Assembly (NCBI RefSeq): GCF_964355755.1
Contig: NC_092674.1
Location: 11,475,001-11,539,000 of the forward strand
Direction of reading: 5' to 3'
Length of the DNA stretch: 64,000 bases
From: Antedon mediterranea
Taxonomy: Eukaryota > Echinodermata > Crinoidea > Comatulida > Antedonidae
Positions 1 to 64,000 of this stretch are shown here, in pieces (the stretch's first letter is position 1; each line of letters opens with the position of its first letter). The translations under genes were made by a program, and so were the position numbers. The notes under the pieces were generated by a model, which was given only the letters and a program-made list of their open reading frames with translations, searched no databases and was not told the DNA's origin.

Positions 1-389
1 GGGATTGGTGTAATTATTCCATCTGTTTGAAGTTTCAATTCTATTTCCTTCTGGTTAAATGTGTACAAAGTAAACAAAAATCGACATGACGAAAAACTTG
101 CTTGGCTGTGATTTTCAGTTGTACTCTACAGTGCAGTGTAGTTATAGTTTTGTCTGTTTCGTGTTTGCTTTCCAAGAGAGTTTCATAGTCCCCTTCGCAC
201 CTCAACCCCTAAGGCTGGTCATCTCTTCATCAAGAGTCAGCCTATCCAGAAAAACTCTGAGCATTCGGACTGCAGCTTCCCTGGTTGTGTGGCTCTGCGT
301 GCATTTAATTCTTTCAGCCAGGCGTGGTTTGCATAATATGCCTCTTGCAGACATTCGGGGGTGTTTGATTTGAAAGACCAACTTCAATA

Positions 390-1190
390 TCTTGTTTGAA
401 TTTCTCCATGTTTATTTGTTTTAAATTGTGATTTTTTTCTCACAATTTTTTGTAATGCTGGTTTTTTAAGATCCAGATTGCACATTACTGCAAAATGGTC
501 AGAAAAACCTGGATGAACATATATCATAGATATAAATGAATCTACATTATCACGAATAATGGTAAGGTCAAGACAATGACCACTGTGTGTGTAGGCTCAC
601 TGACATGTTGCAAAAGGCTGAATGATAATAGAAGAGATTTAAATTTATTATCATGTGAATTATTCGCATTATCCTTATGAATGTTAAAATCTCCACAACA
701 AATTATTTCAGATGAGTAAAAAAGGTACTCGTGTATTACCGCATGGTCAGGAAATGTTAACAATATTGAATATTTTAGACTTTGATGAAATCTGAACATG
801 AATGACTACAAATGAAGAGAATGATATTATCATATTTACAATTATATTAATTTTATAAAGAATTCCAACACCACCTCCAATTTTATCAACTCTAGGGACA
901 TTTTTAAAACTATACCCTAATGTTGTTAAATTACTAATCACAAAAACATCAATCGATTTTAACCAGGTTTCTGATACTGCTACACAATATCTATACTGAT
1001 CCAAAACAAAATCACAGAACTCATCACATTTATTTTTCGTAATGATCGAGCATTTAGTATACACAAGTTTAATTTTGAAGAATGTGAACTTCTGGTGCAG
1101 TGTTGTTTTACAAACTGTTTCGAGGTACTTGCTCCGCTCTTGATATATTTGGTTTCTGTGGGTTTTATTGGTTGAAACTGATGTTCCAAC
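390..1190 (-). pseudogene. LINE (non-LTR retrotransposon) endonuclease domain, broken
   Basis: Minus-strand reading frames give, in order, an N-terminal LN-x-RSLR-like stretch near 1090, an SETWL motif near 960, a CGDFNIH motif near 690, and a DLTIIRD...SDHFAVMCNL block near 470-570. This is the order of an apurinic-type endonuclease domain of a CR1/L2/Rex1-like LINE ORF2. The pieces lie in different frames, so the copy is dead. No reverse transcriptase follows on the 3' side (below 390). Just upstream (1211-1330) the minus strand reads FSADGIHLN, which resembles the end of a LINE ORF1 esterase; that stretch is shared with 9277-9400. The family assignment is from motif recognition only. Confidence 0.7.
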
Positions 1191-1210
1191 GAACGGTTTG
1201 CTTCCGTTTG

Positions 1211-4200
1211 TCAGCGATACAGATTTGCCTGACGAAAAACCGTCCAGGTACACACACAGATTTATCACAATTTATATGCTTCTGGCAAAAGACCCAACTC
1301 AAATTTTATTGAGGTGAATTCCGTCAGCAGAAAATGACATAACTGTTGTCAATCTTTTATTATTTGTATCATTAATTCGTTAAAACAGGCTCTTTTTTCC
1401 GATGAATTATTGAGGATATTGTCAACTTCTACTATATATATACTAGTTTACTCGATACCATTGGTACAGTATATAAATTATGAACAGATGTAATTTATGT
1501 TACGATGTTGCATTTTAATACACCGTTATTATCCATGCCGGGTATCTATTCATAGCACTGGATGCTAGGCATGTTGCGTCCAAGAATACTAAAGATGGAG
1601 TAAACCAATTAGGTCAGCTGCTGTTGATTCCTTGTTTTAATGTACGCAGCTCTCACAACATACAGAAATTAAAAGAGTAAAATTAATGTTTTAAAGTACT
1701 TCCTTTAATATGCACCATCCACAATGATGTCAACATTTGCAAAGTAATTCCAAAACAAAGTAAAATCCCAGAGATATCCAATAGTAATAAAGTGTAAATA
1801 ATAAACTGTAGAGCTAGAGCTGGTAAAAGAAAATAATGGCTGCTGTGCACTTGCACAGACCTGTACCCTTGCACAGGCAAACAACAACTGAACAGAACAA
1901 AAGAAAATTAGGACAAAGGAAAACAAAGGAGAAACAGCACACTGTGCACACTTGGCAAATAATATGTAAATGAGAATGCAAATAAGAAAGTAACAGAATA
2001 AATGAATATTCATAGGGCAGAAACTTCTATTATAATAGGAACTAAAGTAATATAAAATAAATACATGCACTCTGCAGTAACAATAACTATACAATTGTAG
2101 TGATTTGATATTTTAATATCTCCAAAAATGGTTAGTTATTATTACAACCCTATACAATAATATCTTCAGAAGGCCCTCACTGATTAGTTGACCATTGTCA
2201 TCTAGCATCATTTCTTTACATGCGCGCAACATTTCTCTAAAAAATTCTTGTCTCGGGCCCCCCTAAATCTTTAGCTCTCTCGCCCAAAAACTCAACTTCC
2301 AGTGGAACTGTTAAGTCAGGGTCAGGCGCCATAAGTTCGACAACTCCGTCAGCGAAAAGCGTGTTCCTAGAGGGAAATGTGTTTTTAAGTATGATTTTCT
2401 CAAATAATGAACCTGGTCGGTATGTAGTTTTTATTTGTCGTAATAATGACCGTGCGATAAACATTGGAAATGTGTCGCCTTCCATGGTTTCAGCATCGGT
2501 TGTGAGGTCGAGTGGGTGACCACGCATCACATTCTTCTGAAACGTTCTCAGAATTTCTACAAGATTATTTCCTTTAAACAATAAAAAAAAATAAATAATT
2601 AGCAGCAAGTCGTTATTTTCATTAAAGAAAAGACTAAAAACTTAAATTATTTTAAGTTAGCTGATATTAAATGTTAGTTTCTCAGTTTTATCCACTTTTC
2701 TTAATTGTTATTATTATTATTAAAGGATGGCAAAGTTTAGTAAACTTCTAATTTGACTCCTAATTTAGTTGTGTTCTATTATTGTTTATGCGTACACTAT
2801 TATTATCTTGTTTGCATTATAAACACTATTATTATCTTGTTTGCATTATAAACACTATTATTTTAATATTTTGCATAAACGTTATTTGAATTGAATTGAA
2901 ATAACTTGCATTGTATTCAGCGTTTTTCTGACGGCTTTGTGAACATGAGTTTGCAAGGGTTTAAATGTTGGTCTGCCTTTGGAACATCCCTAAATAACAA
3001 CAGATAGTGTTATATTACAAAAATTGAAATTTAAAATTGTTTGCGCCAAATGGTGAAGATACGTCTGTGAGCCGGGCTAGGCACACTGACAGAGCATAGT
3101 GAGTCAACCAGTATCGGATTTCAAATAATAAATACGTTGCGCTGTAGTAACTTCCTTACAATTGAAGTGGGAATGTTATAGGAAAAACCCCTCCAGTCTC
3201 TTCTAGCAAGCACAATTTACGCATTATTATTAGTATCATGCGTGTATAGGCTTATTTGTGAAGTACTGTACAAATTTGAACGATGATATAATAACGCATT
3301 ACCTATTACAATTTCTAAGAATGGTTGTTATCGTCCAAAATAATACCTTGTGGGTCATATTTAAAAACGACAACTACAATATAGGTTACGATTTAGATGG
3401 TAAAACAATATTTTAGACTACTGTATTAAAATTATTCCCAGTAACTTTTATGAGAACTCTTCAATACTTCACTAGCTGTTTTAAATTAAATACTATAGGC
3501 ACATAATCAATAAATCAATAAATACAAATCAACAAAAATTATCTTTACCTTACTCTTCATTCTTTTCTTCTCACTAAGTTCTTTGACACTAGCATAGTGT
3601 TTTGTTGAATCAACATTTCCCTGTTGAATCCACTGAAATTCAACAGCGGTAAAAAATGGCTATTGAATCACAGGCAAATTTGTGTTGCAGAAAAAAGGAT
3701 GTGTCAAAGTTATTACTGGTTTTCATTATGACATCGATACTTTAGGTATTGCTAAATATACTTGAAAAATTGCTTGATAGCGTTTTGTTCTTTTCTTGAT
3801 AAAAATCTTGAGGATGTGCATTTAATTTAAATTATTAAACCATATTTAGGGATTAAAAATGAAGGAACAACATACCGGTCGATGGTATCAAGGGAACTGT
3901 GTGATTAATTGATGTTGATTCATGATCTTCATCAAATTGGCACCATAAAATGCCAGTATCCGGACCACAATCCTGATCACAAGGTGTCAATTTTTCCATT
4001 GTAACGCTAATGACAAGAATTACACTTGGAGCATTTCTTAAATCAAAATTAACAATTATTAAATACTTCAATGATGACCATAGTGTTCATAGATTTATAT
4101 ATAAATGTCATTTGATAATGTTTGATTAATAATAGAGAAACATAATCTGTATCTATAATATATATCTATAATATACTCATAGCACTAATAACAAGTTGCC

Positions 4201-4781
4201 ACTATATGTACTACCAATTGGTTGTTGGTCTATGGCCTCTGTTCTTATCTATTGAAGCAACCAGAACATCTTGACAGTATGCTTTTGCAAACTCCAATAA
4301 TGCCTGATTCACAGACATAGAAGGAAATGCTGAAATGCTGAAATAGAAGAGGCCTCGAACTGGAGGCCACTTCAGGAAATAGCTCTCTGCATATTTCTTT
4401 GATTACATTGTACTTTTCTTATGGCACAACAACCCGATTCTTTGCTATCTCGTCTAAAATGTTACAGTAGTGTGACATACAGTATTTCTTTGGCCGTACT
4501 CGATTATGTTGGAGGAAATAAGCATAAGAGCAAACAAAGCCTTTACCACAGGGTGTAATTCACTATTTTGAATCAGTATTACGACTGTACTAATGTGTTG
4601 ACCGGGCCCGGAATTATGGTAGTGCTAGTATACCATGTAGTTTAGCCTCAAAGCGATACCACGTAGCTGGAGTAGTTTGGAGAAATACATTAGAGATTCA
4701 TGAGACTTGGTGTGTGATGATTTAGCAAAATAATCTCTGTGAAAGACAAAATTGTTGAATTGGGGAATATTATTCCTATAC
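1211..4781 (-). repeat. Segmental repeat copy A (3.6 kb), HECT-like exons inside
   Basis: This block matches 9277-12536 almost base for base over long stretches, at an offset of about 7.76 kb for 2.1-4.1 kb. Differences: about 470 bp present only here (1615-2090) and about 190 bp present only in the other copy (9545-9735). Similarity stops abruptly at 4781, where a LINE fragment begins, while copy B continues into a hAT transposase gene. A third copy at 8476-9276 keeps both ends but lacks the middle. The near-identity implies recent duplication. Confidence 0.85.
2161..4036 (-). pseudogene. HECT-type E3 ubiquitin ligase-like gene fragment, copy A
   Basis: Three exon-like blocks with splice signals: 3876-4036 (acceptor before 4036, donor GTATGT), 3549-3632 (28 codons, acceptor TTTCAG, donor GTAAAG), and an exon ending at 2571 that runs to about 2161. 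The last reads as the start of a HECT domain: LTVPLEVEFLGERAKDLGGP fits the family's V-x-F-x-GE-x-x-x-D-x-GGP signature. Immediately after, a run of G shifts the frame: RQEFFREML appears in another frame. HECT domains transfer ubiquitin through a C-terminal cysteine; that region is not seen. That the three blocks belong to one gene is inferred from order and strand. The copy is probably a fragment carried by the repeat rather than a working ligase. Confidence 0.5.
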
Positions 4782-4799
4782 TTAACTACCAATAATGTT

Positions 4800-5400
4800 A
4801 TACTGGGAATTGGCGTAGCTGGATTTCTTAACCTTACCCCAGAAACTATTGTAGTCCTTATCGTCAAAAGACTTGGCCATCGAGTCCGCCCTTAGCATTT
4901 CTTCGTTGGATTTACACTTTCTGAGGGCATTTTTGAAATTAAATCTAGTGATTTTCATGTGTTCATAGATGTGGCCATATCTGGGTTTACCCAACCCACG
5001 CCACTTCAAAAATGCTCCCCGGGCATGTTTATGAAATCCAGCTACTCGGTTATTCCACCCAGGGACAACATTGACTTTTTGATTTTTAGTCGACTTAAAA
5101 CACCACTTTCAGACACTCAATAATATTGTCATATAAATCACTAATATCATCATGTCAGTTACTATAATATCACCTTTTCGTCTTGGTTTGTGCACATTAT
5201 TTTCCTTTAATTGGGGACACACGCACATAGTAAATCCTTTGCAGCTTTAATGTCATTTAAAGTGAAATTTGCAACAGTGATAGCGTGAAGACGGGCAAAC
5301 GTCATTGAACCCATGTTATTAACGAGAAAGCACAACAATTCATTAATTAAAACATCACCTGGTTGGTGAATAGTAGTTTCACTTTAATACAGAAGATAGT
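4800..5400 (-). pseudogene. LINE ORF fragments (ORF1-like piece and EN-RT linker)
   Basis: On the minus strand, 5020-4800 reads GLGKPRYGHIYEHMK, then a KCKSNEEMLRADSMA-type stretch and DYNSFWGKVKK. This matches the linker between endonuclease and reverse transcriptase of CR1/L2-like LINEs. Further upstream, 5370-5220 reads NELLCFLVNNM...LNDIKAAKDLL, resembling the N-terminal part of LINE-associated ORFs in invertebrates. Stops and frameshifts separate the pieces. There is no reverse transcriptase next to them. Family calls rest on recognition only. Confidence 0.5.
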
Positions 5401-5731
5401 AGATCACTGGTACTAGTTGATGGCACGTCAATGTCATTAGTTAATTCCATCTGGCTACCCAAGGTAGTACTTTAACGCCGCAGCTGGATGACGTCATAGC
5501 GAGTAGCACACCTGTGAAGCCCTAAGGCAAGCACACTTCAATAAAGTTATCATAAAGTGACCTTGTCAAGTTCATGGAATCCTTGTCTGATTGTTCCAGA
5601 TACGTTGCCATTTTATCACTCGTCATGCAGCCATATAACTACAAATATTAAAACCATGTTTAAAGCCGGCCAAAATGGATGTGTACATACCTTGTGGGGA
5701 ACCTGTTAAGTAAGACGTTAGGTTGTTCAGT

Positions 5732-6640
5732 CTAATTGGGGTTGGTAGCGAGAAAGGATGGTGGTTGCCTAATTTTGTTAGGTTTTTGGAAACAAATTGT
5801 TGGGTGGTTTCCCCTGCAAATGTCGCAAGTATGTTTGAGGGTACAGGGTTTCTTTCTACAATCCTTTCCGTCGTTCCAGTTCCAACAGACTCCCCGGTTT
5901 CGCGTGTTTCGAAAGGAACTCTGAAATTTACTTTGAAAACGTTTGGTTTGGGACGTGTCAGTACGTAAATAATTATAGCATTTTACGAGGAGTTCCGTAT
6001 TCAAGAGCCCCCATTCTAGTGGACGAGATTGTCTCGCTTTTCGAAAGTTCAAGTCGTATCTTCGCCAGGCCCCTACCGGACCCGACGTATAAATATCTAG
6101 AATGTTAGCTATATACTTAAGCATAGGTTGGCATGCTTCTTTCTCTTTCAATATATATATGGATACATAAATATGCATCGCTTTCACCCAATCTAAAAAT
6201 TCAAGCGGTTGTTGTTGTTGGGGTGGTTCATGGTGAAGCTGTATGTTGCCATTGCCTACCGACATGCCCGTTACTGTAGCTTGTTCTTTATAACTAGGAA
6301 GTAGTGAACGCAGTTCAATAAATGTATCATTCCATATTTTATTTTTGATGGCTGCGCTGATACCTGCCCCAAGGGGGATGGCCTCTGATATATGGATATT
6401 GGGTTGAGCCAAAAGCTCCTCACCTGGAATTTGGTGGATAAATTCAGGTACTGGTGTCGTTGACACGATGTCCTTGGATACTGCGTGGCTGTCCTGAGGT
6501 TCTTTTTGACTCTCCACTTGTTGTAAGGCGTGCAGTTCTTTTGCCAGTTTGGCATAGTCAAGCGACGTCGCTACCTGCGGTACCTTCTTTTTCTGTGCGT
6601 TTTTTTCCGTTTTTGAATTTTTTGACGTTGTTTTTGGCAT
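5732..6640 (-). CDS. Retroelement gag-like protein with CCCH/zinc-knuckle-like end
   Basis: An uninterrupted 302-residue ORF starting MPKTTSKNSK. It has a Lys-rich N-terminus (1-30), a central W-x-x-YD-x-x-FR motif (about 210-220) followed by an EWG/NTEL segment, and a Cys/His-rich tail at about 250-285 with CWNWNDGKDC, C-x4-H and C-x2-C...H-x4-C. This arrangement is seen in ORF1 (gag-like) proteins of tyrosine-recombinase retrotransposons (DIRS/Ngaro type) of invertebrates and fish. Such proteins package element RNA. An intact ORF in a decayed landscape suggests a young insertion, but no RT, RNase H or recombinase ORF follows on the minus strand. It could instead belong to another retroelement class. 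Confidence 0.6.
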   Translation of the reverse strand: MPKTTSKNSKTEKNAQKKKVPQVATSLDYAKLAKELHALQQVESQKEPQDSHAVSKDIVSTTPVPEFIHQIPGEELLAQPNIHISEAIPLGAGISAAIKNKIWNDTFIELRSLLPSYKEQATVTGMSVGNGNIQLHHEPPQQQQPLEFLDWVKAMHIYVSIYILKEKEACQPMLKYIANILDIYTSGPVGAWRRYDLNFRKARQSRPLEWGLLNTELLVKCYNYLRTDTSQTKRFQSKFQSSFRNTRNRGVCWNWNDGKDCRKKPCTLKHTCDICRGNHPTICFQKPNKIRQPPSFLATNPN

Positions 6641-7455
6641 ATTGTTTCTGGACGCCTACTGGACTCCTGTAGCCCCAGCATAAAAGAAAAAGTGTTTAAA
6701 ATGATAGGTTAATGTGAGGAATTTTCCTGAGCACATCAGATACCTATTACTGGTACCTTACAAAGGCTTGCTTAATTTAAATAGAATCGCCAAGCATTGC
6801 ATGTGCAATGAAATTAGAAATACGAGGAGACCAAATATAGCTCAGAAATATAGGTCAGATATAGTGTTGGTGTAAACCACCCAACATAAGTAAAAGTCGT
6901 GCAATTCTTTAAAAACGAATGCACTGTTATGAGTCATTGAGCTAGCAAAACTGTCCCTCGGGCGTAAAGCAAAGTAGCAGCAAAAGTTTCAAATAGTAAG
7001 GTATCTTCCGGTATATGTCCCTGGACCAAAACATAGCCGGAAATAAAAATGTTTCTACTTAGGCCCCTATATGAGAGCAAAACGAATCGTAGAAAATAAA
7101 ATGCTCAAAATGAGAGCAAAAATAACCTCAAAGGCAGGGTGAAAAACTCTGCCAATAGTAGCTCGATGTAAAAATGGTTGGCCTATATAAGAGAACAGTA
7201 ATTTTGCCTAAGGCCGCCGTCATGAGCAAAAAGAAATAAAAGTGAGGTTAAAATGATCCAGGTATTAAATGTATAACATTTACGTATTGTAACTTGGCCT
7301 ATAATTGGCACATAAAACGTAAATAATAGAGTTTTACTTTGACAGTAAAAGAAAAATGTAAGTTGGAGACATGTGTGTTGCACACCATCCCGTCGACTTA
7401 GTATAAACGATGATACAAGACAGTCGTCTTAAAGCCTAATCTTAAATAAATTATG
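6641..7455. other. Spacer between gag-like and SGNH ORFs; nothing recognised
   Basis: No convincing coding exon, RNA gene or repeat was recognised. A 66-codon ORF at 7183-7383 has no recognisable motif. The stretch may be an untranslated or terminal part of the retroelement(s) on either side. Confidence 0.4.
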
Positions 7456-8070
7456 TTATACTGGCCATAAAAGTTTTGTTCCATATATTAGGGCGTTCCG
7501 CACACTTCTAATGAATCGCTTCATTCCTGATAATTTGTGGACATGATCAGCAGTGCTTAAATGCACACCATCTCTTCCCACGTGAGTAAAGTCCGCCTTA
7601 AAACCGCGATGCCTCCAAAAAATCACTTTAGGATGGTCAGCGAAAAGCGATTCTAAAATATTATTCACTTTCTTTATCGTTGTGTTGAACGTGGGTACAG
7701 AGTTTTTCGGTAACCTACGGATGAGCTCTCCTATTATCACTAATTTGACATCTGCCCCCAGCAATAAAAAGTCAATGAATGCCTGATAGTGTCGTATGAA
7801 GGTTGAAATATTACATGTTCCTATGTCATTTTCTCCTATCTGAATGTATACTATGTCGAACGATGTACGGCCCTTGAATAAAGAGGGTAGGTTCCGTACT
7901 CTGGCACCGCCTTTGGATTTAAAGTCCAGTAAATATGAATTATTTAGGCGCAAATGTTTGTCATCAGGAGAATTACTCACGTGTTCAGCCAAACGCCGAA
8001 TAAAAGAGTGTCCGAGTATGCATACTTCGTGACGAACAGGTATCAGTTCCATGATACTTAAAAATCGCAA
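7456..8070 (-). CDS. SGNH/GDSL-like hydrolase ORF, probably retroelement-borne
   Basis: An uninterrupted 204-residue ORF. It shows the SGNH-hydrolase blocks in order: ILGHSF at about 18-23 (catalytic Ser in the G-H-S context), a central Gly (KGGARV, about 53), IQIGENDIG at about 76-84 (block III Asn), and GRDGVHL at about 164-170 (block V Asp and His). All four family residues are present, so an active esterase is possible. The ATG at 8047 (MELIPVRHEVCILGHSF) is an alternative start closer to the domain. SGNH domains occur in Ngaro-type tyrosine-recombinase elements and in some CR1 LINE ORF1s. The gag-like ORF on the same strand 0.8 kb downstream favours a Ngaro-like source. The substrate is unknown. 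Confidence 0.65.
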   Translation of the reverse strand: MRFLSIMELIPVRHEVCILGHSFIRRLAEHVSNSPDDKHLRLNNSYLLDFKSKGGARVRNLPSLFKGRTSFDIVYIQIGENDIGTCNISTFIRHYQAFIDFLLLGADVKLVIIGELIRRLPKNSVPTFNTTIKKVNNILESLFADHPKVIFWRHRGFKADFTHVGRDGVHLSTADHVHKLSGMKRFIRSVRNALIYGTKLLWPV

Positions 8071-8475
8071 TTAAACGTTGTAATACATACCCGATAAATA
8101 CCCTATAAGAGGTAAAACAGCTAGTTCACGATACAATACCACTTCGTTAAAAGAAGTTAAAATTATTAAAATTAAAATTATTTTATACAGCAAACTTAAT
8201 AAATGCGATGTTTGTCCGGAGACGGTTATGAAGCGAATGTCGTGCTTCAGAATTAAACCACACGCCTAGAATTTAATGAGTTTACCAGTCATACTTTGAA
8301 TACCATTCTACCCTGAAGATATCATAAATCGGTAGCTTCATGGTCATCCCATCTAAACAGCTTACATAAAGTCATGGGAAACTGACCGATAAACTATACC
8401 TAGAGTGAAACCCATTGACACAAACGATTCTTCCTTTGGTATTTTTACTCGGAAGAAATTATTGCTTGCATCAGG
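8071..8475. other. Spacer, nothing recognised
   Basis: AT-rich sequence without a supported exon. It lies between the SGNH ORF and the internally deleted repeat copy C. Confidence 0.4.
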
Positions 8476-9276
8476 TATAGGTGTAGACACAGATTTATCA
8501 TCACCATTTGTATGATTTATATGCTTCTGGCAAAAGACCCAACTCCAATTTTATTTCCTTGAACCGGAGGCCACTTCTGGAAATAGCTCTCTGCATATTT
8601 CTTTGATTATATTGTACTTTTCTTATATTCTGTCAGATTTGGCACAGCAACATGAACTTTCAGCATACAGTATTTCTTTGGCCGTACTCGATTATGTTGG
8701 AGGAAATAAGCATAAGAGCAAACAAAGCCTTTACCACAGGGTGTAATTCACTATTTTGAATCAGTATTACGACTGTACTAATGTGTTGACTGGGCCAGGA
8801 ATGATGGTAGTGCTAGTATACCATGTAGTTTGCCTCAAGGCAATACCACGTAGCTGCAGTAGTTTGGAGACATTAGAGATTTCATGAGACTTGGTGTGTG
8901 ATGATTCAGCAAAATAATCTGTACTGTGAAAGACAAAATTAGTGAATTGGGGAATAATATGCCTATACTTCAAATAATAGTGGTTCGTCGTCAATAACAA
9001 CGTCGGCCCTGTCTTCTTCACTGTACTTTTCCATATTACTTTTGTACGCTGATCGGTGGAGTCCATGTAGTTCCTTTCCAGCTCTAAATGGTTCTGGGAA
9101 TTGTTGTGAAGTCTTGATAATCGATTCAACTGTGGCAACTGCTAACTTGTTTCCGATTCAACTGTGGCGACTGCTAACTTGTTTCCTAGTTTTGTTTTGT
9201 TGAGATTTACTGAAATTGAAAATGTCCTTTCAAAAGTTGCAGTACTCTGTGGAAGATTCTTTATAACACTCTTCTT
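8476..9276 (-). repeat. Segmental repeat copy C, internally deleted
   Basis: The left 90 bases match 1250-1305 and 9320-9375 (the GCTTCTGGCAAAAGACCCAA stretch). At about 8565 the sequence jumps directly to the equivalent of 4356/12108 (GGAGGCCACTT...), then continues to the equivalent of 12820. About 3 kb present in copies A and B, including the HECT-like exons, is missing. The minus strand at 8980-9240 keeps KLAVATVESIIKTSQ-type coding, which is the C-terminal end of the hAT-like frame at 12.6 kb. Copy C abuts copy B at 9276/9277. Confidence 0.75.
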
Positions 9277-12200
9277 CAGCGATACAGATTTGCCTGACGA
9301 AAAACCTTACAGGTACAGGTACACACACAGATTTATCATCACAATTTATATGCTTCTGGCAAAAGACCCAACTCAAATATTTTTGAGGTGAATTCCGTCA
9401 GCAGAAAATGACACAACTGTTGTCAATCTTTTATTATTTGTATCATTAATTCGTTAACAGGCTCTTTTTTCCGATGAAGTATTGAGGATATTGTCAACTT
9501 CTACTATATATTTACTAGTTTACTCGATACTATTGGTAGAGTTATATATCATAAATACAAAGAATACCTGGTTACTTCATAGTATGCCTACTATTATTAC
9601 ACGACAAATTTGTTTCATATGCTAGCAGAGCATTCGCCCTTTACTACACTCATCAAGTGTTCTCCAAGTAGTGAGGGAGTAGGGCCATTTTGTAAGAGAC
9701 AGAACCCTACGAAATAATAAAAGAGGATAAAAAATTATGAACAGATGTAATTTATGTTACGATGTTGCATTTTAATACACCGTTATTATCCATGCCGGGT
9801 ATCTATTCATAGCACTGGATGCTAGGTATATTGCGTCCAAGAATACCAAAGATGGAGTAAACTAATTATAACTATACAATTGTAGTGATTTGATATTTTA
9901 ATATCTCCAAAAATGGTTAGTTATTATTACAACCCTATAAAATAATAATAATATCTTCGGAAGGCCCTCACTGATTAGTTGACCATTGTCATCTAGCATC
10001 ATTTCTTTACATGCGCGCAACATTTCTCTCAAAAATTCTTGTCTCTGGCCCCCCTAAATCTTTAGCTCTCTCGCCCAAAAACTCAACTTCCAGTGGAACT
10101 GTTAAGTCAGGGTCAGGCGCCATAAGTTCGACAACTCCGTCAGCGAAAAGCGTGTTCCTAGAGGGAAATGTGTTTTTAAGTATGATTTTCTCAAATAATG
10201 AACCTTGTCGGTATGTAGTTTTTATTTGTCGTAATTGTAATTACCGTGCGATAAACATTGGAAATGTGTTGCCTTCCATGGTTTCAGCATCGGTTGTGAG
10301 GTCGAGTGGGTGACCACGCATCACATTCTTCTGAAACGTTCTCAGAATTTCCACAGGATTATTTCCTTTAAACAATAAAAAAAACTTAAATAATTAGCAG
10401 CAAGTCGTTATTTTCATTAAAGAAAAGACTAAAAACTTAAATTATTTTAAGTTAGCTGATATTAAATGTTAGTTTCTCAGTTTTATCCACTTTTCTTAAT
10501 TGTTATTATTATTATTAAAGGATGGCAAAGTTTAGTAAACTTCTAATTTGACTCCTAATTTAGTTGTGTTCTATTATTGTTTATGCGTACACTATTATTA
10601 TCTTGTTTGCATTATAAACACTATTATTTTAATATTTTGCATAAACGCTATTTGAATTGAATTGAAATAACTTGCGTTGTATTCAGCGTTTTTCTGACGG
10701 CTTTGTGAACATGAGTTTGCAAGGGTTTAAATGTTGGTCTGCCTTTGGAACATCCCTAAATAACAACAGATGGTGTTATATTACAAAAATTGAAATTTAA
10801 ATTGTTTGCGCCAAATGGTGAAGATACTGTGAGCCGGGCTAGGCACACTGACAGAGCATAGTGAGTCAACCAGTATCGGATTTCAAATAATAAATACGTT
10901 GCGCTGTAGTAACTTCCTTACAATTGAAGTGGGAATGTTATAGGAAAAACCCCTCCAGTCTCTTCTAGCAAGCACAATTTACGCATTATTATTAGTATCA
11001 TGCGTGTATAGGCTTATTTGTGAAGTACTGTACAAATTTGAACGATGATATAATAACGCATTACCTATTACAATTTCTAAGAATGGTTGTTATCGTCCAA
11101 AATAATACCTTGTGGGTCATATTTAAAAACGACAACTACAATATAGGTTACGATTTAGATGGTAAAACAATATTTTAGACTACTGTATTAAAATTATTCC
11201 CAGTAACTTTTATGAGAACTCTTCAATACTTCACTAGCTGTTTTAAATTAAATACTATAGGCACATAATCAATAAATCAATAAATACAAATCAACAAAAA
11301 TTATCTTTACCTTACTCTTCATTCTTTTCTTCTCACTAAGTTCTTTGACACTAGCATAGTGTTTTGTTGAATCAACATTTCCCTGTTGAATCCACTGAAA
11401 TTCAACAGCGGTAAAAAATGGCTATTGAATCACAGGCAAATTTGTGTTGCAGAAAAAAGGATGTGTCAAAGTTATTACTGGTTTTCATTATGACATCGAT
11501 ACTTTAGGTATTGCTAAATATACTTGAAAAATTGCTTGATAGCGTTTTGTTCTTTTCTTGATAAAAATCTTGAGGATGTGCATTTAATTTAAATTATTAA
11601 ACCATATTTAGGGATTAAAAATGAAGGAACAACATACCGGTCGATGGTATCAAGGGAACTGTGTGATTAATTGATGTTGATTCATGATCTTCATCAAATT
11701 GGCACCATAAAATGCCAGTATCCGGACCACAATCCTGATCACAAGGTGTCAATTTTTCCATTGTAACGCTAATGACAAGAATTACACTGGGAGCATTTCT
11801 TAAATCAAAATTAACAATTATTAAATACTTCAATGATGACCATAGTGTTCATAGATTATATAAATGTCATTTGATAATGTTTGATTAATAATAGAGAAAC
11901 ATAATCTGTATCTATAATATATATCTATAATATACTCATAGCACTAATAACAAGTTGCCACTATATATGTTGTTGGTCTATGGCCTCTGTTCTTATCTAT
12001 TGAAGCAACCAGAACATCTTGACGGTATGCTTTTGCAAACTCCAATAATGCCTGATTCACAGACATAGGAGGAAATGCTGAAATGCTGAAATAGAAGAGG
12101 CCTCGAACTGGAGGCCACTTCTGGAAATAGCTCTCTGCATATTTCTTTGATTACATTGTACTTTTCTTATGGCACAGCAACTTGATTCTTTGCTATCTCG

Positions 12201-12536
12201 TCTAAAATGTTACAGTAGTGTGACATACAGTATTTCTTAGGCCGTACTCGATTATGTTGGAGGAAATAAGCATAAGAGCAAACAAAGCCTTTACCACAGG
12301 GTGTAATTCACTATTTTGAATCAGTATTACGACTGTACTAATGTGTTGACCGGGCCCGGAATGATGGTAGTGCTAGTATACCATGTAGTTTAGCCTCAAG
12401 GCAATACCATGTAGCTGGAGTAGTTTGGAGAAATACATTAGAGATTCATGAGACTTGGTGTGTGATGATTTAGCAAAATAATCTCTACTGTGAAAGACAA
12501 AATTGTTGAATTGGGGAATATTATGCCTATACTTCA
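9277..12536 (-). repeat. Segmental repeat copy B
   Basis: Near-identical to 1211-4781. On its right side it runs without a break into the hAT-like transposase exons (12.55-14.48 kb), so copy B appears to be the most complete version of the unit. Small differences include about 190 bp at 9545-9735 absent from copy A and loss of one short CACTATTATTATCTTG repeat near 10610. Confidence 0.8.
9950..11798 (-). pseudogene. HECT-type E3 ligase-like gene fragment, copy B
   Basis: The same three exon-like blocks as copy A, at 11638-11798, 11311-11394, and an exon ending at 10365. The first reads identically to copy A at protein level. In the HECT-like exon, a change and three extra bases after FPMFIAR create a TAA stop, where copy A reads on as SLLRQIK. 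Copy B therefore cannot make the domain. The G-run frameshift after DLGGP is present here too. Confidence 0.55.
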
Positions 12537-12549
12537 AATAATGGTGGTT

Positions 12550-14477
12550 CGTCATCAATAGCAACGTCGGCCCTGTCTTCTTCACTGTACTTTTCCCTAT
12601 AAATTTTGTACGCTGATCGGTGGAGTCCATGTAGTTCCTTTTCGGCTATAATTGGTTCTGGGAATTGTTGTGAAGTCTTGATAATCGATTCAACTGTGGC
12701 AACTGCTAACTTGTTTTCTAGTTTTGTTTTGTTGAGAGTTACCTCAATGTTCTTTCAAAAGTTGCAGTACTCTGTGGAAGAGAAGGCACATAAATGTGCC
12801 TAGTTCTTTATAACACTCTTCTCCGGCAACTGCTGCCCACCATTTTGTTATGTTCTAAGGCAATCTTTCGAAAATATTCCTTTCTGCAAGAAAGGGCTGC
12901 CACTGTCAATTATTCTCGGATTTGAAAATTCTAGAATCTTTGAGCTAAGGCATTCCCAGTTGCTGATGGGGAATACCTTGTTATAATGCTTTTGAGCAGA
13001 TCCACTGAAGGTTTACTAGTACAGAATCATCAAATTTGATTCTTTTCAGAATCTGATTGACAGCCTTAATGAAAAACTGCCTACAACGAAAAAGATTCCC
13101 GCTCATCGTCCCAACAGTAACCTGAGCATCTTCACCTGTATACCTCAGCGATGTCATTGTAATACTCTTTCAAAAAGTTTAAACATAATGACTTGACAAT
13201 CCGACGGACCTCTGGCAACAGTCTATGAGATAAAATATATATGTTTTTAGTATAAATCTACTTTTCACATTTTATTTTTTTATCGCAATCACAAATTATG
13301 CTAATTTGTTTACTATTTAATCATAATGTACGTGAGCATAGAAGTAATTAATCAATTATTTTGATTTGATTGAAACAGCGTTAAAACAGATTTTGTAATG
13401 ATAAAATTATACATTAAATGAGAGTGAATTCATGGTTTATTCTTTATTATTGGATCATCAGGAACTTTGTTCAATATTATACAAATAACTTAGTGACATT
13501 TAATAACACAAATAAGATTTGTACGCCTACCTGTGTAATTTGAAATCATCAGGCTGGAGCATCCGATTAAGGTTTGTGAAGTCAGGCAAAATATAATCTA
13601 AGAATTTCAGAGTACCTCTGATGTATATATTTTTGCTGCAGCTGGAATCCTGATATTAACCGGCAGATGTGCCTACTTATCAAAGTACTCTACCAGGGCA
13701 GGCCACTGCTCCATCAACCGCCTCACACACTGTGACAGTGACAACCATGTTGGACTGTGGCAAGAGTCCAAACTCCTTTTGGAATTCTTCAAACTTTTGT
13801 TGTCTACAAGAAATACTCATTGTAATCACAATTTTGAATTAATGATTTATGTATTGTTTAATAATTTACAGGGGGAAAACTTTTTTTTTCTTTTTAGATC
13901 TTTTCTCTTAGACCTCAAAATAGTTTTATTATCTTTTTCAAATTCATACGTAATGACTTTAGGACAATGTCGACATAATACAGAGTGTCGGACAGGAACT
14001 TCACATTTTGAAAATACAGATTTATGATTTCTACTGGTTTCATAAATGTTCAAATTTTATTTTATAGTTATCAATTCTGACCTCTTAGAAGATGTTCTGA
14101 AATAATTATATATATCATGAACAAGCTGCTCTGCTGATTTACTTAACAACTGGCAAGCGTGACTTGCCACCAGGTGAAACGTGTGGCAAAAGCATTTTAG
14201 GACAACGATTTTTTCTTCACTCTGGTTAGCACCGAGTCAATTCCCCTTTGCATCAAATTTTCACCATCGCTGGCATATCCTACAACAGAACTCCATGATA
14301 GATTATCGTCACACAAGGCCTGATTCAAAAAATAGAAAATTCCCTGCACTTTTCCATCTGCCAGACCAACTTTAATCAGTCGGTAAAATGTGGTATTTCT
14401 TTCGTAAAATCGAAAATTAACACAATAGGTTTGTTCAGCAGTTATGTCTGTGGCTTTATCGCAAAGTATTGAAAATC
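12550..14477 (-). pseudogene. hAT-like transposase gene, intron-containing and decayed
   Basis: Three exons with good splice signals. Exon 14082-14477 reads FSILCDKATDI, then GYASDGENLM and, after a frameshift near 14210, KCFCHTFHLVASHA, an RNase H-fold core as in hAT/ZMYM-like transposases. Exon 13531-13803 reads QQKFEEFQKEF, WLSLSQCVRRLMEQWPALVEYF and FLDYILPDFTNLNRMLQ. Exon c ends at 13222 and reads LLPEVRRIVKSL, FDDSVLVNL and, near 12700, NKTKLENKLAVATVESIIKT (C-terminal dimerisation-like). The exon a/b junction restores the codon exactly (SSKR-QQKF). Introns are 278 and 308 bp. Several frameshifts and stops make it a pseudogene. The N-terminal part is missing where a LINE tail starts at about 14568. 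Confidence 0.7.
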
Positions 14478-14564
14478 CTAAATGGAAAATAACAATAAAA
14501 AGTGATCAATACAGTTAATAGGCTTTTTAAATGCATAAGGTACAGTACAAAGAATACAAGTCTA

Positions 14565-15745
14565 CAAGATACAAGATACAAGATAACTTTATTGTCAAAA
14601 TTGTTAACAATTTCGAGATATGTTTTGTACCTGAGTAGAATAAATAATACGATGTGATAACTATATAAATAAATACAAATGATACAAGACTATCTTGAAA
14701 AGTTTTTGTTAAATAAATTGCATGCTATGTAAATTGGTGAAAATCTGAAACGGTTTGTGGATATTTTTTCCTGTGTCAGTCTAACCCTTCCTGATCTACT
14801 TATAATGATGTCTGAAATGTAATGGGTGGGATGGGTCTTGCATAATTGTGTCAAATTTCTTAAGTATGAATGTATTAAACATTTCATCTAAAGATTTCAC
14901 TTCTACACCGATAACTCTGCTGGCCTTGTTTACTAATCTCTGAATTTGACTTTTACTGTTTACATTGATATGAGAAAACCAAACAATAATACAATAAGAA
15001 ATGATTAATTGAACAACAGAGGAATAAAACATTTGAATGAGATGAGAACTAACATTAAACCGTTTCATTTTGTATATAAAGTACATTCTCTTATTAGCCT
15101 TGGTACGGAATTCTTTAGTGTTGCTCTCCCAATTATTATCAATTATTAATCCCAAGTACTTATGACTTTCTACTATTTCAACAATTTCATTATCGATTTC
15201 AATATTTACATGATTAGTTTTATTTTTCCTTCTAAAATCGACAATAACCTCTTTAGTTTTTTTGGCATTTAGTTCAAGACAATTTTGTTTACACCAGACT
15301 ACAAAATGTTCAACATATTCATTAAACAGGGATGTATTATTTGAAATTAAACCAACTAGGCAAGTATCATCTGCAAACTTAACATTAAATGATTTACTTG
15401 GGTCAATATCACTATAAAAATCAGAATATAATGAAAAAAGTAAGGGTGAGAGAACGCATCCCTGTGGTGCACTTGTATTACAAGTTAACTGCTTAGATAC
15501 GCTACCCCTAAACTTAACAATCTGTGTTCTTTCATTTAAGAAATCAGAAATCCAGAGATTTAATCGTGGATTTATTCCTAACTTTAATAATTTATCTGTA
15601 AGTAAATGAGGCTGAATTGTATTGAACGCTGCAGAAAAATCTAAAAATAATATTCTAGCATAGTTATTTGGATATTCAAGATGACCATACACCTTTTGCG
15701 TGAGCGTCATAACTGCGTCAACTACGCCCCTTTTTTCCCTTAATT
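14565..15745 (-). mobile_element. LINE 3' part: reverse transcriptase, CR1/L2/Rex1-like
   Basis: The minus strand reads a reverse transcriptase from REKRGVVDAVMTLT to the end: ILFLDFSAAFNTIQPHLL (RT motif A), PQGCVLSPLLFSLY (motif B) and FADDT (motif C, normally F/YxDD). It ends with the C-terminal YLGLIIDNNW, KASRVIGVEV and SGRVRLTQEKISTNRF blocks. A frameshift at about 14820-14890 separates the final block. The 3' end carries a short tandem repeat (ACAAGAT units at 14568-14590 on the plus strand), usual for this LINE group. The 5' end is truncated and interrupts a Pif1-like helicase frame, so the copy looks like a 5'-truncated insertion. Confidence 0.85.
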
Positions 15746-16464
15746 TTTTCTTCTCCAAGAGGTTGATACGGAAGTGAGATTTTACTCGGGATAGATAAAG
15801 CACTATGTATTGTTTGGCCTTTAATATTATATGCTGCAATCCCTGTAGGAGCTAATTTCAATATTGACAAATCATCAGGATTTTCCATAATTTTTCCAAG
15901 AATATGTGTCGCTTCATTATAAATACAATTTACCAAATTACTTTTCCCTGTACCAGCGCCTCCAGTTATGAAAGTGTAAAATAGTTCAGGTTTTTTACCA
16001 TTAAGTTTGTCTAAACACCATTGTCTTGTCTTATAAAATATATGTTGTAGTTTTTCATTTAAAGATCGAATCATTTTGTTCAATTCTGGCCTTGGAATAT
16101 TAGATGAATTAGACTCTATTTAATAGATGTATGGCTTTTTTGAAGTCCAAAATCTGGAATAAAAAATTAATTTCACGTCTACATTTGGCTTTAGGTTGTC
16201 TAACCTTTCTTTTTCGCTTTCAGGACATAATAGGCTCCATACATCTTCCTGTGGTCCAAATTTTGATAAAAACTCTTTTGCTTCTTCAACATCATCAGCA
16301 CTTTTTTCATATTGTTTCATGTTTCCATTAACTATGGAATTTACAGTTTGCAATTTACAGCCGCATAATTTCACACATCCTTTCTCATAAAATTGTTCAT
16401 CTTTTCGAAATGGTAGAAATAACTGAAGTATACTAAAAAAATATTTCTCAGGTGCTGCATCCAT
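15745..16464 (-). pseudogene. Pif1-type helicase of a Helitron-like element, truncated
   Basis: Two adjacent minus-strand frames. The upstream one (16464-16120) reads PEKYFFSILQLFLPFRKDEQ...EKGC, like the segment preceding the helicase in Helitron/Helentron proteins. The downstream one (16083 to about 15745) reads FITGGAGTGKSNLVNC (Walker A, GGAGTGKS) and LAPTGIAAYNIKGQTIHSAL (helicase motif Ia region), then stops at a LINE junction after YQPLGEEKIK. A frameshift/stop lies near 16100. Walker B and later motifs are absent. In living elements this enzyme unwinds DNA during rolling-circle transposition. Pif1-like helicases also occur outside Helitrons, but the upstream FRKDEQ block favours that source. 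Confidence 0.65.
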
Positions 16465-16644
16465 TGGAAATCGAGGGTATCTTATTATAGCATTGATATA
16501 ATTCTTGTTCTTTTTTCGATGAATCCCAACTGTTTTTTTAATTGAAATACATTCTTTTTTTGTTTATTTCCTTTCATTTCTGATGAACTCAATATTCTAT
16601 ATTCTGAAAAAAATTTTGCAAGGCACATTTATTAAATTCAAATC

Positions 16645-17546
16645 TTATTTGGCAACTATGCGTTTCGAACCACCACCTGATTGTTGTTGTATTCCGTTTG
16701 TTACTTTTGTATTTTTCAAAACATCACACATATGCTTACCACTGTCGTCAATTATTGTTTGTGAATTTCCCAATACATACGTTTTATCATTTTCTTTGTT
16801 GAATTCTCTGTAAGTATTTGTATTCATATTCAATTCCATTTTGTTATTATTTCATCTTTCATAGAAATCTTTTACACCTTTGCCAATATATTTTACACCT
16901 CGTTCTATACTTAAACCATTTAAAACGCGCTTTCTCCTTTTCTTATTTCCTCTATTTTTACTTTTACTTTTTTTCTGTTGTCGGTTCTTTTCTTTGATTT
17001 TACCCTTATCCAATCACTACCAAGTAAATCTTCACTTCCTGTTTGTTGACATTTTTTTAATTTGGCATTATTACGTTTTTCCTTATTTTTCGTTAATTCT
17101 GGAAAGTCTGCAGTGACAGATTCATCAGGTTCTAGAATCGTATATCTATTGAAATGACAGGGAATACATATTTTACCCAATATGTTATCAACAAAATTAC
17201 TATACCCACGCATTGAACAAATCCAAATTACTCTGGAATCACATAGTTTGTCTTCAAAAACATCTCTTACACATTTCACTTGAAAATATTGACTACAACA
17301 GTCACATGTTATGCAATTGTCGTCTGCTTTCACTTCAATACTATATAAATCGCATGTATCATCAAACTCTGAAGTGACCTCTGTACCATAAGATAATATG
17401 TTTATGATATCATCAATTATTTCTTTAAATTCCGTTGTATCTTTGATAACTTCACAATCAACATTACATGTATCATCATTTTCCAGTTTTATAGTGCTCA
17501 TGTCTTTGACAATCTTAGATAAACAACATTGGTCAAGTAGGTCCAA
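16645..17546 (-). pseudogene. Unrecognised ORFs next to the helicase; PHD-like Cys cluster
   Basis: A 208-residue minus ORF (17546-16920) and a 64-residue ORF (16839-16645) lie just upstream of the helicase pieces, on the same strand. The longer ORF is acidic at first. It then has a Cys cluster CITCDCCSQYFQVKCV...WICS (about 95-128) and CIPCHFNRY (about 150), and a Lys-rich C-terminus. The cluster resembles a PHD or related zinc finger but I do not recognise the protein. By position it could be an N-terminal part of the same Helitron-like element. Confidence 0.35.
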
Positions 17547-17930
17547 GATTTCATCAATGACTGTTTCAAATTCTGCCTATCTATAATACCACTATCAACA
17601 TTACCAGCTGTATTTTGACATTATTGTACTCTTTATTTGTATTTTCTTTATTATTCTTAAAAAAGCACCATAACATTAAGAAGAACATTAAAAACATCAT
17701 ACCAATAATAAAGGTTATTAATTGTGTCCATTATGTATGGACAATCAAATCCAGAAATTGTTTTCAAATTCTATACAATTGATGTATTCTACTTCGTAAT
17801 TACTTTATACAAATATGTTTTTTTTCCTGCTAAACTTATATTTATCTTTCCAAATTGTGTTTCGAGACAACTAATGTTTATATTCACTATGCCTAACTTT
17901 TTTGGTTCTGCAAAAGCCTTGATAAACTTT

Positions 17931-17975
17931 CTATAGATAATAGATAGATAGATAGATAGATTGATAGATAGATAA
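17931..17975. repeat. GATA microsatellite
   Basis: Run of TAGA/GATA tetranucleotides with one GATT variant, read directly. Confidence 0.9.
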
Positions 17976-18107
17976 TAGACTGCTGTCTATAAAAAGGTTT
18001 AAGATTTCGTTTTAATTCATCCAGTGGAGATTTTGCTTTAAATTTTGCTTTCGTGGTTGCTGATATGTAATACTTTATTCGGTTAATCCTCATTGGTTCT
18101 CTCTTTC

Positions 18108-18262
18108 TGAGATCATTGGTACTCTCTTTCTGAGAGCAGGATCTCTTTCAGAGAGCAGGATCTCTTTCTGAGAGCAGGATCTCTTTCGGAGAGCAGGATC
18201 TCTTTCGGAGAGCAGGATCTCTTTCGGAGATCAGGATCTCTTTCGGAGATCCAGGTCTCTTC
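18108..18262. repeat. 19-bp minisatellite (about 7-8 units)
   Basis: Tandem units of GAGAGCAGGATCTCTTTCG with single-base variants. A minus-strand ORF (18298-18113) begins just after an acceptor-like TTTATTGCAG and reads SFEELIRWVLEETWISERDP, then rotates frame through the 19-bp units. A single-unit relative of the whole block is found at 20315-20440. It may be a decayed exon or an untranslated repeat. Confidence 0.8.
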
Positions 18263-18299
18263 TAAAACCCAGCGGATTAATTCTTCAAAACTCTGCAAT

Positions 18300-20310
18300 A
18301 AAAGAGAAAGAAAATTTATTAATAATGTTATATATATTTTTTCTCTACCCCATGACTTATAAGAGAAAATTCTTGCATAGTATTAGTAAGCATGCTCAAG
18401 CAGCATACTTGTAATACGCATGATATAATCATTCACTTCACAATCTTTATGATTGTTTATGAAATTAATCGCTTAATTAAACTCATTAGTCATTAAAGAT
18501 GATAGATCAAAGAAATATACTATGTTGTGAGTCATAACTTGAAAATAATGTAGTCCAAACTATATGATTCTAGTTGGTATCTTTTACATAACCCAATTTT
18601 TTTTACAGGTTAAAATAAACTACAATAACTATTGTATTTTTTTTAATAAGGCCCTGTCATAGGTATCATGTAAAATGAATAATGATTAATCGGCAGCACA
18701 CGTGACTCATAATACACAAAATACTGTATAACACATTTCATGGTACCTGTAGTAGATTTTACCAATTTTAAATGATGTAAACTTTATTTTGCATTTTTAA
18801 CAATTTGTAATGTATTTGTTTTATCACATCTTGATATTAATTGTATTGTAGTTTTCATATCAAGGTGTGTAATTTTGAGGATATATTCCCATTTCACACC
18901 AAAAAATTAAACTCCACCTTCAAATAAATGCCTTCCTTGAATAAACGCCTCTCTAAAAGCCTCCTTGAACAATAAACACTACAGAGCATTTATTTGAATA
19001 AATAAGATACCTTAATATGGCAAAAAAAAAATCAATATTTATTAATGATTTTCGATTATGTCCATTTAAAATTTGGTGATCTTTGCATTGTACAAATGTT
19101 TTCTCTACTTTCATAAATTTTATCTTTTTTCTTTTTCTATTTTCAGACTTCATGCCCAAAATATATATATATATCAAAAAGATCTGGCACTTAAAGACAC
19201 TAAACATCTAGGTTGAGGAACGAAATTGTTGTCATATTATGTACCAATAAATCTTGATTATCAAGAAAACTAAAATTAAAATATAAATTGGTAAAAATTG
19301 CTGTATCACATAATTTGGACAAATGTGATCAACCTTCAGAAAAATTTATAATATAAAAAAAAATTGTTTACAGAGGAGATGGTCATAACTAACCAAATTA
19401 GCTTTGTAGCCAAAGGATGCCAACATTTCCCCACAAAATCCAAAACAGAGGCAAATAAAGGATTTACTGTATTTTTGTTACCACTGGTGTTATAATGTTC
19501 TAAACAAGAATGTATTCGTAATTGACAAAAATTCTCAATTTGACACTTTGACTAAATTGATGTGTGCAAATTAATTATTCCTTCTTTGTAATGTTTACAC
19601 TTGATAAATGAAACAATTTCCACAATTCAAACTGTAGGGCCACATTAAATTAGCCTAAATTTCAAGTTGGGTTAAAATAAAATGTAAGATTCGTATGCAA
19701 CTATTTTAGTACAGTAAACAATTTAGAATATTGTTCAGCAATAATTATATTCACTGTAATGAAAACATTACTAGAATTAACCCTTTTACTGCGTGTATCT
19801 AGACAGGCCAGGAGGTATAAACAAATGTCATTTAAATGCACATACCTGGCATTAGTCAAAAACAATGACTAAATCATAATTGCCTATAATATATAATAAT
19901 ATATATTTTTTTTCAACAAACTTTAATAAAATTTGCAATTAATTAAAATGTGTTTCCAGGACTAAATGTTGCACCCTCTTTTGTTTATTACTGTCTTAAA
20001 ATTTTCATTTCAATGTGCTTTAATTCTAATTAAAAAAAAAAACAATACAAATATTTGATGTTTTTATTTGCCATTAATGTATCCTTATTCATCAATATCC
20101 ACTAGGAAAACTCTAATTCCATAATAATTTCTTTAAAAAAATAGTTTTTATCATTGATTTAATTAAAAATACAGGGACTCCCAAAATAGCTGTAATGACG
20201 TCACTTTTGAAAGACTGATGTATTTAGTTTCTACTTAATATTTGTTTGTATATATTTATTGTATAGATTTTCATTCCAACTTTCTTTTTATTCTACTAAA
20301 TATTGTTTTG
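18300..20310. other. AT-rich stretch, no gene recognised
   Basis: Both strands were scanned. Only short ORFs without motifs and A/T runs were seen. The 84-codon minus ORF at 18953-19207 shows no recognisable feature. Confidence 0.5.
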
Positions 20311-20314
20311 CGGT

Positions 20315-20440
20315 TAACCCTCGTTGGCACTCACTTTTGAGAGCAGGATTTCTTTTGAAGACCTGGATCTTCTGGAGTTCCAGTGCGTTAATGATTTAAA
20401 AGTCAGGCACCTACAGTACAAACAATAAAAGAAAAAGAAG
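20315..20440. repeat. Diverged copy of the 18.1-18.3 kb block
   Basis: Begins GCGGTTAACCCTCGTTGGCA, compare CGGTTAATCCTCATTGG at 18080, has one GAGAGCAGGAT unit, and ends with a GTGCGTTAATGATTTAAAA...AATAAAAGAAAAAG stretch matching 18270-18315. Confidence 0.6.
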
Positions 20441-22100
20441 TTAGTAAATTATAAATACTATTCATATTGAAGATAAGGATACACCGTACCAACAATTCCA
20501 AACCATAGAATTATAAATTGGTGGTGTAAACAAAATTAGTGCATTTACAAGTAGCTAAATAATATACACATTCCCCTTGTGGAATGGAACATGATCTACT
20601 GTATTGGGCCTAGCAAAACAATTAGGGCCAACTCACCACTAAATTTAGGATAGACCCATTTTAGCAATTGCAAGTATATGCCTGGAGAGATTGGTATTCG
20701 AGAGATTTAGCACCACATTTATGTTAAAAGGGATAGTTGTCACAGATTTTGAAATAAATTGTGATACATATTTGTGACTTTTGTTTATAATAAATCACTA
20801 AAGAATATACCTAAAAATATGTCAACAAACTAATTACATTACACAGTAATGTATCGCAAACAATTGGCACGTATTCACTGTATTTCTATTGCTTTTAATT
20901 AAATGATTGTATAAAATTATAATTCACAAAAGTATTATATCAAATAAGGTCATAGTTTAAACATCTGATCTGAAGAAAGATTTAATTGTTTGTATTGTAA
21001 ATTTATCGAGAACATTAACTAAGGAACACATATTCTTTACATTTTACAGATAACCTACTAAACACTCGCATAAACAATGTAACTGATGACAAGTATTCTT
21101 TTGTATAGAACAGCTACAATCTAAAAAATGCAAACATACAAAAACATTATTAATGGTAATGAACAATGTTACCACTTTTTCAAAGTCAACATGCTTCTTG
21201 ATCAATGTTTGAAGAATTATGGAAATTTCCTCAAAATGACAGTGGCTGTTTGAGCCTACATTTTTTATCAATGACAATTTCATGCAAGGTTTTAATCATA
21301 GAACAATAACATTTAAATTATGTAAATGTTTCAAAGAAAAATGACAACAAAGGAACAGACACAAATTCACTTCATGAGTCCATTACTCATCTCTACAAAT
21401 TATTTACTTTGAAATCAGATTTTCGTTTTTCATGAAGGTGGAAGTAAACGTTGAAACTTACCAACGTTTCGTGCGTTAGCATCTCACTTTTTCAAGGTAG
21501 TGGTATCAGCTTGGTTTGCCGACACTGATCATGGCATAGTCACGTGATGTTGTTGTGACATGCGCCCTCTCTGAGTTATTTCTTGAATACCTCTGGGTGA
21601 ATCCCAGGCTTCACGCCAAAGAAATCACCGGATATTCGCTCTACATTGCAAACGCTTAGACATAACACCACCAAGTCGTATAGAATATCATTCACCGTGA
21701 TACAATAAACAAACACTTTTAGTACTGTATTTTATACGTCTTGACAAGAAATTAATAAATATAATACAGTACAAATTTATAAATCATCTGCAATCGACAA
21801 TTTGACTACAACTATAATGTTAAAATACATTATCCTACAATTGTGTGTATAAATGTTATAAAACTCTATTAAAGGACGGCTATCTAAACAATGTTTCATA
21901 AAGAACGCAAAGGGGAGGGTATTTATGAAAATAAATACAGTACAGATGTAATCTACATTATTTTTACAAAAAAAGCAATAAACATATTTCACATGACACA
22001 ATTTAAATATATATTAATTAAACGTTTATTACCATTTTTTTATCGACTCGACATTGTTAGTCGTTTATCAAAACAATTACAAAATTAACACTAATTTACT
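20440..22100. other. AT-rich stretch; possible retroelement scrap at 21440-21660
   Basis: No exon was supported. The less AT-rich part at 21440-21660 (ACCAACGTTTCGTGCGTTAG ... CACGTGATGTTG) looks like the 3' region of a retroelement, but I could not assign a family. An 11-bp CACGTGATGTT word includes an E-box; no function is claimed. Confidence 0.35.
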
Positions 22101-22103
22101 AAA

Positions 22104-24627
22104 CTAGATGGCACGCTCGCTTCGCTCGCGTACCATCTAGGGGTGCTCACAGATGGTTCTCGAATACAGTAGAATCCACGGACGGGGACTTTTTTGGGAC
22201 ACTAAACAAAAACGGAAGTGTCCCCCTAATTGGGGTATTCAGAAATAGAGACAACAAAACCAATACTGGATTCCATAAAGGACAATTAATTTATGTGGAT
22301 TAAAGAAATTAGGGAGAAATGGAAATGTATGTACGGGAATTGGGCGGCAGCACGTGGTGGTGGTGATGGAACCGCAGTAATAAAGTTGATTGTATTTATA
22401 TATTATAAGAACCAAACTAAATAAATAGACCTAGACATTCTGCGAAATGGAAATCGGAAATTCAAGCTCCTATTCAGTGAAAAATTAAACTGTAGTCTAC
22501 CTAAATATTTAGGGCAAATCATCGGTTGTGGTGTTGAACTTCCTGTAAACATTTGTGTGAACCAAACTGGGTCGAATTTCTGTCATGAGTACTGATTTGT
22601 TGGCCTGTGATTTATGACGCCTAAGGGATCTATCTAGACTTATTTTTTAGAATAATGTACGTACCTGTCAGATACAATTGTCTTGTGTCGTATAATAAAT
22701 AAGTACTGTAATAGTTACTGAAGTTACTATTACAATCTCGTCAATGAAAACACGAAAATGTATATGCACTTACTTATGAAAACGTATACAGTATTATACT
22801 CAGTTATTGAAACAGTAGGTTTAAAAAAGTTTCGTTTGTCTGTAAAATGATGTAATCAAGCTGTTTACATGAGTCTTAATTTATAAGCACATCAATAATA
22901 AAATAGTTTATCTATCCTGTAATTGCCGAGATTATGGTCGCTGTTGAATGAAATAAAGCCAATCGGTATCATATTTGTACAGAAACGTTTTCGCGGCCGA
23001 AGGGTGTAACCTAAATTCGTTGTATTATTATTATCGTCAAGAACTAACTGTAACTACATAGAAAGTAGGGTATCATAAATTTGGCCTTAGCACTCGGGGG
23101 AGTGGCTAAGATGAAGTCCGTGGGACTACTAAATATAAATTGTAATGAACCTCGAGGGACATAAATAGGAATATTTCATGTTTCATTATCAATGTATAAT
23201 AAATGGAAACTGGTTTTTAACATTTTCCGAACCTATTGCAAGTTTATTCTCAAAGGGCCCATATATTTACCTACCGTATGTGTTAAACCAAGGGCTCATA
23301 AATTTACCTACAGTACTTGTGTTAAACCAAACTACTGGATGTTCCATTCATCGCAAATCAATACATTTGTATAATCGTATATTAAATCTATCAAAATAGT
23401 ATTTTTTAAAGAAAATCGGCCTGTCTTCAACATTATGATGGTGTACTCTAGCAATCTATCAAAATAGTATTTTTTTAAAGAAAATCGGCCTGTCTTCAAC
23501 ATTATGATGGTGTACTCTAGCTGTTCAACCGGTTTTCAGCTATTAAAAACAATTATCGTAGGAGGAGATAGGAAAATGCGAAGCCTCCTCGCTATGTAAC
23601 ATTAGTGTTGAGGGATGGGAAAGCGGATAGGTACAAAGAGGAACAATTTTTAAATATATTCTTTATCCACTGAGTAACGAAATATTTTGTTCATGTTTTA
23701 TAGGCCTATAAATAATATACCTCTAAATACAGTAGGCCTAAAACATTTGCGATTTAATACTTTGTTAAAATTGTCACGGTCATAATCGATTGAAATATTA
23801 AAGTACATGTCACGATACACCACTACGACGTTTATATTTTTGGTAATTATTAATTAATACAAACGTTGAGAAGGAACTGTCAGTATAAAGTTTATTTGTA
23901 TATCTAACAGTAGAGCCTATCCACAGTCTCAGTAATAAAGTTTATTTGTATATATTTTTATATTACATCTAACAGTACGAACATTCACAGTAAGAAATGT
24001 TCGATTCAAATGAAAAATAGTTAATAGGTATTTACAGTATTGTCAAAGTATTGCAAGTTTATTCTCAAAGGGCCAATATATTTACCTACCGTATGTGTTA
24101 AACCAAGGGCTCATAAATTTACCTACAGTACTTGTGTTAAACCAACTCTGGCAGACTGAGAGATTGGGATGTTCCATTCATCGCAAATCAATACATTTGT
24201 ATAATCGTATATTAAATCTATCAAAATAGTATTTTTTAAAGAAAATCGGCCTGTCTTCAACATTATGATGGTGTACTCTAGCTGTTCAACCGGTTTTCAG
24301 CTATTAAAAACAATTATCGTAGGAGGAGATAGAAAAATGCGAAGCCTCCTCGCATTTTTTTGGCGGGTATTTTTCAAGATGGACATCCATTAGACAGTGT
24401 ATACCACGATCGGAAAACACCCCTATTTGGGGCAAATCTTTGAACCTAAATTCGTTTTAATCGTCAATAACTAATTATCTAACTCAATTTAATTAGTAAA
24501 CAGGGTTACATCAGGCGGTTAAAATAAGTACCGAAAGTACGAACCAACTTTACATACCATCGAGTGAAAATTCTAGAAGTAAGGCGCGATTTACCGAATT
24601 TTGCCCTTACGTAAATTTATATATAGA
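22104..24627 (-). mobile_element. Non-autonomous Helitron H1
   Basis: Read on the minus strand, it starts 5'-TCTATATATAAATTTACG (24627) and ends in a 37-nt near-perfect hairpin (22104-22140) finishing in CTAG. It is inserted between host A (complement of t24628) and T (complement of a22103). The TC start, 3' hairpin plus CTRR and A|T target are the structural hallmarks of Helitrons. It shares both ends and about 1 kb with H2 at 59.6 kb. It has an internal duplication: 23240-23590 repeats 24050-24350. A stretch CAGTAGAATCC...GTGTCCCCCTAATTGG at 22164-22240 resembles a pogo-like terminal sequence nested inside. No transposase ORF is present. Confidence 0.85.
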
Positions 24628-24650
24628 TATAATCCGTAGGCCTACTCAAT

Positions 24651-26662
24651 TTAGTCCTCAAAATCTAGCATTTTGATTTCTGATATAAGCCCCGAACTGT
24701 CAGCCGAAAACTCTACACCGCAGGGCAAAGTGATAAGGTTGATATCAAAATGTGTACTTTCCGGAAGCTTTAAACATTCTTCTGTTTCCAAATAAATATC
24801 GACTAGATATCTAAAAGAAAAATAAATTTAAACAGCATTACTACAAAATAGCATTCAAATATGGTTGTGTTATAAATTTAATACTAAAATATTCCATGTC
24901 TGTTAAGTGAAGTGAAGTTTAATGAAAAAAGTTTAATGAAAAAAAAATATACAGTTTTTATAACTTGTTAACACAAATATGTTGATTTTCATTTTCAAAG
25001 TTATTGTATATTTTTGTGGATTTACATTAAAAAACGATAGTAATAATCTTAAACATGAAACTTCATATTCAAGGGCGGATCCAGCGCGTTTGCGCCAGGG
25101 TGGCGCATTCATGTGGATCTATCCTTGAAGCAAAATGTGGGGGTGCATGTCAATTGTTAACTGATAAGATAATGTGAGCGTTTGAGTCCGTCACTGTAAC
25201 AGAAGTCACTGATTTTATTTATTTTTTTTTACCAGGCTATCGAGGGAGCGCAACTACCACTTAACAAATAACACCCCGGGGCGTTTATTTTAAAAAGTAC
25301 GGTTATGTCACAATTTCCCTTTTAAAACATTCAATAACACTGCATCAATACAATAATGTAGAATGTTACATACCCAACACTGGTGTCGCCAACAGCGATA
25401 ATCACACCCTCTACGCTATCCATACCATTTGCCTATAATACAAACCAAATATAAAATATAATTAATATTGATTAGTAATTTAAATGACACTACTAATTGG
25501 TTAAACAAATGGACAAATGACAATACAGAGCGATGTCGATTATACAATTCTGTCTACTCAATATTCATTTACAATAGCTGGAAATTAAATCATAATTAAT
25601 AATTTATCGTTCTTAGTTGTCTGTCCTGCACAACAACTGCACTGATTATCACCTCATTTGCCACTAAGTCAAAGGTGGATGCCGTCGCCTCACCACACAG
25701 CACTACTTCCATCTTTGTATCTCCATTTCCTAATGTTATCGATTTTCTCTTTATACGAATTAGTACATACATACTCTCCCATCTAAAATAAAAATGACAG
25801 CAATGAAACAACGGTAATAACATTTCATAATTTTACATAACCCAAAACTATCAATCATACTGTCATTTCAACTAGGAATTTTAACAAGTTAAAAAAAATT
25901 CCTAATACTTACCCCAGCATTATTATCCGAAATTCTGAATTATTCTCAATTTCAACAATTTTTAATAAAACCTATTCATAAATATGTAAAAAAATAAATA
26001 AATGAAATATAAAATTACCTCAACAACACATCCCTGCACCGAAATTCGTTTCTTCTGTGGACTACCCTTCGCCTCCGATAGACACAACTTCTGGTCGGAT
26101 AAAATTGTTTATTACCCCCATGTCAACATTGAAGTTTGCCACTTTCGTCATGACCTACAATCGCAAATAATAAAAAACGGAAATTAGGCCTAACAAATTC
26201 TCATGAAATATTTAAAATCTAAATATCTAATCTAAACTCAACTCAATTAAGTTTTATACTACAGTATAGGCCTATATTGTAACTTCTGTATTATTTCTTC
26301 CAGGACTAGGCCTCCTAGACTAGGTCTTCAATTTAAATTTACAAGATTTTCTATATCCATGCGCAGTTAACAAAACTAAACAACGTCATTTTAACAAGTA
26401 AATAATAACGAACTAAAAACATTACCTTAGATTTTGCTGTTAACCTCAAACAATCATTTCCCCCAATTACGTCTGTAATTATCACCTTTACACCAGTTTC
26501 CAAAGTCATCAATTTGCTCATGCTTGGAGACTCAACATCATTTACATAACAACTGATAACCATTTTATCCCCCTCTTCAATTATCATGCCCACTCCAAAA
26601 TACCCCACCTTTGTCCTCTTTCGTTTTTCAAATTTCTCCACGATGTACATTTTTTTAAACAT
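24651..26662 (-). CDS. Unrecognised six-exon gene, 238-aa protein
   Basis: CDS exons in transcript order: 26426-26662, 26019-26090, 25913-25971, 25653-25782, 25374-25432, 24651-24810. All have AG acceptors and GT donors (GTAATG, GTAATT, GTAAGT, GTGATA, GTATGT). Lengths sum to 717 nt, exactly 239 codons with a terminal TAA, and no stop occurs across the phase-2 junctions. That is hard to obtain by chance. The product starts MFKKMYIVEKFEKRKRTKVG, is rich in alternating hydrophobic residues (for example KVIITDVIGG, MEVVLCGEA, SVEGVIIAVGDTSVG) and ends in an acidic EIKMLDFED. It suggests a beta-rich, possibly OB-like fold, but I do not recognise it and no catalytic motif is evident. The donor of exon 4 is the least certain. 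Helitron H1 ends 23 bp beyond the stop codon. Confidence 0.6.
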
Positions 26663-26999
26663 TTTAATTGAAAACACTTCTTACTTTTGTGAAAACTTTA
26701 AACGAACTAAAAAAAAATATTGTTTGGCCAAAAACGGGGTGGGGTTGGGTTAATCACCAATCACTACTATTGCAAGTTAAAATGAACCAATCAGGTTCTA
26801 TCACCGTTTTTGTCATTTTACTGTAAACAACCCTTATACTGTAACTTGTTTACAAGCAGATTGTCTTAATAACACTCCCTTAATGACTTGTTTTGATGGT
26901 ATGTTCATCTGGGTGACTGCCCTGGACGGTGTTTACCTGCGTATTTAAGAGCCAAACAGTGGAAAGTTACTAATAATAGAGTTGTTGACTACACGTTTA

Positions 27000-28860
27000 A
27001 ACACAAACCAACTATAAAATGCAACATGACGCTAACTTTAAATTAAACAACAACAATTTCAGTATAACTTAAATGTAAACACCATTTATTACATGATTTT
27101 TACAATTAAAAGATCACCTGTTGCTATTGTAAAAGTCGTTGTTAGTCTTCTTTATTTTTTTTCTTTGAATTTAAAGTTATAGTCATGATTAAAACGTATT
27201 ATAGAAGCTATTGAACTTTAGATATGAATTCATGCTAATGCTAATACACTGTATGTAGTATGTATACAGTTGCACTGTGTATACTGTATAATAGCATATG
27301 ACACAATATAGACAGAATTCATCACTAATATATTATTTGATTCAGGTTATAATGGCATAATCTTTTTCCGTGCGCAATATTCTAACGTAAGTTACGTATG
27401 ATTTGCACGTGGCGTTTGTCGTGCGGATAACTAACTCGTCCGAAGTGACGAGTTCAAATCTAGTTTGTATTTTTTTGCTTCTTTGGATAAAACAATCTTG
27501 GGCTGGTCGCCCAACATAGTCAGACATTCGGCATAATTTTTGGCATAATATAAGAATAATCTGGCTAACCTACCTCACCTGTCCTGAACACTACAGTAGG
27601 CTGAAAACGCGACCAACATTACTGGGAGCCCTACTTAATTTAAAATTAACTCGGCCTAGCCTATAGCTAGTAGTAGTAGGCTAGCACGGCTCTGCGAGGC
27701 CATTCGGTAGTACCAAATGTAGGTCTAGGCTTATGCCTTGCTAGGCCAGATTTCTCATTCCCGCTAGGCCTAACCTATGCTCTAGTAGGTCTAGTGGGTG
27801 TACCCTGGTCAACCTATACCCATGCCAACTCGTACGTAACGTACCCTAAACGCGTACCCAAATGATTGGTTGATTTCCCGCTAGACTACTAGACCTAGGT
27901 CCTAGTAGTAGTTGGGTCATCATACAACAGCAGTATTGTAGAGTGGACTAAAAATATGATAAACCTGCCATTCTGGTTCCCGGTGCATTTGATGAATACA
28001 CATTTATATAACGTTATACATTGTCTCATAGGAACCTAATGACAGAGATATCGTGTATTTAAAGTACAGTCAGATATGTATCTGGTAGACTGGTAACAGT
28101 CTTCCACAGTGAGTCTCGTGACAGCCACAGAATCGGGTGCTAATAAGGGGCTGGAACATCATATTCTATTTGGGATGTCTTTTCTTAAAGTCAAGGGGTG
28201 ATATTCTAGTCAAAAAATGTGTGAAAAAGGAATCTGCCACAAAGCTATTTTATTTCAACATATGACATAACATTTATTAGCATTATAGTACAACAAGTTC
28301 TTATAAAATTATTACATTGAATATTGTCGAAACATTTTTTTTTTCATCACATAATGTTTTAATTGTTAATTTTGAAGCATTATTCTTTTGATCTTGTTCA
28401 TTTGAATAAAACCTTTGTATTGTTCAATAAAATGTAATTATATATATTTTTTATTCAAATAATCATGTATCTTATAATATTATAATCAAACATTTAAAAA
28501 AAATCTTAAGTGTGATTGCAATTTAAATATTATTAATATATAAAAACAAAATTATAATATTTAAATCGCACTTCTTTGTGTTAGTACAATAATACCCTAA
28601 TACCTAGTAATAACATGAAATATAAATTCAAATTTTATTCATTATTGTACTCTTTTTTTCCTAATTAGTTGTGATAAAACAAATATACAATATTAATGAT
28701 TTTTGTTCTATTTTTCCACATTACTTTATACAGTACAAATGTGTTGCAATAAATGTATTTCTGTATTTTTAATCATGTTTTACAATACTGTGTAATTTCT
28801 TGTAAATAAAAGTTTGATATTTATTTTTTTGCAAATTTTATTTTTGTGTCTACATCATTT
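27000..28860. other. Intergenic stretch, no gene supported
   Basis: 27600-27960 is less AT-rich, with many CTAGGCC/TAGTAG words, and could include the promoter side of the unknown gene. 28010-28150 resembles 32160-32400 (MITE-like family; GACAGCCACAGAATCGGGTGC). 28160-28860 is very AT-rich and holds the 3' UTR of the ACSF2-like gene A. Confidence 0.4.
28837..28842 (-). promoter_or_regulatory. Likely polyadenylation signal of gene A
   Basis: AATAAA on the minus strand, 27 bp after the TAA stop of the ACSF2-like gene A. A second AATAAA lies about 20 bp further on. Presumed from position only. Confidence 0.5.
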
Positions 28861-28868
28861 CACTCATT

Positions 28869-31800
28869 TTATGGGACAGTTGGTACGGTGATCCTTCCAA
28901 TCGCCATCTCTCTCAGCTTTTTACGATCAATCTACAAAAAGAAGATAATAATTAATGCATGACCAGTAGAACTTCTTTTAATGGGAAACTTAATTTTGAG
29001 AGCAGTTATCATTCTAATTTTTTTTATTCTAGAAAGGTAAAACAAATTATTTGCTATCAACCATTGTTCTATTAAGTAAAAATGTTTAGGAGTAAAACCC
29101 ATTCCATTTTAAGATTTTCATGTAAAGTTATATTAATAATGGAAAAATACACCATGATAGGTGATAAAAAAACCTGAATACTTTAAAGAACTTGTTAGTG
29201 GTATTTCTGGTTTCTTACCATTATGCCACCTTACAAAAGCTGCATTGAGAGATGACTAGTCTACTAGTGGACATTCATAAGATAAGAATTCAGTCTCTAT
29301 TTGCCTTTTTCAAACATTTTCCAGCCATAAACGAAATTGTGTAATTTTACCTAGTTAGTAACTACCTAACTGAGTTCTTGCATTGGAGATTCATACTGTA
29401 TCTCTTGGAATACAATAATATAGAGTTCATAATTTCTAAACCACTGAAAACAACTTAGATGAGTCAAGATATTTTCTTCTAGCTACTAGTTAGCGGTTAC
29501 AGTGTGTTTCTAAGATGATGGTTGGTCTCCTTTGCAGCCACTGCGTGGGTTTGCTGTATAGCCTAGTATAGTCAACGGTTTATAATTAATGAACTCTTTA
29601 TTATTATTATTATTACTAAATTGAAATCAAATGAATTTTTTCACATTTCAGAATACAATTTAATTCCTTTGAAGATTATCTCTATTATCACACCAAAATA
29701 TATCTTGCAGCAGAGCAGACAGACAGCTTTTCTAATAAAAAATAACCTGCTCCACCCTTCTTAAATGTTCAACTTGATACTAGCGACTACTCATTTAACG
29801 TATAGTAAATGTTATTAAAGAAGTTTAAAAAAATCTGAATACCTTTCCAGTTGTAACTTTTGGAAATTCATCAAATTCTAAGCAGTATTTTGGTAGGCTC
29901 TTCACAAATAACTGTAAGGCATAAGCAACAAATTATGTATTATCCTAATTAAGTCACAACTCCAGTGTGAACAGCCATTTAACCTATTACGTTGGGAAGA
30001 CAAATTATTGAGCCTCATAAAGATTCAAGTACACTGTACAGTAAAACTTGAAGAGGCCATTTCATGTAGCTTTATGTTGATAACTGGTGAAATGGCCAAA
30101 CCAGTTTTAATTAGTTTGTTATTTGAAATGCGTCTGTGTTTTGCTTCTAAGAAAATTCATAATCTACTGTTATCCACCATGATTTTAGTACAATGATTTG
30201 TGTTTTTATTATTGTATTGCGTCTCATTGAAAGTTGGCTGTTTGGAGCCCTCTGTGCCAAGCATGTATGCAAACATTTGTTTTTATCTGTACTGTTCATA
30301 TGCCAGTAAAATCCGAAGTAAATTGAATTGAATGTATATAAATGCATACATGTTCATTAGAAAGACATTTACTATGCATGGCAACGTTTTACCCCTACCT
30401 TATCAACACAATGCTTTTCTATATCTTCTACTGTAAAAGTACAGCCTGGATTAAGTCTGGAATTTAATGGAAAAATAATATAATTTATGTATATATAATG
30501 AAGTTGTACACATCAGCAGACAACCTGATTTTATTTTCTAGATGTCACTAGAGAGATTCTAACCGACTATCGCAAGTCATCTAGATACTAGTCTGACTGT
30601 ATTAATTACGGCAATTTTATTACATATCTCTCATATATCTACAGACAATGTATGTGATAGGCCTATGTTTATTCAGGAAATCCAATAAATCGGCAGTAGT
30701 AAAATTATATAGGTACTAGAGGGTGAGCTCGCTTCGCTCGCTCCCCCTCTAGGAAGTGTAGACGATGGTTCTCGGAATGATAATGTTCTCCTTATACATT
30801 TTCTGTCGGTTACCATTATTGAAAATGCTGGACATTCGTAAAACTAAACTATTTTGTTTCACAGTGTTTTAGATGATTAATAACATTTTAAAGTATAGTT
30901 TTTATTGTTTGGTAGGGCCCTTTGGGGAGGCGGAGGTCATTTGAGGGAGGTGCTTATTCGAGGGATATATGTTAAATTTTTTAGTTCTAATAATATGGTA
31001 ACATTTATAATCAAATGAAATCCTCTCATAGATATGAAAAGTGGTAAAAAAGAATAACAAATGCTTGGTAAATTGCAGATAACAGTGCGGTGAATTCTAC
31101 TACAAATAGTATAATTGTGTTATTATAAATATGTGGATGGACGTTTATTAGATAGTTGGGTTGTGGGGTGGTTATTATTCAAAGTGATGTTTTATTGGAG
31201 AGGCGTTTATTCAAATGAATACCATCCTAATAATTATTAATACATTATTTAATTTAATCATCTTTTGAAACTAACTGCCGTGACAGAGTGGGCCCAAGAA
31301 AGAAGACATTACGGCTTGCAACATGGGCAGACATCTCGGTCCTAACGGGACACAGGAAGATAGCCTACAGTTATTCCTGCAAGCTTACTCAATAAAACTC
31401 AGCTATCGGGATTTCACTCGAAAAATGTCTTATCAAATCTCCCTATGTAATTTTATAATACTATTCCCCACAATATATTCTGATTCTTTATGGCGTATAT
31501 TTAATTTGATCTTTATTAATTTGCAGTATAATTCCTATTATTTAACTACTGTACCTTCACACACGTGTGGTATGTTTTAAAATAAACAAAAAACTGAAAT
31601 GGCTATGATTAATGGCCAATTTTTTTTTCGTCTTCCAAAGGGACACTGTATTGATTGATGGAAAGTGCCTGTTTCCAGTCACCTTTAGAGTCAAATCTAT
31701 TATTTTAACTGCTCCCTTGTGTATAAAAGAGAGAAAATATTTGAAACTATAAGTGAACTTATCTTAAACCCGGAAATTACTTTGACCGGGAAGAATTGAA

Positions 31801-34800
31801 ATTGAGAGGAAAATCCAATGTTGAAATCATAAATGTTGTTAAAAAACTCTTTATAATATCTTCCTAAGATATAAATATGGAATAATAGCGTCGGCGTGCA
31901 CACTAATGTTATCAAATCTACGTTTCGCGGTACATTTCGGATAGATAAGGTAGGTATCCAAGGCGGAGATTTGTAGAGAAGTTTTTGCATTGTGCTCGCC
32001 TATGTCAGAATTAACCATAATTTATATATATAGATACACACAATGCTTTTCTATGTCTTCTGAAATACAGCCGGGATTAAGTCTGGATTTTAATAGAAAA
32101 TAAGGTAAGGTTGAATAGTACACGTCAGTAGACTACCTGTATTTTCTAGCAAAGGTCACTCGATTCTGCAGCTGTCACTAGATAGAGTCTGACTATTAAA
32201 TACTTTTAATATACGATATCTCTGTCATTAGGTTTATAATATCTACAGACAATGTATAACGTGATATGTGTATTCAGGATATCCAATACGGTAAACCGAG
32301 AACATCGCGTATTACAGGTATCTAGGTATGTATCTAAATGACTTGCAATAGTCAGTTGGACTATCTAGTTACAGCTGCAAAATCGGGTGCAAATAAGTAG
32401 ACTAGATACTACTTGAGCCGATCGTCCTGCAAATAATATAAACTATAAAATAAATATAAACTATAAAATATTTACATAACACAGGCGCACACGTCCTCTC
32501 CATATCTATAATCGGGTATCCCCACAATCTAAAGAAAACAGTAAAATAGAATATATTTATACTGTCATGCAAAATGGTATATAGAACATATATTTTGTTG
32601 GTTTTTTCCTGACTTTTTTCTAGGCTGGTCATAATTATTCTCGGATATATATTCATATTTCATTTTGTCTGTAATGTTTCCTATACTTATGTTTCGTTTC
32701 CTTAAACATTTTTGACTGGTCTTTGAATCACTATAATAATAATAATAAAACCAATCTAAAGATCTATAAAAATGAATAATGTGAACCTTGGTATTCACTT
32801 GCCTTGCATAATAACATAATTCTAACCTGAATGTTTCTAATAGCTGAATGACTCAACAGTGCTTTTTCCATTGGAAAAGGGTATATATTAAGACCACTTC
32901 TGATTATACGATCCTACAGTATAAATAAAAATCATATCAATTTAAATTTTAGAAAACGGTTAACACAATAAACGGTTAAAATATTGATCGATACAATTAT
33001 AATACATAAAAAGATAACATTTTTTTCTGTTTCAAGTTTATTGAAAGAGTTAGTGTTGATAAGAAAGCAGTACAATAATTAGCAATCGGAATATATATTA
33101 AGACTCTTCATTAATCAATAATAATTATGGTGATCAGAATAAAAAATAATTTGTAATCCATTCTACCTTCATTCTGCCTGTTATTGTAAGATATCCATCT
33201 TGATCAAGTTTGCCAATATCACTGCAATTATAGATATTAAATTTCAAATTATTTATATTTAAAATATTTTGAAAATGTTTTTCCGACAGTAGGCCTATAA
33301 ATAATATGCATCATAGTTTACCCCGTTCGGAACCATCCATCAGGTGTCATCACATCTTTTGTTTTTCTTGCATCAAAATAACCCTCAAATGCAATGTCGC
33401 TTTGTACCAATACTCGTCCTTCTTCTCCAGACTTCACTGGATGGCCACTTTCATCTACAATTTTGATCTGACAAAGTAGCATATTCAATAACTTTAATTT
33501 TACAATTGGCGTTGTTAGAGCTCAAATAGTACCGTACTCTACTATACTACACATTGTAAAATGCTGTGATCTACCATAGTTTTGATGACGCATAAAACCG
33601 AATGTCTATAATAGAACGCTTCTCATTGCGTAACAAAATAAAGACCTTCCATGGAATATGGAGTGTACAATCATCGCCTGCAATAAATGATTTCACCCAA
33701 AGAGAACAAGATAAGAGTCGTAAACTTGCTTAGCCGATTTTGTAGTTCAGACAATCAATTTCAGAACTGAAAAGCAATGAAGCGTGACGGAAAATTGCTA
33801 TGCAACAGAATAGCTTCCACGCATTTTTTAAAGAACTGGTGCGCAGGAAACTGAAATGATGCACAGAACGAAAGCTTTTAAACATCAACTATAGAATGTT
33901 GTGCAGCCATTTAACTGGAAAGCAAAACTATAGTTGTTATGACTGCACTGATTTATGCAACAAAAAAACTCATTGAAGTAAAAATGATACCTTGTTGTTT
34001 CCTATAGGTTTGCCGACTGTGTTTGATTTGTGACCTTCTTGCACAATAACGCCTGTTGCGTCAAATATTTCTGTCAATCCATACGAATTCTGAAAACATA
34101 ATTATTTCACTTTACATAATATACTTGCTCAGTCTACACTGGTGCTGTCATCATGTTTATTATATGTGCACATCAATTTTGTTGTCACATAAAATTTGAT
34201 AGTGTAGAGTAGCATATAATCAAAGAAATTAATCAATATATGTGTAGAAAATACTCACCATAACATCAATGTTCAATTTCTTTGATAGAAGAATTGCAAC
34301 TTCTGGCGGAATCGGTGATCCTGTAACAATACCTAGAACAGAAGAGTTTTTTTAAATGAATGATGTACTGGAGAAATTTATATCAATGGAACTCGTTGTT
34401 TTACAATTTAGAACGTTTTGACGTATAAACAAAAAATGATTGTGTTCTATTCAAGTTTGACTTTAAACATATGATTTTGTTATGTACTGTCCTAGTATAG
34501 TCTCAAGTGCAATAGTAGTTCAAAGTTATATTTGAAAAATAAAAAGGAATAGAAATAAATGGTGTTAATAATTTAGTATTTACCTGCTTTTAGAGACGAC
34601 AAATCATAGAGACTGAGTGTAGGGTCATAAACCAATTGAATCAACCAATTTAGGACCAACGTAATATGAGTAGCACTGCAAGACAAATAGAGTAAACTTC
34701 AAAAGATAATACAACGTTCGACTGTTGCACAAATAATGAATGTTTATAAGTTTAATTGAGGTCTTTATTGCGCACAATCTTCAATCAAGTCATGACAATA

Positions 34801-37800
34801 TTCTGTGCATACAAATACACAAAATTCAGTATTTGATTTTTTTTAAACAAGCATACTGTTTTTAAGAAAACTAATTCAATAACAGTATTTATTAATGTTT
34901 TAAATATTTATTTTAACACATCCATCCAAGGTACTCTCTACAGGTTGATTTTTGCTGTCATTTATAGGCCTGTCATAAGCTTGCCGTTGATTAGTCCCAT
35001 TGAATATTAGTGTAACCGCTGGGATAACCATTGCAACATGGAAGGTACGGAATTAAATGGTTTAAGGTTACCACTGCCACATTGTACTTGAGCTAATTAA
35101 TTATAATAATCAATGTTTTACCGTTCATCATGGATAGATTGTAACAACTTCTTGCAATCAAAAGCATCTGCTTTCGGGTATATACACGTTGAACCAATAA
35201 GAAGTGGACACACCTGCGTTTGAAAAGTTGCATCCAAAAAGGACATACTGCCACAACACACAAATTTGATTTCCTTCAATAAATATAGTACAGTTATAAA
35301 TAGGAAAAATCACAGAAGGAAAATCAGTTAATTATTATTAGCTTATAATGATGTATACAATCTACTGCTTTTATGCTAAGGATTGAATATTGCTACACTG
35401 GTTTATTTATATTATGAATGATTATATATTATTTTAATATGTTAAAGATTATATGATTTGGTCTCTAATAATACTATTGTATATGTATATAGTGTGAATC
35501 TTTTGAGGATGCATTATTTTTATTACGGCAGAAATCATGAGGATAATAAATGTTAATATTGAGATCTAAAAAGACCGTACAGCCTTAATAGATTAGGTCT
35601 TTAAAAAACGTAGAAAGGGTGTTATTCTTCTGGATTATATTGGGACTCAAGAATAACGCATCATGATCAATGTAGACATGTTTCAGTTAATTTGTACCTA
35701 ACAAAGCACAGCTATGCCATATGATAATATTTTTTTATTGTATAAAAAATAATTACCTCATTTTCATTACACAATTGGAATAGGCCACAAGTGGGGTTCA
35801 ACATCCGAAAATGTGAAAATTTTACCAGCTTTGGTGGTCCAGTTGAGCCCTGAAGTAAAATAAAAAGAACGAACTAAACTTCCTGTAAATGTATATGAAT
35901 TAAGATCACAGAAAATCTGAACACAGAAAAATGGTTGGTATTGAATAATTATATACAGTATAACCCCTTATTTAAGGCAACCTATTCAGGGGACACCCCT
36001 ACATTTAGACGAAATCCCCGTTCAGGGACATATTTTGTGAAACGAACGAAGGTAATACTATTCGAAATAAATTAAAAAGATATTATTTATCATTGTATTA
36101 AAGTGTTCATGAATATAACTATTATTATTTATATTACTATTTCTGTTTTTTGTTTTGTTTTATTGATTTTATTGATCAAATTTTGATTTGTTTAGTCTGT
36201 AAATCAACAATGTAATTATTATTACTCTGAAAGGGTCTTACGTGACAAGATTTTTTATCTTCTAGTATTGATCCTATTATGGTTTCTTTATATCAATTCT
36301 ATTTTTATCTTTTTACTATTTGTTATTGAGCTTTACTGAGCCATTGATGAAATAAATTTTGTTGACATCAATTAAGGGGACATTTTTTGATCCTGAATGT
36401 GTCCTCTTAATAGGGGTTCTACACTCTATTTGTTTGTAACCGTACGTTTATTCAGTTCGTTTCTAAATCGAGAAGCATGATACGTTCCGACAATCTATAA
36501 CTACTAATTAAGTAGAATTTAAGTAGAATTTGGAATAGTACAAACCGATGTCATTAATACACAGTAAATTTCACCAAGAGTGACCAGTTTAGAAGCTTCC
36601 TTAACCGTGTCTTCATGCCCAGCAATGTACAAGTCTTCTAAATTAGTTGTACCACTAATAAAGTACGGTAGAAATAGTAAAATGATACTTGTTAATTCTT
36701 ATAGTAAATGAAAAAGTAATATAGTGTAACTAAACGACTTCAGTAATAATATTGTGCTGTTTCTTTATTTTATTGATTCTTGATGTTTCGTCTTTTTTTT
36801 AGTTGTCTCCGGACTGTCTTCGCTTGTATTTTTATATTGGTTTGATTTTGTAATATTTCAGTTTGTGACTTTTTGATGTTCTTTTTTTATTTTTTATATT
36901 TATATAAGCAAAAAATAAAAACAAACAAACAAACTGTAGTAGGCCTTCTTTGGTCAGTTAATTGTTGTCATTTCATTATTCAATTGAAGCTAAAATATCA
37001 TCATTGCCATCTATTTAAATGTTATTAGGCCTATTGGTAAAAGACGAAAGGAACCAAATCTGCCAACTGTCAAGTCAAACCATGTTACATAAGATTTTTT
37101 TAATGGAAAATCAGTACCTTATTTGACTGTAGATTTTAAAGAATTTCATCTAACTACCAATATATGACTAGAAGTAGTGTCAATGGTTTTTTAGTTCCTA
37201 TATCTGAAACTTTTATTTATGCAGGCATGAAATAACTTTAATCAATCTATTCAGCAAATTAAAAAAAAAAGAAGTCATTTTATTTAACTTGTTTTATATT
37301 TATATTTGTTGGATTTTTTACAATCTTTATTTTAGATTATAAAGGACCCCATGTAAATAAGCTGCTAAGCTTTTTTTGGGTCATCCTGGAAATCGTCTAT
37401 AAATGTATTCACTTTGTATGTATTTTTTATAATGATTTTCAATTCAAATAAAATGCTAGTACTGTACATACCTTTGGTGATTGATATCTGTAGCTACAAC
37501 ATACTTTAAGTCAGGAAATCTTAAACCAAACAGATTGTTTTATTAGAATAATTCAGAATAGTAAGAATCATGGTTACAAGAATAATTGTTATTTCCCTGT
37601 ATACTAAATTAAGTTTCCCCGTCATTCAGTGCTCAATATACTTCCTTAATTCCCAGTGTTAAAAATGTTTCCTTTCTTGGTAACACAATTTTAGATATGA
37701 TTTCTTATTGCAAATTACCTCCATTCACAAATACCCCAAAAGAATACAATTGACTTTCACACCTAACTACTTTATTCCTGTATACTCTTTCATTCTTCAG

Positions 37801-40800
37801 AAGCACAATCGTTCATTTCCGATTGTTCAGATAGTGTTATGACACAATCATACACGTTCGTCAAGTCACAGGCATCTAGAGTTAAGCTCTGTCTAAACTA
37901 TCAAATTTGATGTGACAAAAAGATGTGATGTGCCCTATATGGACATTATGATGATTTCACTACACTATTGGCCATATCATTGTCCTATTTGGCCACATCG
38001 CACTTTTATTTGTCAAACTAGTTTTAATAGTGTAGAAAGAATTTGAGGTTCTCGCGTTTTGACCCAGTCTCAACTCGCACACCACGCATATAAAATCTCA
38101 CAGTTTCCCTCAAGTCTCAACCTTTTTTTTCAAATTACATCGGTTGTTTATTATTCAAATAAGCACTGATCATCGGACAAAACGAACACATTTACAACAT
38201 AATAGGGAAATCTCAAGCAAGCATCAACCTCAATTTGGCATTTACAGTATGCGATATCCCCTTTCCCTCTACTAAAAACATTTCCATTAATTTCCTAAAA
38301 AGTGTTCCTTGCTTTATATGTTACTGACATGTACTTCAGCTCTGTCCATGACTTTATAGTATTACTTCATTGGACAATAGTCAAGACATTTTTCTACACA
38401 AGGAAGAATTACTCTTCCCTAGTACACAGTCAATATGTAAATTCCGCATTTTATCAAGGTTTAGGCCTAGGCATACTGTACTTCAAATTTGTCATTCATG
38501 CCCCAGTAAATCTAGTGTTCATGAAGTATACATTCATTAATTGTAACTCATTCCAGTGCTTAGTTAGTTACCTTTTATGATTCCCATTGCCTCATCCAAG
38601 TATCTAAAATGTTTATTTTTTTTATTTTAACAATATTTGCCATTGTCAGGCCTACAGAACAATAAAGTATGACAAGACAATGACAATCATAAATGTTACT
38701 GCCAAAGTAATATTCTATTTACGTTAGGAACCTTTATGTATTTCCAGTGAGCATTAGTTATTGATGTGCTTAAAAAAGTGCTTGATCAAACAGCAAACAG
38801 AATTATTTACTTATTAGACATTATGCTACCAGAAGTGCTAGAGCTCAACTCTGGAATCAGTTTACAAATGTCTGTATACAGGTTTACCGGACTTCGAGTG
38901 AGAAACAAGGCCTTACATGATGTCTGAATGAAAATAAATTAAATCAATCGAATCTTTAGAGAGTAAAAAACTACTCACTCAAACTTAAGTGAATGTCTGT
39001 ATTTTCAAAAAGTTAACTGATGGATAATTATTTTGGAGTGAAGTAATGAAAAAAAACTAAATAATCGCATCTGTATAGAGTAAAAACTACTCACTCAAAC
39101 TTGGAGTGAATAATACTTTCAAATAATTAACTAAGGAATGATTCATTTTTCTCTGTAGAGAGTGAAATCTACTCATTCAAGTGAATGTCTCCACTTTCAA
39201 AGAGATATCTGAAGGATAATTCATTTTCGCGTGAAAATAATCCACTTAAAAAAAATGTCTTTTATCATTTAATTGCTTTGTGTGCATAGGCAAGTAAATA
39301 GCTTACATTAGGCCTACATTGATCACACTAAATAGTGATGGATTATTAAAGAAATATGCATAATTATTCACCTTTCGTAAAATGTCTCCTATTATGTGCA
39401 TTGGATAACCTGTTTGCAAAAACACCTGTAAAAAGACAAATGTTATGATTTTATTAATTTGGAGTATAGTAATCATATCAATTGCATATTAATATCATAT
39501 CTAAAGACCAGAAGTCTATGCCCCGAACAGAAAATATTAACAGTTCTTTATATCATGTTTGCTTCCTTACAGATTCCGGTCTGGAAAAATTGGTATAAAA
39601 ACAACTATTATAACCCAAGGGTTACAGACTTACTGTGGTTACTCCAATCGCCCGTGTTGCACCCGCGATCAGTGGCCATTCCATGTGATTATGACCAATG
39701 ATAGCTATGTAATCACCGTTACTAAGACCAATCTCAAGTAATCCAGATGCCAATTGCACCACCTAAAAGCAATTTTTAATCATTTATCAGTTTATTATTA
39801 TCATAGAAGGCTTGTTTCATCACCACCAGAACTATATGCACCAATTGTATGGATAATGGTGCCATTGTCTTAATAGTAGAGCAGTTAAGGCCATAAAAAT
39901 AGCCAAGTTGTGCACTTTATTACCAAAGCATGAAACTTGCCACAAAGTTTCTTTGATGTATATAGATTCAAAATATGGGGGGGTGCCAAGTGTCCAACGT
40001 CCGGTATGGCGGCCATCTTGATTTCAAAATGGCCACCATAAAAACAAAAAGTGTTCATATCTTGGCAACTATAAACAGTAGAGACTTGATTCTGGTGTTA
40101 AATTGTTCAAAAACCACATATTTCTATTTGCTCTAATGAAAGGTTTCGTCAAAAAATGACCGGAAATGACGTTTCTTCCAGTTTGACCTTTGACCTCTTA
40201 TCTGTATATCTCGGTAACTACTGATCATTTTCAATCGATTTTGGTGTCATTTTGTTCAGAATAGAGACATTTATATTTGTAGTAATGAAACATTTTCACA
40301 TAAAATGACTGGAAATACAATTTATAACCTTTGACATATATAATTATGTGAAGATACTGTATGTGGTTTACATTGGTATAAATGCACCTAATTTGTTTTA
40401 CCGAAATAAATGACACTTAATGCAAAAGTGACCAGGAATTTATTATTCTGAATTTTTGACTTTTGATGTGATAGGATAGGCGTAAAGTATGACAGATCAC
40501 TGAGAAACAGCAATCACTGAGCTCATGCCGACTTGTTTGCTAAACTGTGATGTGTCAATCGTTATATAAAAGTTTTGGTCCTCTCTCCTTCATCTTTTCT
40601 TTTTTTTTGTTAATGTATTATACCATATGGACAATTGTCTGAAATAAAAGTTGAATTGAATTGTTAGATGCCATTTGGAAATATTTTTGATGTAAAGTAG
40701 CATTCTTTCGTTGGCCTCTTTGATGTTGCATATGAGACAAGTTCGGAAAGTTCTCATTTTCATGAGTTAAGAGAACATCGTCTTTCAAAGTACTTACTAC

Positions 40801-43800
40801 ACAGTAGCCCTACTTTCATTAGTCAGAAACTCAGATAATTATTGGTCATTTTCGTTGCATCTAAACAAATGTACTCAATTTTTATGGTAATGAGCCTTTG
40901 CTGTAAACCATCTGAATCCTTTTCCTCGATTTTCTCTAGTCATTGATTTTTTAGCAAAATTTGTAAAAGACATCTCAATATAATTATTCAAGTAATCTTC
41001 AAATTAGTGACATGGACCTACAATATACTGTTCTGTACAAGACCTTTTTAGACATCCACCTGTGGACTTTCACTTTGAAGGTCTTGATCTCCTAATCATA
41101 CAAGAAACAATGTCTGATTTAATCAATCAAAGTAGTGGGTCCAGACCATCCACAGACAAAGAAGGGGGTATAAGACCATCCACAGACAAAGAAGGGGGTA
41201 TAAGACCATCCACAGACAAAGAAGGGGGTATAAGACCATCCACAGACAAAGAAGGGGGTATAAGACCATCAACAGACAAAGAAGGTGGTGTAAGACCATC
41301 CACACACAAAGAAGGGGGTATAAGACCATCCACAGACAAAGAAAGGGGAAGGCCATCTACAGACAAAGAAGGGGGTATAGGACCCTCCACAGACAAAGAA
41401 GAGGGTGTAAGACCATCCACTGACAAAGAAGGGGTATAGGACCACTTACAGACAAAGAAGGGGGATATAAGACCATCCACAGACAAAGAAGGGGGTGTAA
41501 GACCATCCACAGACAAAGAAGGGGGTGTAAGACCATCCACACACAAAGAAGGGGGTATAAGACCATCCACAGACAAAGAAGGGGGTGTAAGACCATCCAC
41601 ACACAAAGAAGGGGGTATAAGACCATCCACAGACAAAGAAAGGGGTGTAAGGCCATCTACAGACAAAGAAGGGGGTATAGGACCATCCACAGACAAAGAA
41701 GGGGGTGTAAGACCATCCACAGACAAAGAAGGGGGTGTAAGACCATCCACAGACAAAGAAGGGGGTATAAGACCATCCACTGACAAAGAAGGGGGTATAG
41801 GACCACTTACAGACAAAGAAGGGGGTATAAGACCATCCACAGACAGAGAGGGGGTGTAGGACCATCCACAGACAAAGAAGGGGGTGTAGGACCATCCACA
41901 GACAAAGAAGGGGATGTAGGACCATCCACAGACAAAGAAGGGGTATAAGACCATCCACAGGCAAAGAAGGGGTATAAGACCATCGACAGAGAAAGAAGGG
42001 GGTGTAAGACCATCCACAGACAAAGAAGGGGTGTAAGACCATCCACACACAAAAAAAGGGGTGTAATACCATCCACACACAAAAAAGGGGTGTAATACCA
42101 TCCACAGACAAAGAAAAGGGTGTAATACCATCAACAGACAAAGAAAAGGGTGTAATACCATCAACAGACAAAGCAAAGGGTGTAATACCATCAACAGGCA
42201 CAGAAGGGGGTATAATACCGTCCACAGACAAAGAAAGGGGTGTAAGACCATCCACAGACAAGGAAGGGGGTGTAGGACCGTCCACAGACAAAGAAGGGGG
42301 TGTAAGACCATCCAATGACAAAGAAAGGGTATAGGACCACTTACAGACAAAGAAGGGGGTATAAGACCATCCACAGAAAAAGAAGGTGGTGTAGGACCAT
42401 CCACAGACAAAGAAGGAAGTGTAGGACCATCCACAGACAAAGAAGGGGTAGAAGACCATCTACATACAAAGAAAGGGGTGTAAGACCATCCACACACAAA
42501 GAAAGGGGTGTAATACCATCAACACGCACAGATTGAGAAGGGGGTGTAAGACCATCCACAGACAAAGAATGGGGTATAAGACCATCCACAGACAAAGAAT
42601 GGGGTATAAGACCATCTACAGACAAAGAAGGAGGGGTAGGACCATATTAACCGAGGAAGCATACAAAAAGAAGATACAGTACAATCAAAATACCACTTGG
42701 AAAACAATAAATTGTAGAATAACTGAGGCTTGATTGTTGAAATATAAAGGGTTCTTTGTAAGGTCATTAATAATATATTGATATAAACACGATCATCATA
42801 CTTTTCATTTGACATTCAAATACAGTCTATCTCGAAAAGAAGCTCATACTATCACCTTTTCGAGGTTTTACGGTATTCCATAACATGTACAGTATGTTAT
42901 TTCCTCTGTCAAACTATTAAAACTTTTAGCGAATCAGAAGGTGCCAACATCATTGAACTAATGGTACCACCAAGCACAATGTTTACCAATTTTATGTACT
43001 ATATACAATTTAAGTCCATTAATCATTTAATATAATTACGCCTATCAGGTCAAAGTTCAAAGACCAACAAAAACCACATACAGTATATTCACCTAATTAA
43101 AAATCATTAAATAAATGTCAAAGGTCATAAATTGTATTTCCGGTCATTTTATGTGAAAATGTTTCATTACTACAAATATAAATGTATTTATTCTGAACAA
43201 AATGACACCAAAATCGATTGAAAATGACCAGTAGTTACAGAGATATACAAATACGAGGTCAAAGGTCAAACTGAAAGAAACGTCATTTCCGGTCATTTTT
43301 GGACGAAAATTTTCATTAGAGCAAATAGAAATATATAGTTTGTGAACAATTTGAGACCATATTTAAGTCTCTAATGTGTATAGTTGCCAAGATATGAAAA
43401 TTTTTTGTTTTTATGGTGGCCATTTTGAAATCAAGATGGCCGCCATACCGGACGTTGGACACTTGGCACCCCCCGATATTTTGAATCTATATACATTAAA
43501 GAAACTTTGTGCCAAGTTTCATGCTTTGGTAATATAATGCACAGCTCATGTCATTAACTGCTCTACTATAACCTCTCGATATTTAATTATATCAACTTTC
43601 GACTAATTCGCAATTATGATAAGACATGATACGAATGTATATGGCACAACGGCATTCGAAGGTTGTATAAGTGGCATTACAATTTCGTGTCAACAGGATT
43701 ACTTTCAACAAGTTGGGATTTTAAACTTCTATAAAATAAATGGTGACAGCTTAGAACTGTTTTTCCAAAACTGCCATTAGCTTCCAATTCACTAAGAGAA

Positions 43801-44386
43801 CAAAGTGTGTATGTCAAGTGCCAATCGCCAACTATGATCGTCTTTAATCACTTGCTTCTTCAAATAAAGTGTGCCTTCTTTAGTTATGAAGAAGCAAATT
43901 TATACTCTATGATTTTTAAAAGCAATATAATCAATCCCTGGTGTTCAGTATCCACGTTATAGGATCAAGTCCAATTATCAATATCAATTTTGACCGGTAG
44001 CATCGGTAGAGAATGTCATTTCAAAAAGCAGTAATTTAAATCTGCCATACATTATCATAATAGATTTTTTGAAAGAAACAAGATGGCATCACCTAATCTA
44101 CCCACCCAACATCTTTTAACTCGACTATTTTTATTTTTTCTGTATCAGGTCCGGATGGAATCTTCTACATGTGTAGAGGAATAATTATAATAATACATAA
44201 TGTGCATAAACATTTTACCTTTTGATGGAAATCCACAAAATTCAATCTCTCATTGTCACTAACAAACACATGCATTTCTCTGTTAGGATGCATTTTAACC
44301 CGTTCTTCTAGTAACTCATGCATGGTACTTCTGATAGCATTTTGATTACTAAAATTTTTATCATATTTCTGCATAGAAGTTTCCAT
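28869..44386 (-). CDS. ACSF2-like acyl-CoA synthetase / AMP-binding enzyme, gene A
   Basis: Eighteen coding exons: 44219-44386, 39634-39762, 39372-39425, 38811-38923, 37472-37519, 36546-36654, 35757-35849, 35122-35273, 34584-34675, 34259-34332, 33991-34089, 33322-33467, 33167-33221, 32827-32913, 32476-32528, 30399-30456, 29843-29911, 28869-28931. They total 1662 nt and give a 553-aa protein in frame. The family activates carboxylic acids with ATP to acyl-AMP and then acyl-CoA. Motifs: TSGSTGPPK (ATP loop, split between exons 6 and 7), YGLTE, DGWFRTGDIGKLDQDGY, GRMKDRIIRSGLNIYP, and TTGK with the catalytic lysine near the C-terminus. The usual PxYH segment is replaced, and the GGEN of the hinge is SGLN. 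ACSF2 of vertebrates is about 615 aa with a mitochondrial leader; none is seen here, so a 5' exon may be missing. The acyl substrate is unknown. Exon 1 has an 11-residue insert relative to gene B. Confidence 0.88.
30716..32034 (-). mobile_element. Non-autonomous Helitron H3, in intron 15 of gene A
   Basis: On the minus strand it starts TCTATATATATAAATT (32034) and ends in a 37-nt hairpin (30716-30752) with the GCTCGCTTCGCTCGC core and CTAG. Flanking bases are A and T as expected. Size is 1319 bp. The interior differs from H1 and H2, so only the termini define the family. It contains no transposase ORF. It sits between two copies of an exon-16-containing block (30410-30680 and 32035-32300). 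Confidence 0.8.
32035..32110 (-). pseudogene. Ghost copy of gene A exon 16
   Basis: The minus strand from 32095 repeats the exon 16 sequence (ACTTAATCC..GGCTGTA...GAAGACATAGAAAAGCATTG) with an internal deletion of about 10 bases. It runs directly into the 5' end of Helitron H3. Its frame is broken and its donor is missing, so it should not be spliced in. The functional exon 16 is 30399-30456. Confidence 0.75.
32163..32383. repeat. Short inverted-repeat (MITE-like) element
   Basis: ATTCTGCAGCTGTCACTAGA at 32163 is mirrored by TCTAGTTACAGCTGCAAAAT ending at 32383; arms are about 35 bases with a few mismatches. A related sequence lies at 28010-28150, and a weak one at 30535-30600. No coding capacity. 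Confidence 0.55.
35956..36426. mobile_element. pogo-like MITE in intron 6 of gene A
   Basis: The left end CAGTATAACCCCTTATTTAAGG and the right end (reverse complement AGTGTAGAACCCCTATTAAGAGG) form imperfect terminal inverted repeats flanked by TA. CAGTA..AACCCC termini with TA target sites are typical of pogo/Tigger-type elements. No transposase ORF. Confidence 0.5.
37870..38045. repeat. Imperfect inverted-repeat MITE-like element
   Basis: CTCTGTCTAAACTATCAAAT at 37891 is partly mirrored by ATTTGTCAAACTAG...AGTGTAGAAAGAATTTG at 38010-38050. A relative with GTCTACACT and TTTGATAGTGTAGAGTAGC termini lies at 34130-34215. It lies in intron 4 of gene A. Confidence 0.4.
38955..39235. repeat. Degenerate tandem repeat, about 3 units of 100 bp
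   Basis: Three units share AGAGTAAAAACTACTCACTCAA...GTGAAT...TTTCAAA...AACT..GGATAATTCATTTT. In intron 3 of gene A. Confidence 0.6.
39874..43568. mobile_element. Long inverted-repeat (foldback) element in intron 1 of gene A
   Basis: Left arm 39874-40490 and right arm 43035-43568 are reverse complements over about 500 bases with few differences. They share TAGTAGAGCAGTTAA at the outer edge, GTGTCCAACGTCCGGTATGG and AAATGACCGGAAATGACG. An extra 80 bases or so interrupt the inner part of the left arm. The 2.5-kb interior contains a 30-bp minisatellite and no recognisable transposase. Long arms with a variable, tandem-repeat-rich centre fit a foldback-type or non-autonomous DNA transposon. The superfamily is not assigned. 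Confidence 0.75.
41147..42650. repeat. 30-bp minisatellite, about 50 units
   Basis: Tandem units of AGACCATCCACAGACAAAGAAGGGGGTATA with scattered variants (29-bp units occur where a G is lost). Because the unit is a multiple of three, several frames stay open as decapeptide repeats. The minus-strand ORFs of up to 456 codons here are by-products of this and not genes. The plus strand has a run of 4-5 G every 30 nt. Confidence 0.95.
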
Positions 44387-44399
44387 TATAGATTCTAAA

Positions 44400-46470
44400 A
44401 AATGAATAAAACTGATTAATTTATTGTTTTTAATAAGCAAAAACCTTATTCATACAGTTCACCAATATATTGACTGAGTGGAGTTAGCTTGGTGGTTAGG
44501 ATGCTTGGCGGAGTAGACTTGTAGTTGGACCATTGTTAAAAATTATCTAGAAACACCAGAAATGTCTGGTAAGTTACAATACAATATTTATACTATGATG
44601 GTAATGTTTCTGCTTGTTATAACAATGTGTTATTGGTAATGTAAAACAATTTTTAAAAACGGAAAATATACGGTTCTTACAGTAATTGTTTAGGCTTATC
44701 CTATTATCACTATTTTCTGCTATTGTTATTCTTAAGCACCTTTTCTTCTCGGCAATTTTTCTATTTCTGCAATGATTTTTAGAGCTCGAATAGCATAAAA
44801 AGCAGCATGTAGCAGGGTTGCAAACTGAAACATACATAGCTACTAGCAATTTAAGCTGGTGTTTTCTCAAGTTTAAAAAACTGACTATATGCGTATAATA
44901 CAATTATTTTAAGTAAATAAAACATAATAATTTACATAATTTTTACTGACTCTTTATAGGCCTAGTTCTCTAAGAAATCTATAATATTCAATAACAATTT
45001 GATTTGTTTAACCTTTATAGAACCAATTTTATCTCTACAAAATCTAAAGCATTAATAATCAATCTTACTATAAGAAATCTATAAAATAAACTAATTGTTA
45101 TACAAAACCTTTGATAATGTTCGTGATCTTGCAGCAATAATGATTTCTATTCTGCTCTGCTTTACATCGAATACTTATGCCTACATTAACTGGTTAAAGC
45201 TGATAGCATTATAAAGTATAATTATTGAAACTTACCCATTTACCCTTCGAATAAGCCTTAAATAATAAGTTCGTATCACTGTGCAACCTCAGTTTGTATA
45301 GCATATTCCCACACAATACTTTTGTCGTTTACAATGCAGACAATAGATATTTGTCCTTCTTGACCAATACAATCAAAAGAAGGTCTTCAGGTAGGAACAA
45401 TCTTCCATTGCATGACCAGGGAGTTATTTTAACAACTCCCTGGCATAACAATACACAGAATGCTGACCATGGATTAAGACCCGGCCGTGTGAAACTGGAG
45501 GTACAACTATCAACATTCCAATGCCTTGCGTTTAAACTCAGTGATCATTAAAGTCTAAGCAGATTGAATTATGACAAACGCATTACAGTTTACATTGTAA
45601 AGTAGCTTTTTTTACTATTTTTATTTCTATGATGTTACCTTCAAAATATACTGATTTGGTCTTACTACTTAGGCCTACTATACTCTTGCAAAATTGAATT
45701 CTAATTCAAAATAATTATTACACGGACAATTATCTGATTAATGTATTTAATTTATGAAAATATCATATCGCTGACGCCAAGTGTACAGTTATTTAAAACT
45801 GAAAACCTGATAATGTGACGTTTAGCTATCTTGCTGTACAGGTCTGCCGTTGGCCTGCTAATCGTGGTCGTGTCTTTTCATTGGTTAAGTTTAAAATCAC
45901 TGATACGTCACTGGATTAGCATTATCTACCCTCTCCTGCTAGGGTTATTAACGCCACCGGCGCGGCGTAACAGCTCCCTAGCGTTAATCCGCGGCCTAGT
46001 TCAGTCAAAGATTTGTAAAATTGTCTTGCAATGCATTTGCATCAGGTTGTTTTCATTCACATCTACATTATCATTTAATTTAATTATTTATGACATTTGT
46101 ATCAACTATTTTGATTTCCCATTGCAATGGAATAGGATGTTTTACTTTCATGTAATCAGCAAGGTAATTGTTCCAAGACTGACGTAGGCCTAAGCTTAGC
46201 TAAGCTTTAATATATTCTTATGATTTAAAACATTTATAATTAATAATATCTTTCAATAATATATCCTGAATCAATCCATGGTTGGTTATACAGAGGTGTG
46301 TTTCTTATATAGTTATAAGCTTATTTCCACACAGTGTTTGATATTTTCCACTTTCCTGGATCAGGATAATAAGTTCTTTAACAAATTTCATTATTAAAAT
46401 TTGTTAAATTGATGCCGCCATTATTTACATTTTGAAACAAAGTATTTTTTTTTATTTTTTCCTTTTACAA
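44400..46470. other. Spacer upstream of gene A, no gene recognised
   Basis: Probably holds the gene A promoter and any 5' noncoding exon. A short palindrome, CCAGGGAGTT...AACTCCCTGG, lies at 45416-45443. 45960-46010 is a short GC-rich patch. No exon with support was seen. Confidence 0.4.
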
Positions 46471-46479
46471 TTCCATAAA

Positions 46480-46890
46480 TTAAAAAAATTGGTTAATTTC
46501 CTTGATTGTATGCATTGGAATATCAATATTGCTGGAATTATATATTAACTTTGACAATGCTAATGTTTTTATTACGGTTAATTTACAAAACAGAGGGTTA
46601 GATTTCTATTTACTCAATTTTTTCCAAAGTATTTACCTTTTCAACCCAATTTTTTTCATAAAATTTTCCCTGTTATATCCAACAAAATTGTCTAGAAACT
46701 TGACTGGTTCTTTTACCAATTTACATCCCTTTTGTGTTTGCTTAGTTGAGGGACATCCCTGCAACATTGCGAAAAGAATATACCTCATCTAGACAAGCCG
46801 TTACACTTTTTTCAGCCAAGATGATTGTGTCATCAGCTAATTGTGCAATTTTGATTTCTTGGTACCTATTGGTATTCACTACATTTAAGA
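46480..46890 (-). pseudogene. L1/Tx1-like LINE reverse transcriptase fragment
   Basis: The minus strand reads QLADDTIILAEKS (RT motif C, Y/LADD), FRNVAGMSLN, then LGYNRENF and KLTVIKTLALSKLIYNSSNI with stops between. The GKVTIIKTLALSKLIY-type block is characteristic of L1/Tx1-group elements. Decayed. Confidence 0.65.
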
Positions 46891-46899
46891 GTTATTTTG

Positions 46900-47550
46900 C
46901 TTTGTTCTTTGAAGTTGTTGACCAGTACAATGATCAATTAAGTTGGGAAGACCATATAGACTTCATCAGCAAAAAATCTAATCCCAGAATGTATTGTATG
47001 AGAACTTTATCTAAATCTAACTCCGGTGAACTGATGTTACTTTCGTTCTATAGATCCGTAATATGTAGTGTTTGGACGTACTGCCTCTCCTGTTGGGCTG
47101 GTAATGCTACCGGAGGGAATAAAGGACGCCTTGAAACTTTCATCCGTCGGGTTGGTAAAATGACTGGTCTGGAACTACCTTCCATTACCGATGTGCACCT
47201 AGAACACCTGAAAGATTTCGAACGCATTGAGTCGGATGCCTCTCATCCTCTCAACAAAGTAATCATAGACCAACTTAATCCAAGTGGTAGATTGAGGCTC
47301 CTCAGTGTGAAAACAAATCGATATGCCAAATCCTTTATCTTTTCCGGTATCATCCAGTACAATAGGAAGTCAAGAAGATAATAACTTATTTTGTATTCGG
47401 CGTTTCCAAATGGGCATAATTATACTTTTTGATGTTTGTATATGAATGGTTGTTCTATCTTTTTATTGTATTTATATTGTGTATACTTTTTTTATGACGA
47501 GCAATAAATTTCCTTTTTGAGGATCAATAAAAGTTATCTTATCTTATCTT
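46900..47550 (+). mobile_element. LINE 3' end, CR1/Rex1-like, 5'-truncated
   Basis: The plus frame reads QLSWEDHIDFISKK, FYRSVICSVWTYCLSCWAGN, RRVGKMTGLEL, SDASHPLNKVIIDQL and SGRLRLLSVKTNRYAKSF. These are the C-terminal landmarks of CR1/Rex1-type LINE ORF2. It ends with TTATCTTATCTTATC after AATAAAAG, a 3' microsatellite tail. It appears inserted into the minus-strand L1-like fragment. Confidence 0.75.
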
Positions 47551-47689
47551 TTCCAACAATTTCTTTATGTGATCTCTTGGGTACAATAATTGTATTATCT
47601 CAGGTGATATTTTACTCTAATTGTTTTATAAGGAGCGTGGCGGTTACATATATCTATGAAGGAATCTTTCCACTTGTCCATATAGAGTT

Positions 47690-48300
47690 TAAACTATTTT
47701 CTTCCTCATCTATAAATATTTAGGTACTGTATTGGAAGATAAACTTAATTGAACCCCCAATACACTATATCCATATAAAAAAAAGACAAAAACGATTGTA
47801 CATAATGCACCAATTACGTAAATTTAATATTGATCAACAAATTATTGAATTATATTATAATTCGATGATATCCAGTGTAATTTATTTTTCGTTTATAGTC
47901 TGGGGCGGCAGCCTTACAGCTATAACATGGGCTTGTTAGTGAGAAATCGTAAAAAATCTAAATAAATAGCACAGTTAAACGTATGCAACTTTAAGTCTAA
48001 ATTGTAGTTGCAATCCTTAAAATGGTAGAGCGTATGCTCGCACAACCGTCTCATCCCTTATTTTTAGAATACGAATTTCTCCCATCATTAGTCCGTATTT
48101 AGATATCTTTACACTCAAACTGGCAGATGTAAACTGGCAGATGTAAAAAGTCATTTTATTTCTAACTCCATAACTCTTATAACAACAAAACATCTAGATA
48201 AGATTAGTTTAACTATAACTGTGTCTTATTGTAGGCATCATGACAATTATTGGAATTTCTCTTTTGCCTGTATGCTCTTTGTATCTTTTGATGTGTTTTT
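47690..48300 (+). pseudogene. Second LINE C-terminal fragment
   Basis: Plus frames read YKYLGTVLEDKLN, LYIMHQLRKFNIDQQIIELYY, IVWGG, and MVERMLAQPSHPLFLEYEFLPS, spread over several frames. This is the C-terminal order of a Rex1/L2-like LINE. Decayed and distinct from the one at 46.9 kb. Confidence 0.55.
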
Positions 48301-48309
48301 CATTATTTT

Positions 48310-48930
48310 ATTTTTTTAATGTTTTTTTTTAATAATTTTAAGAGCTTTGTGTGTGTACAAACTACACATTTTAAATATTTTATATATTTGATAATAAATG
48401 CAAGCAGCGTATTCATTCATCTTTATCTAATTCATTATTTCTTTGTAATTCTCCAATATATGTTCTTCATTAAAGTTTTTGAAATTTCTAAAAGTTGGTC
48501 TAATTGTTTTATGTCTATTGTTTTTATTTACATATTCTAGACATGTACAAACTAAGGAGTGGTCACTTATTGTACATGGCATTCTTCCTCCACTCCGGAA
48601 ATAACATAATTAGAGAAATTATTGCAAAGAGATAGAATTGTTGAAGATAACCTAAAGTATTTTTGGATCCATCATCCTAATTTTCTATGGCTATTCAATT
48701 TTACCGCAGAAAGTTTTAACTTTTAATGCTTAACCTTTGTATGCTGTTCTTTAACAGAAAGCTAATTTATATTCTAAGTAATCTAAAACTATTATAATTT
48801 TATTTCATCTGATGGTCCTATGCCTATCATAATTAATCTTACCTACAGTATACACCCCAAAACTCTAAATGTGATTATTAGTATCTTGTTAATATTATTT
48901 GTGTAAATTCAACAAGAATAAACATAGCTA
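48310..48930. other. AT-rich downstream region of gene B
   Basis: Holds the presumed 3' UTR of the second ACSF2-like gene. No canonical AATAAA was found close behind the stop codon; nothing else recognised. Confidence 0.4.
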
Positions 48931-48932
48931 TT

Positions 48933-51900
48933 TTAAGTTTCATATGGGGAAGTTGGCACGGTGATTCTTCCGATAGCCATCTCTCTGAGCTTTTTACGAT
49001 CAATCTAGAAAGACAAAAAATAATAATGAATGAAGGAAGCGTTATGTATTAATTTATTAACAATAATACATAACAAATAACATGCTTCAACTTCAATGAA
49101 GCATTGAAGGCAGATAAACTGAACTAAAAGGTTAGAAGATTCAGTATTATGTTTATCATTTTGTTGCACGAGCCAATACAATAAACTGTCTGAATACCTT
49201 TCCTGTAAAACCTTTTGGAAACTCATCAAATTGTAAGCAGTGTTTTGGTAGGTGATTCACAATGAACTGTAAGACATAATCAACATTATCAAGTTATCTT
49301 TATTATGTTCAAACAAAATTTGAAACAATAACAAGTAAAAAAATTTAAGTGCCATATTTAACATAATTAATTGTAGGCCTATTGTAACTAATGGTCATCC
49401 ATATCAATATAAACAACATCTTACTCCTACCTTATCAACACAATGTTTTTCTATATCTTCTACTGTTAAAGTGCAGCCTGGATTAAGTCTGGAATTTAAT
49501 TGTAATACTAATGTAATTGTATGTAGCATTTGTAAAAACAAGTCATTTGTTGGGCAGTACACCAGTAAAAGAATGTACACAGGAAAGTTCCTGGAAATGC
49601 CTTAACAAAATTAATTTTACTAATTTCTATTCTGATTACAAAGGGATGGTAGAATTGGATCATCCTTTCTAGCAATATTGAAATATCATACATACAATAA
49701 AACAACAAATATTTACATAACACAGGCACACACGTCCTCTCCATATCTATAATCTGGTATCCCCACAATCTAAAGAAAACATTATTCATTATTCATGATT
49801 TAGATATCATTATGTACTGTATGCAATATTCGGACAAATCTTGCGGCTTTTTTATTTTACAGTATTGTATAGTACACTGATACATTTAATACATATCCGA
49901 GATCATACATACAATCATGAATACAATTTTATAACAAACAGTTGATTTTTTGGACTACACTATTAACAAACTTAGCTTAACTTTTTGGTTAATTGTTGTA
50001 AAGAAATTAAGGTTAATAACTTAAACACGCACATGTTTCTATTGAGTACAAATCATGGAGTAGATCTTGGTCTGCAAAATGTTCTCCACTTATTTTTTAT
50101 TTCTTTAAAAACTATTGTGAATATTCTGTGAATCACATTATAATGACCACACAAACCACTTTTTTACAAATTCTTACCTGAATGGTCTTGACAGCTGGAT
50201 GACTTAAAAGCGCTTTTTCCAATGGAAAAGGGTATATGTTGTAACAACTTCTGATTATAACGTCCTTAAGAAAAAGAAGCACATGGTTTACAATTATTAC
50301 TTTATACGTTACTTGCTTTGTTTGTTACTTGGCAAAATAGAATCTTAGTTTAAAAACTACGACCAACCAACCTCTACCCAGGGTACGCTGATTAAAAAAT
50401 ACTTTATTTGGTGACAAAGGTATCCTCTAGGTTAGTAGTAGATTAGTAGTTCTTATATTAATTATTAAATAATAATACTTATTGTTTAAATGTACTTTTC
50501 CACCTTAATTATATTTGATATTTATTGTAATAGAATTATCTATTGATTTATGTGTGGAAATCAATAAAAACAAACAAACAAACCTTCGTTCTGCCTGTTA
50601 TTGTAAGGTATCCATCTTGATCAAGTTTCCCAATATCACTGCAATTATGAATTTATATTTTAAAAAATATTTCTGGTAAAAAAATATAATTTATAAAATA
50701 ACTTTCTGATAGTAAGAGCAATATGTATCGAAACATTTACCCCATTCTAAACCATCCATCAGAGGTCACAGCTTCGTTTGTGTTTCTTTCATCAAAATAA
50801 CCCTCAAATGCAATGTCGGGTTTTACCAATACTTCTCCCTCTTCCCCAAACATTGCTGGATGTCCACTTTTGTTTACAATCCTTATCTGAAATAGAACAT
50901 GTTCCGCAATGGGTAACATCAAACTGCATTATGAGTTATTTCAATTCAATTTGATGATTATAACAGATCTCTTTTAAAAAATGCTTCAACAGAAACATAT
51001 GTTTTGTTTCTCTTTGTATAGTATGATAAATGTTATGATAGTTGTGTAATTAGGCCTACATATTACATTTGGTATACTTAGAATAAGCCAATGTTCTTAC
51101 TGCACCCTTCATCTTGAAACTCTCACTGTAAAAACCTACAAGTTAGAACCAAATGTCTTCATCTTTTTGCTATTCATGGATTCCTGCGAATTTGGCGAAC
51201 TCTTCGTACTTCTCTAATGTGTGAATTGTTATGTTCACTTGTGTTTTAATTGCTTATGTCACCTGGGATTATAAGGGTCATTGTCGTTTGTTGTTGTCTC
51301 TTTTTTGTATTGTTTATTTATGTTTTTGGGATGATGCTATTAGCAATAAAAGAAAGAGAACAACATGTCATTGTTACCGAGTTTCCGTACTAAAATTTTC
51401 AGTGAAGCCCACTCTCTTTCGTTGCATCCCCTCTTCGGAACAAATTCCCACTTCATGTAAAACATTCGCCCACTTTCCATATAGAAACTTACTTTACCTT
51501 GTTGTTTCCTATGGGTTTACCGACTGTTGTGCATGATTTGTGACCTTCTTGGACAAACACGCATGAAACGTCAAATATTTCTGTCGATCCATATGTAATC
51601 TAATTTCAAAATGTAATTATTTCATATTAATAATTATTTCATATAAATAGTTTACACTATACATATTCAAAACTGGAGAAGAAACTATGAACTGACAGAA
51701 AATACTCACCATCATATCAATGTTTAATTTCTTTGATAGAAGAATAGCAACTGACGGTGGAATCGGCGATCCTGTAAGACAACCTGTAACAAATTAAAAT
51801 CGTTATTGTACGAGTTTTAACTATTAAAATAGGGAGTTTTCGCAACCCTACGAATACGATAACGAAAACGGATACGTAACGCACACGTATTCGTTTTTCG

Positions 51901-54900
51901 TAAGCCAGTAAAAATCTGTTTCGCATGGCAACAAAATATTAAGGGCGCCGTCCAAAATATGACTGCGGTAAATTTGAGCGAAGCGCAGGTACGTGTTGCT
52001 TGGTGCTTGGCTGCCTTGGCCTAGCGTAACATCAAAGCGAGTGAGGACTTTAAAAACTGCTATTTATCAAAATTGACCTTGCATTTTAGTAAATTACTTT
52101 AGTAAATTACTTTCAATAAAAGTATAATTATATAATCATGAATCATTCCTGATTCAAATGCAAAATGTGCAAAATAGATCAAAAACTATAGGCCTACTCG
52201 TTTTGTAGTTACGAATATGACGGGTGATATTCGTCAACACGAATACGCTTTACGAATATGAAATGGGGATCAGCTCAAAAGTTTCACAAATGTGTGACGT
52301 ATCCGTTTTTGTTATCGTAATCGTAAGGTTGCGAAAACTCCCTATTGCATTATAGATACGATATACTGCCTACAGTCACTCATTTTAATGTAGCGGATAA
52401 TATAAGATTCTTTAGGCCTATAATAATTCTAAATTCATGAAAATGGTAGAAGCACTAGAAATCTCTCAATATAAGTTTAAATAATGAAATGTGACGTTCT
52501 TTACTAAATTTGAAATTATACATTTATTTTATATAATAATTCATTAACATATCACAAATATAGGCAAATATAATTGGTATCCTGATTCTTAAAATGCTTA
52601 TTTACAGATAAAACATTCAACACCGCAGAATTCTCATTGCATAGGCCTACACATACAATGCAGATGGAAGGCTAAATGTCACTTCCAAACTCATCATATA
52701 ATATAGTGTTAGTATAGAGTATCTACCTGCTTTTAGAGACGATAAATCATAGAGATTGAGCGTGGGGTCATAAACCACTTGAATCAACCAATGGAACGTT
52801 AGCATAAAATGAGTAACCCTGGAAGACAAATACACTTCTTAAAACATGCAAATGTTATACAAGAAACAAGTATTTTGAAAGACTGTCATTCAACTCCGCT
52901 CAGTATCCGCCAATATTTCAACTCATTTTATGTGCATACATGAAACACTAATACTAAAAATAATAATATAAAACACCCATAGGCCTACTGCCCTAAAGCA
53001 AACATATTTATTTATTTTGATTTCTATTGAATCAAATCAATATTTATTTCCTGTCAAAGGTACGTACATCAAACTGGTAGAAGCAATAAAACTCTTGAAA
53101 TGTGTCATTCTTTCCTGTCGCCTTAAAGGCTGGTTGCATGCCTATAAATCTGACCACTGATCTTTAATGCACAGTACCATTGCATATTACTTTAAAGACG
53201 TATTGTTACCCCACAAACATGAAAAATGAAGATTAATAAATTCAGACATTGAATAGGCAATTTTGTAGTTTTATTAAAGTTTTCCAAGGGAAAAAACGGA
53301 GAAAAAAAATATTTTCACAAAGTAAACGGTTAGACTCAACGGAAATTTTGGGTAGATATTTTTTTTTTCGATCTAACTTTTGTAAATAACAATTGTGTGA
53401 CATTAACATGGCATGTTAAAAAAACCGTCGTTTTAGACGATTAAGCGTCAGTGATTAAAATAATGTGATAATTCAATAAACAAAGGAAAAACCTTTGCCG
53501 ATCCTTTGTTTTCTGAGCCCGGACTATATACATTGAATAATCTTCCGAATGGCATTACACATTTTATAATAAGCCAGGTGAAGACAATGTTATTACTGAT
53601 GTATAGAGCCGCTGATAAATAATCATAAACAAGTGCGCTATAAGATTTAAAAAGGTGCAAGAGAAGGAAATCTACAAAAGTGCCGTATCACTAATTCACA
53701 ATTAAGTTACCGTTCATCTTTGATAGTTTGTAAGAATTTCTTGCAATCAAAGGCATCTGTATTAGGGTATATACACGTTGAACCAACAAGAAGTGGACAA
53801 ACATGCGTTTGTACAGCGCAATCCATAAATGCCATAGTGCCACACAACACTAGTTTGGTTACCTTCAATGTAAGTTTTACATTTTATAATATTGGTATCT
53901 TGACAACTTATTATTGTTAACATATTATTATTATTATTATTATTATTAACATCATACATGTTGTAGTTTCTCTTAATCAAATCTTGTGTGTTTGAGTAAA
54001 TAAAGTGTTTTAGATTATTGAATGAATCTTACTTTTTCAAGGCTAAATTTTAATTGAATTTGAAGAAGTGCATATTTTTTGATTGAGGAAGCAACGTATA
54101 TCGCATTAGTAATCCTTGCTTTTATTCATACCTTAAAATATTGATATGTTAACAAATAATTCATTAATGTTATACAATTTATTTACTGTATCAATAATTA
54201 TTACCTGACTTTCATTACACAATTGTAATAGGCCATAGGTAGGGTTCAACATTCGAAAATGTGATTTTTTTACTAGTTTTGGTGGTCCGGTTGAGCCCTG
54301 AAATAAAATACAAAGAATATATATTTGTTGAAAACGGGTACTTGGACTTACATTACATGGGAGTGCATTGAAACACAAACGTTTGTTTCAGTTACTTAAA
54401 AAAATATAAAATGTTCCGCTTTCAGATTTTAATTTAGTAGGAATGTTAAGAGATATCATACTGTAGAAATAGTACAAACCGATGTCATCAATACACAGCA
54501 AATGTCATCAATAGTGACCCTTTTGACAGCTTGCATAACTGTGTCTTCATAACCAGCAAGATACAAATCTTCTAACTTGGTTGTACCACTATAATTCAAA
54601 TATACAAACATAATGACTCAATATAAAGTTTTATAGTTAATACAAATATTAAATAAAAGAGACCATTAGAGACGGTACTGTTTGTATACTGCAGTCAGTT
54701 ATTCATTGCTAAACATTTTCATTTTATTATTAATGAACATTTTATCATGATCATTTTATTGACATATCTGATCTATTTAAATGTCATACCTTTTATGATT
54801 GATGCCTGTAGCTACGATATACCTCAAGTCCGGAAAGCTTAAACAAAAAAGATTGCTGTATTATCCTGCAGTACATTATGAATAATTCAAATCAAATGTA

Positions 54901-57900
54901 GAAGCCATTGCATTATAATAATAAGCTATAAATAGTTGACATTTATATCGGTTTTAATACAAAGATTTATTTTCGGTAACCGCGCATATGTTTTAATGCA
55001 TTTACATAATAATTATATATTAATTATGGTAAAATATGGTAATTTCGTAATTACTATGAAATCATCTATTTTTGGCAAAACTTCTTTAGTGACCATATTA
55101 TTAATTGTTGATAATAATGTTGTAAAAAAAACATAAAATAGAAGTATTTACTTATTAGACATGATGCTACCAGAAGTGCTAGAGCTCAACTCTGGAATCA
55201 GTTTACAAATGTCTGTATACAGGTTTTCTGGACTTCGAGTGAGGAATAAAGCCTTACATGATGTCTGAATGAAAAAGAAATTAAATAAATCTCTCTAATC
55301 TCTTATTAAATATAAAAGAGTAAAAAGCTCCGAACTGAAACTAAATGAATATTCTCTCTTACCCTCTTATAGCTAGCTAAACAATTTTACCATTTAAAAA
55401 AATGTACAAGTTCGTTCCCCTAACGGGGTTTTATTTCCACAATATTTAGGCCTCTGGCCCTTATATCTTACATACAAATCATACAATAATATTTTCTGGT
55501 TGGGTTGCAAAATAATATTTTCTATTTTCGTAAGCTAAATAAACAAAATTTGCTAAATCTTGGACTACTCTAGTGTTGCACATTAAAAAATAAAACTTAT
55601 TTAAACAAGGGAACGTGTGATAAAAATTAGGAATATATAAGTTTCTGCTGAGTTCGGAATAATATGGACAGACTAACATAAAATGAAATTCGTCTTCAAT
55701 AGAATTCATATTGCATAATTTACATAAACGGTTTTGAAGTGGGATTTTGTTCCATCTTCCCTTTTCTATTTCCAAATCTAACACTCCTAAACGAAATTTT
55801 GTGAATATATTTTTACGTTTCCAATCTTTTAAGTGTAACAAATGATAACTTATTTCAATTTTCGTTTTAAAATACTTAAAATATTTTAGTTTTGAATGTA
55901 AAGAAAATTGTTCAAAATATTTTTGTTTTCTAAATCAATCAGTCGTAATTTAAATTCTTTAATAAATAATTTCTTGTCTTCAATCATTTGATTGTACCAA
56001 ACATAACCAAAGCCGGTTGAACAAAGTAAATGTTTTACCTGACTAGCCCAGCAATATTCATTTCTGTTAATATTTCTTAACTGAAAACTGTAACATTTAA
56101 AAATAAATCTATTTTTATCCATGTCAATAATATGCAACCAAAAACGAATAATTGAAATTAAACAATCGACATGCAAGGAAACTCTGCCTAATTCTGTAGT
56201 TACGGCTGCGCTAGGGGCACTTTTTCCAATGTTCAAAATAAACCTCGCAAAACGCGTGTGGAAATTATTAATAATTATTTGGTTAGAAAACCCCCATATT
56301 TCACTGCCGTAAATTAAAATTGGTAATATTTTTGTGTCAAAAATATAATTCCATGTATTTTCTGGTAAATATTTCATATTTCGACTAATAAAAGATTTAA
56401 CGGAAAATAACGCGTTGTTTGCTTTTTGACAATTATATTCAAGTGCTTTGTTCCACTGGCCATTTGAACTAAATACCACTCCTAAATAATTATAAGTCGT
56501 AACAACCTCCATTTGAATATTCCTGTAATACCATTTTTCAAAATATTTTAGTTTCCCACCCTTTTTAAATACCATTATTTTTTATTTATTTATGTTTACA
56601 CTGAAACCCCATGTGTCACAAAAATGTTCGAGTTTATTTATTAAAATTTGTAAGCCCCTTACCGTATCTCCAAATAATACTAAGTCATCAGCGTATAATA
56701 AATGATTGATAAAGCTGTCTTCAACTTGTATTTTGTCGCTATCTCTACTCTGATTTAGATCATAACTTAAATCATTCATAAATATGTTGAAAAGTAAAGT
56801 AAAAATGTATCCAACATTTAGATTGAAAGAAATAGCACAAACTTACACATCGTACATGATTCAAACTTTGGTTAATCTTTCCACTTACAAAGTGTGAACT
56901 GAGCACCATATTCTCAGTACTAGCTTTTACCAGTATCATATAGGACATTTCCGTAAAACAGCATCACATGTATTGCCTATAGTACAGTATCATAGGCAAC
57001 CAATCCTTAACTAATGATAACACATGTGATACACACAAGATGCTATATTACCAAATGTTTCCATGATACTGGGCAAATTTTGTCGTACGTGGAGATACGG
57101 TCCCGAGAGACATGTATTTTGGATTGAAACAACAAGAATTTTCTCATATTGAAATTTTATTATGACACATTTCGTATTCACCTTTCGTAAAATGTCTCCT
57201 ATTATGTGCATGGGATAATTCACTTGCAAAAACACCTGTAAAGAAAAATAAAGATGATTTTATTTGGTCTAAATTAAAATTTATAAACGATATCAATTGT
57301 AAGACAAGACAAGATGTTTAGGCCTATGTCTATTACCAGTTATTTTAATCATGTTTGTTTTGAGAAATTGTTTTTAAAATATTCAAACACAACATAACCT
57401 TCAGTAATCTAACTTACTGATATTAATCCAATTGCCCGTGCTGCACCAGCGATCAGTGGCCATTCCATGTGATTATGCCCAATAATAGCTATGTAATCGC
57501 CTTTACTAAGACCAATATCCAGTAGACCAGACGCTAATTCCTCTACCTAAAAAGTCAGTTCAACTTGATATTACCAAATCTCAGAAAATGAATTCGTAGT
57601 AGCAAATATATAATTTCTAGAAATGGAATCAATTGTTAGTGCTCGTGCTTTGTATAGGGTTACATTATCATGTGGCCGTGGCTTATTATTCACCACCACG
57701 AAGGCTCCATCAAGATTATAGACAATGCGACAAAATAATAATATTTAAATCTGTTAAATATAGAGTAATGACTGATAATAACAGCGTTCCATTGAGCTAT
57801 CTATTTAACTTCAGCTATTTTCTTCAAATCTCTCATTATATAGGTTAAAAAAAAGATTCTCAATATTTACTTTTGTTCGATTTACAAAAATCATTAAGGA

Positions 57901-58177
57901 TAATTTAACTATTTAAAACATATTGTAATAGCATAAGGCAATTATAATTATCAATAAGTGTGAGGTTAGTTAAACAATCCTAAAAAGAAAAGCATTAGGG
58001 CCTATAATATGTAAATTAACCTCTTAGATGAGTGTATACCTTTCGATGGAAATCCAAAAAATTCAATCTCTCATTATCACTAACAAACACATACATTTCT
58101 CTGTCAGGATGCATTTTAACCCGTTCTTCTAGCAACTCATGCATAGAACGTCTGATAGCAGTAGAGGTTTCCATCAT
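48933..58177 (-). CDS. ACSF2-like acyl-CoA synthetase / AMP-binding enzyme, gene B
   Basis: Eighteen coding exons: 58040-58177, 57418-57546, 57182-57235, 55152-55264, 54790-54837, 54480-54588, 54205-54297, 53711-53862, 52727-52818, 51710-51783, 51498-51599, 50741-50886, 50584-50638, 50178-50264, 49717-49769, 49431-49488, 49198-49266, 48933-49004. They total 1644 nt, 547 aa, with no internal stop. Each exon aligns with gene A in size and phase; exons 1, 11 and 18 differ by whole codons. Motifs: TSGSTGPPK, YGSTE, DGWFRMGDIGKLDQDGY, GRTKDVIIRSCYNIYP, and FTGK for the catalytic lysine. Compared with the family, Thr of TGD is Met and GGEN is SCYN, so activity may differ from gene A. The ATG is doubled (MMETS); the first is used here. 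A candidate 5' exon lies at about 58529-58600. Same strand and structure as gene A point to tandem duplication. Confidence 0.88.
51829..52347. mobile_element. MITE with about 55-bp terminal inverted repeats, intron 9 of gene B
   Basis: AATAGGGAGTTTTCGCAACC at 51829 is mirrored by GGTTGCGAAAACTCCCTATT ending at 52347, with similarity continuing inward for about 55 bases (ACGATAACGAAAACGGATACGT versus its complement). There is no coding capacity. Target-site length is not clear; TA is possible. Confidence 0.8.
53930..53950. repeat. (TTA)n microsatellite
   Basis: Run of ATT/TTA triplets in intron 7 of gene B, read directly. Confidence 0.85.
55420..56800 (-). mobile_element. LINE 3' half in intron 3 of gene B, nearly intact frame
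   Basis: The minus strand reads NHLLYADDLVLFGD (RT motif C, YADD), CDTWGFSVNINK, a stop (TAA at about 56579), then MVFKKGGKL, YNYLGVVFSSNG, ILIYGSEIWGF and, after a frameshift near 55880, TKFRLGVLDLEIEKGRW...CKLCNMNSIEDEFHFMLVCPYY. The last block is the Cys-rich C-terminal segment of many invertebrate LINE ORF2 proteins. Motifs A and B and the endonuclease are missing (5'-truncated). Only one stop and one frameshift break about 440 codons, so it is fairly young. Confidence 0.8.
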
Positions 58178-58528
58178 AGATTCTAAAAAAAATAGAGTTC
58201 CATTCCATGTTCGTTAATTTAGAGTTTTATATTTCTCTTTTATATTATTATTCAGAACAAAATACACAATTGTTGCATCCACATGAGTACTGTATTTATT
58301 TGACATAGGCTTGCTAATGCGTGACGATAATCTAACGTGACGGTTACAATGTTCCTATATAATTACTTCTTTCTAGGAATTCTCCGCCACGCCCAAGTTC
58401 ACATATCACGATTAACTGAAATTTTAACAAAACATCTATAAAAGTAAAGACTCAATAGTTACTACAATAGTTTCATTAAGATGATATGCCTGCCTCCTAA
58501 TCTTATGTATATATAAGTATACGCTTAC

Positions 58529-58600
58529 CGAAAGTAGGCCTAAGCAACCAAAGTAATACACTAGCATCCCACTGATGTCTCCATTAACCACCATTTTCTT
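58529..58600 (-). promoter_or_regulatory. Candidate 5' noncoding exon of gene B with upstream ORF
   Basis: A GTAAGC donor lies at 58528. Spliced to the exon 1 acceptor at 58182, the ATG at 58594 would read 24 codons and end in the TGA that overlaps the gene B start (CTATGATGG). The exon is a prediction from splice signals only. Its 5' edge is unknown. Confidence 0.35.
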
Positions 58601-58789
58601 GTACTAACTGACTGACCTTGGCCACAGAACACAGTGAGCTAATTTGCATAATAATGCCACCTGCGAGCACTACAAACTAGCCAATCAGCAAGGAGTCACT
58701 CAAGTGGAACAATGAGCTAACTTGGCTTCATAGAGCCACACAATAAATAAAGTACAGTAAATTAATAGTAAAACTTCTTAATTTGGCCT

Positions 58790-59200
58790 TTACAATTATG
58801 TTTATCAAGTAAGTTAAGAAATGCTAAGAAATTAATATACAGAAAATGAATACGCTAAAATATGATTATGTTTAGAAAAGAATATGCAAAACTATGATTA
58901 TGTTAAGAAATGAATTTGTTAAAATTATGTCTTAAGTTAAGAAATGAATACGTTAAGAAAATAGTACAACACAGACTAATATCACCAAACTTGTATAACA
59001 GAATGGAAAAACTTACTCTTCATACATATATATATATACATATATATGATAGATTGTACCAGTAAAACAACAATAAATGAATGTATTAAGAAAGAATACG
59101 TTAAGAAAAATTAATATGCAAAGACTTGAATACGTTAAGAAATGAACATGTTAATGAATATGTTAAGATATCAATATTATGAAATTTCATTATGAAACGA
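58790..59200. repeat. Degenerate GTTAAGAAATGAATACGTTAAG repeats
   Basis: Loose repetition of TTAAGAAATGAATACG-like words upstream of gene B. An 80-bp stretch here (58966-59070, ATCACCAAACTTGTATAACA...) recurs at 61327-61410. Confidence 0.55.
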
Positions 59201-59230
59201 ATATATTTTAGTACTAAAAGACAAAAATAA

Positions 59231-59540
59231 CAAGTAAGTTAAGAACGTAACGCAACGTGATTTGACAAATCACAAATCAGAAGCTAACCAAGTAAGTTAA
59301 GAACGTAACGCAACGTGATTTGACAAATCAGAAGCTAACCAAGTAAGTTAAGAACGTAACGCAACGTGATTTGACAAATCAGAAGCTAACCAAGTAAGTT
59401 AAGAACGTAAAGCAACGTGATTTGACAAATCAGAAACTAACCAAGTAAGTTAAGAACGTAACGCAACGTGATTTGACAAATCAGAATCTAACCAAATAAG
59501 TTAAGAACGTAACGCAACGTGATTTGACAAATCAGAAGCG
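59231..59540. repeat. 51-bp tandem repeat, six units
   Basis: Units starting AAGTAAGTTAAGAACGTAAC begin at about 59232, 59290, 59341, 59392, 59443 and 59494. The first unit is a few bases longer. Units two to six are spaced exactly 51 bp and are nearly identical. Confidence 0.95.
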
Positions 59541-59622
59541 ATGAATGACTGAACTCACGCGTCTACGTCCATGTGCTGTGTATTTAGGGGGGACCAACAT
59601 TTACACACTAGAATTTAAAATA

Positions 59623-60943
59623 CTAGATGGTACGCTCGCTTCGCTCGCGTACCATCTAGGTCGTGCCCACAGATGGTTCTCGAATACACAGTAATTTCAG
59701 GGTAAAACAACTGGCGATTTCAAATGCACGTACCGCAGGACTAATACATTGTCGTTTACAGAAACGAATAAGTAGACACAATGATTTATGTAGTCAACCA
59801 AAATTAGCACCCTGGCAATTACTTCCGAAAGAGAAACTTATAGGCCTACCACAAAATGAGTCCAAATTGTTTATTCATTTAAAGAAACCCAATTAGGGTT
59901 GAGGGATGGGAAAGAGGATAGGTACAAAGAGGAACAATTTTTAAATATATTCTTTATCCACATCAGTAACGAAATATTGTTTTCATTTTTTATAGGCCTA
60001 TAAATAATATACCACTAACGGTGACTAAATATAGTAAAACATTTGCGATTTAATACTTTGTTAAAACTGTCACTCATAGTCGATTGAAATAGTAAAGTAC
60101 ATGTAACGATACACCACTACGACGTTTATATTTTTTGTAATTATTAATTAATGCAAACGTTGAGAAGCAACTGTCAGTAATAAAGTTTATTTGTATATTA
60201 CGTGTTTATATATCTAACAGTAGAGCCTATCCACAATCACAGTAATAAAGTTTATTTGTATATGTTTTTTTACATCTAACAGTATTCACAGTAAGAAATG
60301 TTTGTATATATTTTTTTACATCTAACAGTATTCACAGTAAGAAATGTTCGATTCAAATGAAGACCAAAAATGGTTAATAGGTATTTGCAGTACTGTATTG
60401 TCGAAGTATTGCAAGTTTATTCTCCAAGGGCTCATAAATTTACCTACTTGTGTTAAACCAAACTGGCAGACTGAGAGATTGGAATGTTCCATTCATCGCA
60501 AATCAATACATTTGTAAAAACGTATATTAAATCTATCAAAATAGTATTTTTTAAAGAAAATCGGCCTGTCTTCAACATTATGATTCTGTACTCGAGCTGT
60601 TCAACCGGTTTTCAGCTATTAAAAACAATTATCGTAGGAGGAGATAGGAAAATGCGAAGCGTCCTCGTATTATTGTGTGCGGGTATTTTTCAAGTTGGAC
60701 ATCCATTAGACAGTGTATACCACGATCGGAAAACACCCCTATTTGGGGCAAATCGTTGAACCTAAATTCGTTTTAATCGTCAATAACTAATTATCTAACT
60801 CAATTTAATTAGTAAACAGGGTTACATCAGGTGGTTAAAATCAGTACCGAAAGTACGAACCAACTTTATATACCATCGAGTAAAAATTTTAGAAGTAAGG
60901 CGCGATTTACCGAATTTTGCCCTTACGTAAATTTATATATAGA
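59623..60943 (-). mobile_element. Non-autonomous Helitron H2
   Basis: On the minus strand it starts TCTATATATAAATTTACG (60943) and ends in a 37-nt hairpin (59623-59659) closing with CTAG, with A and T flanks. 1321 bp. Most of it (59890-60943) matches 23600-24627 of H1. It lacks the 1.4 kb extra found in H1. No transposase ORF. Confidence 0.88.
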
Positions 60944-60949
60944 TTCCAA

Positions 60950-62610
60950 CTGACTATTGATACGTTAATGTACTGCTTTTTTAGTAGATTTAGAAATTAA
61001 TTCCAGTGCTGGATTTACGGATTTAAAAAATAGCGGACGAATTTAATATCAGTTCACGTGAAATTATCACACTATGTTTATGGTAACACACTGAGATAAA
61101 TATGTCGGTGGGTGTATCGATGGACGATAAATGTAATATTTCTACAGAAAAAAAAATTATAACTATATGATAACAATTCTGTGAATTCGCCTTTGTTAAT
61201 TTGCCTAAATGTGGAAAAAAGGAAAAAAGACATTTACATTGTTAAAAAAACTCACAATTTGCTCTCAATGAAACCGTGAATGCAAATGTATAGGCCTAAC
61301 TGTGCAGCATCGATGTCCAAATATCACAACACAGACAATTATCACCAAACTTGTATAACAGAATGGAAAAACTTACTCTTCATACATATATATACATGAT
61401 ACGATTGTACCAGTATAATTTACAGAATATTAAAACATATGGCGTTATTTAAATTATCCCGCCACTTTCCAGTTATTCAAATTCAAATATTCTTTATTCA
61501 TCCTCTATCATGAAAATATACAACAACAATATATGAGAACATAAAAAAGATGAAAAGGAAACACATAAAAACTCAAAAGAGCTTGATTAGTTGTGTCCCC
61601 CTAAGTCCCTAACTAGCCTAAAAAACTAAAACATAAATAATAAAAAAGCTAAATCAGCTAAATAAATAAAATAAGTTATTATATTTATACAATGTATAAT
61701 TTTTCTTTCATGGCAGCCAACGTTTGCAATTGTTTACAGAGATAAAAAACATTAAACTATATCAAAGAGTTATCAATAGAGAAAGGCCAAATTGAGTAAA
61801 GAAAAACACCCCATTCAATTATTTAGGTTGATTTTAGTATTACCATATATCATATGGTGGGCGTGGATGCGACATCTATTTTCATCGCCTTCTCAGGCAG
61901 AAATCCTGAATAATTCATGAGATAAATTATGGAAATAAATTAGGACATTAAACTGAACTTTATTGTATCTCTTAAATCAGAGGCACAGTCTCAATGGGAC
62001 TCATGCAGCGCTTGTAAATTCACTTGCACTGATGAAGGGCTAGTGTTGCTTGGAAGCTCTGCTAACTTTTCCGGCTGTTTTACTTTATCATTTTGACTTA
62101 GCTTTTCGTTTTTTTTGTATCTCCATTATATCTAACATTATTTTTATTCACGAAGCAAGATCTCCGAAGAGATACTTTTATATATATAAACACAACAGGC
62201 AAAGAACATTAATTCCAAGACATACTAATATTTAATTAATTTAGGTATATATTTGGCCAAATTTTGAAAAAGTACTTTGATATCAGCAGTTGATGAGCTT
62301 TGATGTGACATTTAGCCTTCCATCTGTTGTAAATCCACTATCAAAACCACAAAAGACCCGACCCTTATTTTTTAATCAACCTTATTGATCTCGACAATAT
62401 CCAGGTAGATACACTAGACCTATCTTCATAATAACGTTTCATCTATTTTATTAATAAGGGATTCATCGTTCCTTTGAAATGTAAAATCAACAGATTTAGA
62501 AAATCATTTGTATATTCTAAACAGAATTTATTTTTATATTTTAGGTTTTATGTATGCCATGAGAATTTTTATTTATTTTTTTTCTTAAAAATAATGTTTG
62601 TATAAAAATT
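60950..62610. other. Mostly unassigned; possible retroelement 3' ends
   Basis: 61327-61410 repeats 58966-59070. 61465-61510 (minus GAATAAAGAATATTTGAATTTGAA) looks like a LINE or SINE 3' end. 61985-62110 includes CACTGATGAAGGGCTAGTG, which resembles the 3' region of Penelope-like elements. No host gene was seen. Confidence 0.35.
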
Positions 62611-62614
62611 GATT

Positions 62615-62720
62615 TCCCCAGGAGAGGATCGAACTCTCGACCTCCGCATTACCTACAAGTAAGGGCGAAGCCATGTACTGTCTATAAGTACGGCGCGCTA
62701 ACCGACTGAGCCACTGGGGA
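62615..62720 (-). tRNA. tRNA-Ile(UAU) with intron, copy 1
   Basis: 106 nt on the minus strand. Acceptor stem TCCCCAG/CTGGGGA is perfect. D-arm/A box TGGCTCAGTCGG. Anticodon stem CCGTA/TGCGG with loop CTTATA-A, giving anticodon TAT. T-arm GAGAG-TTCGATC-CTCTC (B box). An intron of about 33 nt sits directly after the base following the anticodon, the normal position, as in animal tRNA-Ile(UAU) genes. All arms pair, so it is probably functional. Confidence 0.9.
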
Positions 62721-62955
62721 ACATATACCTGTGTAAAATCTCAATACAAAAACACTTTTGTTTAGTATTACGTAATATGGACTAAAACAATTATTTACAA
62801 AATATATTCATTAGGTAAAATATTAAGTTTTATGCTAAATGACAATGATCAGGTAAATCGCATACTATTATTATAAGGTAGTATGATTCCACTTATCAGG
62901 GTTTATTTTTATTTTTTTTTTTTTCTTAAAAATAATGTTTGTATAAAAATTGATT

Positions 62956-63061
62956 TCCCCAGGAGAGGATCGAACTCTCGACCTCCGCATTACCTACAAG
63001 TAAGGGCGAAGCCAGGTACTGTTTATAAGTACGGCGCGCTAACCGACTGAGCCACTGGGGA
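62956..63061 (-). tRNA. tRNA-Ile(UAU) with intron, copy 2
   Basis: Same structure as copy 1, with complete pairing of acceptor and T stems and the same TAT anticodon. Differences are confined to the intron. It lies 341 bp from copy 1, in a repeated unit that includes flanking sequence. Confidence 0.9.
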
Positions 63062-63325
63062 ACATATAGGTATACCTGTGTAAAATCTCAATATAACAAA
63101 ACGTTTGTTTAGTATTACGTAATATGCCCTAAAACAATTATTTACAGAATATATTAATTAGGTAAGTTATGTTAAGTTTTATGCTAAATGACAATGATCA
63201 GATAAACCGCATACTATTATTATAAGGTATTATAAGGTATATTATTATTATATAGGTCCTAATTCCACTTATCAGTGTTTATTTGTATTTTTTTTCTGAA
63301 AAATAATTTTTGTATAAAAAAAAAT

Positions 63326-63431
63326 TCCCCAGGAGAGGATCGAAACCTCGACCTCCGCATTACCTACCAGTAAGGGCGAAGCCATGTACTGTTTATAAGT
63401 ACGGCGCGCTAACCGACTGAGCCACTGGAGA
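63326..63431 (-). tRNA. tRNA-Ile(UAU) with intron, copy 3, slightly degenerate
   Basis: Same unit again, 370 bp further. The acceptor stem has a T-G wobble (TCTCCAG). The T stem is changed (GAGGT against CTCTC: one wobble, one mismatch), so it may be a decaying copy. Anticodon and intron position are kept. Confidence 0.75.
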
Positions 63432-63441
63432 ACATATACCC

Positions 63442-63800
63442 GTGAAGGATCACCAAAAACAAAACCAATTATCTCTTCAACTTGGCAACTCGTTTACATT
63501 TGTAAATCATCTGAAACAACTAAACAAGTTTATGGTCTCGTTTGACGTACAAAATCTTTTTAGAAATATATCATTAGAAGAGTCGATTGATCTGGCAGTT
63601 AAGTACATGTCAAAAAATGAGGAATGTAATAATAACATCGAAGAAATGATTGATGCTTCCAACTTCAGGAACTCATTTTGTTCACAATAATGCATATTAT
63701 CAACAAATTGATGGGTTCACCTCTAGCAACCATATTAGCTAATTTATTCATGAGTCACAATGAGGAAAAATGGCTAAGCTTAAAACTGTAACATCAGTAT
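63442..63800 (+). pseudogene. Penelope-like reverse transcriptase fragment
   Basis: The plus strand reads MVSFDVQNLFRNISLEESID (Penelope-type motif A region, SFDVxxLFTNIPL). After a frameshift near 63690 it reads INKLMGSPLATILANLFMSH followed by EEKWL, the motif B region. The catalytic DD and the GIY-YIG domain are not seen. The fragment begins directly beside the third tRNA copy. Decayed. Confidence 0.75.
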
Positions 63801-64000
63801 TTAGGATGAAAACTTACACTGGTCTCATATTAGGATATTTTTTTCAATCTCAGGCAACATTTTAAGTGACTATGCCTAAGATTATTACAAAATATATCAT
63901 AGTTTGCATATCAGACAATGTTTTCCAATAAAGTTGGTTTTTGAATTCACTACTTTCACATTTAATTAATTCAAATAAAAAAATACTAGTCAATGTGTGT

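Follow-up and report, generated by a model that had tools for sequence, protein, structure and literature searches.

Gene models and core motifs

The window, i.e., the whole stretch of DNA analysed, covers 64,000 nucleotides of Antedon mediterranea C5 (NC_092674.1, 11475001-11539000), in a genome of 354 Mb, 18 contigs, and intron-rich genes. Two genes, referred to here as A and B, were rebuilt exon by exon on the minus strand by joining exons at GT-AG sites [Table 1]. The limits 28869-58177 given in an earlier note, made from the letters alone, proved correct in this reconstruction. All introns in both genes are GT-AG, the intron phases are identical between the genes, and there are no in-frame stops, which agrees with the conserved and open gene structure that the earlier note had described. 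With A as the starting point, an independent, purpose-written spliced aligner reproduced B as an 18-exon gene. In gene B, an additional in-frame ATG at 58177 lies upstream of the ATG at 58174. Both proteins match Pfam PF00501 (1.5e-57 for A and 1.2e-55 for B) and PF13193 (4.7e-9 and 2.7e-9), in each case above the cut-off.

Table 1 Coordinates of the genes and of the exons that carry the core motifs (window positions, except for gene C).
Feature	Coordinates	Strand	Description
Gene A	44386..28869	minus	18 coding exons, 553 aa; predicted ACSF2-derived adenylate-forming enzyme
Gene A exons 1-6 (high..low)	44386-44219, 39762-39634, 39425-39372, 38923-38811, 37519-37472, 36654-36546	minus	
Gene A exons 7-12 (high..low)	35849-35757, 35273-35122, 34675-34584, 34332-34259, 34089-33991, 33467-33322	minus	
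Gene A exons 13-18 (high..low)	33221-33167, 32913-32827, 32528-32476, 30456-30399, 29911-29843, 28931-28869	minus	
Gene A exon 7	35757..35849	minus	P-loop GSTGPPK, ATP-binding; TS from exon 6
Gene A exon 8	35122..35273	minus	A4 segment CGSMSF where PLYH is expected; acyl pocket begins here
Gene A exon 14	32827..32913	minus	Hinge RSGLNIYP; hinge Gly (residue 451) kept
Gene B	58174 (or 58177)..48933	minus	18 coding exons, 546-547 aa; predicted ACSF2-derived adenylate-forming enzyme
Gene B exons 1-6 (high..low)	58174-58040, 57546-57418, 57235-57182, 55264-55152, 54837-54790, 54588-54480	minus	
Gene B exons 7-12 (high..low)	54297-54205, 53862-53711, 52818-52727, 51783-51710, 51599-51498, 50886-50741	minus	
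Gene B exons 13-18 (high..low)	50638-50584, 50264-50178, 49769-49717, 49488-49431, 49266-49198, 49004-48933	minus	
Gene B exon 7	54205..54297	minus	P-loop GSTGPPK, ATP-binding
Gene B exon 8	53711..53862	minus	A4 segment CGTMAF
Gene B exon 14	50178..50264	minus	Hinge RSCYNIYP; Cys for hinge Gly
Gene C (third copy, adjoins the pair)	C5:11541747-11556460	minus	Found by protein search, rebuilt

The introns hold further features. Intron 1 of gene A carries a minisatellite (41143-42645) of approximately 50 copies of a 30-base unit with long open frames on both strands, and intron 15 a partial duplicate of exon 16 (SRLNPGCISEDIEKHCV; 32040-32100, minus strand) with a short internal deletion. A broken reverse-transcriptase-like retroelement with long open frames and a YADD-type motif lies in intron 3 of gene B (55479-56842, minus strand); a Pfam search with its 231-aa frame gave no match. 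Upstream of gene B, a candidate exon (58527-58595, minus strand) consists of an ATG and 22 open codons followed by gtaagc. It is out of frame with the METS exon of B and could represent a 5′ leader or be unrelated to the gene.

The P-loop TSGSTGPPK and the TGK motif are common to A and B, while the remaining core motifs read YGLTE, RTGD, and RSGLN in A and YGSTE, RMGD, and RSCYN in B. The rebuilt proteins thus retain the ATP loop lysine, the YGxTE glutamate, the GD aspartate, and the C-terminal lysine, and they carry the changes reported in the earlier note: SGLN (A) and SCYN (B) for the hinge GGEN in exon 14, Met for the Thr of TGD in gene B, and loss of PxYH from both. Five residues (Glu, Gly, Asp, Arg, and Lys) are invariant in the superfamily (PMC6122825, PMC8388817), and all five are present in A, B, and the neighboring gene C.

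At the A4 segment, GSMSF (A) and GTMAF (B) replace PLYH. Exon 8 has to begin at the acceptor "ttgaag|" (phase 0) in both A (35273) and B (53862) to keep phase with exon 7; acceptors closer to the conserved block break the frame. From ttgaag, exon 8 reads EIKFVCCGSMSFLDATFQTQ in A and VTKLVLCGTMAFMDCAVQTH in B, each ungapped relative to VPLYHCFG of the true ACSF2 of this genome (see below). Since the region is collinear and ungapped, PxYH has been substituted and not deleted, which rules out deletion of a PxYH exon. The position of the A4 His is occupied by Phe in A, B, and C. The A4 His occurs in only 65% of superfamily sequences; NRPSs have Phe234 at this site and human MACS has Trp (PMC6122825; Clark et al. 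2018), so the change in A and B falls within the known variation of the superfamily. Nonetheless, loss of this superfamily-typical His, and of the hinge Gly in B, could mean reduced catalysis.

Descent from ACSF2 and the family in the genome

A search of the genome with the PRK12583 profile identified a gene at C5:22.41 Mb, on the same chromosome and 10.9 Mb from the pair, as the true ACSF2. Rebuilt, it has all the standard motifs (TSGTTGNPKG, VPLYHCFG, YGLTE, HTGD, GRIKDLIIRGGENIYP, and TVTGK), including the PLYH and GGEN that A, B, C, and the cluster copies lack. Judged by these motifs, A and B are divergent paralogues and not the ACSF2 orthologue. All 11 of the ACSF2 introns that were recovered match introns of A in position and phase (A positions 56, 117, 155, 207, 238, 289, 344, 377, 426, 473, and 510; the placement near 238 is uncertain by about one residue and depends on the query), and A has six extra. 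This coincidence is strong evidence that the family descends from an ACSF2 duplication. The earlier note had allowed that a close relative with standard motifs might expose wrong exon borders. Such a relative exists, but since each of its 11 introns has a counterpart at the same place in A, it leaves the borders uncontradicted.

Other features also connect the family with ACSF2, a mitochondrial medium-chain acyl-CoA ligase. A and B share with it the two-domain architecture, the ATP loop, the YGxTE Glu, the GD Asp, the hinge Arg/Asp, and the A10 Lys. Moreover, the best NCBIfam model for A is PRK12583, its bacterial counterpart (324.6 bits vs 273.1 for the next model), with a score below the curated cut-off of 832 bits, which is tuned to bacterial members. 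In the tree, the family members group as a single clade (100/100), whose branch measures 1.15 changes per site. Within it, A, B, and C group together (100/100) with B and C as sisters (99/93), and the large cluster forms its own clade (100/99); the root is left uninterpreted, as the bacterial rows are long branches. Relative to ACSF2, the family differs in the long branch, the replaced PLYH, PKL for PKG, the six additional introns, a variable hinge, and its expansion to about 20 or more copies. The divergent adenylate-forming subfamily suggested for the pair is real and larger than the pair.

The NCBIfam and solved-structure searches revealed no luciferase- or NRPS-specific affinity. The best NCBIfam models are fatty-acid/acyl-CoA ligases, and the top solved structures are fatty-acid and feruloyl-CoA ligases. 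NRPS adenylation domains have Phe at A4 (Phe234, PMC6122825), as do A, B, and C, and their specificity is likewise set by pocket-lining positions. Unlike these, however, A and B stand alone, the reconstructed genes encoding no carrier-protein domain, and have a profile of the acyl-CoA ligase type.

A protein search of the genome placed family copies on three chromosomes (C5, C1, and C3). Apart from gene C, these are at C5:24.31 Mb, C5:27.65-27.92 Mb, C1:25.33-25.37 Mb, and C3:13.82 and 13.94 Mb. Exon 1 gave approximately 21 different matches, counting those of A, B, and C, which is a lower bound for the copy number; the relatives rebuilt comprise C and 14 further near-complete copies, with the cluster covered in part. 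Twelve of these 14 are stop-free, and other copies have stops or missing exons. A and B are intact members of a copied family of ACSF2-derived, predicted acyl-ligases with at least about twenty genes. In gene C, the donor of exon 6 (C5:11549647-11549755) is TT where GT is expected and exon 11 is short by three residues; the gene is therefore probably not spliced normally and probably represents a broken copy. Another copy, in the cluster (C5:27881330-27887490), contains a long tandem repeat that encodes CGSDMPK units and interrupts the gene.

The altered motifs are present in A and B, as had been noted, but they are not peculiar to the pair. PxYH is absent in every family member tabled (mostly NMAY in the cluster), the A4 His position is mostly Tyr in members other than A, B, and C, and PKL replaces PKG throughout. 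Both TGD and MGD occur, the latter in about half of the members.

Selection, the acyl pocket, and the hinge glycine

Identity between A and B is 79%. Counting gave a dS of 0.338, a dN of 0.114, and a ratio of 0.34 (bootstrap 0.26-0.44), and maximum likelihood an omega of 0.30, with omega = 1 rejected (p = 3e-15). The two genes evolve under purifying selection, and the suggestion that both are maintained is borne out. Gene conversion between tandem copies could disturb the omega estimates, here and below.

For the acyl pocket, we used 12 positions that we take to be the specificity set of Arabidopsis 4CL2 (4-coumarate:CoA ligase), reportedly originating from Schneider et al. 2003. Motif anchors placed them at A residues 251, 252, 255, 294, 321, 323, 324, 346, 348, 354, 355, and 356. 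The list is partially cross-checked by 4CL2 M293 and K320, which were mutated in PMC11223281, and by the LACS pocket and gate residues (PMC6122825), which map to A255, A323, and A348. In the cluster, mean entropy is 1.44 at the pocket and 0.52 overall, the pocket value being reached by none of 20000 random sets. The list of variable sites had been seen before the pocket was mapped, and circular shifts were therefore used as a guard; among these (n = 540), only the true placement reached the pocket entropy. In the large cluster, pocket omega is 1.36 compared with 0.35 at other sites (LR 61.4; reached by none of 2000 random 12-site sets). The excess over 1 is modest (LR 4.8). The three sites with the highest omega (354, 346, and 294) are all pocket positions. 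A and B also differ more in the pocket (seven of 12 positions) than elsewhere (105 of 530, 20%; p = 0.004). Divergence in the family is thus focused on the pocket. The new substrate proposed in the earlier note gains indirect support from this divergence and from the pocket omega above 1 in the large cluster, but among A, B, and C the pocket omega is 0.91.

The hinge Gly (index 648) is kept in A and replaced by Cys in B and C. One cluster copy has Val at this site, another Ala, and the C5:24.31 Mb copy has Asn. The change to Cys is unusual. Leu or Ser at the same site in Salmonella Acs (Gly524) is said to block the thioester step. A role in opening the pantetheine tunnel has been put forward for the Gly, but Gly459Ala in M. 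acetivorans Macs had little effect (PMC10455477). Across 374 superfamily sequences, the Gly belongs to the 27 positions with a conservation of at least 80%, without being invariant (PMC6122825). The SGLN of A resembles the SG-type hinge of ACSM/MACS and ACSS (VSGHLL in the ACSS of this animal). These enzymes also lack the A4 His (Trp in human MACS, PMC6122825), but they are not the nearest relatives of A and B by intron structure or profile score.

Lineages that lost the hinge Gly have a higher omega than the rest (0.48 vs 0.28; LR 15.8, p = 7e-5, leaving out the long C5:24.31 branch, and LR 21.1 with it), although still clearly below 1 (LR 31.7). At the B and C tips omega is near 0.57, and the C tip alone does not differ significantly (LR 2.7). 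Omega is also raised in two copies that keep the glycine. Given this, and that the groups were drawn after the hinge table had been seen, the relation is an association and not proof. The partial reaction suggested in the earlier note can be argued only for the copies without the hinge Gly (B and C here), and the weaker constraint on those copies makes degeneration an alternative. A keeps the Gly in an ordinary SG-type hinge.

Substrate diversification and alternative readings

In all, A and B are probably working acyl-CoA ligases, derived from ACSF2 and diversified for substrate. They belong to a large family that arose from an ACSF2 duplicate and expanded in tandem. According to this model, the two enzymes would activate a carboxylic acid with ATP, generating an acyl-adenylate, which at least the copies with the hinge Gly, e.g., A, would pass on to CoA. 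The pocket that binds the acyl group, of which the former PxYH segment is a part, has been rebuilt and varies among copies. As the pocket differs from copy to copy, different copies probably take different carboxylates, candidates being dietary, xenobiotic, or secondary-metabolite acids. Changes in the pocket together with preserved ATP chemistry are as expected for enzymes adapting to new acids. B and C have Cys at the pantetheine-tunnel Gly and may therefore carry out the second half-reaction weakly or not at all.

Alternatively, B (and C) might be becoming pseudogenes in a birth-and-death family in which A is functional. The broken splice donor and the deletion in gene C, the several cluster copies with stops or missing exons, and the raised omega at the B and C tips point in this direction. 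However, gene B is fully open with all its splice sites intact, and both the A-B omega of 0.30 and the omega of the Gly-lost lineages speak for continued constraint, and we regard this decay as unlikely. Its standing is comparable to that of the idea that copies without the hinge Gly, namely B, C, and a few more, form the acyl-adenylate but no CoA thioester, being partial-reaction enzymes or ligases that transfer the acyl group to another acceptor. Gene B retains all adenylation residues, and the proposed role of the Gly, replaced in three other copies besides B and C, agrees with such a change. The Macs Gly459Ala data indicate, on the other hand, that a small residue may be tolerated, the reduced constraint is what partial decay would predict, and A keeps the Gly; we consider loss of CoA use improbable. 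Somewhat more doubtful still is a combined scenario, in which an ACSF2 duplicate gave rise to at least 20 adenylate-forming enzymes with the pocket under positive selection, a subset of the B and C type being acyl-adenylate ligases with a non-CoA acceptor.

That misassembled exons conceal a normal PxYH/GGEN enzyme is very improbable. The acceptor of the A4 exon is unusual and no PxYH appeared in the first reading, but the same acceptor is used in A, B, and C with an ungapped A4 segment. Replacements of the same type (NMAY and similar) are found in 14 independently rebuilt relatives, and the same method finds PLYH and GGEN in the true ACSF2.

P450s and UGTs are tandemly expanded enzyme families with diversified specificity pockets, and the ACSF2-derived family resembles them in its birth-and-death copies, pseudogenes, and raised omega at pocket positions. 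The literature searched contained no report of ACSF2 expansion in animals or of pocket diversification in ACSF2-derived genes. Studies of acyl-CoA ligase specificity usually rely on a small number of distant enzymes. This genome alone contains about fourteen open natural variants of a single scaffold, in which change is focused on the acyl pocket and the CoA-tunnel hinge. The set is suited to finding out which residues select the acid and whether thioester formation needs the hinge Gly. The family may also be a sign of an unknown pathway of acid activation in the animal.

Elsewhere in the window, a reverse transcriptase frame (PF00078) overlaps a PIF1-like helicase frame at 14796-16563 (minus strand), remains of mobile elements. 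Three intron-containing tRNA genes with anticodon UAU (Ile), each 107 bases long, lie in tandem at 62614-62720, 62955-63061, and 63325-63431 (minus strand), the third with a lower score.
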